NCBI GenBank assembly: GCA_011033025.1
Contig: WFMF01000357.1
Span: forward strand, 1-64,000
Source: Beroe forskalii
Taxonomy: Eukaryota > Ctenophora > Nuda > Beroida > Beroidae
Direction of reading: 5' to 3'
Length of the DNA: 64,000 nt
Below, piece by piece: positions 1 through 64,000 of the stretch (the stretch's first letter is position 1; each line of letters starts with the position of its first letter). Both the position numbers and the translations under genes were made by a program. The notes beneath the pieces were generated by a model. It searched no databases. It saw only the letters and a program-made list of their open reading frames with translations, and was not told where the DNA came from.

Positions 1-150
1 TGCATGCACACCGTAAGGTCATGCGCACAGCTTAAAAAGCATACGCGCACACCGTACGGTCGTGCGTGTAGCTTAAAAAGCGTGTGCGCACACCGTACGG
101 TCGTGCACGCACACCATAAGGTCGTGCGCGCAGCTTAAAATGCATGCGAG
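1..150. repeat. 41-bp minisatellite, about 3.5 copies
   Basis: The core CCGTACGG (variants CCGTAAGG, CCATAAGG) followed by GTCGTGCGCGCAGCTTAAAA starts near 11, 52 and 93, giving a 41-bp period; a shortened last unit starts near 113. CpG-rich. It directly abuts the truncated 5' end of the LINE fragment that follows. Confidence 0.8.
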
Positions 151-159
151 CGAACCATT

Positions 160-789
160 AGGGTCCCTTGTTATTTATACTGTATATAAATGACCTTCCT
201 GATGGTATCAATAACCTCACTAAGTTATTTGCAGATGACATGAAGCTAATTGTAAATGCTGGCAGTAATAACAAAAAAACTGTTAACAGTGATCTTAAAT
301 CACTTGAAAACTGGGAATCTTTGTGGCTTCTTAAGTTTAATCCTGACAAATGTAAAGTCATGCACTTTGATTATAATCAGAATCCTATGAATGAATATAG
401 AATAGATGGAGTTATTTTAGATAGTGTACAATCTGAAAAAAGATCTTGGTGTTGTTGTGAATAATCAATTGAAATGGAATGACAACATAAACTCTTGTAT
501 TAAAGATGCTAATAGAATGATTGCTTGGGTAACTAGAAACATGCTTAATCGTGATCCAGCTATTTTAACACGTATCTATAAGACTATAATAAGACCAAAG
601 TTAGAGTATTGTGTTCAAATATGGAATAGGAGTACTTGCCATGGTAATTGGTCAACTATTTTAGAGTTGGAATCTATACAGCGTAGATTTACAAGACTAG
701 TCAATGATATTGGACTATTACCCTATAGTGAGCGTTTGAGGAAACTTAATCTTACAACTTTAGGTGAACGGAGATTAAGGGGTGATCTT
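160..789 (+). mobile_element. LINE reverse-transcriptase fragment, left half (CR1-type)
   Basis: This is the 3' half of a non-LTR retrotransposon reverse transcriptase. The reading frame opens with GPLLFILYINDLPDG and carries the catalytic FADD box near 228-240. It continues with the palm/thumb motifs common in CR1/L2-type LINEs (FNPDKCKVMH, KDLGVVVNNQLKW, YKTIIRPKLEYCVQIWN, ERRLRGDL). The element is 5'-truncated, with no start codon or endonuclease domain. A one-base change in the A-run near 436-442 shifts the frame from one ORF to the next, so it is a dead copy. It is cut at 789 by foldback element A1 and resumes at 2185. The CR1-type assignment rests on motif resemblance only. Confidence 0.85.
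782..789. repeat. Target-site duplication, left copy of A1
   Basis: GTGATCTT, repeated exactly at 2177-2184 on the other side of element A1. Confidence 0.93.
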
Positions 790-1205
790 GGCATAATAGG
801 CCGCGAACTTTAGTTCGCCGCGAACTCGGGCGAACTCAGGCGAACCCGCGCGAACTCCGCGCGAGTTCGCCAGCGTTCGCCGACAGTTCGCCAATTTTTT
901 TCCTTGGCGAACTCCGCTGAAGTTCGCCGAAAGTTCGCCAGACGTTCGCCGAACTCCGGGCGAACTCGAGCGAACTCAGGCGAACCCGCGCTGAGTTCGC
1001 CGCAACTGCGAACAAGTTCGCCGCGAACTAGTTCGCAGCGAACTTAAAATTTTGGTTGGCGAACGATTTTTTGGGGTTCGCGGCGGACTCGTTCGCGGCG
1101 AACTTGTTCGCGGACTCGTTCGCGGCGAACTTGTTCGCAGCGAACTAGTTCGCGGCGGACTAGTTCGCCGCGAACTACTTTTTTCTAAGTTCGCGGCGAA
1201 CTCTT

Positions 1206-1252
1206 GTCAGACGTTGTCTGACCCCTTCGCCTTCGGCGGGCGCGCCTGACAA
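1206..1252. repeat. Hairpin module shared between elements
   Basis: GTCAGACGTTGTCTGAC (1206-1222) is a perfect 7-bp stem with a GTT loop. It is followed by a C-rich stretch and a second short inverted match ending CCTGACAAG. The same module in reverse orientation occurs in element B (5117-5174), although the rest of A and B is unrelated. Confidence 0.75.
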
Positions 1253-1302
1253 GCGAACTCCATTAACCTTTTTTCTTTGGTGATGGTCGCTGCGAACTAA
1301 TT

Positions 1303-1670
1303 CGGGTTAGGGTTTGGGTTAGGGTTTGGGTTAGGGTTTGGGTAAGGGTTTGGGTTAGGGTTTGGGTTTGGGTTAGGGTTTGGGTTAGGGTTTGGGTTAG
1401 GGTTTGGGTAAGGGTTTGGGTTAGGGTTTGGGTTAGGGTTAGGGTTAGGGTTTGGGTAAGGGTTTGGGTTAGGGTTAGGGTTTGGGTTAAACCCAAAACC
1501 CAACCCCCGAACCCAACCCCTAACCCAAACCTAACCCAAACTAACCTTTGGGTTAACCCAAACCCTTAACCCAGGGTCTAACCCCTAACCCTGACAGTAT
1601 ACTGTTAGGGTTTGGGTTTGGGTTAGGGCGGGGGGTTGGGTTTGGGTTCGGGTTAGGGTTTGGGTTGGCG
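1303..1670. repeat. Telomere-like variant repeats in the core of A1
   Basis: Blocks of GGGTTAGGGTTT run G-rich on the plus strand (1303-1488), then C-rich (1490-1590), then G-rich again (1607-1668), with the CAGTATACTG palindrome between the last two. The alternating TTAGGG/TTTGGG pattern differs from pure animal telomere TTAGGG. This is interior DNA inside a transposon, not a chromosome end. Confidence 0.85.
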
Positions 1671-2184
1671 AACAATCGTTCGAGGCGAACTAGTTTGGCA
1701 GTTTGCAGGGGAATTGTTATAGTTGATGACAAACAAGTTCGCAGCATAAAATTAATAATGAAGTTCGCGGCGAACTAGTTCGCCGCGAACTTAGAAAAAA
1801 CTAGTTCGCGGCGAACTAGTTCGCGGCGAACTAGTCCGCCGCGAACTTGTTCGCCACGAACTAGTTCGCCGCGAACGATTGTTCGCCGGCGAACAATCGT
1901 TCGCCAACCAAAAATTTTAAGTTCGCTGCGAACTAGTTCGCGGCGAACTTGTTCGCCAGTTTGCGGCGAACTCCGCGCGGGTTCGCCTGAGTTCGCTCGA
2001 GTTCGCCCGGAGTTCGGCGAACGTCTGGCGAACTTTCGGCGAACTTCAGCGGAGTTCGCCAAGGAAAAAAATTGGCGAACTGTCGGCGAACGCTTGCGAA
2101 CTCGCGCGGAGTTCGCGCGGGTTCGCCTGAGTTCGCCCGGGTTCGCGGCGAACTAAAGTTCGCGGCCTATTATGCCGTGATCTT

Positions 2185-2442
2185 ATCGAGACTTATAAAA
2201 TCTTAAATGATAAAGTTCAATATGGTGAAAATCTATTTAGACATGGCAGGTCAGGAAAGAACATTTTGCATAGAAGCGTTAAATCTAATGATTCTGATAT
2301 TTGTAAATTGAGGGCCCATTTTCTACCTGAAAGAGTACGTAATTACTGGAATAAATTACCTAACTACGTTAAGTATGGTGGCCGAGGTGGCTCACTTGGG
2401 GAAAATTTTTTGAAATCAATTTTTAGGTCCAAATTGTTTTAA
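2185..2442 (+). mobile_element. LINE reverse-transcriptase fragment, right half
   Basis: This continues the LINE of 160-789 after element A1. The frame reads IETYKIL, then LRAHFLPERVRNYWNKLPNY, the C-terminal signature of this LINE type, and stops near 2441. A related fragment at 23740-24052 (minus strand) carries the matching LRSAFLPERIRNYWNRLPVY. The last ~60 bases overlap an inverted repeat and may not be LINE sequence. Confidence 0.8.
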
Positions 2443-2480
2443 AAGTGAGCCACGTCGGCCAAACCATGGCCGACGAGGCT
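2378..2480. repeat. Short inverted repeat
   Basis: TGGCCGAGGTGGCTCACTT (about 2380-2398) pairs with AAGTGAGCCACGTCGGCCA (about 2443-2461) with one mismatch, around a 44-base loop. A third half-copy (TGGCCGACGAGGCTC) follows. It may be the 3' tail structure of the LINE or a small foldback element. Confidence 0.6.
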
Positions 2481-3545
2481 CTTTTCGGGTACCATGACCA
2501 AGTTTTCGCGCATTCAGTGATCGGTGTGCGCGGCGCGCGCGCGGCTCAAATTTAAATAATTTTTGCAATTAGAATATTTTGTAATAAAAATTACACGAAT
2601 GTCTTGGAAAGTTTTTGTTATTATCAAATAATACAATTTTTGTGCTATTCTTGTCTTGGTTTATGTTTCTGAAAAAATCTGATGGAAAATCATCAGCAAA
2701 AATATCTTTTGATGGTGTGCTGTTGAAATTATGAAAATAGATTATATTTACAATCTGTGTTATGTTATAGATTCTTCTTTGTACTCTTTGTAGATTGTTA
2801 TTGACTTCGTCTCTGGAGAACTACCTTGTTGAGTACTAATTAAGTTTGTTGGTTGGCAAATATTGCATTGTCAAATATTGCATTGCCAAATGTTGCATTA
2901 CCCATATTACAATTTATTCATTTCTGATACACCTAAAATAATAAGATAGACGAAAAAACTTAATTCCACCAGTTCTAATCACTATCCTTAGGTCTTGATG
3001 AGATGCCTCCATTATAGCCTTGGTAGTTTGAAACAGGACAAAGTACTTTAATGATTGGTGAGGCAACAAATTGATATGACCATGTTTTAAAAAACTAACT
3101 ATGTCACACAGAGTACAGACTAAGAACATGCAAGATCCAAATAATAAAATGCTTGCAAAAGGTACCTAACCTATTAACTTAATGCCCCCTACCACAATGG
3201 AGTGTGTTTGTTTCATGAACTTCAGTGTCATAAGTTGGTCCTTGTGCATTATTGAGAATTCTTTATCTTTATTGGGAAACTTTATCTTGTCAGACAAGAT
3301 TAAAGTATCAAGTCAATTGTCACTAGAAATAGAGCCCAATCACTTTTGAAGGCAAATTTCAAAAATGCAAATGTTTAAATTTATTAGATGGACGCCTTAA
3401 TACTCTTCCTACCACAATTTAGTGTATAGTTTCATAATAAGTTTCATGTTCATTTGGTATCAAAGTTATCATTTGTCTTATTCAAAACAATTCAAGTATA
3501 CAAATATCATCTGGTCAGACAAGGAGGAAATTTTCATGACATCTA
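2481..3545. other. AT-rich stretch without recognised gene
   Basis: No convincing exon, RNA gene or repeat boundary is seen. There is a short CG-rich run near 2525-2545 and short GCATTGTCAAATATT-type repeats near 2865-2895. Small frames present lack splice or homology support. Confidence 0.6.
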
Positions 3546-4089
3546 GATTTGAGGGTAAAATGGTAGTACAGGAACATGGATGAATTTAGCCCCCAATAGC
3601 CCCCATTAGCCCCCATGGGGGCTACGTGAGGGGCTAATAAGGGGCTAGTGAGGGGCTAATTTAAGCATTTAGCCCCGTGGTAGCTAAAATAGCGCGGGGC
3701 TATGGTGGGGGCTATAAGCGCCCACGGTGAGGGGCTATTTGCCCCCATTAGCCCCCATTAGCCCTCACTGCCCCTTCACTAGCCTCACGTAGCCCCACGG
3801 GGCTAAAATGAAGGTTAGTTTTATTGCCCCATTAGCCCCCCACAGAAAAAATTAGCCCCATTAGCCCCCCACGATTTTAAGTTGTGAATTTCCATGTGGG
3901 GGCTATTGCGCCCATATGAGGGGCTATTGCTCCCATATGAGGCTATTAAGCCCATATGAGGGGCTAATTTGGTTGGTTTTGTAAAATCAGCTAGCCCCCA
4001 CCAGTAGTAAATTTTGTGCTAAAATGCAAATTTTCAAATCGTATTAAAAATTGCAGACCACTAGCCCCCACCGTTACAATATACCCCTA

Positions 4090-4845
4090 AATAGGTTCCT
4101 GCCCTTACTAGCTCTTATTGGCCTTATTGCCCTTATTAGCCTTATTTATTGGCCTCACTGGCCCCTTTGGCCCTCACCCTTATTGGCCCCTCACTGGCCT
4201 CACTGGCCCCTCACTGGCCCTTATTGGCCCTCACTGGCCTTATTGGCCCTTATTGGCCCTCTGGCCTTATTGGCCCTTATTGGCCCCTCACTAGCCCTCA
4301 CTAGCCCTTATAGCCCCTTATTGGCCTTATTGGCCTCACTAGCCCTCACTAGCCCTTATTAGCCTCCTGGCCCTTATTAGCCTCACTAGCCTCACTAGCC
4401 CCTTATTGGCCCCTCACTAGCCCCTATTAGCCCTTATTAGCCCTTATTAGCCCCTTATTGGCCTCACTGGCCTTAATGGCCCCTCTGGCCTTATTGGCCC
4501 TCACTAGCCCCTTATTAGCCCCTCACTGGCCCCTTATTGGCCTCACTAGCCCCTTATTGGCCCTCCTGGCCTTATTGGCCCTCACTGGCCTTATTGGCCC
4601 CTCACTGGCCCTTATTGGCCCCTCACTAGCCCCTTATTGGCCCTCACTAGCCCCTTATTGGCCCCTCACTGGCACTTAATGGCCCCTCACTGGCCATATT
4701 TGCCCCTCACTGGCCCCTTATTGGCCCTCACTGGCCCCTTATTGGCCCCTCACTGGCCCTCACTGCCCCTTATTGCCCCTTATTGGCCCCTCACTTTCAT
4801 TGGCCCTCACTGGCCCTTATTGGCCTTATTAGCCCTCACCTGCCC
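4090..4845. repeat. Element B left-arm satellite (TGGCC form)
   Basis: Alternating CCTTATTGGCC and CCTCACTGGCC units, mostly with GGCC where the right arm has AGCC. Long frames here (for example 4051-5017) read as Leu/Pro/Trp/Thr repeats and are not genes. Confidence 0.85.
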
Positions 4846-5116
4846 CTCATGCATTCAGATCATAGTGCAGTTACTACGTCACGTGATATATCACGTGACA
4901 TTTCACGTGGTAGACCACAAGAAATATTACGTGAACTCTAGTTCTCTCCAGTGCAGATTATATCCAGTGCTGATTATATCCAGTGCCGATTTTATCCGAT
5001 GCTCCCTTGAATCGTAAATAAATACTAATAAGTAAAATTCGTGCGCGGCTCTTCCAATTCCATTTTGATCCTTGAAGCAGAAAAATACCATTACTGATAC
5101 TAATCCTTTATATTGT

Positions 5117-5235
5117 CAGACACGCCCCCGCCGGCCCGCCAAAAGCAAAGGTAAAGGGTCAGACAACGTCTGACAGACTCTTAGAGTCTGTCTTGTAGTG
5201 CGCAGAGGGCCTCCGGGCCTGGCATAACGCCAGGC
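5117..5235. repeat. Shared hairpin module in element B
   Basis: GTCAGACAACGTCTGAC (5158-5174) is the reverse complement of the A-family hairpin and is preceded by the same GCCC/CCG/AAGGG surroundings. A related hairpin with an ATAAC loop, GCCTGGC-ATAAC-GCCAGGC, lies at 5217-5235. Confidence 0.7.
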
Positions 5236-5515
5236 AAGGATTAGGTTTTACACCGCTAGCATTGCTTCTAAACCTAACCATAGCTCTAACCAAAACCCTA
5301 ACCTTAATGCAGAATGCAAACCCTTCCTAAGCAAAGCCTGCATACTCATAGTATAGGTTTGCGTTTGCTAAAAGTAAACATGTATCAGTATATCCCTGTG
5401 TGCGTTGCGTGCTTCCCCCAGAGAAGCGTGGCGCAGGCGCCTGTACGCATATGCGTACCTATAAGTATAAGGGCTTAGGTGTATGCACGCGTGTGGCTTC
5501 CCCTTACCAGCGTAT

Positions 5516-5640
5516 GTCTCGCATGTAAACACTAAACAGGGCTGAGTGACCTCACAGATCTAAAGGTCAAGTTTTTGTATCCTCAACCTAACTGTGATCC
5601 TAAGCAAAACACAAATCATAATCCTTACCCTAAACATTGC
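5516..5640. mobile_element. Degenerate copy of the GTCTCCC MITE
   Basis: A diverged left half of the MITE family seen intact at 5709-5941 and 32306-32526. It starts GTCTCGCATGTAAAC and continues GAGTGACCTCACAGATCTAAAGG. Confidence 0.55.
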
Positions 5641-5708
5641 TGTAGGATTTTACCCTACCCTCCGCCGCGCACACATCGTTTGCAACACGACCCTCCAAAC
5701 TTCGGTAT

Positions 5709-5941
5709 GTCTCCCATATAAACGGCTCTGAGTGACGTCACAGATCTAAACGTCAATTTTTCTGTATCCTAAACCTAACCATAGCCTAACCAAAACCCTA
5801 ACCTTAATCCTAACACTAACCCTAACAAATCCTGACCCTAACCCTAGTCCAGAGTCCTTAAAGCGATAGGTGCGCGTAATTATATTTTTCTGAGTGACGT
5901 CATTGTCATGGATAATGAAGGCTCCCGTTTATATGGGAGAC
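5709..5941. mobile_element. GTCTCCC MITE, copy nested in element B
   Basis: A 233-bp element with TIRs GTCTCCCATATAAACGG / CGTTTATATGGGAGAC. Near each end it carries TGACGTCA, the palindromic cAMP-response-element core. Its middle is made of CCTAACCCTAAC-like repeats. Homologous to 32306-32526 and partially to 13091-13304 and 6013-6075. No clear TSD was found. Confidence 0.8.
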
Positions 5942-6012
5942 CAACCCAAACTTCAGAGTGTTGCGCGCTAGGGATGGGAGAAATCCATCAAAACATTGTA
6001 TTTGTAAATCCG

Positions 6013-6075
6013 GCCCTAATCCTAACCTCTTAAAGCGCTAGAGTGACGTCATTGTGATAGATAGTGAAGGCTCGT
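6013..6075. mobile_element. Fragment of the GTCTCCC MITE
   Basis: TTAAAGCGCTAGAGTGACGTC followed by CATTGTGATAGATAGTGAAGG matches the right end of the intact copies. Confidence 0.5.
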
Positions 6076-6474
6076 ACTCGAAGTTTGTGATGCCCCTGGT
6101 CACTGGTTAGGGCTAGACTAGCCCCTAACCAGTGACCACGGGCATCACAAACTGAAAAAAACACGTCTGACAATATAAAGGATTAGTATCAGTAATGGTA
6201 TTTTTCTGCTTCAAGGATCATGTCAAAGTGGAAGAGCCGCGCACGAATTTTACTTATAGTTATAAGTATTTATTTACGATTCAAGGGAGCCTCGGATAAA
6301 ATCGGCACTGGATATAATCAGCACTGGATATAATCTGCACTGGATATAATCTGCACTCGAGAGAACAAGAGTTCACGTGATATTTCTTGTGGTCTACCAC
6401 GTGATATATCACGTTATATATCACGTGACGTAGTAACTGCACTATGATCTGAATGCATGAGGGGCAGGTGAGGG

Positions 6475-8010
6475 GCTAATACGAGGCTAATAAGGGGCTA
6501 GTGAGGGGCTAATAAGGGGCTAGTGAGGGGCTAATAAGGGGCTAATAAGGGGCTAGTGAGGGGGCTAGTGAGGGGCCAATAAGGGCTAGTGAGGGGGCTG
6601 AGTGGGGGGGCAAATAAAGAGGCTAGTGAGGGCTAGTGAGGGGGCAATAAGGGGCTAGTGAGGGCTAATAAAGGGGCTAGTGAGGGGCTAATAAGGGGCT
6701 AATAAAGGGGCTAATAAAGGGGCTAATAAGGGGCTAGTGAGGGCTAATAAGAGGGCTAGTGAGGGCTAATAAAGGCTAGTGAGGCCAATAAGGGGCTAGT
6801 GAGGGGCTAATAAGGGGCTAGTGAGGGGCTAATAGGGGGGCTAGTAAGGGGGCTAATAAGGGGCTAATAAGGCCAATAAGAGGGGGCTAGAGGGGCTAAT
6901 AGGGGCTAGTGAGGGAGCTAATAAAGGGGCTAGTGAGGGGGCTAATAATGGGCTAGTGAGGGGCTAATAAGGGGCTAGTGAGGGGCTAATAAGGGGCTAG
7001 TGAGGGGCTAATAAGGGGCTAATAAAGGGCTAATAAAGGGCTAGTGAGGGGCTAATAAGGGGCTAATAAGGGGCTAGTGAGGGGCTAGTGAGGGGCTAAT
7101 AAGGGGCTAGTGAAGGGCTAATAAGGGGCTAGTGAGGGGCTAATAAGGGGCTAGTGAGGGGCTAATAAGGGGCTAGTGAGGGGCTAATAAAGGGCTAGTG
7201 AGGGGCTAATAAGGGGCTAGTGAGGGGCTAATTAGGGGCTAGTGAGGGGCTAGTGAGGGGCTAATAAGGGGCTAGTGAGGGGCTAATAAGGGGCTAATAA
7301 GGGGCTAGTGAGGGGCTAATAAAGGGGCTAGTGAGGGGCTAATAAAGGGGGCTAGTAAAGGGGCTAGTGAGGGGCTAGTGAGGGCTAATAAGGGGGCTAA
7401 TAAGGGGGGCTAGTGAGGGGCTAATAAAGGGGGCTAATAAGGGGGCTAGTGAGGGGCTAGTGAGGGCTAATAAAAGGGGCTAGTGAGGGGCTAATAAGGG
7501 GCTAGTGAGGGGCTAGTGAGGGGCTAATAAGGGGCTAGTGAGGGGCTAGTGAGGGGCTAATAAGGGGCTAGTGAGGGGCTAATAAGGGGCTAGTGAGGGG
7601 CTAATAAAGGGCTAGTGAGGGGCTAATAAGGGGCTAGTGAGGGGCTAATTAGGGGGCTAGTGAGGGGCTAATAAAGGGGCTAGTGAGGGGCTAATAAAGG
7701 GCTAGTGAGGGGCTAATAAGGGGCTAGTGAGGGGCTAATAAAGGGGCTAGTGAGGGGGCTAGTAAGGGGCTAGTGAGGGGCTAATAAAAGGGGCTAATAA
7801 AGGGGCTAGTGAGGGGGCTAATAAAGGGGCTAATAAGGGGGCTAGTGAGGGCTAATAAAGGGGCTAGTGAGGGGCTAATAAGGGGCTAGTGAGGGGCTAG
7901 TGAGGGGCTAGTGAGGGGCTAATAAGGGGCTAGTGAGGGGCTAGTGAGGGGCTAATAAGGGGCTAGTGAGGGGCTAATAAGGGGCTAATAAGGGGCTAGT
8001 AAGGGGCAGG
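6475..8010. repeat. Element B right-arm satellite (TAGCC form)
   Basis: About 1.5 kb of tandem 11-mers GGGGCTAGTGA and GGGGCTAATAA, usually alternating to form a 22-bp higher-order unit, with G-run and A-run length variants. Confidence 0.9.
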
Positions 8011-8562
8011 AACCTATTTAGGTTTTTTGTTACGGTGGGGGCTAGTGGTCTTGCAATTTTTAATACGATTTGAAAATTTGCATTTTTAGCACAAAATTTA
8101 CTACTGGTGGGGGCAAGCTGATTTTGCCAGAAACCAACCAAATTAGCCCCTCATATGGGCGCAATAGCCCCTCATATGGAAGCAATAGCCCCTCATATGG
8201 GCGCAATAGCCCCATGGAAATTCACAAACTTAAAATCCGTGAGGGGCTAATGGGGCTAATTTTTCTGCCAAGGGGCTAATGGGGGCTAATAAGGGGCTAA
8301 CCTTCATTTTAGCCCCGTGGGGCTACGTGAGGGGCTAGTGAGGGGCTAGTGAGGGGCTAATGGGGGGCTAATGGGGCTAAATAGCCCCTCACCGTGGGCG
8401 CTATAGCCCCCACCATAGCCCCCACGCTATTTTAACGCCCACGGGGGCTAAATGCTAAAATTAGCCCCTTATTAGCCCTCACGTAGCCCCCATGGGGGCT
8501 AATGGGGGCTATTGGGGGCTAAATTCATCCATGTTCCTGTACTACCATTTTACCGATTTGAG

Positions 8563-11500
8563 CACAATATATCAACAAAAGGTTGTACACAGTACAGGGA
8601 ATCTGACAAATTTTCATTGCCATTAGTGGCAATGTTGACAGTTATGGATCAACTAAACTTTCTATAATTGACAATGAATCACCAGTGTTGACAATGAACC
8701 ATCATTGTTGACAATGAATTCAATATGACCGTAATTGTCAAAAATGGATCTTTAGTAACGAAAATGAACTTTAACTTATAAATCAAACCCTAAACAAACC
8801 CCACACTTCATTTTGGCTTGTGTTAGAGTCAGGGGTATGACTCAGGGGTTCACTATGACGATTTTTTTTCAGAGGCAGCTTTGATTTTATTGTCAGCAAT
8901 AACAATTCATTGAATTGCTATGAGCATTCATTGGTGAAAATGAATCTATTGCCAATAAGCATGATATATAATGGAAGGCAGTAGCAACACTGAATTGTAA
9001 GTTATGGCATCATGGCAATTAATTGTCAACCGTGAATCTATTTTGACTATATGGCAACAATGAATTAACAATAAATCATCAATAAATTGACACTAATGCA
9101 CATTTCGAACTGTTTGAACCATATTTTGATTATAATGGGGTCAGTTTAAACTGTACTCTGTGTGTCGTTCGTGTGCATAGCATAAGTTTGCATGGTTCAT
9201 AGACATAACGTGACATAAGGTGCTTCAAACTGCAAAGCTTAACCCATTATAAGCCAGGTCCTATAATATATACTAGTACCACTATACCGGAGTAGTTCCT
9301 GGCATGTAGTAGGATAAGCCATGTATACAAAAGACACAAAACTGTCTTATCACATGATACCATCTTGATGTCGTTTCAAATACTTAATGCAACCTTGTGG
9401 TATGACTTAATCAAGTCCTGAAACTTAACCTATACATAACATTTGCAGGCATGGATTGCATGCAGAGCATGTGTTATACTGATGTTTTCGCCTCTGCATC
9501 CAGATGTTTTCACCCCTACAACCCTCTATACAATCGACAACTTAGTAAGTACAATCAGAATTGATTTGAATATGGAAGTACCTAAATTTTCATTATTATA
9601 TGCTTTTAACTGTCTCTGTCTGCTGAGACGCTGAGATAATAGAAGTCAGATCGAATTAACTTGACTGTAATTCAAAAAATTTTCAGTGCAACTAAGGACC
9701 TGAGTAGTCCATGAGAAATGATATCATGACAAAAGATCGTGAATCGTGATATTAATTGCTATCCTAAAGCAAAATGTCTCCCACAAGACAAGGTTTGTCC
9801 TATGAAATTTCTTTCCTTACATTGATGAACTATGAAGTGTCTATTTACTTTTTTGAAGTAACTCATGACATTTACTCCTGACAATCTAGTTATCTAGACC
9901 AACTGTGTACTGAGCCTCTGTACAACAAATGTATGGTGATTTTAGGGCGTGCAAAACTCAAAAGTCTGTTTATCAGTGTGCGTAAAAATACATTAGTTTC
10001 ACTAAGGCTCTAGCTAATCGTGACGTGATGCGTCACATCATGTGTCAATTGTTGTAACTAATCTGTAATAGTGACGTGGTGCGTCACGTCACGTTTAGTT
10101 GAAACTTTAAAACAAGTGGTGCGTCACGTCACGATTTCGTGCATTCATTCATTACTTTATTAGCACCCCATACGCGTGAGGTAGTCAATCGTGCTAGTAG
10201 CATGTGCGCAGTTTACGGAAGAACGCCAATTTGGCGACAAAACGGCCCAATTTCACTGCTCAATTTTGAGATTCGTGTAATTGGGCCGTGATATTCAATA
10301 GAGCACAGTTGAAGGATTCTGATGGTGAAACGATCATCTTGTTAATACTCCCAGTAGGTCAGAAGTAATGTACTGAAACAGCTCGCAACAGGAAACGAGT
10401 ATTTTCAATTGTGGCGTGTTCCATGGACGACTGTGAAGCTCAGGAACATGATATCGAAAAATGCAAGATCAACGGGCGCTCTGAAATTTATCTAACTTGT
10501 GATTCCCAAAGTTTCAAATCTCTACCTTGAAAAATGTGGATTTCTATAAAAATAAACCGCACGTTTGTGTAAAAATGAACAGTTCTGAAACGTGAGGTAG
10601 TAAAGTAATCACGTGACTTTTGAGCATCGCGCGCATCAAACAGCTGCAAAACGCATGGAAACCATCTCATCGCATCCTTCATTGGATTCATTACTCACTA
10701 CCTCACTTGTTTCATTTCTGTGTGTAAGTGTGTGCAATTGGTTACAACTTTGTTTGTAGGTACTAGATACTGTGTTTTGTAAGTTTTAGATTAGAATACA
10801 GTTGCTGCTAATTCCTCCTGAAGACTTTGTTTCATAGTTTTTCATTTGGCATCATGACTCATGTTAGCATGTTAGCATAAAGAAATATTTCTAACATATC
10901 AATTTTCAGGTAGTAACAGAATCAGAAAGGAAGACCAGAGTAGGAACACAGCCTATGGTCTCTCCCATCAGAGTAAACACTGGGTGAGCAAGCAGAGGAT
11001 AACTGGGATCTAGTAACAGTACGTTCAGAATATTTCGAACTTGTATTCCGATAGAAGGTGAATTACGCTGAAAATCAATGATTTTATGCTTTAATATGTC
11101 AACACTGGGTCAAATGACGATATTGCCTATAGAGAGAGATTTATTGATGCTTGACACCCAAAATACAAGCTTTCAAAGACCATACTTTGGGTACACCAAG
11201 CTTTTGTCATATAATAGCTGTTTGTTATTGCATTGACCCGTGGTACACCGATCCCCGTCATTGACCCCTCTATTCAGACCCCAGTTATTCAGACCCCCGT
11301 TAGTCGTATTTAAACTCATTTCAACATAATCAAGTCGAAAATCCCGTGTAAACATAAATTTCTTCAAATCCCCTAATTTTCTACAAAACGTCCGTGTGTA
11401 CTACGTGCTGAAATATGGCAACTAGATCTAATTTCACGTGCATTAGTCGTATTTAAACTCATTTCAACGTAATCAAGTCGAAAACCTGTGTAAATATCAC

Positions 11501-12036
11501 TTTAAACTCTAATTTCTACAAAACGTCCGCGTCAACCGTGCTCCACTAGTTCATCGTATATTTCCCATCCCTATTCACTGCAAGACATGGAGAAACCATT
11601 ATCAGTAGACCATCGTATCACAGAATAGGATTACAGTACAATTTTTTCGTCATAAACGTAATTTCAATCAATTTGCAGTTCAATTTTAGAAGCCTCCACA
11701 ACAATCTTCGACCGATCGCCCTGAAACTCGTTTTATAGCTAAATCTTAAGGTCTTAAAGCAGCATATCAAAGTAAAACATAATCCGATGAAAACTATTTG
11801 AGTTAGAGATGTCCAAAGTAGCAAAATAGCGTTCTATCGCAAAATACGCTATTTTAGTGGTTTTACGCGATTTTGATGACGTCATCACAGCACCCAAATA
11901 GACTCAAACCAACTTCCCATATAGCCTATTCCCATATAGCCTATAAGACAATTCCACCTTAGTACAACATACTTTGACCGGTCTCATCTCAAGATAAGTT
12001 GCAGTTCTTGACACCTCGCTCATTTAACTTTTGTCC
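8563..12036. other. Stretch without recognised gene
   Basis: No exon could be supported. Seen here: TTGACAATGAA-type short repeats (8570-9070); a cluster of GTGACGTGGTGCGTCACGTC palindromes (10020-10130); and a ~95-bp direct repeat (about 11303-11395 and 11443-11534, starting TTAGTCGTATTTAAACTC). The last ~200 bases (TTTTGATGACGTCATCAC ... TTCTTGACACCTCG) resemble 19050-19215 beyond element C. Confidence 0.6.
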
Positions 12037-12634
12037 TATAATTTGGCTAAAAAATGGGTGGACTTAACTCCGCCGTGGACCCGCTGCGGACCCGGTGGAC
12101 CCGCTGCGGGTCCGCCGCGGACTCCACTAAAGTCCACCATAAAAATTTTTTGGTGGACTTTGGTGGATCCGCAGCGGACTTTTCAAAACTCCGCCGCGGA
12201 GTGGTGGGTCCGCTACCAGGTCCGCTCGGGCTCCGCCGCGCACTGGTGGACAGTCCACCGAAAAAGTCCACCAAAAAAGTCCACCAGGGAAAAAGTCCGC
12301 CGTGGATTGGAGTCCACCGCGGAGTTTTTGTCCACCGGTGGACTCCCCAGGTGGACTCCACCAGCGGACTTTAGTCCACCGGCGGAGTCCACAGGTGGAG
12401 TCCACCAGCGGAGTCCACAGGTGGATTCCACCAGCGGAGTCCACAGGTGGAGTCCACCAGCGGAGTCCACAGGTGGAGTCCACAGCTGGAGTCCACAGGT
12501 GGAGTCCAACTCCACCAGCGGAGTCCTCTCGCGGATAACATTTTTGGCCCCGAAATTCCATGTTTTTCTGGTGAAATAGCCGTCAAATCGCTCAAAATTT
12601 CCATGAATTGCGGACGTCCGCATTATGTCCGATA

Positions 12635-13085
12635 TACCTTATCGGACATAATTATCACGGACTTTAGTTTCACGGACATAAAACTTCACTGACATTAATA
12701 TTCACGCTCAATCAAGCCACTTCAAATTTCAAAAAATCTTCAAAATTATCGGCTCGATTTCTCCCATTTTGAGTTGAATTTTTGAATTGAAGATTTTTAA
12801 TATATTTTCTTTAATAAATATGATAAATTTCCATATTGCAGGTACTAAGCATTTAAAAGAAGCATAATTTCCTTACAAATTCTATTATTTGTGCATTTCA
12901 AGAGAGGAGGTCAGAAATTTTGCGTCTCTACCTATAAATTTTAGGACAAAATTCCGGATTTAATTTTCACGGACCTGAATATTACGGACAATAGTATCAC
13001 GGACAAAAATTTCACGGACATTAATATTCAAGCTGAGGTGCTCAGCGTGAATTTAATGTCCGTGATAATTATGTCCGATAAGGTA
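12635..13085. mobile_element. 451-bp TIR element, third nesting level in C
   Basis: TIRs TACCTTATCGGACATAATTA / TAATTATGTCCGATAAGGTA, continuing into CACGGAC. The interior has several CACGGACA repeats and AT-rich sequence. No TSD was recognised. It lies between the arms of the nested element. Confidence 0.65.
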
Positions 13086-13090
13086 AACCG

Positions 13091-13304
13091 GACTGAGTGA
13101 CGTCACAGATCCAAAGGTCAATTTTCTCTATCCGAAACCTTACCGAGACTCTTACCAAAACCCTTACCTTAATCCTGACCCTAAACCTAACAAATCCTGA
13201 CCCTAATCCCGACCATAACCTTCAAAGCGCTACATGCGCTTGATTATATTTTCTGAGTGACGTCATTGTCATGGAAAATGAAGGTTCTCGTTTACATGGG
13301 AGAC
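13091..13304. mobile_element. GTCTCCC MITE, copy nested in element C
   Basis: It begins at GACTGAGTGACGTCACAG, so the outer left TIR is missing, and ends TTTACATGGGAGAC. It shares the CCTAACC middle and both TGACGTCA sites with 5709-5941. Confidence 0.7.
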
Positions 13305-14952
13305 GTATTGGCCAGAATCCCCCAGGACCCTCTCAGATTTGGGCTAATATCAACTTTTTGGTGGTAATCTAATTTTATCCCCATTTGTCTTAAAAAAGAG
13401 GTGTGACATGTTTATCTTTGGTCAAATCCTTAATTTCACGTCCGCACCGTACACACCCTTTCTCCAATTCCAGCTGGAAAAAGCATTGAAATTAGGGTTT
13501 CTGGATTGCGGACGTTTGCGGACAAGGGGAGGAGGGGTCTGAAATGGCCAAATTTTGCGGACCTCCTTTGGATGGCCCCCCTGTTGATTTTGAAATATCG
13601 ATCAAATCTGAGAGGGTCTACCCCTCCCCCCTCATTGCGACGCCCTTTATGGATGGTCCTTTGAAATATCGACCGAATCTGAGAAAGCTATGTGTACACA
13701 TGGCACTCCTTTCCAAAAACCATACAGCCCTAATGGCGGAGTCCACTGGCAGAGTCCACTGGCGGATTCCATCAGTGGAGTTTACTGGTGGACTCCACCG
13801 GCGGAGTCTACTGGCGGAGTCCACTGGCGGATTCGAGTCCACTGGTGGAGTTGAGTCCACTGGCGGAGTCGAGTCCACCAGTGGAGTCCACTGGTGGAGT
13901 CCGCCAGTGGACTCGACTCCTCAGTGGACTCCACCGGTGGACTCCACTGACTCCGCGGCGGACTTACCTCCACAATTATTTTAGTCCACGGTGGACTTCT
14001 TTGGTGGACTTTTTCGGTGGACTGTCCACCAGTGCGCAGCGGAGCCCGAGCGGACCCGCAGCGGACCCACCACTCCGCGGCGGAGTTTCAAAAAGTCCGC
14101 TGCGGTAGGGTGCGCCCTTTTTTCAAAGTTTTTTAGGCACTTTGACTCGATTGTAGATCTCAGTGAGCTGATCACGAGGATATCAAGTTTTTTGAAATTG
14201 GACAATGTCTTCCTTTGCCTCTGGGCGTTTTTCTGTTTCGTGACGTCACATCACGTGACCTGTCACGTGATCCGCCTGCTAGTACTTTGTGCGCGCTCAG
14301 GATTCCGCGCGCGCAATTGTAATTCTATGCGCGTTCGCGGATCTGAGTTGTCCGTGTCATTCTGTACTGTATATGGCATTGGCAAGACTTATCTCTATTG
14401 AATAATGGAATTTAAATTTCTGAACCAATCTATGATAGACGCAGATAGCAAATAATTTAAGAATCAGCAAGTTTTGCCATTGCCATTTTCAAGCTGATAA
14501 TTGCGATTACTTGGAAAATGGAAGCTTAAGTTTATACATTGAGAGCTGGGAAGTACATTAGTACTATACAGGGTTAAAATTGTACATCCCAATCAGGAGT
14601 CAGGGTGCATGTGACTGCTGAGTGTCCCCATTCAGATCACATGACAAAGCATAGGACACTCTCCCTCAACAAATGACCGAGCAGAACAAGGTTCTCGTGA
14701 CTGATAGAGGAGGAAGCAAGCAGTATCTCTTTGACCATGAAGAGATCCAGTCAACAGTGACCTATAATATATAGTTTGTTATATTTTAACGAGTAGGCCC
14801 TCTACCTAATTCTATTTCATCGTTCGGCAGTCTTGAAGCTTATTCCGATCCCGAGATCTGTGAAATGTGAAACACTAAAAAAATCCGTTTTATTGTTTTG
14901 TTCTTTTTAATCATGAGTATGGAAGTATCAGTCATGAACTTGAAGGGATTAT

Positions 14953-14969
14953 GTCTGGCGTTGCCAGAC
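14953..14969. repeat. GTT-loop hairpin in C, left arm
   Basis: GTCTGGC-GTT-GCCAGAC, a perfect 7-bp stem. Compared with the A-family hairpin, stem positions 4 and 6 and both partners have changed so that pairing is kept. Confidence 0.7.
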
Positions 14970-15529
14970 TCCCTGGGTCTGATAAAGTCGGACAAAGCGG
15001 ATTCAAAACGACGGAATGTCGCTCGGAATCATGGGAATCGGATCTAATCCCATAGTCAGGGATTAGACCTGTACTTCTGCAGTTGTCCGAGATTGCGAAT
15101 TCGTACTCTCCTGATTTAGATGATTGGGAAACGGCCAAGATAACGGTATGAAAGTTCCTCAGGATTGTGAACCGTCGCTCAAAATCTGGGCACCAATCTA
15201 CTAATCTACGATAAACGCAGATAACAGATGATTTTAGAATCAGCAAGTCTTGCCAGTGCCATTTTCAAGCTGATTATTGCGATTACTTGGAAAATGGAAG
15301 CTTATAAGTTTATACATTGAGAGCGAAGAAATACATTAGTACTATACAAGGTTAAAATTGTACAATGTACATCCCAATCAGGAGTCGAGTGTCCCCAGTC
15401 AGATCACATGACAAAGCAAGGGACACTCTCCCTCAACCAATGATCGAGCAGAACAAGGTTCACGTGACTGATAGAGAAGGAGGAAGCAAGCAGTATCTCT
15501 TTGACCATGAAAAGATCACGGAACCGACA

Positions 15530-17280
15530 TTTCATCTCGCGACACTTCATCTCACGACATTTCATCTCCGACACTTCTTCTCAGAGTACGAAATTTCATC
15601 TCGTACTGTTAATCGATTGTATCTTAAAGTACGACGTTTGATCTCCAGGGTGCGACGTTTCATCTTAAAGGGTACGACAATCCACTCTCTTACTGGAACT
15701 TGATTGTAATTGTATACTGTAAAGTACGACATTTGATCTCCAGATTGCGGGGTTTCATCTCCAAGGCTACGACACATCATCTCGGGGAATGACACCTTTT
15801 ATCAGGATAGGAAACATGATCTCAGGGTACGACAATTCATGTCAGGGTACGACACTTCGTCTCAGACTACGAAATTTCATCTCTGGATAAGGCACTTCAT
15901 CTCAGACTGCGACACTTCATCTCAATGATAGACACTTCATCTCAAGATACGACGCCCATCTCAGCACGACAACTCAGGGTACGACACTTCATCTCATGGA
16001 GTGGAACGACACTTCGATCTAGGACTGCGATTTCATCTCTGGCATGCCATCATCTCAGGGCACAATACTTCATCTCAAGGTATGACATCTCATCGTTTTT
16101 ACGACACTTCATCTCAGACGACGACATTTCATCTCAACACTTCATCTCTGACTGCGATCCACTTCATCTCTGGGTGAAATTCATCTCTGGGCACGATTCA
16201 TTTAGGCACAGCACTTCATATCAGACTGCGACACTCTCTCTGGTGGGTACGATACTTCATCTTTTGACTACTACACACTTCATCTCAGGGGTAAGACACT
16301 TCCCAGAGATGGAGTGTTGTGCCTGAATGAAGTTCCTAGAGATGAACGTCCCAGTCTGAGATGAAATGCAGTCTGAGATGAAGTGTCGTTCTCGAGAAGA
16401 AGTTTCGTACCCTGAGATTAAGTGTCGTTCCCAGGAGATGAAGTAATGCAATCTGAGATGAAGCGGGAGATGAAATGTCGTACCTGAGATGAAGTGTCTT
16501 ATCCTGAGATGAGGTGCCGTACCTAGAGGAAATGTCACAGTCTGAGATGAAGTTTCGTACACAGAGATGAAATGTCGCAGTCTGAGATGGAGTGTTGTAC
16601 CCAGAGATGATTTATGTCGCAGTCTGAGATGAAGTGTCGTACCTAGAGATGAAATAACGTACCCGCCAAATATGTAGTGTCGAAGTCTGAGATGAAGTGT
16701 CGTACCCTGAGATGAATTGTCGTACCGAGAGATGAAATGTCGCAGTCTGAGGTGGAGTGTCGTACCCTAAGACGAAATGTTGTACCTGAGAGCGAAGTGT
16801 CGTACCCTAAGATGAAGTTTCGTACCCTGAGATGAAGTGTTGTACCCAGAGATGAAATGTCGCAGTCTGAGATGAAGGGTCGTACACTGAGATGAAGTGT
16901 CGTACGTTGAGATGAAGCATCTTACCCTGAGATCAAGTTTCGGACCCTGAGATGAAGTGTTGTACCCAGCGATGAAATGTCGCAGTCTGAGATGAAGGGT
17001 CGTACACTGAGATGAAGTGTCATCCCCAGAGATGAAGTGTCGTACCCTTTGAGATGAAACCCCGCAATCTGGAGATCAAATGTCGTACTTTACAGTATAC
17101 AATCAAGTTCCAGTAAGAGAGTGGATTGTCGTACCCTTTAAGATGAAACGTCGCACCCTGGAGATCAAACGTCGTACTTTAAGATACAATCGATTAACAG
17201 TACGAGATGAAATTTCATTACTTTGAGAAGAAGTGTCGGAGATGAAATGTCGAGATGAAGTGTCGCGAGATGAAATGTCG
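15530..17280. repeat. Palindromic satellite at the centre of C
   Basis: Units of about 20-22 bp. On the left they read CGACACTTCATCTCAGGGTA; from about 16300 they flip to GAGATGAAGTGTCGTACCCT. The inversion point lies near CTTCCCAGAGATGG. Frames through it are repeat artefacts. Confidence 0.9.
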
Positions 17281-17842
17281 GTTCCGTGATCTTTCATGGT
17301 CAAAGAGATACTGCTTGCTTCTTCCTCCTTCTCTATCAGTCACGTGAACCTTGTTCTGCTCGGATCATTGGTTGAGGGAGAGTGTCCTTGCTTTGTCATG
17401 ATCTGACTGGGGACATCGACTCCTGATTGGGATGCTAATTTTAACCTTGTATAGTACTAATGTATTTCTTCGCTCTCAATGTATAAACTTAAGCTTCCAT
17501 TTTCCAAGTAATCGCAATAATCAGCTTGAAAATGGCACTGGCAAGACTTGCTGATTCTAAAATCATCTGTTATCTGCGTCTATCATAGATTAGTAGATTG
17601 ATATCAGAAAATTTCATGGTGCCCAGATTTTGAGCGACGGTTCACAATCCTGAGGAACTTTCAGTTTCATACCGTTATCGTGGCCGTTTCCCAATCATCT
17701 AAATCAGAAGAGTACGATTCGCAATCTCGGACAACAGAAGTACAGGTCTAATTCCTGACTACAGACTATGGGATTAGACCTCGATTCCCATGATTGCGAG
17801 CGACATTCCGTCGTGTTGAATCCGCTTTATCAGACCCAGGGA

Positions 17843-17859
17843 GTCTGGCAACGCCAGAC
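17843..17859. repeat. GTT-loop hairpin in C, right arm
   Basis: GTCTGGCAACGCCAGAC, the mirror copy of 14953-14969. Confidence 0.7.
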
Positions 17860-18866
17860 ATAATCCCTTCAAGTTCATGACTGATACTCCCATACTCATG
17901 ATTAAAAAAAGAACAAAACAATAAAACGGATTTTTTAGTGTTTCACATTTCACAGATCTCGGGATCGGAATAAGCTTCAAGACTGCCGAACGATGAAATA
18001 GAATTAGGTAGAGGGCCTACTCGTTAAAATATAACAAACTATATATTATAGGTCACTGTTAATGGATCTCTGCTTGGTCAAAAACGCTAGACATGGGACC
18101 TTTAAGTTCCTCCTCTATCAGTCAATGAGAACCTTGTTCTGCTCGGTCATTTGGTGAGGAGAGTGTCCTCTGCTTTGTCATGCCCATGATCTGACTGGGG
18201 ACACTCAGCAGTCACATGCACCTGACTCCTGATTGGGATGTACAATTTTAACCCTGTATAGTACTAATGTACTTCCAGCTCTCAAATGTTAACCCCTGCA
18301 TAGCACCAATGCAGTCCCAGCCTCCGTAATTATCAGCTTGAAAATGGCAATGGCAAACTTGCTGATTCTTAAATTATTTGCTATATGCGTCTATCATAGA
18401 TTGGTTCAGAAAATTCCATTATTCAATAAAGATAAGTCTTGCCAATGCCATAGACAGCACAGAAATCAGAATGACACGGACAACTCAGATCCGCGAACGC
18501 GCATAGAATTACAATTGCGCGCGCGGAATCCTGAGCGCGCACAAAGTACTAGCAGGCGGATCACGTGACAGGTCACGTGATGTGACGTCACGAAACAGAA
18601 AAACGCCCAGAGGCAAAGGAAGACATTGTCCAATTTCAAAAAACTTGATATCCTCGTGATCAGCTCACTGAGATCTACAATCGAGTCAAAGTGCCTAAAA
18701 AACTTTGAAAAAAGGGCGCACCCTACCGCTGCGGGTCCACCAAAGTCCACCAAAAAATTTTTATGGTGGACTTTAGTGGAGTCCGCGGCGGACCCGCAGC
18801 GGGTCCACCGGGTCCGCAGCGGGTCCGCGGCGGAGTTAAGTCCACCCATTTTTTAGCCTATAATTT

Positions 18867-20127
18867 GGAAATCGATTTTTCACCGTACCTTAGAAAATCG
18901 TGTATATCTCGATGAAAAATCGAGATAGCCCAATAATCCGTATGATTTTCTGAAAGCTCTTTAAATTTGCTAAAAATTGTTCCCAAAAATCAGACCTCTA
19001 TCTCCTTTCCTTCTTGGTGAAAAATGCGCTCGAAATTAGCCTATTTTCGCTAAAAAAGAAACAAAATTTCGCTAAGTTGATGACGTCATAGTGACGTGAA
19101 AATGACGTCACCAGAACTTCTCTTATAGCCTATAACATTTTCCCATCTTAGATCAACAAAACCTGACCTCGATCATGGCTCTACCATTTCCCGTTCTTGA
19201 CATCTCGGCTTTCCAAATTTGCTCCCAATTATCATGATATTATATATTATTATGCTTATATCACCCTGTGACACTCAAATCTCTAACTTATACCCCTGGC
19301 CAGTCTTTTTTATTACCGCGGGGGGTTACCGCCCTGGCCAGGGCGGGAATATCACCCTGTGACACTCAAATCTCTAACTTATACCCCTGGCCAGTTTTCT
19401 TTTTACCGCGGGGGGTTACCGCCCTGGCCAGGGCGGGAATACATAAAAGCATAAACATTGTGTCACTGAAGGGATAAAAAACAAATAAAAACTGATGAAT
19501 TGTCAAGAAAACTTTCTTCAAGACATCAATCTGCAACACTTTCCTCAAATACTCCAGTACATACAATTGTAACACTGAAATTTGAGGATGAAAGCATTTC
19601 TCACTGTAGGGTATTGAATTGGGATGGAAGCCTCATTCACATTCTTAATATTGTGATAACATTTATAATGGAATCAAAATAAAAGGACTCAAGTCACAAT
19701 GTACCCCAGAGGCCAAAATCCATCAGTTGATACTCTACTTCTCTTCACCAAATGTTTCTAAATAACTAAATTTGATGTGCTACTACTGCTACTATAAAGC
19801 TATAATAAGAAGTTTAAATTCTTATCATTACGGATGTCTTGATTTCCTTCTTTGTAGAAAAAACAGTAATCTTTGTACATTGATTTTGGATATCAATCCT
19901 TGCCATGGTGAGGTTTGAATGTTAAATGAATGTATTCAGTTGTTGGAGTTGTTGGAGAGTTCTGTGGCTTGACTACAAAGATGACTGTATTTGTTCTACA
20001 AAGAAGATTTATTGAGTATTCAGTTTAATTGATAATTCACACAGGTTCGACTGCACATGACAGTTCTTTACCCTGTTACCAGGGGTGACCACTGCAGATC
20101 TATCTCATAAAAATCTCACAATTTAAA
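18867..20127. other. No gene recognised; short repeats
   Basis: 18867-19215 is AT-rich and resembles the sequence left of element C (TGACGTCA sites, then TTCTTGACATCTCG). 19258-19440 is a ~92-bp unit present twice (next entry). 19931-20000 is an inverted relative of the repeat at 44170-44240 (CTTCTTTGTAGAACAAATAC in reverse complement). No exon is supported. Confidence 0.55.
19258..19440. repeat. Tandem duplication of a ~92-bp hairpin unit
   Basis: Two nearly identical copies, each starting ATATCACCCTGTGACACTC and containing CCGCCCTGGCCAGGGCGGG, a strong palindrome. Confidence 0.85.
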
Positions 20128-20360
20128 GGCGCCCGTTACGTTCGTCGGTCGATCGAATGGAACCGGTCGATCGATCAACTCCATTTGAACGAGTGATGTG
20201 TTTTACTGGTCCCTAATGACTTGAATCGTGTTTGAATGAGCAATATTTAGTTGTTTCCTTACTAACTCAAAGATTTTCTATTTGAAACACATCAGTCGAT
20301 CAAATGAAGTTGATCGATCGACCAATTCCATTCGATCGACCGACGAACGTTACGGGCACC
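20128..20360. mobile_element. 233-bp MITE with ~55-bp TIRs rich in CGATCG
   Basis: The ends GGCGCCCGTTACGTTCGTCG and the reverse complement of its partner (GGTGCCCGTAACGTTCGTCG) pair for about 55 bp, through TCGATCGAATGGAA and GGTCGATCGATCAACT. The TSD is uncertain; AAA flanks both ends. Confidence 0.8.
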
Positions 20361-22275
20361 AAACACCCTGTAAGGTGAATTAGGTATTGGACTGATCCAG
20401 ATGCTTGTACACCAGTTATCTTGGTGGGGTTAATTTGGATACCTTACCATTCTATTATTGCATAGATGCACTGAAATTCAACAATTTAGAGAATTTTACT
20501 ATTAAGAGAATTATTATGAATGAAGATTATTAGCAAATGCTATTTCACCTTGTAGAATTGTAGAATTGTAGAAAATTTTTGACAGAGCATCAACTCAAAT
20601 ATTCAAACTAATTTCACCATATTATATCACTGTATTAAGCACCCTTATATCGAGGTACCCACAATAAATTAGTAATGCCTCACATTCATGTGGAGCTACA
20701 TTGCAAATAATTTAATAAAAATAACTTAACAACAGAATATGAACAATAATAGCAAAGTATTTGATAGAAACGGTTAATAATAACAAGATTAAAAACATAA
20801 TTCATGGTAATAAGTTATGGAAATTATATTTAAAGTAATAAATAACATTGCAGTAACAGTACTGAATAGTATCCTGAATGAAATAAGATTAAAAATAATA
20901 TTTAAAAGTATGTTTGAAGTGATTGATCATTGATGCAGTGAAACACAAATCTCAAAAATGATATCAAACCCACACACTATGTATACCACTAATCGACTGT
21001 CAGTTTCGAAATTAAATATTTCTTCTTCAGGATCTCCACATAGTGTAACACAACATTCTGAGATTATGATGTGAAAACCAATGATATGATTTATAAGGTG
21101 AAACAAAATCAAAATGAATATCAAAATACCAAGTTGAACCAATGATATGAGAGAAAGTATATATGTTATTAAAAATTCAAGCCCTAAAATGTGGTGAAAA
21201 CTAAACATTCAAATATATACAAAAGAATTTCAAAGAAAACAGATCTAAAATGGAATTAATAAACCCTTAGTATAAGCAAAAGACTATGAATAATGAAAAA
21301 AGGTCATAGGCACTGGATCCTAAGATCCAGTGATCGATTAGCCAAAGTTCTAAATGACTCAAGAACCCCACCTGGTCTTTCCTTATTCAGACCAAATGGC
21401 TGAATAGTGAGCAGCTTGTTGACCCACTTCTGTTCAGCAATGTCCAAGTTTCTAGGGCTCACCTCTAGAACTGAGAACGTGTAGTTGCTATTGAAGGAGT
21501 CAACTGAATGCAGATGGTGAATTTCCTGTAGGTGTTCAGCAAGGGTTCTTTCATCTGACTCACTGATGCCATTATCTTCATAGCCCAGATGAGACCTATG
21601 ACCTGCTATTCTAGTCTGAAGCTTATTTGTAGACTTGCCCGTGTACTGTTTGTTGCAAAGTAAACACTCAGCACAGTAAATGATATTTCTTGACTTGCAA
21701 TTTCCTTCTGGGAGCTTGAATAATTTCCTGTACATGAAGAGACCAAAGAATCAGTATTGGACATCATTGGACAACAAGTACATGGTCGGCCTTTTTTCCT
21801 AGACCTATTCTGAGTTATGAGGGGGGTGCAAGATTTTGGGCATAATAGGCCGCGAACTTTAGTTCGCCGCGAACTCGGGCGATCTCGGGCGAACCCGCGC
21901 GAACTCCGCGCGAGTTCGCCAGCGTTCGCCGACAGTTCGCCAATTTTTTTCCTTGGCGAACTCCGCTGAAGTTCGCCGAAAGTTCGCCAGACGTTCGCCG
22001 AACTCCGGGCGAACTCGAGCGAACTCAGGCGAACCCGCGCGGAGTTCGCCGCAAACTGGCGAACAAGTTCGCCGCGAACTAGTTCGCAGCGAACTTAAAA
22101 TTTTTGGTTGGCGAACGATTTTTTGGGGTTCGCGGCGGACTCGTTCGCGGCGAACTTGTTCGCGGCGGACTCGTTCGCGGCGAACTTGTTCGCAGCGAAC
22201 TAGTTCGCGGCGGACTAGTTCGCCGCGAACTACTTTTTTCTAAGTTCGCGGCGAACTAGTTCGCGGCGAACTCTT

Positions 22276-22321
22276 GTCAGACGTTGTCTGACCCCTTCAC
22301 CTTCGGCGGGCGTGCTTGACA
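22276..22321. repeat. Hairpin module in A2
   Basis: GTCAGACGTTGTCTGAC (22276-22292) and the downstream GCGGGCGTGCTTGACAAG half, equivalent to 1206-1252. Confidence 0.75.
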
Positions 22322-22373
22322 AGCGAACTCCATTAACCTTTTTTCTTTGGTGATAGTCGCTGCGAACTAATTC

Positions 22374-22930
22374 GGGTTAGGGTTTGGGTTAGGGTTTGGG
22401 TTTGGGTTAGGGTTTGGGTTAGGGTTTGGGTTAGGGTTTGGGTTAGGGTTTGGGTTAGGGTTTGGGTTAGGGTTTGGGTTAGGGTTTGGGTTGGTTAGGG
22501 TTTGGGTTAGGGTTTGGGTTAGGGTTTGGGTTAGGGTTTGGGTTAGGGTTTGGGTTAGGGTTTGGGTTAGGGTTTGGGTTAGGGTTTGGGTTAGGGTTTG
22601 GGTTAGGGTTTGGGTTAGGGTTTGGGTTAGGGTTTGGGTTAGGGTTTGGGTTAGGGTTTGGGTTAGGGTTTGGGTTAGGGTTTGGGTTAGGGTTTGGGTT
22701 AGGGTTTGGGTTAGGATTTGGGTTAGGGTTTGGGTTTGGGTTAGCGTTTGGGTTAGCGTTTGGGTTAGGGTTACCCAAACCCAAACCCTAACCCAAACCC
22801 TAACCCAAACCCTAACCCTAACCCTAACCCTAACAGTATACTGTTAGGGTTAGGGTTTGGGTTAGGGTTTGGGTTACTGTTGGGGTTTGGGTGAGGGGTT
22901 GGGTTTGGGTTCGGGTTAGGGTTTGGGTTG
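22374..22930. repeat. Telomere-like repeats in A2 core
   Basis: About 390 bp of nearly perfect TTAGGGTTTGGG 12-mers, then a C-rich block, CAGTATACTG (22834-22843), and another G-rich block. All three frames stay open on both strands because 12 is divisible by 3; these are not proteins. Confidence 0.92.
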
Positions 22931-23641
22931 GCGAACAATCGTTCGAGGCGAACTAGTTTGGCAGCTTGCAGGGGAATTGTTATAGTTGATGACAAACAAG
23001 TTCGCAGCATAAAATGAAGTTCGCCGCGAACTAGTTCGCCGCGAACTAGTTCGCCGCGAACTTAGAAAAAACTAGTTCTTGGCGAACTAGTTCGCGGCGA
23101 ACTAGTCCGCCGCGAACTTGTTCGCCACGAACTAGTTCGCCGCGAACTTGTTCGCCATGAACTAGTTCGCCGCGAACGATTGTTCGCCGGCGAACAATCG
23201 TTCGCCAACCAAAAATTTTAAGTTCGCTGCGAACTAGTTCGCGGCGAACTTATTCTCAGTTGCGGCGAACTCCGCGCGGGTTCGCCTGAGTTCGCTCGAG
23301 TTCGCCCGGAGTTCGGCGAACGTCTGGCGAACTTTCGGCGAACTTCAGCGGAGTTCGCCAAGGAAAAAAATTGGCGAACTGTCGGCGAACGCTGGCGAAC
23401 TCGCGCGGAGTTCGCGCGGGTTCGCCTGAGTTCGCCCGGGTTCGCGGCGAACTTAAGTTCGCGGCCTATTATGCCAGATTTTGTACCTGTACTATCCCCT
23501 GATGAAAGTGCCAGACACTTTCTTTTGAAGATCATGTCACCCAAATTTTTGGGTCTTCTGTTGACCACCCCTATGACCGTATCATTTTGGGCCCACACTG
23601 GTACTTTGGTTTTATAGATGTTAATGCCCTTTTTCTTACCA

Positions 23642-23730
23642 CATGTTACGTGTCCCTGTTTGTTCGCGCTTGCGCGCGCTCTTCTCTGAAGAGGCGCGCT
23701 TGCGCGCGCAAAATAAGGCTCCGTAACATG
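23642..23730. repeat. Small hairpin element, GCGCGC-rich
   Basis: CATGTTACG and CGTAACATG bound about 90 bp with an inner pairing of GCGCGCTCTTC/GAAGAGGCGCGC and flanking TTGCGCGCGC. It sits at the junction of the Penelope and LINE fragments. Confidence 0.6.
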
Positions 23731-23739
23731 GAGTAACCT

Positions 23740-24052
23740 TTTTCTTAGCTACAAAAGGATTTTCGATCAGATAATTATTAAACTTTTTCTTATTATCCAT
23801 GTAATTACATCCTTCTATTTTATCAATGATTAAGTTTGAAACCTCCCAAAAGTTATGGTCAGAGCTCTCTTTACAATCATTCTTGAAACTTAGTAAGTTA
23901 GTTTTAAAATCATTAACATTCTCAGAATTCTTCACATAAACTGGTAATCTATTCCAATAGTTCCTTATACGTTCAGGGAGGAAAGCAGATCTCAGTTTAC
24001 AAATGTCCTTACTGGAATTACTATAAGCCTTAATCTTACTAATGATGTTGTG
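23740..24052 (-). mobile_element. LINE 3' fragment (same type as 160-2442)
   Basis: On the minus strand the frame reads DICKLRSAFLPERIRNYW then NRLPVYVKNSENVNDFK, clearly related to the C-terminus of the LINE at 2185-2442. It is truncated at both ends; the upstream cut at about 24052 abuts the CAGGGGG element. Confidence 0.8.
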
Positions 24053-24256
24053 ACCAGGGGGTCCTTTCCGAAACTTTACTTAAGTACGACTTAAGTTAAG
24101 TACCTACTTAAGTTACTTTTCATTTTGCATTTCCGAAACAAAACTTAGGTGTTTCCGAAAAAATGATTAAGTCATTTCCGAAACGCAACTTTTGTCACAA
24201 ATTTCGCTACTTAAGTCTGAAAATTCTTACTTAAGTCATTTCCGAAACCCCCCTTG
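24053..24256. mobile_element. ~200-bp MITE with TTTCCGAAAC repeats
   Basis: Bounded by CCAGGGGG and CCCCCCTTGG. Inside, TTTCCGAAA occurs five times and the palindrome ACTTAAGT or CTTAAG many times. The ends look like hAT-type CAGGGG termini; no TSD was found. Confidence 0.6.
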
Positions 24257-25339
24257 GTGTAGTAGCTAAAAACGTCAATTTTGAATCGAATGGTTATGAG
24301 ATCGATGCCAGTCACTGCCCACCTCGAATTTTGGAATTCTTTTTGCGAAAGGAATGGAACGGTACGGTGTTCGGGTGTTGCTGATCCAACTGTGATTTTA
24401 CCATGTGCCCCGTCATGATTTCATAGCTCTATCATGTGAAATTTCATGTCCTCACGTAACGTTATGCAACGTTTGACGTTTCATATCACGCACTATGAAA
24501 TAACGAAACGCCACTTATTTATTCATTACTTTCGCTACGCGCGCCGCGCATTTATTCAATAAGTGTTTCACGCAGAAAAAAGGAAGTCTTGCGGAGGTTA
24601 GCTTGTGTGCAAAGCAATTAATGTCATCAGTGAGTGTGTTGCGCGCGTCGCGCGCAACACAACTTAGAACACTAAGTGCGGTATGGTATGGCCTGAAATG
24701 AGTCGGGCTTGACACCAGTCAGTCTTGACTGTCGCACTATGGCATGTGTGGCTCCTAACTCAAATAAGAAAGGCAATTATTTTGCCCTAACCAGGACCCT
24801 GGTTACGCGCACGGAGTGCGCGGCGCGGCAAGCGCTAAACCAGGGCCCTATTTCTCACCAACAGTTGGTCGTTTTGACTGATCGATTTGAACCGTCAAAA
24901 CGACCATCCAGGAAAATGGCGCCGCGCTACGTTCATAATATTTTTCTCAGCATTCATCCAGAAATTGACCAATTTTGTCAGAACTGGATAGCCGGTTTCA
25001 TATGAAGTACCAGCAAAGCACTTCATACACTGTTCCTTCTTGCTTTCACAGTTTATGCCTTTAAATTCAATTTAGAATCACATCATATTCCTTTTGCTCA
25101 TGAATGAAACATATTTGTGAAACTTGACTTAAAAATATGAACATTTCCTCTGCCGTCAGAATCTAAAATTGACATTTTCATACAAAAAATTCCTCTCAAA
25201 CCACCAAAAATTTCCTCTCAAAATCAATTTCCTCCGAGTCAGACTCACGGACTCGCGTGTTTCTGGATGTGGGCATTCAGAAATATCATCATCACAAAAT
25301 TCGTGAGTTTCATTGAGTTTAAGTTTCAGAAGAGGCTTC
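24257..25339. other. Stretch without recognised exon
   Basis: The missing 3' exons of the TMPPE-like gene were sought here and not found. Repeats seen: TTGCGCGCGTCGCGCGCAA palindrome (24638-24660) and a segment ACCAGGACCCTGGTTACGCG (24790-24845) related to 34010-34070. Confidence 0.5.
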
Positions 25340-25439
25340 ATAATTTTAATACCCAGTTATCAGTTTCCCATAGTTGTTTAATTGGATAAATCTCATATTT
25401 CTTAGTAAGGTTACTAGTATGAACCTCAACCCCACTCAC

Positions 25440-26186
25440 CAGTACAATAGAAAGTTCCGTATTGTGACTCCAGGTTTTTAGGTTCCTGACAGCATTCTTC
25501 AGATTCTTGACGGAACTATCGACAAGATCACCGCTAATCACGACCAGATCGGGGTTAAGAGAGTTCACCTCTTCGACCAGCCAGTCAACGTAAGATTTAC
25601 CAGTGGTCGGGCCCACGTGAATGTCTGACAAGTGAACGATGTGGAGTTGGTTGAACGAAGGGTCGAGTCCTAGGATCGGAACATGGATTTTGCTGTGCTG
25701 TGGCGGTAGAACAGTGTTTACAAAGGACACAAGAGTCAAGATTATCGCACAGATGGGCACAGAGTTTAACTTGAATTTCTGATATTTAATACTGATGAGA
25801 ACGGTAAAGGGGACAAAGAAAAACGTTCCAATATCCCCAAGCAGAGTTCCAAGTATCATGAAGAGATGAAGAGAAAACCCTAGAAACGCGACAATTGTAA
25901 GGAGGGAGGGGTTATCATAGACGAAGATATACTGAGCAAAGAAAGAGAAGTGTGTCAGTCCGATGACAACACACGTCGGCTTCCTCCAGAGCAGTGAGAC
26001 TGAGTAGGTCTTGTACAGATACAAACTCCCGTACGAAAGGACGGTCTGGAGCACTGTCATCAGCTGAAGCCTCCGGAGTTTGTGTTTGTACCAGGGATCG
26101 TTGAAGTGGATGTGGAGTTGGATACACAGGAGGATGAGGAGAATAAGTCCGGTCCCCTTAGCTACTGTCCTCATTGTACCTGACAT
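25440..26186 (-). CDS. TMPPE: TMPPE-like transmembrane metallophosphoesterase, first coding exon (partial)
   Basis: Encodes the N-terminal 249 residues of a membrane protein with a calcineurin-type metallophosphoesterase domain, resembling vertebrate TMPPE (about 450 residues). Hydrophobic helices lie near residues 11-26, 41-58, 70-90, 94-115, 118-135 and 142-161. The phosphoesterase begins at HLSDIHVGP (D188, H190, metal ligands) and continues with GDLVD (219-223). The frame then meets a good donor, CTG|GTGAGTG, at 25440/25439, exactly before the GNHE block expected in the family, so the exon ends in phase 0 there. The rest of the domain (GNH, GHTH) was not found in the 25 kb downstream, which is mostly transposons. 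The start is the first Met after an AG-like site; a second Met is at residue 5. The substrate is unknown. Confidence 0.82.
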
Positions 26187-26878
26187 GGTCCTAGGGAAAT
26201 GTCAGAAATTATTATTCCTTGAGATATCATTTAAGTGCCAATTTAGGATAGACATAAATAATTCAGTATCTGGGACTGTAATGTAATTTGGATTTAAAAC
26301 CCGGACAGGTAATAATAATCACATTCCTTTCCATGAAATACATCGAGCTAAGAAATCATTCAATGAATGAAATTCATTACAGCAATAGGTGCAGAGTATG
26401 TTGTTTGAGTCTGACCTGCAAATACCAATTTTATTTTTGCGATAAGGAACTCAATCAGAAAGGTAAAACCTAGTTTCAAAAGTAAAGTAGGAATCATGTA
26501 ATTTGTCTTGAAATAATTGTAAAATGTATGCAGTATATTTACAGACCATTGATAACAGAATCATATCAGTATTCTGGTGAAGTGGCAAGGAAACAACAGC
26601 TTACAACACAGCAAAAAATAAAATGCTTGGTAAGTGTACTGTAGTCTAGAAGCTAGATCTATAAATGTAAGGCATCAGACAAAATAGAATTATGGCGGCA
26701 ATCAATCGAAGTCTAGGAAACTACTTTCAATTGGATTATAATTCAAATGAAACCAAAATTGAAAGTAGTTATGATCTACGACTTTTACTAACTTGCAAGG
26801 ACATTACAGCTTAAAAACATTAAAAGTTTGCAGTGCTTTTAAACATTAAAATCCAAACATTCATATACAGTAATCAAT
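26187..26878. other. Spacer between the TMPPE-like and CLASRP genes
   Basis: AT-rich. It contains the 3' flank of CLASRP. On the minus strand AATAAA occurs in AAAAATAAAATT near 26427-26440 and could be a polyadenylation signal. A perfect 14-bp inverted repeat is listed separately. Confidence 0.45.
26719..26770. repeat. Perfect 14-bp stem hairpin in CLASRP 3' region
   Basis: AACTACTTTCAATT (26719-26732) and AATTGAAAGTAGTT (26757-26770) around a 24-base loop, 110-160 bases after the CLASRP stop. It could be a 3' UTR structure or a tiny MITE remnant. Confidence 0.6.
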
Positions 26879-29800
26879 TCAACAGTATTCATTCCGATAG
26901 TTTTGATATGACTGTGAACCATTATCATGATACTCCTTGAATGTGCTATGAGCAGAATTATGCTGAGTCCTATCTTCACCAAATCTAGAGGAGCCTCTAC
27001 TGTCCCTGATAGGCTCATTGTCATGCTGATGATGGTCACGGTTCCGAGTATTTGAATTCGAAGACTCCTTTCGTGAGTCTGGTGCAGTTCTATTTCTATG
27101 GTCACTATAGTCAGCACCTCCGGAGCTACGATCAGTTCTGAGGTCTGAATTTGGTCTGAGAGATCTATATTCACTGTGTTCAGTATTCCTATCATAAGAC
27201 CTGCTATGGTTCGTTTTATCGTCCCGTGATCCACTCCGACCATCGTTAGGTCTTTGTGAAGGTCTATCATCACGACTAGATCGCCTGTTGTCATCCCCAT
27301 GACTAGTTCGCCTATTGTCATCTCCATATCTTCTATCATAAGAATACTCTGATTTCATCCTCACATTCTCATTATTATATTCACATTTCCTGCTTGTCTC
27401 GCCTGATCTCCTTCGTGCATGTTCCCTCCTTCTACTATCAGATCCTGCATGCTTTTCAGGTGACCTGTGTGCACGTGATCTGTTTCTATCATACGACTTA
27501 GACCTCTCTCTTTTTGAGTTAGATCTGTTTCTATGGCTATTTTTTGCATCTTCATCCCCATCATATTCGGGAACAAGGCTTATCTTACCACCACTTTTGG
27601 ATACAGAGGGGGATTGATCAGGTCTTGATCTTTTAGGACTCCTTTGTTCATGTGAGGATCTAGAATGACGTATCTCGGATCTTGAACGAGATCGAGATTT
27701 TGGTTTTTCAGCACTGGGAGATGATTCTTCGTTCTTTGAAGCCTTTTCTTCAGCCTTCTTGCGGAGATACTCCTTTTCTTCCTCTTCTCTCCTCTTCCAA
27801 TACCCCTCTTCTTCTTTCTCCCACAGCTGTCTTTTCAAAACTCGAAGCTCTTCAGCCCGTTCATAGGCTTCTTGTTCTTTTGCTTCAGCAACAGCCATCT
27901 CTTTCTTCTTTTCGTCCCGTTGGCGTTTTTTCAGTTGACTTTGCAATTTGAGTTTCAAACGTTCATGAGGTTTCATTGCTTTTAAGGAATCAGATTTCAT
28001 AGAACAGCCAGATTGAGCTTGATTTGAACCAGAAGATAATCTGGCATCCATAACTTTGTTTGAATCATCTACCCTTCTTGGGGAGGGGTAGCCAGTCTTT
28101 TTCAACTCATTTGACCTGCACACTTTATGATTTTCTTCAGATGAGGATGAAGATCGATGTCTCCTGGAACTACTTGATTTCGACCTAGATCTACTTCTTG
28201 ACTGCTCTCTTCTATGATATGCAGATCTTTCACAAGATGATCTGTCTTTGGATGATTGACCAGAATTGTCAACTTGTCTTTCAAAATCATCATCGGTATT
28301 ACATTTCAAATCAGTACCAGAACTTTCAAAATCAAAGTTGTCAGCAGATGTTGCCAAGAGCTGCTTTCTTGTAGCAGCTAGATTAGCAAGACCAGAACTA
28401 GATATTTTTGGCTGTAAAAAATTAGGAAGTATATTTTTCGGTGCTTGTTTAGCAGTTTTTACATTCTTGTATGTGTTCGACCTTGATGAAGATATTTCAA
28501 TATTTTGAACAGTTTTTTCTTCATCAGATGAGCTATCAGACTTTTCATGTCGTTTTGAAGTCCTCTTACTCTGGTGTTTTCTATGTGGATCATCTACTCG
28601 CATGTAAGGAGGAACATCTTTGGTCTTTCTTCGTTCTTCTTTTTCTTTTCTTCGTTCTGTCTTGCTAAGTTTAGCAGCACGTTCAGCTCTGTTCTGCTCT
28701 TCTTTAATTTCATACTCTCTTGTCTCAGCCTCAACTCTATCTTCAATATGCAGTCTAGTGAAGTCAGGTGTTGCATATTTTTCAGCAGCAATCTCATTCA
28801 GTTTAGTTTTGTGATCTTCATCCAGATCCCGAACATCAAATGTGATGTCCAAGTCAGGTTCCTGAGAAAAAGGAAATAATTTAATTTGGATAAATAAATA
28901 TCTAGACAATATACTAAGACTAACTTACAAGATACCTACTTCATACTCAATGAGTATCATAATTCATAGCATTATGATGATTGATGATTATATGATTGTA
29001 TGACCACAAAATCTTCAAAGTGAACTTCCATTATATGCTGAAAAATACATCAACAGTAGGTAGGGACTAGGAAGCCATGTGTGTAAGTTTATTATTTAAG
29101 AGAATTCCGAGAAGCTGGAAAGGAGAGTCTTGGGCCTTGACCCCTCTTGGTCCAAAAACGTGCTGTGACATGGATAGATGGATGGGTCAAGGGGCAAAAA
29201 AATCCACCTAATACATAAGAATATTAGCACTAAATATTCAAAAGTATGAGATTATCTTACTGACATCTATCTCATGTCAGTTATGTTAATAACATAGCTG
29301 CAAACAGTTGAAAGTACTTTACATTTGGTCTGTATACAGAAATATTCTTTAAATTGTGATAAATTTCACAACTATTGAATTGTGACACTCTTGCGGTGAG
29401 TGTAGTTTCTTTCTTGAGGGCAATGCCAGTTCATCTTATTCATTTTTTATGGACTGTTTTGGTAACCAATTTACCATGGGCCATATTTTTTAGAAATTGT
29501 AATAAGGTTCCATTGAAATTATTTGGTTGCCAAGTGCTACAAACTCTTAAGGTTTAAAAATGAAGGTAAGGCCCATTTTTGTATTTCTCAAAGCATTAGT
29601 GCATTCAACTCACTAGATACTACTATAGTATACTTCATTTTTACTTAAATCAGCAATCAAAATTGTATTTAATCATTGTACTAATCAACCAAAAGGCAAA
29701 GCCCATTAGACTTTGTAATCATATGCTTTGATCAAGCCCCAGAACCATGTGACCATGTTTCTCAATTCCATAAGGTAAATCAATAGTATACATACAGTAA

Positions 29801-31449
29801 CTAAAAAATCTTTATCTGTATCATCACCACTTCCTTCTTCATCACTCAGATATGTCCCTGATGATTCATAGTTGAACCCTATCTTTGATCCACCAATTGG
29901 AGTGGTCTTTGATCCTTTCTTTGGTGTCACTATCTTTTCGTCTTCAGCTATCTGTTCAAGACACTCTTCTTCACCAAGAGATACCTGGGAATATGATATT
30001 ATCTATCCTTATTTTAAGTGCAAAAAATAAGTTCTATGCATAAGTTCTATGCATAACAATCACACTCAAGCAGCAAAAAAGTCCATTAATCAACAGAGTA
30101 ACAGAAACTGACAGAAAAAGCTTTCTACAAAAAGGAAATATTGAGTTTGAGGCTTTAAGAGTGGAAAGTTTCAATGCAATACAACCTGTATTTAATTTTC
30201 AATCAAGTCATCACACATTAATTTGATCCCTCTCCAATAGGTAATAGGGTGACCATTAACTTTTTATAATGGTACTATTCTCAATTTAAAAGTTGTTCAT
30301 TCTTTCATTTAATGTCAAAAATTTTCCTGGTATATGTGGAAGCACCAAATTTAGTTGAGCCTTTCTAATAGAACTTTCTCTATCTGAGATAGTAGTATAT
30401 AACATATTCACCACTATTGCCAGAACAATCTTTGAAGTGAAGTAGGTATGTAGTATAGTAGCATACATTGAATACACAATTACTGATTAATGATTTGAAA
30501 TTAAACTCTACTCCCACCAAAAATGTCATAAATAGTAGAGCGGCATCTGTATCATAGGGACCATGGCAACGACTTGACATGATCTGTTATTATAAATAGA
30601 GGAAACTTTTTGTGCGGTAGGAATCAGGAGTATGAAGAGCAGTTTCATCATAAACAGAAACTTATTTTAATTCCTTCCCAGCCACAATAAAAAAAGGTGA
30701 GAAAATATCTATAGCCTAAACAGCACCATAATACTGTCAATGAACTGGGCCAACATGTACTTGAGCTGTCTATTAACTTGATTGTGGACTATTCTAGTAT
30801 AGAAATTTTCCAAAGCATGACCTTAGTATATTGACTATGGCCTAATCTATACTTAGCACAAGCATAAGACCATTATAACTGACAATATGATATCCACCAT
30901 TAGCCATCTAATGCAATTTATTTCAAGGTGTTAAACATGAGTAACCCATAGCACTTAAAATTCCCTAAACAAAAAAAGGTTTTGTATTCATAGCAGGAAG
31001 GTTAACTGGATCTTGAGTTCTGTCACCATATATCATCAAGTTGCTTGACAAACAAACACACAGACGGACAATCCCACCAAATCATTAGTTGCAAGGGTTC
31101 TCCATCTCTCATATTGACATTTCTGATCAATAACAGCAGTCTCAGAGGGTTCTGTAGTTATTGTCATGTTCCCTGGTTCAACTATGACATCCAAATTTGC
31201 TCTTACATCAAATCGGTCAATCAAATTTGTCTTGTCACCTTGCCATGGCATAAGATCAGAAGCTGCTGCTTCGATTTCAGCAGCTTCTTCCTCAATATAT
31301 ATTTGACAAGGTATACCCTGAACCCTCAAAAACTGTGTTGGATCTGCTTTGATCTGGTGATAATACATTCGCCGTCTTTCAGAGCGCTTTCTGTAATCAA
31401 CCATCATGCCCCTTATCTTCTTTTCCTGTCTCCTTGCCTCATGCCACAT
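26879..31449 (-). CDS. CLASRP: CLASRP-like SR-rich splicing regulator (three coding exons)
   Basis: A nuclear SR-related protein; the vertebrate homologue binds CLK4 and affects alternative splicing. Coding exons (minus strand) are 31449-31078, 29984-29802 and 28861-26879, all joined in phase 0, for 845 residues (human about 674). Exon 1 starts MWHEARRQEKKIRGMMVDY, as in the family, and holds the DRY_EERY domain with IDRFDVRANLD (77-87) and CQYERWR (111-117). Exon 2 is acidic (YLSDEEGSGDD). Exon 3 has the DLDITFDVRDLDED block, RS-rich stretches, a charged coiled coil from MKPHERLKLKLQSQLKKR (about 480-570) and a long Arg/Ser/Asp tail ending NYRNEYC. Donors TTG|GTGGGA and TTA|GTTACT; acceptors CCCAG|GTATC and CTCAG|GAACC. 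A TTGAG just before the ATG may be an acceptor for a 5' UTR intron. Confidence 0.93.
28862..29801 (-). other. CLASRP intron 2
   Basis: 940 bp, GT-AG, AT-rich, no recognised repeat or nested gene. Confidence 0.8.
29985..31077 (-). other. CLASRP intron 1
   Basis: 1093 bp, GT-AG, AT-rich, nothing else recognised. The donor extends G|GTGGGATTG. Confidence 0.8.
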
Positions 31450-31456
31450 CCTCAAC

Positions 31457-31545
31457 AAATGATAACTGAATTTGGTTACATTCAATTGAGGTAAATTGAA
31501 CACGTGATAACTAAAATTGGTTACATTCAATTGAGGTAAATTAAT
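31457..31545. repeat. 42-bp tandem duplication upstream of CLASRP ATG
   Basis: TGATAACT(G/A)AATTTGGTTACATTC with AATTGAGGTAAATT occurs twice in a row, immediately upstream of the CLASRP start codon (minus-strand gene). It could be 5' UTR, intron or promoter DNA. Confidence 0.7.
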
Positions 31546-32144
31546 TGCCAAACAAACACTATGATTTCAACAACAATAAGAAGCACTGGTCCTATGATAT
31601 ACTGCAAAGCCATTAATTTTCGTGTGGCATTAATTTTCACACATTTACAGTATTTGGAAAAGAAAATCCACGAAAATATCAGATGTGAAGTTAATTTTAA
31701 ATTTTTGGAGCTTAATGTATATCTGTGTATTTCTTGAGTCGAATTTTTATAGACCATTGTTAGTAGGTATAGCAGAGAGCAAACAGCTTCATTTGCCGTT
31801 ATTCCCTCTTAAATATTTGATATATTGGATCATCATCAAGGCATTATTTTTCAACTCAGAGTCTCATTAGAAACATTAAACCCTCAACTAAGATCGCAGT
31901 ATCATTTATGAATGACATGCTGCAATGTCCGACACCTAGAGACACATTTAAGTAAACAGACAAACAAGACACCTCATTACTGGGCTTTTGCCTTTGTACA
32001 ATCAGGGGCTATCAAGGTGTACAGCAATTAGCACAATTGATAAATGGCGATGTACAAGACTACAAGCAATGGTTTTGAAATGCATGAAAATTAAAACCGT
32101 GAAATTAGTATGTTTCTAAAGAAACGCGAAAAATAGCCTTAGGG
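31546..32144. other. Intergenic DNA, possible CLASRP/aladin promoter region
   Basis: AT-rich sequence between two divergent genes. No TATA box or N-terminal aladin exon could be identified. Confidence 0.4.
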
Positions 32145-32305
32145 GAGTGGTGTCAGCTGTAGAGCAGAGAGCTGTCCAAGAGTTATTATTGTGTTCACTG
32201 GACAATAGCAGAGTCAGTTAGCTGAGTAAGATTGGTGTCAGTCAGAGAAGAGTGGTGTCAACCAGAGAATACAAGAGTGGTGTCAGCTGAGGAAGAATGG
32301 GGTCA

Positions 32306-32526
32306 GTCTCCCATATAAACGGGAGCCTTTATTATCTATGACAATGACGTCACTCAGAAAAATATAATTAAGTGCACCTAGCACTTTAAGGACTTGAGTT
32401 AGGGTCAGGATTTGTTAGGGTTAGGATTAAGGTTAGGGTTTTGGTTAGGGCTATGGTTAGGTTTAGGATACAGAAAAATTGACCTTTAGATATGTGACAT
32501 CACTCAGAGCCGTTTATATGGGAGAC
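32306..32526. mobile_element. GTCTCCC MITE, intact copy
   Basis: 221 bp, reverse orientation to 5709-5941. TIRs GTCTCCCATATAAACGG / CGTTTATATGGGAGAC. The left end has TGACGTCA; the right-end site has decayed to TGACATCA. The middle is GGTTAGGGTTTTGG-like. Confidence 0.85.
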
Positions 32527-32639
32527 GTACCAAGATTTTTTTATCTAGATGGTTTTACTTCTATTCCAACAGCTGTAACAGCCAATGACAGGAATTGAAG
32601 GATTCAAGTGTAATCAAGCCAGTGACGGTTAAGGAAGTG

Positions 32640-32842
32640 TAATCCATACTTTTGTCCCCGAGACTTACTGCAATGGGCAGCTCCTCATTTAACCTCTCGT
32701 ACAGTTTCCTGCATCGGCTGAGTGAACCATGTGGCTGCTTAGGTGAGAGTTCTCACCCTTAGCACGATAGGCAAGGCCGGGAATCGAACCACCAACCTCT
32801 CGATTGAAAGCATGACACCCTAAACCACTGCGCTACCTGGCC
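32640..32842 (-). mobile_element. tRNA-derived SINE
   Basis: On the minus strand the sequence begins GGCCAGGTAGCGCAGTGG, with a pol III A box (TAGCGCAGTGG, 32835-32825) and B box (GGTTCGATTCC, 32790-32780). The cloverleaf-like head is followed by a non-tRNA body (GTGAGAACTCTCACC and onward). The 3' limit near 32640 is a guess. It is not a functional tRNA: no clean acceptor stem closes it. Confidence 0.8.
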
Positions 32843-33140
32843 ACAATGGTTACAGCCAGAGAGGAGTACTGTCAGCCGGAAAATAATGGTGTCAGTTGGA
32901 GAAGAGTGGTGTCAGTCGACAGTTGGGGAATTTAATTTTGGTGTCAGCCAAGGAAGAGAGGTGTCAGAGAGGGTGTCAGAGAGGGTGTCAGTCAGTGAAG
33001 AGTGGTGTCAGTCAGAGAATAGAAGAGTGGTATCAGTAGGAGAATAAAAGAGTGGATTCAGTCGAGGATAATTGGTCTCAGCTGGAGAGGAGTAGAGTCA
33101 GTCAGAAAAGAGAGGTGTCAGTTGGAGAACTAGTGAGGAG

Positions 33141-33703
33141 TGAGGAGGGGAATTAATGAGGAGAGAGGGGAAGTTGTGAAAGACATAAGGAGGTTAGGGG
33201 TAGTGAGGTGAGGTGGAGAAACAAGGGGAGTAGCTGGGAGGAATTGAGGTGGGATAAGTATTGAGGCAATATGAAAATTATAGACAGTTGAAAACCAAAC
33301 ACAAAACAAATCGAACATAAAACAATTTTTCCAAAACTGCTTGCAAATTTAAATAAATACATAAATAAATAATTTATGGTATTCAACCATCACACATTTG
33401 TTCCATAAAAGTCGATCACTTACATCAAGGCCTTATTATTTAGACTGAAAATAGACTTAAAGACCTGTGAAATTGCTTTAATGTGTCAATGAATCAAATT
33501 TGAGTGTTGTCAATATTCACTATTTTCAGTCTATTTTGGTAGCCAAAAATAACAAAGACACTCACAAACCACCTCAGTCGACTTAGAGTTACTCAATACA
33601 ATCATTTAAGACACTTTTCCCCAAACATTTTATAGAAACTTTCACAGATTTTTTTGCATTTGCAATCATTTTTGGAAAATAAAAATCGATGCTGTATTAT
33701 TAT
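33141..33703. other. AT-rich spacer, no gene seen
   Basis: Includes a purine-rich run (GAGGAGTGAGGAGGGG, 33133-33245) continuing the minisatellite composition. No exon with splice support. Confidence 0.5.
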
Positions 33704-33879
33704 TTTCTGAATTTTGAATCACATCAGAATAATTCAAAAATGAAAACTAAATTATTCAGTCGGTGGTATTAGTAAATGCAAAGCAAACGCAATGGCATGG
33801 CACGCACATTTTAATTTTGAAGATCCTTGACTCCTTGAGTGCAATCACTAAAAGTCAAAGACATTTTGCGTTTTCTCTG

Positions 33880-34250
33880 AACACCCGCGCTTCCTAAGCC
33901 CGCATAGGTGTGCACAACGATAACAAGGGTATACGTATTTAGCAATGCACGCGCTTGCGCGCGCGAAATAGGTCCTACAACGCAGGACATGGACAAAGGG
34001 TTGCCTTAACCAAGACCCTGGTCACGCACACGCAGTACGCGGCACGGCGCGGCACTGCACTGGTTACAGGTTAGGGGAAGACAGTTTGGGGGAATAAGTA
34101 CGCGCGGCGCATACACATACCTTTCTTAGCCAGCATAGGTTAGGTGTGCGTATGTGCCGCATGCTTATTGCTTTCCTGCGTTGGAGCGCCGCGCGAGTCA
34201 CACACAGATATACGTACGTGTACTTAGCAAACATACACATCTAATATGCG
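33880..34250. repeat. GC-rich dispersed palindromic repeats
   Basis: Contains the inverted form of a repeat that elsewhere reads TTTGCTAAACACGTATATCCCTG and ends CACCTATGCGGGCTTAGGAA. Relatives at 42465-42560, 42608-42670, 42785-42855 and 5380-5480. The 34010-34070 part resembles 24790-24845. Confidence 0.55.
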
Positions 34251-34390
34251 GGTTAAAAGTATTTACTGATTGGTTGATTATTATTTATAATTGACTAATT
34301 GTGTTTGACCATTTTATTATTCGTTAAGCACATACTGTGTTTATTTGGAATTGATTTATGAACTTCCTGCATGCCACCACAAAATGAAAA

Positions 34391-34831
34391 ATGATTATAC
34401 CTCAAATTTTCTATCCGTTTCTCGTGAGTCATTTTGATAACTGCATCAAGTTTCCTCTTGTTTCAAGGAATTGTTCTAGGTACTTTACTACAAACGTTAT
34501 GGATTTTGTTCATGGACATTGTCTTCGTTTTCAGGACTTTTCTTTCTCAGTTTTAAAATATGATAAGTCTCTTGAAGTACCTATCTGTCTAGAGTGTGGG
34601 ACCCTTCCTGATTCAGTGTTTCATAAACTGTTCGAATGTGATGTGTATGATGACAATGTTTTGAAACTGCGATCAAAACTCATTGAACTGCAATCATGGG
34701 GTGTAAACTTCCATTTGAAACTTATTTTCAGTAAAGACACTGAAATTAAATATTTGTTCAATTCACTAGTGCAGCAAATATGTTCACAATCAATATTTGA
34801 TGACAATTTTCTATGCATTCAGGAATATTGA
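34391..34831 (+). mobile_element. LINE C-terminal fragment with zinc knuckle
   Basis: A 146-codon open frame ending in a stop, with ICLECGTLPDSVFHKLFECDVY, the C-x2-C...H-x4-C pattern found after the reverse transcriptase in many LINEs. The 3' flank runs to about 35126. Copy 2 of the segmental duplication lacks it from the codons after SHFD onward (42980-43055). Confidence 0.65.
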
Positions 34832-35139
34832 AGCATGTTTTATGATAAATGATTTAAGAAGAAGATGTATTTAGATAACTTTTTTTACTAATTTATTTAT
34901 TTATTAATTAGGGTTTCTCAATGATGCGTTAGCTTAAACAATTAATATGCTTAGCTCTTCAATTTCCATGTAAGTTCCTAAGGTTGAATCTTGATTCGTT
35001 ACATTTTTAATGGGCCATCTATTTTCATTTTATTGTTCATTTATTCAGCTTGATGATGTTTTGTTAAAGTATATTTGTGCATTGGGCTCGCAATTAGGAG
35101 CGTATTAGATATATTAATTAATTAATTTCTGTTGTACAT

Positions 35140-35345
35140 TCCCCCTAAACAGTTGAAACGTTTCAAAAAGCATAAAACTAAATGAAAATGGCTTTCTACG
35201 AACAACTATAGGGTCAAATGTTGGTATGTCCAAAGTGTGTTTCTCAACACAACCCCAGATTATGGTGGGGTGTGACGGGTGTGTGTGTGCACATACACTT
35301 TGCCAAGCAACATGTACAGTGTATTCCAAATTGATGATTAAAAAT
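35140..35345. repeat. Dispersed repeat with inverted copy at the aladin 3' end
   Basis: GTTGAAACGTTTCAAAAAGC through CAACACAACCCCAGATTATGG. Copies: 43249-43410 (same orientation, in the duplicated segment) and 55365-55440 (inverted, just after the aladin stop). Confidence 0.7.
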
Positions 35346-36338
35346 GTTTGAAGTGATTGATCATTGATGCAGTGAAACACAAATCTCAAAAATGATATCA
35401 AACCCACACACTATGTATACCACTAATCGACTGTCAGTTTCGAAATTAAATATTTCTTCTTCAGGATCTCCACATAGTGTAACACAACATTCTGAGATTA
35501 TGATGTGAAAGCCAATGATATGATTTATAAGGTGAAACAAAATCAAAATGAATATCAAAATACCAAGTTGAACCAATGATATGAGAGAAAGTATATATGT
35601 TATTAAAAATTCAAGCCCTAAAATGTGGTGAAAACTAAACATTCAAATATATACAAAAGAATTTCAAAGAAAACAGATCTAAAATGGAATTAATAAACCC
35701 TTAGTATAAGCAAAAGACTATGAATAATAAAAAAAAGGTCATAGGCACTGGATCCTAAGATCCAGTGATCGATTAGCCAAAGTTCTAAATGACTCAAGAA
35801 CCCCACCTGGTCTTTCCTTATTCAGACCAAATGGCTGAATAGTGAGCAGCTTGTTGACCCACTTCTGTTCAGCAATGTCCAAGTTTCTAGGGCTCACCTC
35901 TAGAACTGAGAACGTGTAGTTGCTATTGAAGGAGTCAACTGAATGCAGATGGTGAATTTCCTGTAGGTGTTCAGCAAGGGTTCTTTCATCTGACTCACTG
36001 ATGCCATTATCTTCATAGCCCAGATGAGACCTATGACCTGCTATTCTAGTCTGAAGCTTATTTGTAGACTTGCCCGTGTACTGTTTGTTGCAAAGTAAAC
36101 ACTCAGCACAGTAAATGATATTTCTTGACTTGCAATTTCCTTCTGGGAGCTTGAATGAATTTCCTGTACATGAAGAGACCAAAGAATCAGTATTGGACAT
36201 CATTGGACAACAAGTACATGGTCGGCCTTTTTTCCTAGACCTATTCTGAGTTATGAGGGGGTGCAAGATTTTGTACCTGTACTATCCCCTGATGAAAGTG
36301 CCAGACACTTTCTTTTGAAGATCATGTCACCCAAATTT
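35346..36338 (-). mobile_element. Penelope-like element copy 2 (5'-truncated)
   Basis: The same element as 20909-23638 but without the foldback insertion. One frame (36266-35739, 175 codons) encodes CTCCPMMSNTDS, then the GIY-YIG region NIIYCAECLLCNKQYTGKS with LQTRIAGHRSHLG and the C-terminal tail. The CxC/CxxC cysteines before the core suit the zinc-binding linker of Penelope endonucleases. Flanks GATTAAAAAT (left) and GATTAAGAAT (right) look like a ~10-bp TSD with one mismatch. Copy 2 of the segmental duplication lacks the element. 36266-36273 is the empty A2 site. Confidence 0.9.
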
Positions 36339-36628
36339 TTGATTAAGAATAAATTTCTTTTCCTTTCCTGTAGCTTATGAATTAAGAGCAATTCTCAACC
36401 TTGTTTTTGACAACCCTTTTCTCAACTTTGAATGTTAATTGCAGAAAAAGTAAAGCAATAGCATCAATTCGAATTTTGAATCCAGTAGAATCCTTTTCCT
36501 TACCACACTTCAAACATTGCAGTGTTTCAACTTAGGTACAGTTTTTGCATACAGTGGAAGGTACTGAGCAATTCCCGCTCTTTCCTTTATATTAAAGATT
36601 TATTTATTATACTAATTAACTATCTGAG

Positions 36629-39600
36629 TCCCATGTCAAATTATCCTAGTTTGTCTCTTCGAAGTCATTCTGTCCCACAGTCTTCTGCTGATTCTTTTGT
36701 GAAGCCTAATGAGGATGCAAAAGTATGGTTTGGATCCTTTTACAATAAAGTGAAGCAAACAATTGTTGATTCTGCACTATTTGGGTTCAAGTGAGTCAAT
36801 GCAACTACATTAAACATTTTCTCTTATTATCTTTACACTATAAAGATGCTGTGATTTATTTCATTACTGAGCTGAATTTTAGCCAGGTTTGGTACATCCT
36901 ATATTTGGTATATTGGGTATGATTATGCAGCTTGTCAGTTGGCATATTTCGATTTTTAATTACACATTACATTGAAGTATTTAAACTATACTGAGGTCTG
37001 CAATTGTACCAACCTAGAAATTTACCAAACCTACTTAATTAATTAATTACTTAAAGTTCAGCATTGTCAGCCAGCCATGTTGCTAGGATTTATAAACACC
37101 TGTATCTAAAACCTGTATCAGTGGTAGTACAACCTGGATATTTAATGACCAATTGGTAGTCAATCATGAAACTGATTTTCAAAAATTAATACCTTTATTA
37201 ATGGGTTCAGTTTTAAATCACCAAACACTGTGTAATAATGCGACAACCTAGTCAGCAATCACATGTTTTTATACCTTGTGCCTCCCATCTAGTAGGTATT
37301 TGAATCCTGATCATTTTGCATAAATAATATTTCACAATACACATATTATGTACTAGATATTATGTTCTTCATTGAAATTCAGTAATACCCCACAACACAC
37401 CCTCCTTCTATCTTTCTCACCTCCTCCTCAATTGATCTCACAGCGGCACAGCACCAAACTCATGCTAAGATCATCACTATTTATGGTAACAAATAGTTCC
37501 AGTGAAGTCCATTCTTCATGGGTAGTCAGGGTAGTTGACTACATAAAATAACTAAGCAGTTTGCTAAATACTTTGCAATGTAGTGCAACCCAGTTCATTA
37601 TTATATGTCTGGGTTCCAAAAACAGAAAGAGAGGCAGAAAGATATCATAAAACATGACTGGGGCACAAGTATCATGTTATCATATCATTTTATTTTAATT
37701 ACATATTCACACAGGGAAATATGTCTATTGATACAAAACGTAGCAGAATTATTTCTTCCTGTGATGCAGCCAGCAGTAGTTAGGAATTTAGCTTCATTGT
37801 TTATATTGAACCTATTCAATTGGTCTTGAATATCTTGATGCCAGTTGTAGTACAACTAGGTTGCTAGGTACCAAACGACCGGTTACCTTTTCTCAATAAA
37901 TCCGGTTACGGTTTCGGTTCGCTAAAAACGCCGGTTAACCGGTATTTCGGTTACGGTTCGGTTAACCGACCGATTTCACCAAACGGTTAATTGCGAAATC
38001 AGAATATTCGGTTACGGTTTCGGTTTCGGTTGGCTGAAAACACCCGGTTAACCGGTATTTCGGTTTCGGTTCGGTTAACCGGTCGTTTCCTATTGCTAGG
38101 TTGCTTTAGTTTTAAATACATACAACATGACATACAAACATGACATACAAACATGACATACAAACATGACATACAAACATGACATACAAACATGACATAC
38201 AAACATGACATACAAACATTACATGGCTGCAGTAAAACATGTAAGGGTCTGTTTACATAGGATTCATATGGCTCACATGTCCTGAAGTAGTCAGCACAAT
38301 GCTCAGTAGTAAGAACAAGGCTCAGTAGTCAAAAATTGCATTAAATCGATCAGAAGAACTAAGTTCATGCTGGTGAGATTGAGAGAATGCTCTAAGCTTT
38401 TATTATGAAGGGCTTGTTGGTTTTGGTACATTCTAGAATGTCACAGGTGTTCATTTAGCTATTTTCACCTGTGATCTGTGTGCATGGAAGTGATTTAGGG
38501 ATCAAGCCAGTTACTCTCTAAATTATTCAATATTAATAAATAATAATATATGTGATTGGAAGCTGAGGAATGTGGTATAGATACAAAGCTTTGATTCATC
38601 TTCACCTATCACACTCATGGCTCACAATCAGCTTCCTATGCTGTGACATCTAGATGATTATTTACCTCCTTTATCATAATATGTTGAAGCTTCTGGTATA
38701 TTCTGAGGTCAAGTGCCAAGCTGAATTAAAGATAAGTTGAATGGGTTAACCATTAATTAAGGACTAATAAGGCTGTAGTATTTTCTGAATACCCTGACAT
38801 TGAAAATAAGGTTTTCCTTCTCTAATTTTTCATGTCATATGCATTTTTACAGGCAAGAAGCATCAGAAAGATTAGGACCAATAGTATGTGGTTCATGGCA
38901 TCCATCTATATCAGACCAGATAGCTTTTGGGATGTCAGATGGGGTAGTTCAAGTAGTCATTCAACCATCAACCAAGCCTGTGCTCCTGAGACACCAACAT
39001 CAGAAGAACATAAGATGTATTGCATGGCAGCCTAATTCTATTAAATCATTAACTGTTGGGTCATCTGCTGGGATATTTCTTTGGGAGGTGAGATCTATGA
39101 ACTTATAATGTTTGATGTCCTTCATCAACTTTCTGATTATATTGTAGCAGTAAATCTGTGAATCTGTACATTTTATGTTTAACACCCTTGCTAGAAATTA
39201 TATATCATTGTAGCCATAAATGTTCTATCCATTAATATTGATCAGATCCATCAAAAACATGCCACAATTCATTGATTGAGAAAGCATTGTCAAACAAATT
39301 ATATATCATTGTAGCCATAAATGTTCTATCCATTAATATTGATCAGATCCATCAAAAACATGCCACAATTCATTGATTGAGAAAGCATTGTCAAAACATA
39401 GACAATCTACGTATTCTCTCCTTTTTTCCAGGTTATCTCACAGAAAGGCTCTAGCATGCCATCCCGGGCAACTCTTCATCCAACTCCCTCCCCTGTGACC
39501 TCTCTTTCATATGCTCCTGATGGAAGGTTGTGTCTTGCGACCACAGTATCGTCCCTGCTCATGCTGGACTGTGTGACTGGCGAAGCTCCGCTTATCCTCA

Positions 39601-40861
39601 GATCCATCTCCCATCCTGGATTGGTTTTGATGAGCCCTGAGTTTTGCTTCTCCTTCCTGGCAGATGGCCAGAGGTGATTTGTTTAATCTTATCTCTAGAA
39701 TCAGAATCCAATTTTCTACCAACCCTGATTTCCCCAAGTCATGATTAATGTATAATTGATTATCCTATAAAAATACCCATAATACTCAGGTTCCACATCT
39801 TGAGGAGTATCAGTGAGGGTAGTGAAACCTTCACCCGCCTGCAGGCCCCTGTGAAGTGTGCAGTGTGGTCCCCCACCGCCTCCCACCTGCTGTTTGCTCT
39901 CTCTTCCTCTCACTGCGTGCTCCACTTGGAGGTGTTTAACCCCAGGGAGGTGAGCAGTAAGATAGCTTCGCAGTCCCACATCCTTATAGACCTGCACAAG
40001 ACACTCACTTACACCGAGGTAGGTACTCACTACTCAGTGTGTGTTATGTATAGTCAATTGTACATTGGTTATCATGGTAGTGCCATGTTGTTTTTAATTA
40101 TTTAGAACAATGTTATGTGGTTTATTGTATACCTATGTATGCGCCCCTTTAATTAATAAGTTGCAAGTTGCAACCGAGTATAGGTTTTAGAAGAATCTGA
40201 AATTCAATTCTGCCTCATGTTTCATGTTTGTCGTGAATTGTTTTGTATAATGATGGAAGCTAGCAATATCCAGAATTTCATCTCCATGTATTTTCATCGT
40301 GCACCACACCTACACAGCTGCTTTGAAAGGTTAAACTCGGCGTGATTTAAATAGTTTGATGACTTTTATCTTTTATGTATCGAAAACTGCGTTAATTGCG
40401 GCTCTATAAAAGTATGGCATACATTGAGTAAGGTATATTGAAAGACTGAATAATGATGCCTTTTTATTAAGTGATGAGCTTTTCTCATTTGGGTGTGGTC
40501 TTGCCTTCAGGTTTGAAAAAAATTGCTATGCCACATATAGAAGCTTTTCATCGATGATGACAATGATTGTTGAAAGCCCTGAAAAATCTCAACAAAAATT
40601 CAGTTGCAGCAATTATCGATTACCTTACCAATATTTTGCCCCTACTAAACAAACGTTCAGGGAGAAGACTGGCAGATAGAGGACATGTCGCTGGACGGAA
40701 CTGGACAGAAACTGGCCGTGTTAGCCAGGGACAGCATCAGTGGGGTGTCTAAAGTCTTCCTCTTCGGGTTAAACCTGCAGGCGAACACCGTCTTTGAGTC
40801 TGATGTAATTTGTGAGACCATGAACCCGACGTGCGTCATCTACCAAGCTAAACCTGCAAAG
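36629..40861 (+). CDS. AAAS: ALADIN-like WD40 nucleoporin, exon module 1 (exons a-e)
   Basis: Aladin is a WD40 protein of the nuclear pore. Exons 36629-36790, 38853-39087, 39432-39673, 39790-40018 and 40661-40861 join in frame into 356 codons plus one base. Evidence: PSLSLRSHSVPQSSADSF matches the pre-propeller region; CGSWHPSISDQIAFGMSDG, VTSLSYAPDGRLCLATTV, VKCAVWSPTASHLLFALS and DMSLDGTGQKLAVLARD are WD-like blades; all junctions are GT-AG (for example GAG|GTGAGA, CAGAG|GTGATT). Exon a starts with the third base of a codon, so upstream exons must supply about 110-160 N-terminal residues; none was found. Exon e ends in phase 0 and suits the last exon at 55246. Start of exon a: AG at 36627-36628 (weaker pyrimidine tract than in module 2). 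Confidence 0.85.
37869..38092. mobile_element. 224-bp CGGTTAACCGG element with 8-bp TSD
   Basis: TIRs TACCAAACGACCGGTTA / TAACCGGTCGTTTCCTA, flanked by TTGCTAGG at 37861-37868 and 38093-38100. Copy 2 of the duplication has the empty site (near 47257-47266). The interior is made of CGGTTACGGTTTCGGTT and CGGTTAACCGGTATTTCGG repeats. Confidence 0.9.
38126..38222. repeat. TGACATACAAACA minisatellite, 13-bp period
   Basis: About seven to eight near-perfect copies in the aladin intron; the matching array in copy 2 (47288-47386) has been entered by element D. Confidence 0.9.
39197..39395. repeat. 99-bp tandem duplication in aladin intron
   Basis: AAATTATATATCATTGTAGC through GAGAAAGCATTGTCAAA occurs twice in a row. 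Copy 2 of the segment has it once, split by element E. Confidence 0.88.
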
Positions 40862-42151
40862 GTAGGAATTTTATTTCTTAATAAGCCCATAGCCAGGATT
40901 TTTTCCGGGTAGGTACAGTGAGCAAATTACGGCATGAGTTCATGACGCAGCCTTGGAAAAAGAAATTGAAATTAGATGCTCCATACGAAAAAATATCATG
41001 GTATCATCCTATAACACGAATTTTTCGATATTCGGTGAAATTAGTGCAAAATTTTGGGAGGTTTCCATTTTTCCGAGGGGGATGGGGGGGCAGCAGCCCC
41101 AACGGCCTCCTCCCTGGCTACGGGCCGGATTTATTTTGTTCTATTCTGCTTTTGTATAAACTTTTTGAAGTATTGCCCTTGGTAGCAGGCCTCAAGTATG
41201 TAAGTAATAAGTATGTTCCAAGTATGAAGTATACATCCCAACTTTGCGTGAACATTCATAGACATTGGTACGAGTTCCTGAATTGAACTTTTTATTGTAT
41301 TTTCTATGGATTAAATGCCTTTCGTTTTGCAATATCTGCAAGCGAATTGCAGGGTAGCAAAACAAACCTGTTTTTACAGATGCCGTCATGCTTTATTGTA
41401 TTGCGTTATTAAATAAATTCTTGAAGAACCGGAGAATGGTATCGTAATCGAATTATTTCACGGTTCGCTATCAACTGGTTTTCCTAGTTCTTATCGACAC
41501 CGCTATTTTTAACATTCTCCCGACCAACTGGTTTTATGTTACTCATTCCGCTGCATTTCAATAGTTTTAAGCATTGACGTCCACAGAGCAAAGAATGGTT
41601 CTACAGAATAATTTCTTAATTTCTATCGAAATTAGAAATTTTTGACTTATACGGTTTTCTGCGTTCGTGAGAAAAGTTTGATGCATTGGTATGAAACAGA
41701 ATTCCCAACGCGATTGAATCCATTAGTGGAACTGATTTCAACACTTAGTTAGGCAAACAGGCACTTTGAAAAATAGACAATTTAACACCAATTACAACTT
41801 AAAAGTAGCGATAAAATAATTAGAGTTTCTCATCAATTAATTTAGATTGAATTAGATGTTTTTATTCCACTGGAAAATCTTACGTAAGGAGTACTAAGGA
41901 TGTGAATTTATGGAGGTTGTAATTTTGGGATTTTCGAAAAATCCCCATTTTCACACACCATGCCCGTTTAAAATGACGCCATTATCATATGTTAACTAGA
42001 GTAATGACTTGGGAAATATCACCGAATTGCACCCTACCAAATTTATAAACACCCAAATTTTACTCCACATAAATATACCTACTAAGGTTAATCTACTTCG
42101 AAGCAAACGTTAAGAAGACTTGGTTTGAATGCCATGCTGCTGATTCATAAT

Positions 42152-42327
42152 GAAGGGTTTAGTAACGAGTAAAAGTTACTAAACGTAATATTACACACGA
42201 GGGCCGAAGGCCCGAGTGTGTAATATGGCATTGAAAAACCGAGGCCGAAGGCCGAGGTTTTTTAATGCTGAGTTTAGTAATTTTACGAGTTATTAAACTG
42301 AATTATGCACCGTAATTACTGAAAAAT
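42152..42327. repeat. Palindromic sequence at the duplication junction
   Basis: Between the two segment copies: GTTTAGTAA / TTACTAAAC pairs, ACGAGGGCCGAAGGCCCGAG and AACCGAGGCCGAAGGCCGAGG hairpins. Absent from the outer ends at 33704 and 53443. It looks like a small MITE, or a structure that helped form the junction. Confidence 0.65.
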
Positions 42328-42585
42328 TCTGAATTTGAATCACATCAGAATAATTCAAAAATGAAAACTAAATTATTTAGTCGGTGGTATTAGTAAATGC
42401 AAAGCAAACGCAATGGCATGGGACGCTCATTTTAATTTTGAAGATCCTTGACTCCTTGAGTGTTGCTAAACACGTATATCCCTGTCTGCGTTGCGCGGCG
42501 CGCTTCCTCAGGAGTCAGGGTAGCGCGGCGCGCGTACGCACACCTATGCGGGCTTAGGAACCTTGAGTGCAATCACAAAAAGTTT

Positions 42586-42602
42586 GTCTGGCGTTGACAG
42601 AC
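42586..42602. repeat. GTT-loop hairpin outside the foldback elements
   Basis: GTCTGGC-GTT-GACAGAC, one mismatch in the stem, followed by CCCTCGG as in the transposon copies. Confidence 0.55.
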
Positions 42603-43674
42603 CCTCGGCCTCTCGAGAATTTGCTAAACGCGTATATCCCTGTTATCGTGTGCGCGCGCGCTTCCGTAAGGATATTTTCGTAAAATGTAATGGGGCTTGG
42701 AACTCGAGAAGCGCCGCGCGCGGCGCTGATTCTCATCGAGCTGACGCCAGCCGCTTCACGGCTGGCGTCAGCGGGTCATACATCGTACGACAAATTGCTT
42801 TCCTGCGTTGGAGCGCCGCGCGAGCCACAAACAGATATACGTACTTAGCAAACATACACATCTAATATGCGGGTTAAAAGTATTTACTGATTTGTTGATT
42901 ATCATTTATAATTGTGTTTGACCATTTCATTAATCGTTAAACACATACTGTGTTTATTTGGAATTGATTTATGAACTTCCTGCATGCCACCACAAAATGA
43001 AAAATGATTATACCTCAAATTTTCTATCCGTTTCTCGCGAGTCATTTTGATAGTTCTTCTGTTGTACATTCCCCCCTAAACTAAAAAATTCCATCCAGCC
43101 ACAAAGTATAATTCCATCCAGAAAGTACCAGTGTGTTGAAATTCAATTTCATAAAGTGCTCTAGCATAAGCAAGCGAGTTACAAACAAATTAAAACACAA
43201 AGTTAATTGTCTTAACTTTAAGTTCCATGGGTATAAATTATTTCCAACAGTTGAAACGTTTCAAAAAGCATAAAACTAAATGAAAATGGCTTTGTACAAA
43301 CAACTATTGGGTCAAATGTTGGTATATCCAAAGTGTGTTTCTCAACACAACCCCAGATTATGGTGGGGTGTGTGTGCACATACACTTTGCCAAGCAACAT
43401 GTACAGTGTAGCTTATGAAGTTATAGCAATTCTCAACCTTGTTTTTGACAACCCTTTTCTCAACTTTGAATGTTAATCGCAGAAAAAGTAAAGCAATAGC
43501 ATCAATTCGAATTTTGAATGACTAAAGCCAGTAGAATCCTTTTCCTTACCACACTTCAAACATTGCAGTGTTTCAACTTAGGTACAGTTTTTGCATACAG
43601 TGGAAGGTACTGAGCAATTCCCACTCTTTCCTTTATATTAAAGATTTATTTATTATACTGATTTCTTGTCTTAG

Positions 43675-46600
43675 TCCCATGTCAAATTATCCTAGTTTGT
43701 CTCTTCGAAGTCATTCTGTCCCACAGTCTTCTGCTGATTCTTTTGTGAAGCCTAATGAGGATGCAAAAGTATGGTTTGGATCCTTTTACAATAAAGTGAA
43801 GCAAACAATTGTTGATTCTGCACTATTTGGGTTCAAGTGAGTCAATGCAACTACATTAAACATTTTCTCTTACACTATAAGGATTTGTTAATAACTTATA
43901 TGAGCAGTAAGTTGTACATTGGGCTCACAATTAGGAGCTTATTAGATAAATTAATTAATTAATTATAAAGATGCTGTGATTTATTTCATTACTGAGCTGA
44001 ATTTTAGGCAGGTTTGGTACATCCTATATTTGGTATATTGGGTATGATTATGCAGCTTGCCAGTTGGCATATTTCGATTTTTAATTACACATTACATTGA
44101 AGTATTGAAACTATACTGAAGTCTGCAATTGTACCAACCTAGAAATTTACCAAACCTACTAAATTAATTTCTTCTTTGTAGAACAAATACAGTCATCTTT
44201 GTAGTCAAGCCACAGAACTCTCCAACAACTCCAACCATAGTCTTTGATGGGATCCATGAAAGAAATGCCTTCATCAGAGAGCTAGGCAGATCCAAATAAA
44301 GCATGAGACACCAAAAATGATATGGTGTTATGAAAGCTAACACTGTGGCACACGGACTTGCGACCGTGTTGTGGGGTTGAATGCATTTGACGGGCGCCCA
44401 ACGCTCCCCCAACCACAAGATGTAGTGTGTTAGTTTCAGAAGCTCCAAGTTCATCAAGGAAATTAAGTTCATCAATATCTTTATCCAGTGTAGGGAAGAT
44501 AAAGTTCCATCTGGTCCAGACAAGATCAGAAGATCAAGTCAACTGTGTTTACTTGTAAACATAAATAAGGCTGCGACTCCGAAGAGACGAGAATGAACCA
44601 GAGAAACAATGGGACTCCATTCTGGGCGACTTTGCCCTTGCTTGCAAGGTTAAAATATCTTCTTTGTAGAACAAATACAGTCATCTTTGTAGTCAAGCCA
44701 CAGAACTCTCCAACAACTCCAACCATAGTCTTTGACGGGATCCATGAAAGAAATGCCTTCATCAGAGAGCTAGGCAGATCCAAATAAAGCATGAGACACC
44801 AAAAATGATATGGTGTTATGAAAGCTAACACTGTGGCACACGGACTTGCGACCGTGTTGTGGGGTTGAATGCATTTGACAAGCGCCCAACGCTCCCCCAA
44901 CCAAATTAATTAATTACTTAAAGTTCAGCATTGTCAGCCAGCCATGTTGCTAGGATTTATTAACACCTGTATCTAAAACCTGTATCAGTCGTAGTACAAC
45001 CTGGATATTTAATGACCAATTGGTAGTCAATCATGAAACTGATTTTCGAAAATTAATACCTTTATTAATGGGTTCAGTTTTAAATCACCAAACACTGTGT
45101 AATAATGCGACAACCTAGTCAGCAATCACATGTTTTTATACCTTGTGCCTCCCATCTAGTAGGTATTTGAATCCTGATCAGTTTGCACAAATAATATTTC
45201 ATAATACACTCAGTTTTTTTTATAAGAAACTTATTGAAATCCTAGGCTACAAGTTTCTTATTTTTTCACGATTTTGAGCCTAAAAGTTTCTTAATCGGTT
45301 TCTTAATTCTACATACCGACATACCGTAGGTACAGCAAAATGTCTACGAAATTTCCAACATATGAACCTACTGTGTTCGATTAGAATCGAACCTACTGAT
45401 ATTTTCAGTTAAATTATACACTTTTAAGCATGTACCTATCTTAAAAGATTTGTGCAGCTGTATACAATAATGTTCAGGGATCTTCATCAAATGTTCTTCC
45501 AAAAAAATTTGAAATTTTGAAATTTAGATAATTTCTAAATCCTATAATGCTTGGAACTTTTGGAAATAGATATGGAACTGTAATTTAGTGTCCTGTCGCA
45601 ACAACAATTTCTAAATTTCTGTTTTGTGCTTTAGTATCTGGCATGTTACTTTAAACCGAAAAATCATGAAAGGTTCATTTTCTAAATTTCTATTCTATAT
45701 TATGATCAATTATCACATATCCAGTGTAATACTGTAATAGAAGTTCAATAGAAGTACTAGATTAGTTTCGAATGTTCACAATCAAAAAATGGGGGTCTGG
45801 GGGGCGCTTAGCCCCAGAAGCCAAAATATCATGTTAAAAGAATTTCAGTTGCAATAGGATTTTATACACAAATTTCAAAAATCCTAGGCTAGAAGTTTCT
45901 TAATTTCTTAATTGTAAATCAGTGAAGTTTCTTAATTTTTCCGAAATTCTAGGCTAAGTTTCTTAAATTTTCGGAAATCCTAGGCTAAGTTTCTTATAGA
46001 CAGTTTCTTATAAAAAAAACTGAGTGTACACATATTATGTACTAGATATTATGTACTTCATTGGAATTCAGTAATACCCCACAACACACCCTCCTTCTAT
46101 CTTTCTCACCTCCTCCTCAATTGATCTCACCGCCGCACAGCACCAAACTCATGCTAAGATCATCACTATTTATGGTAACAAATAGTTCCAGTGAAGTCCA
46201 TTCTTCATGGGTAGTCAGGGTAGTTGACTACATAAAATAACTAAGCAGTTTGCTAAATACTTTGCAGTGTATATTATAATGGGCATGGACGCGCACCGTC
46301 GCGCCTAATATAAATAAGTGTGGCGGTGTGTGTCCATGACCCATGTCAATATTTTATGGTTTATTGGTTTTATCCTGATTCAAGTGAAGTGTACGACCAC
46401 CCGGAATAGGTTTTCACCCATGCCCTCCTGATCGGTTGTGCGCGTCGGTCGGTTGCTGCGCTCCCAAGTGCGGCAAGTGCGCATGCTGGGTCGGTCATAC
46501 GGGCTGCACCAGCGTGCGGCAGCAGTCACGGCCGCCAGCGCTTGGGCCGCGCCAGTTGGGCATACAGAGCCCACCGTCCATGCCCGGTGGGTGCGGTGTT

Positions 46601-49600
46601 GGTCGCGCGTCGGTGGGCTCGGCCAGTTTCGCGTGGCCGGTGGCATTTGTTTTTGTGCGCGCAGTGCGCGGCAACGGGCTAGCGCGCTGGCTGGACGGAT
46701 AGCATGGGCTGCACTTAAAGTGAGATAATAAACAGTACAATACGGCTAATTTAATAATTGCAATCGTGCAACCATGGATTACCTTAGGCTGCTATCGGGT
46801 CGACATGCAAAAAGCGCCAAAAATAAAGTACTGTACTGTTTAAAGCATGTTTGGGTTATTTATTTAAAGGGTCAAGGTGAGGAATTATTTGTGTAGCTTA
46901 TTTTTATTGTATTCCAAATTGATGATTAAAAATAAATTTCTTTTCCTAAAAATTTCTTTTCCTGCTGAAGAGAAACCCAGTTAATTATTATATGTCTGGG
47001 TTCCAAAAACAGAAAGAGAGGCAGAAAGATATCATAAAACATGACTGGGGCACAAGTATCATGTTATCATATCATTTTATTTGACTTACATATTCACACA
47101 GGGAAATATGTCTATTGATACAAAACGTAGCAGAATTATTTCTTCCTGTGATGCAGCCAGCAGTAGTTAGGAATTTGGCTTCATTGTTTATATTGAACCT
47201 ATTCAATTGGTCGTCAACATAGCAATATCTTGATGCCAGTTGTAGTACAACTAGGTTGCTAGGTTGCTTTAGTTTTCAATACATACAACATGACATACAA
47301 ACATGACATACAAACATGACATACAAACATGGCATACAAACAATGACATACAAACATTACATACAAACATGACATACAAACATGACGGTAAATTGAGCGA
47401 TCCGTCGAGGCCAGTATCACGCCAGTATCGCGCCAGTATCAGGCCAGTACCACGCCAGCATCACGCCAGTATCGCGCCAGTATCAGGCCTACCTCACGCC
47501 GTTATCGCGCCAGTAGCACGCCAGTTGCGCGCCAGTAGCACGCCACTAGCACGCCAGTATCGCACCAGTATCGTGCCAGTATCACGCCAGTACCACGCCA
47601 GTATCACGCCAGTATCGCGCCAGTCGACACTTACTTTCAGCCAGGACGCCAGTAGCACGCCAGTATCAGATCATATACTGGCGTGTTACTGGCGTCCTGG
47701 CTTAAAGTTAGGTTCGACTGGCGCGATACTGGCGTGCTACTGGCGTGCTACTGGCGTGCTACTGGCGTGCTACTGGCGTGCTACTGGCGTGATACTGGCG
47801 CGATACTGGCGTGCTTCTGGCGTGCTACTGGCGTGCTACTGGTGTGCTACTGGCGCGCAACTGGCGTGCTACTGGCGCGATACTGGCGTGATACTGGCGC
47901 GATAACGGCGTGAGGTAGGCCTGATACTGGCGCGATACTGGCGTGGTACTGGCCTGATACTGGCGCGATACTGGCGTGATACTGGCCTCGACGGATCGCT
48001 CAATTTACCTGGAGATACAAACATGACATACAAACATTACATGGCTGCAGTAAAACATGTAAGGGTCTGTTTACATAGGATTCATATGGCTCACATGTCC
48101 TGAAGTAGTCAGCACAATGCTCAGTAGTAAGAACAAGGCTCAGTAGTCAAAAATTGCATTAAATCGATCAGAAGAACTAAGTTCATGCTGGTGAGATTGA
48201 GAGAATGCTCTAAGCTTTTATTATCAAGGGCTTGTTGGTTTTTGTACATTCTAGATAAGGTGTTCATTTAGCTATTTTCACCTGTGATCAGTGTGCATGG
48301 AAGTGATTTAGGGATCAAGCCTGTTACTCTCTAAATTATTCAATATTAATAAATAATAATATATGTGATTGGAAACTGAGGAATGTGGTATAGATACAAA
48401 GCTTTGATTCATCTTCACCTATCACACTCATGGCTCACAATCAGCTTCCTATGCTGTGACATCTAGATGATTATTTACCTCCTTTATCATAATATGTTGA
48501 AGCTTCTGGTATATTCTGAGGTCAAGTGCCAAGCTGAATTAAAGATCAGTTGAATGGGTTAACCATTAATTAAGGACTAATAAGGCTGTAGTATTTTCTG
48601 AATACCCTGACATTGAAAATAAGGATTTCCTTCTCTAATTTTTCATGTAATATGCATTTTTACAGGCAAGAAGCATCAGAAAGATTAGGACCAATAGTAT
48701 GTGGTTCATGGCATCCATCTATATCAGACCAGATAGCTTTTGGGATGTCAGATGGGGTAGTTCAAGTAGTCATTCAACCATCAACCAAGCCTGTGCTCCT
48801 GAGACACCAACATCAGAAGAACATAAGATGTATTGCATGGCAGCCTAATTCTATTAAATCATTAACTGTTGGGTCATCTGCTGGGATATTTCTTTGGGAG
48901 GTGAGATCTATGAACTTATAATGTTTGATGTCCTTCATCGACTTTCTGATTATATTGTAGCAGTAAATCTGTGAATCTGTACATTTTATGTTTAACACCC
49001 TTGTCCCTTGCTAGAAATTATATATCATTGTAGCCATAAATGTTCTATCCATTAATATGGGGGGGGGCCAACCTCGAAAAACCCCGGGTGGATATAAAAA
49101 TTGGCAAATGGGGGTTTAATTTTTCGGGGTTTATGAGGGTTTAAGGAGGCTAAACTGATAAAAATAGCCGTTTTTCGGTCTGAAAATTCGATTTTCTCTC
49201 AAAATGGTACTACTTTAGTTGTGGATTTTCGGCTCTTTTCTCAAATGGTACCATATTTGTTGAGGATTTTTGGCACTTTTCTAAAATGGTACCATTTTTG
49301 TTGAGGATATTCGACCCTTTTCTGAAATGGTACCATTTTTGTTGAGGAATTTCTGTCCTTTTCTGAAATGGTACCATTTTTGTTGATGATTTTCGACCCT
49401 AATCTAAAATGGTACCATTTTTGTTTAGGATTTTCTACCCTTTTCTGAAATGGTACCACTTTTGTTTAGGATTTTCAACCCTTTTCTGAAATGGTACCAT
49501 TTTTGCTGGAAATTTTTTTTTGGCACTTTCCTGAAATGGTACCATTTTTGTTGAGGATTTTCGACCCTTTTCTGAAATGGTACCATTTTTGTTGAGGAAT

Positions 49601-52381
49601 TTTTGTCCTTTTCTGAAATGGTACCATTTTTGTTGATGATTTTCGACCCTAATCTAAAATGGTACCATTTTTGTTTAGGATTTTCTACCCTTTTCTGAAA
49701 TGGTACCACTTTTGTTTAGGATTTTCAACCCTTTTCTGAAATGGTACCATTTTTGCTGGAAATTTTTTCTGGGCACTTCTCTGAAATGGTACCATTTTTG
49801 TTGACGATTTTCGACCCTAATCTGGAATGGTACCATTTTTGTTGAGGATTTTCAACCCTTTTCTGAAATGGTGCCACTTTTGCTGAAGATTTTTGGCACT
49901 TCTCGGAAATGGTACCATTTTTTGTTGACGATTTTCGACCCTTTTCTGAAATGGTACCATTTTTGTTGACGATTTTCGACCCTAATCTGAAATGGTACCA
50001 TTTTTGTTGAGGATTTTCAACCCTTTTCTGAAATGGTACCATTTTTGCTTGAGATTTTTGGCACTTTTCGGAAATGGTACCATAAATTTTGTTGAGGAAT
50101 TTTGGCCCTTTTCTGAAATGGTACCATTTTTGTTGAGGATTTTCGACCCTTTTCTGAAATGGTACTATTTTTGTTTAGGATTTTCAACCCTTTTCTGAAA
50201 TGGTACCATTTTTGCCGGAAATTTTTTCTGGACACTTTTCTGAAATGGTACCATTTTTGTTGAGGATTTTCGACCCTTTTCTTAAATGGTACCATTTTTG
50301 TTGACGATTTTCGACCCTAATCTGAAATGGTACCATTTTTGTTGAGGATTTTCAACCCTTTTCTGAAATGGTACCATTTTTGCTGAAGATTTTTTGGCCC
50401 TTTTCGGAAATGGTACCATTTTTGTTGACGATTTTCGACCCTTTTCTGAAATGGTACCTACCATTTTTGTTGAGGATTTTCAACCATTTTCTGAAATGGT
50501 ACCATTTTTGCTGACAATTTTTGGCACTTTTCTGAAATGGTACCATTTTTGTTGAGGATTTTCGAACCTTTTCTTAAATGGTACCATTTTTTGTTGAGAA
50601 ATTTTAAAATTCATTCAGAAACAGTACCATTTTATAGAAAATTTTCCGAATTTTTTTCAAATGGTACCACTTTTGATGATGATTTTCGACCCTTTTCTGA
50701 AATGGTACCATTTTTGTTGAGAATTTTTGGCCCTTTTTTGAAATGGTACCCATTTAAACCCCCAAAAACCCCAAAGTGGATATAAAAAAAGCCAAATAGG
50801 GGTTTAATTTTTCGGGGTTTATGGGGGTTTTTCGAGGTTGGCCCCCCCCCTAATATTGATCAGATCCATCAAAAACATGCCATAATTCATTGATTGAGAA
50901 AGCATTGTCAAACAAAATTTGAAATTAGGAAAACATAGACAATCTACGTATTCTCTCCTTTTTTCAGGTTATCTCACAGAAAGGCTCTAGCATGCCATCC
51001 CGGGCAACTCTTCATCCAACTCCCTCCCCTGTGACCTCTCTTTCGTATGCTCCTGATGGAAGGTTGTGTCTTGCGACCACAGTATCGTCCCTGCTCATGC
51101 TGGACTGTGTGACTGGCGAAGCTCCACTTATCCTCAGATCCATCTCCCATCCTGGATTTGTTGTGATGAGCCCTGAGTTTTGCTTTTCCTTCCTGGCAGA
51201 TGGCCAGAGGTTAGTTTTTTAATCTTAGAATAGAATCAGAATCCAAATTTCTACCAACCCTGATTTCCCCAATTAATGATTAATGTATGATTGATTATCC
51301 GATGAAAATACCCATAATACCCAGGTTCCACATCTTGAGGAGTATCAGTGAGGGTAGTGAAACCTTCACCCGACTGCAGGCCCCTGTGAAGTGTGCAGTG
51401 TGGTCCCCCACCGCCTCCCACCTGCTGTTTGCTCTCTCTTCCTCTCACTGCGTGCTCCACTTGGAGGTGTTTAACCCCAGGGAGGTGAGCAGCAAGATAG
51501 CCTCGCAGTCCCACATCCTTATAGACCTCCACAAGACACTCACTTACACCGAGGTGGGTATTTAGTGTGTAATGTACAGTTAATTGTACATTGGTTATCA
51601 TGTAGTATTGCCATGTTGTTTTTAATTATGTAGAACAATGTTATGTGGTTTATTGTATACCTACGCATGCGTCCCTTTAATCAATAAGTTGCAACCGAGC
51701 ATAGGTTTTTAGAAGAATCTGAAATTCTATTCTGCCTCACGTTTCATGTTTATCGTCAATTGTTTTGGCAGCTCACAGTATCCAGAATTCCATCTTCACG
51801 TTTTTTATTGTGCACCACACCTACACTGCTTTAAAAAGTTAAAAGATTAACCTCGGCGTGATTTAGATGATTTAATGGCTTTTATCTTTTATATATCGAA
51901 AACTGCGTGAATTGCGGCTCTATAAAAGTATGGCATACATTGAGTAATGTATATCGAAAGATTGAATAATGATGCCTTTTAATTAAGTGATGAGCTTTTC
52001 TCATTGGGGTGTGGTCTTGCCTTTTGGTTTGAAAATAGTTTGCTATGCCACATAGAAGCTCTTCATCGGTGATGACAATGATTGTTGAAAGCCCTGAAAA
52101 ATCTCAACAAAATTCATCTGCAGCAATTATCAATTACCTTACTTATATTTTGCCCCTACTAACAATAAACAAACGTTCAGGGAGAAGACTGGCAGATAGA
52201 GGACATGTCCCTGGACGGAACTGGACAGAAACTGGCCGTGTTAGCTAGGGACAGCATCAGTGGGGTGTCTAAAGTCTTCCTCTTCGGGTTAAACCTGCAG
52301 ACTAACACTGTCTTTGAGTCTGATGTCATTTGTGAGACTATGAACCCGACATGCGTCATCTACCAAGCTAAACCTGCAAAG
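43675..52381 (+). CDS. AAAS: ALADIN-like WD40 nucleoporin, exon module 2 (exons a-e)
   Basis: A second set of the same five exons: 43675-43836, 48666-48900, 50968-51209, 51325-51553 and 52181-52381. Lengths (162, 235, 242, 229, 201) and phases equal those of module 1, and all splice sites are intact. By eye the proteins differ at only a few positions (SHPGLVLM versus SHPGFVVM; LQANTV versus LQTNTV), with no frameshift or stop. Exon a has a better acceptor here (TTCTTGTCTTAG). This module lies nearest the last exon (55246) and the pair can be spliced in frame. Module 1 followed by module 2 in one mRNA would shift the frame: the module length is one more than a multiple of three. Confidence 0.85.
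44171..44904. mobile_element. Insertion with two ~235-bp direct repeats (TRIM-like)
   Basis: Absent from copy 1 (near 37046). Two direct repeats (about 44169-44403 and 44656-44903; start CTTCTTTGTAGAACAAATAC, end AACGCTCCCCCAACC) flank about 250 bp. AAATTAATT lies on both outer sides. The layout resembles a terminal-repeat miniature retroelement, but the repeats lack TG...CA ends. Related inverted fragment at 19931-20000. Confidence 0.6.
45207..46026. mobile_element. 820-bp TIR element with TA target duplication
   Basis: TIRs CACTCAGTTTTTTTTATAAG / CTTATAAAAAAAACTGAGTG, flanked by TA (45205-45206 and 46027-46028). Copy 1 has the empty site AATACACATATT (near 37340). Subterminal AGTTTCTTA and TCCTAGGCTA repeats on both sides. 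TA plus a CAG-containing end suits a Tc1/mariner-type non-autonomous element. No transposase. Confidence 0.88.
46274..46970. other. Inserted segment with a GC-rich island
   Basis: Replaces a few bases of copy 1 (near 37580). 46281-46352 forms a hairpin (GGGCATGGACGCGCACCG with CGGTGTGTGTCCATGACCC). 46384-46700 is far richer in G+C than its surroundings. The end (GTATTCCAAATTGATGATTA) repeats sequence found at 35322-35341 beside Penelope copy 2. No gene is recognised. Confidence 0.6.
47288..47386. repeat. TGACATACAAACA minisatellite, copy 2
   Basis: The counterpart of 38126-38222, with more variant units; two more units follow element D at 48015-48040. Confidence 0.85.
47387..48009. mobile_element. 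Foldback element D, 623 bp
   Basis: A nearly perfect palindrome around about 47675. Ends GGTAAATTGAGCGATCCGTC and its reverse complement; the arms are made of CCAGTATCACG / CCAGTATCGCG / CCAGTAGCACG 11-mers. Absent from copy 1. No clean TSD: the left flank is AACATGAC, the right is TGGAGATA. The end motif GGTAAAT agrees with families A-C. Confidence 0.85.
49059..50850. mobile_element. Element E: TIR-bounded AAATGGTACCATTT minisatellite
   Basis: 1,792 bp with ends G9-CCAACCTCGAAAAACCCC and GGGGTTTTTCGAGGTTGG-C9. TAATAT flanks both sides (49053-49058, 50851-50856), and the empty site CCATTAATATTGATC is in copy 1 (near 39231), so the TSD is 6 bp. The body is about 35 units of 41-42 bp, each with the palindrome AAATGGTACCATTT and a GTTGAGGATTTTCGACCC spacer. 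The subterminal block AGGGGTTTAATTTTTCGGGG lies in direct orientation at both ends. Confidence 0.92.
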
Positions 52382-53443
52382 GTAGGAAGTTTTATTAGGC
52401 TCCGTTCTGTATAAATGCCCTATATGGTCTATGCCCCAGATATCAAGCCTCAGGTATCAGTAAGTAATAAGTATGACCCCATTTGTATGAAGTGTACATA
52501 CCAAATTTGCCCCATCCTTTGCCTAACTAACGACTATTCGTAGAAGCTAGACATTAGACCGAGTTACTTCACTGTTTTGTCTAGATTTTCTATGAATTAA
52601 ATGCCTTTCGCTCTGCAATATCTTTAATCTGCAAGCGATTTGCAGGGTAACACAACAAACCTGTTTTTACAGATTCCGTCATGCTTTATTTTATTGCGTT
52701 GAGTAAATTCATGAAGAACCGGAGAATGGTATCGTAATCGAATTATTTCACGGTTCGCTATCAACTGGTTTTCCTAGTTCTTATCGACACCGCTATTTTT
52801 AAATTCTCCCCACCAACTGGTTTTATGTTACTCATTCCGCTGCATTTCAATAGTTTTAAGCATTGACGTTCACAGAGCAAAGAATGGCTCTACAGAATAA
52901 TTTCTTATTTTCTATCGAAATTAGAAATTTTCGACTCTTACGGTTTTCTGCGTTCGTGAGAAAAGTTTGATGTATTGGTATGAAACAGAATTCCCAACGC
53001 GATTGAATCCATTAGTGGAACTGATTTCAACACTTAGTTAGGCAAACAGGCACTTGAAAAAATAGACAATTTAACACCAATTACAACTTAAAAGTAGCGA
53101 TAAAATAATTAGAGTTTCTCATCAATAAATTTAGATTGAATTAGATGTTTTTATTCCACTGGAAAATCTTACGTAAGGAGTACCTAAGGATGTGAATTTA
53201 TGGAGGTTGTAATTTTGGGATTTTTCGGAAAAATCCCCATTTTCACACACCATGCCCGTTTAAAATGACGCCATTATCATATGTTAACTAGAGTAATGAC
53301 TTGGGAAATATCACCGAATTGCACCCTACCAAATTTATAAACACCCAAATTTTACTCCACATAAATATACCTCCTAAGGTTAATCAACTTCGAAGCAAAC
53401 ATTAAGAAGATTTGGTTTGAATGCCATGCTGCTGATTCATAAT

Positions 53444-55245
53444 TGTTGGTTTTACTGGGAACATGAGCGCTAAGCCGCACAAACTACCTTGCTTTGCATC
53501 TCACATACGCACTCTTGTGCAGCTCTTAGAGCAAGAAGGTTTATCATTGTCAATCACTCTGTTGAACTGTTGAAGACCTGAACTTGCAACGAAACACCCG
53601 CCCAACATCCGACTGCAGACTGCCGTGGTCAACAATGCTAGTGAATATCGTGCCTGTATAACGTGTCTTGTCACGTGACACGTGACGTGTACAGCCTGCA
53701 TGCGTGATCCCGGTATATTTAGACCACTTTATTAATACTTTGTCCGGTAATACAATCTCAGTCTTTTTCTGCTTTTCCGCAAGCCACGTTAACCATCCGT
53801 CCATAATCTGAATAAAGCTTAATCGGTACTGTTCCTTATCAATTTTGCATTTGTCCTCGCGGTTTTTTACGATTTACTCTTCAGTCCCAGATACTCAAAA
53901 AGAAACTTTTAGTGTTTTTCTCCCTGTGTTCTTCAGACATGTTGTTAGAGAAAAGTACCAAATAAGAACCTGGGCGTATATGAAAATTCGAGTCTAATGG
54001 TTCGAAATACCTTTGTAATTTTAATTCAGTGGTTTGAACACTGCCCTTACAATATTATTGAACTAGTAAGTACAACTATAACATGATCTAATCACGTTCA
54101 AATTTTATAAAGTAGTTGGTAAATCATACGACAAGATGCATCTGTTAAAAAATTCTTTAATGTCCTATCAGGGAGGGTAACAAATGATTTCCCGCAATCG
54201 TTGTAAAAATTAAAAAATAAACCTGCAACTGTCTCACCTGGCGCTTATTTGGAACAGAAGAATATAGCTTTGTCTTTATTATACAGTTTTAAATTCTAAT
54301 TTCAACGTTATATTTATCTAAGACGAATTCAGTTAATTCAATAACTGCTATGTGTATTTAAAGATATCAAACTCCAATCTCTTATATATGTCATCTATCG
54401 TCCCAACTCTCCGACTAAAACTATGTAGCTCTCATGCTTATTCAATAGTCACACACCATCAATGGACTTGAGAATATTGCTGTACTTTATTTCCAATAAT
54501 TAGGAGTTGTACTGACTGGTATTAGTGAAGACTCGACAAAATGTTGTACTTTATTTGTTATTCCTGTATTTCTAGCTTATCTCCTAATAACCAATATCAG
54601 GTCATTTCTGCAACTTGCATCATTATTCAAGACAACGTCAAACAGAAAATCAAATTACTAGAAAAACAGGCTATTTTCACAAAATCAAATTACCCTGCTG
54701 AACAAGTTTTATCTCATTTTCAATGAAGACCTCGTGATTTTTTTACGTTGAAAGCTTTATCAAACCAGTTTTTAAGTTAGCCACGGCGCCATTCTATTTT
54801 TGAACTTCCAGTTTAACAGGTTTTTTGTAGCCAATTTTACCAACCGAATCAAAAATCTTTTCCCTGGTTTCATAATTTCCTTAAAATTATCTTAAGCTGA
54901 TAAAATACCTCGCGTGAGTTTTCTTTATCCTCCTGTTGGTCCGACTATTTAAGGACTCGTTATTGTAATTGATTCTGGTTTGACAGGTTTTATTGTAATT
55001 TGTAAGTACGCTACTGAAAGTTCTCAAGACCTTAACAAACTACCCGCCGACCATATCACGAACCACGATGATACGCCTCATTTCACTAAACCGACTATCG
55101 TGATATTTTGACACTGGCTGTTTTCACATGGGTATGTCGCATTAGTTTGGTCTGTACGGCACCCTTTACTCCCTCAGTTTCCTTGTTCAATGATTATTTG
55201 CCCATCGGTCATGGAAAGTGAGAAGTTCTAACGTACTCCTTTCAG
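53444..55245. other. Aladin last intron, unique part
   Basis: No exon recognised. A CACGTGACACGTGACGTG cluster lies near 53672-53690. Short frames lack splice support. Confidence 0.5.
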
Positions 55246-55317
55246 GGGGCGTTGCTATGTGTGTGTGGTGAGGATGGGAGTGTCAACTTCATACCAGACT
55301 CCACCCTACCCCCCTGA
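55246..55317 (+). CDS. AAAS: ALADIN-like nucleoporin, last coding exon
   Basis: After the acceptor CTCCTTTCAG the exon reads GALLCVCGEDGSVNFIPDST then LPP and a TGA stop. This matches the final blade of aladin, whose vertebrate form reads GALLSVGWSTG at this place. Phase 0, so it joins either exon e (40861 or 52381), giving KPAK-GALLCV. It exists once only, downstream of both modules. A possible polyadenylation signal AATAAA is at 55927-55932. Confidence 0.85.
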   Translation, partial: GALLCVCGEDGSVNFIPDSTLPP

Positions 55318-56289
55318 GGCTACTGCTAAAAAGGGATGGACCTGCGAGAGGTTAGCCCTTGAGACAATCTGGGGTTGTGTTGAGAAAAACACTTTATATA
55401 TACCAACATTTGACACAATAGCTGTTCGTAACAACCCCCTCACTTGACTCTGGAGATCATGTCTTTGGTGACATGAAATATGCTGAGAGGTCACAGTTAA
55501 TAATAATACCGGTTTATCATGAAATACACTGACTTTTAATCACAGTGTTGTCACTGGTTGACTGCTGTACCATAGCAGTAAGTGTGACGTGGCTAACACG
55601 TGAAGTTTATATTGACAAAACGTCAGAACATTTTATTCGGTGGAATATGCTGCATTCTGCAACTGGCGTTGTACGTGGTTACGAAATCGAATTATCTCAT
55701 TAAGTTATTTGCTCTGTATTTAAGGGGGAATATTTTTATTTAATATTCAAAAATGCTTGTGTTTTATGACATGTTGTCTATTGACGGAATTATGTTTTGG
55801 TTAGGCATTTTTTACTGTTACATGGGTAGATTTCATGAAGATGACTTATAATTCGGATTCGATATTTTAATTATTGATATTTTTATGCATTTTTGTAATT
55901 TGCAAATATTATAATATTTAAAATGGAATAAAAATAATTTACATGACGTTACTCTTGCGATTGAGTAGTATTTTCTGCATCTATTGATAGGCAGGTGTCG
56001 CCACATCGAGAGCTCGAGAAAGGAGAATGATTCTGAAATTTCCGATCGCGCGGCGCCATGTACGCACGTGTATACACTGTTAAATCAGTATTACGCACGT
56101 TAATATTAGGCGGTTTTGTGGAAATTTCAGACACCGATCTTAGAGGAGGTGACACCTCAGGAAGTTACTTTTTTGCAAAAATAATAGTTCATTTGTTGTC
56201 ATTCAATTGATTATGCCTCGATTCATTGAAAAATTACCTTTTCATCCTCGATATTCTAACTATTTCCCTGACCATCTCATTCCCTGTAG
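55318..56289. other. Aladin 3' region and mitoferrin upstream region
   Basis: Contains an inverted copy of the 35140-35345 repeat (55365-55440), AATAAA at 55927-55932 and a GAGGTGACACCTC palindrome near 56144-56156. The pyrimidine tract and AG at 56288-56289 suggest that a 5' UTR intron of the next gene ends there. Confidence 0.5.
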
Positions 56290-56291
56290 TT

Positions 56292-57804
56292 ATGGCAGTT
56301 TCCAGGGTTGCAATACCGATGTCTACAGAAAGTCTGAACACCTTACCTACCACGGACCGGAGTTCTGTCTCTGACGGAGTGGAGTATGCCGGTAACATCT
56401 CACAATACGTCAAGGATTGGATGGGTGAGTGGAGAGGGAGGGTGTCAGTGATCGTATTATATACAAAATACTGTGTAGATTGTTATGCAAATATTGTCAA
56501 TTGTGTTGCATAAGAAGATAGGATATTTGAATTTGCACATTTATACATTTATAATACCTGGCATAATGCGACAATCAGCTATATTATGCCAATGCTAAAA
56601 ACTTCGACATTCTTACTACAGTTTACTACATTACAATTAACTGCCATGAATTGTACAATGTACATTTGGCATGTATGAAGTGTTTAGCTGTATCATGTAA
56701 TAAGTATACACTTTTTAACACAAGGCAGTCAGTATTGGCTGCCGTGATCGTGTTGAAATAACAAGCAAAGGAACATCTAGAATAACACAATACAATTCCG
56801 ATTAGCTTATGAAAAATAGATGTTCACTACAGTTCTTAATTTTTGGCAATGAATTCGGACTGGACACCTCAATTTGTAGCCATCATATAAACCATAGGGT
56901 CTTTCTATGACTCCTCCATTTGCCTCCGTCCATTGTAACCCCTCACTTCCGTCTTCCATACCATTTCTAACCCCTGCCCCCTTCAGAACCTCTCTAACCC
57001 CATTCTCACCGCCAGAGCGTTTCTACGAAGATGACGAATACGAGGACCTACCAACCGAGAACAAGGCAGTACACATCATAGCAGGCTCAGTCGCAGGGAT
57101 ATCAGAACACTGCATGATGTACCCTGTGGATCTTGTCAAGGTACATTCAGATGGTTTAGGTACATCTTAGAGACTTGAACTCGATCAAAAGTGCATTTTG
57201 CCCACCGTTTTGGTTTTATTAGCTCTATAATAAGATAATAGAAGCAGAAAACTTATTAATGACATCACGTGTATAAACATTGAATTGTCATCACAATATT
57301 GTATAGGAAATTGTCTGACCACTGCATCCCATTTCAGACGCGTATGATGGCAGTGTCTCCACCTGTAGAAGCCAAGTATCGCGGGGTCATGCAGTCACTG
57401 CGCTCCATCATTGCCACTGAAGGAGTGGCCCGTCTGTGGCGTGGTATACCAGTGGTACTAGTGGGGGCGGGGCCTGCACATGGCATGTACTTCATGGCAT
57501 ACGAGTGGGCCAAGGTCGGCACTGGCAAGCGTTTCGGCAAGAACAATCCTTTCGGACACAGTGAGTGAATTTTACTATTTCTACATTTCTCTAAGTCGTT
57601 TTTTGAACAAACTAACTTCTGTTCTTTATGTAGCATTCGGGTTTGGTTGTCGAATTATCTTCAGAGAACGATGATAGTTAATATTTGAAACTGAAAGTGA
57701 ATTTTTTCTCCAAGATTTGCAGTCCCCTAACTCTAGTATCATTTCAGTGGTAGCCGGTGCCGGTGCCTCGCTAGTCCATGACGCTGTTATGGCTCCAGTT
57801 GATG
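56292..57804 (+). CDS. SLC25A37/SLC25A28: Mitoferrin-like mitochondrial iron carrier, first four coding exons (partial)
   Basis: A mitochondrial solute carrier that imports iron across the inner membrane for heme and Fe-S synthesis. Exons 56292-56424, 57016-57140, 57338-57560 and 57748-57804 join in frame (about 179 residues). The N-terminus is a low-complexity, probably non-membrane, segment. YEDLPTENKAVHIIAGSVAG begins repeat 1; the carrier signature P-x-D-x-x-K-x-R (P81, D83, K86, R88) spans the exon 2/3 junction (PVDLVK|TRMM). ARLWRGIPVVLVGAGPAHGM and YFMAYEW match the mitoferrin GAGPAHAMYF block. Exon 4 gives LVHDAVMAPVD, the start of the second signature. The donor GATG|GTTAGT follows; the remaining half (exons from VVKQR on) was not found before 64000. 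Vertebrates have two paralogues; this cannot be assigned to one. Confidence 0.9.
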
Positions 57805-58271
57805 GTTAGTAAGACACAATAAAGCCATCCGCCATCTTTAATATTTGCTCCATCTTTGATTTTGTGGGCAACGCCTTGCTTCAACAATTCGGTCGCACTT
57901 TGAGCTAAATTCTTCGAAAGGGTCTTCTGATTTTGGCATTTTCACGGGCTACCCACGCGCGCAAATCTCATTTAGTGCGCGCGGTGCCGCGCGCTTGTTC
58001 TGATTACGTACGGGGTCTTATCGACAACGTAGCTGGCAGTCATCCTCCTCCCCTCCATTTCACTTCCTATCATCGTCGGAAGGTAATCACAACATTCATT
58101 CCATTCAATCAACTGCTAGGAATTTTGCATCATAATGGCATACCTTTTAACCAAGTGTTTATGCAGCATAATTATAGCAATAAATCTCATTTACTCTCGA
58201 CCGTTTGGAAAGACAAGCAAGGGTATTAGACTGGCTCCCTTAGCTCCTTCTGGAGTGCTGGTCTTGGTTAG
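57805..58271. other. Intron or intergenic DNA after mitoferrin exon 4
   Basis: A CG-rich patch (ACGCGCGCAAATCTC, GCGCGCGGTGCCGCGCGC) lies at 57952-57993. No further carrier exon is seen. Confidence 0.5.
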
Positions 58272-58540
58272 GTGTTGATCATTAGTCGCAGTGAAGACAG
58301 TACACCTAGGGAGAAAACCTTACAATAATCCGGGTTGAGAGAACTCGTCAGCTGTGGTGAAAGCAATTTCTCTAGGGGAGTAAACCCTAAACAAATCATG
58401 GGCCAGGCAGGGGTCATTAGCCGTAGTGAAGGCAATCTGCCTAGGGAGGAAACCTTACAAGAATCCGTGTGGATGAAGCATGTTAGCCGCAGTGAAGGCA
58501 ATTTATCTCAGGAGTAAACCTTAAAAAATCACCTCAATAC
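58272..58540. repeat. ~75-bp tandem repeat, about 3.5 copies
   Basis: Unit: CATTAGCCGTAGTGAAGGCA, then ATCTGCCTAGGGAGGAAACC and TTACAAGAATC. Diverged copies start near 58280, 58350, 58415 and 58480. Confidence 0.75.
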
Positions 58541-60640
58541 AATTATGACAAAGTCCCTTAATGATGCTAATGCAGGATGGGAGGTCGCGTGCGGCTTGTT
58601 TTAGTATACGGTATGGTTCGTGTTTATTTTCAGAGAGAATTTCACCAGACTTGAGAACAAATTGAGCGGATTACCTACTCAATAATTATCTGGAATATGC
58701 CTTCTGATTTCCCTCCACTACGGTTTTAGAGTGTTATGTCTAGGCTTGAAGACAAATTGAGTTTTCGCTCATTAATTACCTAGGCAGACTCCCGTAGAAT
58801 AGAAACTGATATAGAATACTATAGCAGCGTGTCCCGCCTCACGAACCACAATGTCCTTTTAGATCATCTTCTGTGTGCTTGTAAACTAGGTATCATATAT
58901 TCGCTTGTACATTTGTTAAATAAATTATCAAATTCAAGTTGAAAATGAAATCAAGCATTTGTCGAAAATCGAAATATCCCTAAGATGACGGCGTTTTAAT
59001 TGTCTTGAAGTTTAAAATGATTTCATTCGGAATTCATCAAGGTATTAGATACTTAAATAATAATGAGCTGAGACCACGTCAAAGTGCCATTCATTCTCTT
59101 CATTAAAATTTGACTGAACAGCCGCATGAATCGGCAAAAACTCCAACGAAAAAAGTGAAGCTTGACCGATGTCTACACGGGAGAATAAGTGGGCGCTATC
59201 GCCACGACGATTTACTGTACAAAATTGCGCGCACGCGAATTTTTGCGCGCGCGCATGTCGCCCTGTATATGACCAATCTCGGCCAACGAAAAAAAATTTT
59301 CGTTTGAGTTTTTTTTTTAATTTTAATTTTTTTTTCAGATGTTTTTTTTCACAATAATTTTTTCTTTTTAAAATTTTTATCACAACATTTTTCTGATGGC
59401 CACTCTCGGCCACCATACATGAGTGCTATGACCCTTTTGGCCTGGATCATATTATAGTGTCGTGTTTGAGCATATCGTCATGATTTCAACATGTGGCTCA
59501 TTGAGATAATACACTATTGTTACACCAAAACACTTCGAATTCTGTTATTTATAGTTACAATGTAAATAGCACCATGGAGCCTTGTGGGCTCTCTCTCTGC
59601 CTCTTTAGCCTGTGCGAAATGGTTTTAAAGACAGTTTTTTCTATTTTCTTGTATCCTAGAGAAGTATTGGAGAAAATCACGTCCGCCCTTTACTGGTGGT
59701 AGAATGTTAGAGGTAGAATGTTAGTGGTAGAATGTTAGTGAAGACTTTGCATGATTCTCTGTCGCAACCCACTTCCAGTGAGGCATTGCGCGCCGAATAT
59801 TAACTGGTCACACATTTTTGCTGCATATGCGTACGGCGCGATGACTGATCGATTAGTCACAGCACCGCACGTACGCGCGCCGCGTACTAGCTATATACGT
59901 TCGATTCGATCGATCGGATCGTTTTGTAGCGCGCGAGCTTATATTATTTTATGTTTAAGACAAACTTAATTAATTTAATTTCAATTGCGCTTAATTTGTG
60001 GGAAAAGGATGTTGCGCTATCCTCGCTCGCCCGGCACAACGTTCCACATGTGGGCGTCACCTTTGCGTCTTCGTCATAAGAAAGGGATGAACGTCGCCCT
60101 TCGAGACGTATTGAACCGAATTAGAGCTTCTTAGCCCAACGCGAACTGGGGTACGCAATGCAAACAGGGTACGTGTTTACAGTTTAGAAAAACTAAAGCA
60201 AGCTAGTCCTCATCTCGAATTTGCCAGGCGTTGCCTGACCCGGTGACCCCCTAAGCGCCCCGACTCGCAGACAACGTCTGGCAATCTCGAATCCTGAATC
60301 CGATGCATTCAATCGAATCAACAACAAAAAAAACTACGAAATTTGTCTTGATAACAAGCATTCTTACATCATCCTGTCACTCAATTAAGCTAATGTTTTC
60401 GTTGAAGAAGTACCCGGCTATCAGCTTTGGTCATGAAACGAATAATAGATCGCCCGAGACTGAGAATTTTCTGTGATGCACAGTACACAATTTGTGCGGC
60501 CGCGGCGCGCGCACGTATCGAAGTGCGCGCCGCGCGAAAATCGCCTTTAGTATAGGGTAGAATCAATAGCGCCCTCCATCTAAGTACATTATACTCGAAA
60601 AGTCTAGAATCACAAATTTTAGACATTTGGTAATATCACC
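58541..60640. other. Stretch without recognised gene
   Basis: Seen: a poly-T/A block (59288-59385); a GTGGTAGAATGTTAGTG short tandem repeat (59695-59745); CG-rich palindromes (59868-59935; GGCGCGCGCAC/GTGCGCGCCGC at 60503-60536); and two GTT-loop hairpins facing each other (60233-60249 and 60267-60282). Confidence 0.5.
60233..60282. repeat. Pair of opposed GTT-loop hairpins
   Basis: GCCAGGC-GTT-GCCTGAC with one mismatch, then C-rich DNA, then GCAGACAACGTCTGGC, the inverted form. The outer TTTGCCA/TGGCAAT sequences also pair. Confidence 0.6.
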
Positions 60641-60778
60641 ATGGGAAAGCTTCGAGACTTCATTAAATTATCAGACAAGAAAAAGGTTTCATGGATGACC
60701 CTTATCCACTTTCAAGAACCCAAAGATGTTTCCCGGCTAAATCTACAAAGATTTCACATAATTGGACCTCCAGTACAG
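60641..60778 (+). CDS. Candidate first coding exon, unrecognised
   Basis: An ATG in a good context (ATCACCATGGG) opens 46 codons (MGKLRDFIKLSDKKKVSWMT, then LIHFQEPKDVSRLNL and RFHIIGPPVQ) and ends at a donor-like CAG|GTAATT in phase 0; the frame stops five codons later. It reads like soluble protein and not like a repeat. I do not recognise the family and see no partner exon, so it could be chance. Confidence 0.3.
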
Positions 60779-61614
60779 GTAATTGCTTGTGCGTGATGTT
60801 AAAAGCCCATTCTACCGCATTGACTCCGATAAGAGCGCAATTTCAGCGTAGTGCTGCAATACCAATACGAAACAAAACAAGATGGCACGTACATCTGGTT
60901 ACATATTTGATTCCAGATTTATTCGATTAATTTAGACGACCCCGAGTTTAAATGGTAATAAGCTTTGGCCCCCATCGATTCGCAGATTTAGAAATTTTGA
61001 CAGCCAGTCATCACGGCGCCAAATAGTTCTGAGCCAATTGAAATACAAGGATTTTTATCAATGATTGGAATATTTTAATCAGCATGCCATATTACCCAAG
61101 CACAAAATACCTCCAATAATCCTCTCCAAAGAAACTAAATTGGACAACTGGTAATTCAATATTAGTGCAGTTCGCTCTTAGATAATATACTTGCATCACG
61201 GTACAGGCATACACATATTACACAAATCCTCAATGTACAAATATGGCTTATGAGTCCACATAATGTTCACAAATTCAATAATACTTTCTGACATAAATCC
61301 TTGCACTTGCTTTCTTAAAGGTTTTAATTGCTACTTCAAAGCTGTAAAGATATTTCATAACCAAGTAAAGAGTAACCCAAAACTGCCCATTCTCATATAT
61401 ATGAAACATGAGCGAAAAACTCATCGATGTTTTCAAAATTAAAATAATCAATTTTAGAGTGGAAAGTTTATACCATCATATTATTAGTGTAATAATGATA
61501 ATAGTAATAGAAATGATGTATAATATGTATGATTAATTATTAAGGGATCTAAGACAAGATCAAAGCTATATTACAGGTGAAAAGTTCATCTTATGAAGAT
61601 ATCACAATAACTTA
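60779..61614. other. AT-rich DNA, nothing recognised
   Basis: No exon, RNA gene or clear repeat is seen, apart from ATAATGATAATAGTAATAG-like low complexity near 61490-61510. Confidence 0.5.
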
Positions 61615-62942
61615 GGGGTCGTTCACCGATTACGTCATCATTTTCAAGACAATTTGCAAGCCCCTCACTCTCACAAAAAACAGATGTTCTTCATACAGCG
61701 CAGCTATCAAACTATTGACGAAGATTCATTGCCATTCTTAAATTGGGAAGCAGAAAAGACACATTGATATTATATACATGGGACTACACGCCCCCCCAAC
61801 CCCCAAGTTTTCAAAAGGCCCCCTGTAGAAAAATCTTAGGGGGGGGGGGCCTTGGCCCTACCTAAGGTTTTCTCAAAAATTTGAGCATAGAAAGGAGGTC
61901 AAAATTTAGTTCATTAAGACAGAAATTTTCTTGAAATTCACCCTTTTTCAGAGTAAAATCAATGAATAAAACATGATTTTAGTACTATTTTTAAAGGACG
62001 AGTAAAGCGAAAAATTTTTGTTCAAATATCGTTCTGAGACGTTGTACACAGAATCTAGGGCAATTCTCTAATCTAATCGTTTAAAAACGAAGATTCTAGC
62101 ACACCCACAAGACGAGATATTCCCTTCCATATATTTATCATACATAACATGCACTTGATGTCGAAATCTGGTCCCCTTCCTATCCACGCGACCTTGCATG
62201 TTATGTACTTTGTATGTTATTTATCTTGCGTTTTGGTATAATTATCCATCCCATATGAGTGGTTAAACACCGTTTTGTTTCGTCTAGTGCAATTCTCAAT
62301 TTTCTGAGTCAATAATAAAAACCAACAAATGTATCTAATTAGTAATCGAGGCGGGAAAAAATCAATCAAAACCGTCAAAAACAGTGCAATATATACTGTG
62401 TTTACATAGTGAACTCAGGGTGTAATTTGATACTGGGGACCATACTGCATCATATTTTGCGCCTAGAATTGTTTTTTGATTTAGCTATAGCGTGCGATAG
62501 GAAGTGAATAGAAACATCGGACTTTGACTAAAGTGCTTTTAATTATGATATCTATCATAGTATGAAACTTTTTATATACCTTAAATTTCGCTTTACTCGT
62601 CCTTTAAGCAAAATAGTAAAAATTATTGCTATGAAAAATGAAAATTTGCATATGTAAATTTTAGCCCCCGTGGTTTTCAAAAGCCCCCCCCCTAGAAAAA
62701 ATCTAGGGGGGCCTTGGCCCCCACTAGCTCGAAATAGTGTGTAATGGCATGATTATATACTATGTAGGACAATACCTTTTTGGAGCGTGCAATCCTAAAT
62801 CAATGCGAAATAAAGCCCCTAATCTCCATGCCAAGCTCTTTCTAAAACCCTAATTCATGTTGCTTTAGACATAGCAACAGCCAACACAGACATACCCCTC
62901 CCCAAGGCTCGAAGTGGTAATACGCTATGTAGTGAACGACCC
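61615..62942. mobile_element. 1.3-kb hAT-like TIR element
   Basis: Ends GGGGTCGTTCACCGATTACG and TACGCTATGTAGTGAACGACCC form a short imperfect TIR (GGGTCGTTCAC) of a style common in hAT-type elements. No TSD is visible. Internal CCCCCC/GGGGGG hairpins with GGCCTTGGCCC occur near 61790-61860 and 62670-62730. Carries a nested element at 61991-62607. Confidence 0.6.
61991..62607. mobile_element. Nested 617-bp element bounded by TTAA
   Basis: TTAA-AGGACGAGTAAAGCGA at the left and TCGCTTTACTCGTCCT-TTAA at the right. The TTAA on both sides suits a piggyBac-type (or Kolobok-type) TSD. AT-rich interior, no transposase. Confidence 0.75.
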
Positions 62943-63195
62943 TTTTGTGAAAATTAATTGTTAGTAGTCCCTGTAAAGTATATTCTGTGAAATATCATAC
63001 GTAGATAGATCATATATAATCACTCAGATTTTACATTGTTAATAGATAATTATTACAATTTCAAGCAAAAGTCAAAAACACATAAACAGGTTTCATTTTG
63101 ATATACATATCAAACATTTAACGTATGTTTCATTCATGGAGATAAGAAAATGTACTTTCTGGAGGAACGGTTACACAGCTTAAAGGCGTACAATC
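62943..63195. other. AT-rich spacer
   Basis: Nothing recognised. Confidence 0.5.
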
Positions 63196-63850
63196 AGCGT
63201 ATCTTAGTACCAGGGTAAAGGTAGGGGTGGTGCCATCTACGCGTACCAGGGCTAGCGTGGTACCATCTAAGCGTACCAGGGTTAGGGTTGGTGGTGCCAT
63301 CTAAGCGTACCAGGGTTAGGGTTGGTGGTACCATCTAAGCGTACCAGGGTTAGGGTGATACCATCTAAGCAAACAAGGGTTAGGGCTAGGGCTAGAGTGG
63401 TACCATCTACGCGAACCAGGGTAGGGGTTAGGGTGATGCCATCTAAGCAAACAAGGATTAGGCGAGCGTGGTACCATCTAAGCTTACCAGGTTTAGGGTT
63501 GGTGGTACCATCTAAGCGTACCAGGTTTAGGGTTGGTGGTACCATCTAAGCGTACCAGGGTTAGGGTGATACCATCTAAGCAAACAAGGGTTAGGGTTAG
63601 GGTGGTACCATCTAAGCGTACCAGGGTTAGGGTTGTTGGTACCATCTAAGGGTACATATAAGGGTTAGCGTAAGGGTGGTATTATCTAGGCATGCCAGGG
63701 TAATGGTAAGGGTGGAACCATCTAAGGAAACCAGGGTAATAGTTAGGGTGGTACAATCTAAGCATGCAGGCCGCGGGGTATGGGTGGTAGCATTTTAGCT
63801 AAGCAGGGTTAGGGTGGTACCAACTAACCATACTAGGGTTAGGATGGTAC
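63196..63850. repeat. Minisatellite GTACCATCTAAGCGTACCAG + GGTTAGGGT
   Basis: About 17 units of 30-45 bp, each GGTACCATCTAAGC(G/A)(T/A)ACCAGG followed by one to three GGTTAGGG-like telomeric hexamers. Units decay to the right. Single orientation, no bounding inverted repeats seen. Confidence 0.88.
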
Positions 63851-64000
63851 TCAAGGCTGTGCCAGCGTTGCTCCAGACTGCCTGAAAATGTCCCCCGAAA
63901 GCAAGCCAGTGTGAATACGTAACCTCATATGACTGTGGAAATACTAAGTAATTTGAACGCAAGAGGAATCATCATAATTATTGTGAAGCATTATAGGCAA

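Follow-up and report, generated by a model that had tools for sequence, protein, structure and literature searches.

Four foldback families (A, B, C and D) in a 64,000 nt stretch of the Beroe forskalii genome (contig WFMF01000357.1, positions 1–64,000; hereafter the window) are probably non-autonomous cut-and-paste transposons that belong to the Merlin superfamily and are moved in trans by it. We put forward Merlin-type enzymes as the movers because transposase-bearing Merlin elements of this genome have the same build. The first-pass annotation had proposed a single transposase that recognizes only the tip; of that interpretation, one end type (a GG tip and an 8 bp TSD) combined with very different arms is supported, and the enzyme is likely to be of the Merlin class, whereas a single transposase for all four families is less likely.

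All five annotated copies were present in the window with exact inverted tips, each with long inverted tandem-repeat arms flanking a variable middle, and neither they nor their TSDs are assigned a strand. The first A copy (A1, 790–2176; tip GGCATAATAGGCC) has arms of 10/20 bp and then 15 bp repeats, a telomere-like middle (GGGTTAGGGTTT) and the TSD GTGATCTT at 782–789 and 2177–2184 (8/8). The second (A2, 21839–23475) sits inside a repeat copy with a GIY-YIG-like frame, which from its motif we take to be of the Penelope type; its TSD, AGATTTTG, occupies 21831–21838 and 23476–23483 (8/8), and a paralogous empty site at 36124–36341 (+) matches the joined flanks at 99 % over the junction. B (3554–8554; tip GGTAAAATGGTAGTACAGG) has arms of 10/11 bp repeats (GGGGCTAATA/GGGGCTAGTGA) and the TSD GATTTGAG at 3546–3553 and 8555–8562 (8/8). 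Nested in its middle is H (5704–5946, likewise unstranded), a 243 bp GG-ended inverted-repeat element with tips GGTATGTCTCCC and GGTTGGTCTCCC and the TSD CAAACTTC. C (12045–18858; tip GGCTAAAAAATGGG) carries 11 bp repeats in the outer and 13/26 bp repeats in the inner part of its arms, a composite middle that holds additional inverted repeats, and the TSD TATAATTT at 12037–12044 and 18859–18866 (8/8). For D (47387–48009; tip GGTAAATTGAGCGATCC), the arms of which consist of the 11 bp repeat GCCAGTATCAC, no TSD was found at the window copy; a D-free paralogous site in a duplicated segment at 38118–38349 (+) matches the joined flanks at 97 %.

The exact 8 bp TSDs claimed for A, B and C were thus confirmed in the window (4/5 copies), and TSD length over many copies, a difference in which had been named as a refutation, was mostly 8 bp for A, B, C and D alike. 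In the fetched loci outside the window, 32 of 37 two-tipped copies had an exact 8 bp TSD (A 12/12, B 3/3, C 6/8, D 11/14), the exceptions being L043 and L067 (C) and L083, L095 and L098 (D); a further B copy, L006, has a TSD of 7/8 and was missed in the paired-copy count because its right tip carries an insertion. Genome-wide, tips were found at 63+60 (A), 100+105 (C) and 319+326 (D) places with up to two mismatches and at 14+13 places (B) as exact matches, against 0 for the reversed-pattern control of each family. These features agree with traits reported for Merlin elements, namely a 5′-GG terminus, an 8 or 9 bp TSD and, in several families, internal tandem repeats (excerpts of PMC8101967); the GG was present at the window tips of A, B, C and D and likewise in F, G, H and the Merlin lineages M1 and M2. 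The TSDs were mildly A/T-rich at positions 2–7 (0.72 versus 0.59 in the window; 39 TSDs), a bias too weak to tell enzymes apart, and a common target preference was therefore rejected as a discriminator.

A motif-blind scan of ∼362 kb, a sample rich in A–D by design, recovered three more GG-tipped elements (TSDs: F 8/8, H 8/8, G 7/8), and when its rows were restricted to those combining an 8/8 TSD with a likeness of 14/16 tip bases or more, 16 were GG and 2 non-GG. A looser scan for 8 bp repeat pairs returned 72 rows, 19 of them GG (reversed control, 19 rows); many pairs were non-GG, a point against our reading; those inspected lay mostly within arms or were palindromic.

The genome contains 35 Merlin (DDE_Tnp_IS1595) matches, and for eight of them an M1 tip, or else a tip or arm of M2, is found no more than 3.5 kb away. 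M1 comprises tip-to-tip elements with the tip GGCAGTATCCAAG and arms ∼185 bp long of 21 bp tandem repeats; the TSD was 8 bp in both cases read. One of them (C263:69513-71458) unites GG tips, the 8 bp TSD AGGGATCG and a DDE_Tnp_IS1595 gene, here a match in a frame of just 165 aa. In a second (C171:115742-117659; tips and TSD GGCTTTTG) the gene is partial, and in a third (C171:120483-123218) M1 tips flank an open 308 aa Merlin frame. M1 tips occur at 92+92 places with up to two mismatches, some of which may belong to sister families, and there are at least seven body matches; gene-less M1 copies therefore abound. Of the M1 protein's relatives for which an organism is named, the highest-ranked came from Mnemiopsis leidyi (83 % across 43 % of the query length), and Merlin has been reported from three ctenophores (excerpts of PMC8101967). 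M2, for which the element on C2 is known from one tip and the gene, has the tip GGCAGTGTCCAAGCAGGCC and an 11 bp arm repeat upstream of the Merlin match, and 9 of 35 DNA matches stop at the identical base. Upstream of the Merlin match on C609, no recognizable tip or arm array was found (L104). The tips of M1 and M2 share 18 of 26 bases, and the M2 arm repeats have no detectable similarity to the M1 arms; a kept tip with different satellite arms is thus established for Merlin elements, and arms turn over faster than tips. As such, the earlier suggestion that Merlin suits these ends is strengthened by elements of the same genome with the same GG/8 bp TSD/satellite-arm design.

From these observations, we propose that a DDE_Tnp_IS1595 transposase (Merlin; related to IS1016) would work in trans on A–D, acting at the terminal GG and inserting into a staggered 8 bp target, of which the 8 bp TSD itself is observed. 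The tip would be held by selection whilst the adjoining tandem repeats of the arms undergo turnover and expansion, leaving sister lineages with arms of no detectable similarity behind related tips, as seen in the two transposase-bearing Merlin lineages and as may also apply to A–D. Each tip type would probably be served by its own matching Merlin lineage. Counting against a Merlin assignment are the MULE domains in the genome, the unlikeness of A–D tips to those of M1 (8–11/26 bases alike) and M2 (5–10/26), and the arms of B and C, whose length greatly exceeds that published for Merlin TIRs (24–462 bp; excerpts of PMC8101967).

The sampled A–D copies, unlike Merlin elements with their own gene, yielded no transposase. 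The inside stretches of A–D, some of which extend to the locus end where the second tip is absent from the locus, so that a few may be outside, contained 62 frames of at least 85 aa, of which we read the 30 longest. A Pfam scan of ten frames returned no transposase but a reverse transcriptase in L023 and a RIO domain and a zinc finger in L098 and L068, one of each. When the M1 protein was compared by tblastn with the window and with 98 tip loci, the best E-value was 0.64. Around the listed A, B and C tips there was no Merlin match up to a distance of 20 kb and no MULE match up to 14 kb, and around the listed D tips no Merlin match up to 6 kb; as the lists cover A 100/123, B 27/27, C 100/205 and D 100/645 places, an autonomous partner near A–D tips may still exist.

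The reading that overlaps most with ours is that A, B, C and D (and G) all depend on one and the same Merlin transposase, which would recognize only the A/T-rich tip GGYWWAAWW, and we judge it somewhat unlikely. The proposed consensus proved loose, fitting A and C at all seven variable positions, B at six and D at only five. In its favour, four random GG starts reach the mutual likeness of the A–D tips in only ∼0.5 % of trials (a post hoc figure), and G, which was found without the motif, begins with GGTAAA as do B and D (17/3816 random GG starts do so) and has 234+243 tip places against 1+6 in the control. F, H, M1, M2 and E, however, fit at two to four of the seven positions, whereas 221/3816 random GG starts fit at six or seven. 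No shared autonomous partner was found, the recovered M1/M2 tips are not A–D tips, and the likeness of A to C may be simple kinship, all of which speaks against one transposase for A–D. The statement that the arms have nothing in common held for five of the six A–D pairs, but A–C similarity exceeded the reversed-sequence controls (20 versus 13), and the A and C tips share 14/26 bases. Since 8/36 family pairs in all passed the identical rough mark (1.5 times control), this evidence is weak, and the A and C arms may be distant relatives. Kinship between D and F arms (score 27) was rejected, as the reversed control reaches 26. A score of 20 between the arms of A and M2, against 6 in the controls, is perhaps compositional.

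A MULE (Mutator-like) transposase, as in the Tm1 foldbacks of root-knot nematodes, is a less probable mover, although the genome holds 46 MULE matches. Tm1, by its title of the Mutator type and spanning transposase-bearing and MITE-like groups, resembles A–D in its composite TIRs with a ∼14 bp tandem motif, and provides a published foldback of this type with tandem-repeat TIRs; it differs in its asymmetric 7 bp terminal motifs and in TSDs that are mostly 9 bp, against the 8 bp seen here in 32/37 copies (excerpts of PMC3169594). Moreover, the GG tip, 8 bp TSD and satellite arms co-occur in Merlin elements of this genome. The ends of P and hAT elements begin with CA, not with GG as in A–D, which makes a P-superfamily (Galileo-like) or hAT transposase a very improbable mover. 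Galileo, a P-superfamily foldback, does share long, internally repetitive TIRs with A–D, but has a P transposase and a 7 bp TSD, a length that A–D do not show (excerpts of PMC3573991). Only the repetitive make-up of the arms speaks for ordinary satellites or palindromes produced by the assembly in place of transposons, a reading that is refuted with near certainty by exact 8 bp TSDs at many unlinked places and by the empty paralogous sites for A2 and D.

Returning to the foldback families, the idea that their arms are free to pick up any tandem repeat was not borne out in our sample, in which arm units were not found away from elements: eleven arm-unit patterns (A–D, M1, M2) gave 0 matches with up to two mismatches across 193 kb of sequence beyond the elements sampled. 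Additionally, for a 32-mer of the D arm we used the 44 of 180 genome places on contigs covered by the tip list, and 35 of these 44 had a listed exact D tip no more than 800 bp away. The arms thus look family-specific and slowly replaced, rather than captured per move. The two arms of an element gave no sign of gene conversion with each other when left–right identity was compared within and between copies (medians within/between: A 0.97/0.96, 14 elements; B 0.90/0.91, four; C 0.92/0.93, six; D 0.86/0.83, 11), a count that leaves out the C copies L043, L058 and L067 and the D copies L083, L089, L091 and L095.

Foldback transposons have been known for decades, often with the mover unidentified. 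Among them, the sea urchin TU elements are foldbacks with tandem-repeat outer domains, modular middles and 8 bp TSDs, and by this description alone A–D resemble them in arms, middle and TSD. Excerpts of PMC4079207, in which sea urchin foldbacks are cited, describe Tetris/DAIBAM of Drosophila virilis as a foldback with tandem repeats in its TIRs that feeds satellite arrays and has only the TIR end in common with a different element, from which the same mover was inferred; it differs from A–D in its ∼220 bp repeats and TSDs of 8–10 bp, and its own mover was, in those excerpts, not found.

With regard to the arm repeats themselves, the strongest repeat lag beside the tip was 10–11 or 21–22 bp in 7/8 foldback-type families (A 10, B 11, C 11, D 11, F 22, M1 21, M2 11), even though the arms are for the most part unrelated in sequence, an observation made post hoc; the two arms of the exception, G, peak at lags 18 and 43. 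Background arrays with a period of 10, 11, 20, 21 or 22 numbered 24/78, and 7/8 versus 24/78 gives ∼0.0015 by hand arithmetic, in a comparison that was chosen after the data had been seen, sets autocorrelation lags (families) against TRF periods (background) and takes A and C, and likewise M1 and M2, for independent families although they may be related. The peaks of A, B and C were modest (0.36–0.43 versus medians of 0.23–0.26), and among five M1 arms the top lag was 43 with 21 second in two and 42 in one. Tandem repeats in Galileo TIRs have been proposed to be secondary transposase-binding sites (excerpts of PMC3573991). The arms here might provide secondary binding sites that recur in phase with the helix, an arrangement that might favour repeats of ∼10.5 bp or a multiple whilst leaving their sequence free. 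That Merlin transposases in this genome need a fixed tip plus an adjoining sequence-free, helically phased repeat array is a speculative and rather doubtful extension. If true, phased-array elements would keep inventing satellites of set period and spreading them as mobile palindromes; and if it is the period of the arms that counts, not their sequence, there would be a testable reason for unrelated short satellites recurring inside transposons. A genome in which several GG/8 bp TSD foldback families coexist with similarly built Merlin elements that carry the transposase opens, moreover, a route to the mover.

We searched the 216-Mb genome assembly (1134 contigs, the window included) for the foldback families A, B, C and D, which combine inverted GG tips with tandem-repeat arms. 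In the window, exact inverted tips were confirmed at the positions assigned by the first-pass annotation for both copies of A (A1, 790–2176; A2, 21839–23475), B (3554–8554), C (12045–18858) and D (47387–48009), and the 8-bp target-site duplications (TSDs) it had claimed for A, B and C are present as exact direct repeats flanking A1, A2, B and C. No 8-bp TSD was found at the flanks of the window copy of D, whose host sequence is a 13-bp tandem array within a duplicated segment; a version of that segment without D lies at ∼37.5–39.0 kb and is 97 % identical to the joined flanks of D. The two segment copies (∼37.5–39.0 kb and 46.7–48.9 kb, D being in one copy only) are ∼96–98 % identical over long matches. 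For A2, an empty paralogous site was found at 36124–36341, with 99 % identity over the junction. The repeat with a GIY-YIG-like frame around A2, which we take from its motif to be of Penelope type, has two window copies (35739–36281 and 21606–21838), one of which hosts the A2 insertion.

Genome-wide, the tips of A, C and D were found at 63+60, 100+105 and 319+326 places, respectively (≤ 2 mismatches), and that of B at 14+13 (exact matching); reversed-pattern controls for all four gave 0 matches in the genome. From 98 fetched loci we obtained 37 copies with both tips detected, and exact 8-bp TSDs flanked 12/12 copies of A, 3/3 of B, 6/8 of C and 11/14 of D, with an additional B copy with an altered tip showing 7/8. 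D is therefore a member of the 8-bp class too, and differing TSD lengths, which would have counted against the single, tip-recognizing transposase that had been proposed, were not found. The terminal motif ascribed to that enzyme, GGYWWAAWW, held in part: GG forms the first two bases in all four families, but the fit to the seven positions that follow, complete in A and C, falls to 6 in B and 5 in D. Sets of four GG starts drawn at random from the window matched the likeness of the A–D tips in ∼0.5 % of trials, a post hoc figure.

Scanning the window and loci blind to the tip motif revealed F (locus L081, 650–2383; tip GGGCATAGATCC, TSD TTGTTAAC), G (locus L028, 153–849; tip GGTAAAAGTGTC, TSD 7/8) and H (window 5704–5946; tip GGTATGTCTCCC, TSD CAAACTTC). 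With at least 14/16 tip bases alike and an 8/8 TSD, the motif-blind scan returned 16 GG rows and 2 non-GG rows; a looser scan gave 72 rows for 8-bp repeats (19 GG; reversed control, 19 rows), 37 for 7-bp repeats (3 GG) and 18 for 9-bp repeats (2 GG). The G tip, present at 234+243 places (control 1+6), has its GGTAAA start in common with B and D, and motif fit is 3/7 in F and 4/7 in H. The combination of GG start and 8-bp TSD looks general, and the A/T-rich motif looks like the mark of a subset.

The Merlin domain DDE_Tnp_IS1595 has 35 matches in the genome, and two lineages, M1 and M2, were characterized. An M1 copy on contig C188 (locus L099) contains a 297-aa Merlin frame (Pfam E 8.4e-20); DNA searching with its surroundings recovered copies on C531 and C263 that start at one identical base, and in C263 and C390 the left 185 bp is repeated in inverted orientation at the right end. 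Read from the ends of two copies (C263 and C171:115742–117659), the M1 tip is GGCAGTATCCAAGTTGCCCGACACAC, with TSDs AGGGATCG and GGCTTTTG, respectively, and 21-bp tandem-repeat arms that are different yet related (score 71). The Merlin match of the C263 copy sits in a 165-aa frame and C171:115742–117659 has a partial gene match only; in C171:120483–123218 a 308-aa Merlin frame is open and M1 tips lie on either side of it. Among relatives of the M1 protein with a named organism, the highest-ranking comes from Mnemiopsis leidyi (83 % across 43 % of the query), which would fit a ctenophore host; a search with a second protein yielded no named animal. M2 (contig C2, locus L105) has the tip GGCAGTGTCCAAGCAGGCC, found at 10+15 places (control 1+0) and with its tip base the end point of 9/35 DNA matches, and an 11-bp arm repeat, AGTCTCGGAGA. 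M1 and M2 have 18/26 tip bases in common whereas their arms score at shuffle level, so that the earlier idea of a kept tip with different arms is borne out in elements bearing a transposase gene.

Around these elements, a ∼400-bp repeat (L099 1939–2339) sits at the break-off point of the C188 copy; it ends on one side in a short (ATTGT)n run, has at least 33 matches at 98–100 % identity and looks like a young SINE-like family. MULE matches lie ∼1.0 kb from an M1 tip on C296 (184057–185348) and ∼2.3 kb on C390 (164477–167095), through either nested insertion or chance. The 77 bp flanking the M2 Merlin tip (C2:872677–872753) are repeated exactly, inverted, ∼13 kb off (C2:885557–885633).

According to PMC8101967, Merlin families have a GG start and 8- or 9-bp TSDs, several contain internal tandem repeats, and Merlin is present in three ctenophores. 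As no transposase was found in the sampled A–D copies and their tips differ from those of M1 and M2, we infer the enzyme from the GG start, the 8-bp TSD and the common build, which suggest that A–D are probably moved by the Merlin superfamily. That one single enzyme moves all four, a reading that overlaps with Merlin, is rather doubtful. A MULE transposase, whose domain has 46 matches in the genome, is a still weaker candidate. Tandem-repeat-arm foldbacks, ends common to different bodies (as PMC4079207 describes for Tetris/DAIBAM) and tandem repeats in Merlin (PMC8101967) are each already in print; among the papers listed in searches of the open-access literature, we found none naming Merlin as the foldback mover.

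The first-pass annotation had also described arms with nothing in common, free to pick up any tandem repeat. The former stands for five of the six A–D pairs, but A–C exceeded reversed-sequence controls, with 14/26 tip bases alike and a colinear alignment of ∼140 bp at an equal starting offset in both. Since 8/36 pairs pass the same mark when all families are compared, kinship between A and C is no more than possible; if so, the case would stand on three arm types, not four. When twelve arm-unit patterns were searched against 193 kb outside the sampled A–D elements, the eleven from A–D, M1 and M2 gave 0 matches, and the F unit gave 9, all within L081 and L082, the loci containing F. For a D-arm 32-mer, 44 places were checked, of which 35 lay ≤ 800 bp from a listed exact D tip. 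Judged from these sequences, the arms do not look freely captured.

The middles of the elements are modular, with H nested inside B and pieces of E, an inverted-repeat element with GGGGCCATCCATAAAGGACGTCCGC ends (L099 2433–2825) for which no clean 8-bp TSD was found in L099, matching at least 24/30 A loci (L009–L038) and at least 14/30 C loci (L039–L068) among the 60 matches listed, at the level of loci and so possibly outside the elements. Both window copies of A have telomere-like GGGTTAGGGTTT arrays as their middle (1304–1666 and 22374–22929), and in a further A copy, in L023 (2470–3018), an array of this kind lies next to a frame for reverse transcriptase (RVT_1, E 1.6e-22). A further window array (49202–50755) comprises 37 copies of a 41-bp unit beginning with the palindrome AAATGGTACCATTT.

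Of eight foldback-type families, seven (A, B, C, D, F, M1 and M2, but not G) have a top repeat lag of 10–11 or 21–22 bp between the tip and about base 150, a pattern noticed after the fact. Periods of 10, 11, 20, 21 or 22 occur in 24/78 distinct arrays outside the A–D elements, a background that itself includes foldback arms such as those of F. Further inward the arm repeat changes, to 15 bp in A and 13/26 bp in C. In Galileo, the repeats within the terminal inverted repeats have been proposed to hold secondary transposase sites, as reported in PMC3573991; on one reading, the tip-proximal periods would reflect helical phasing of putative secondary binding sites.
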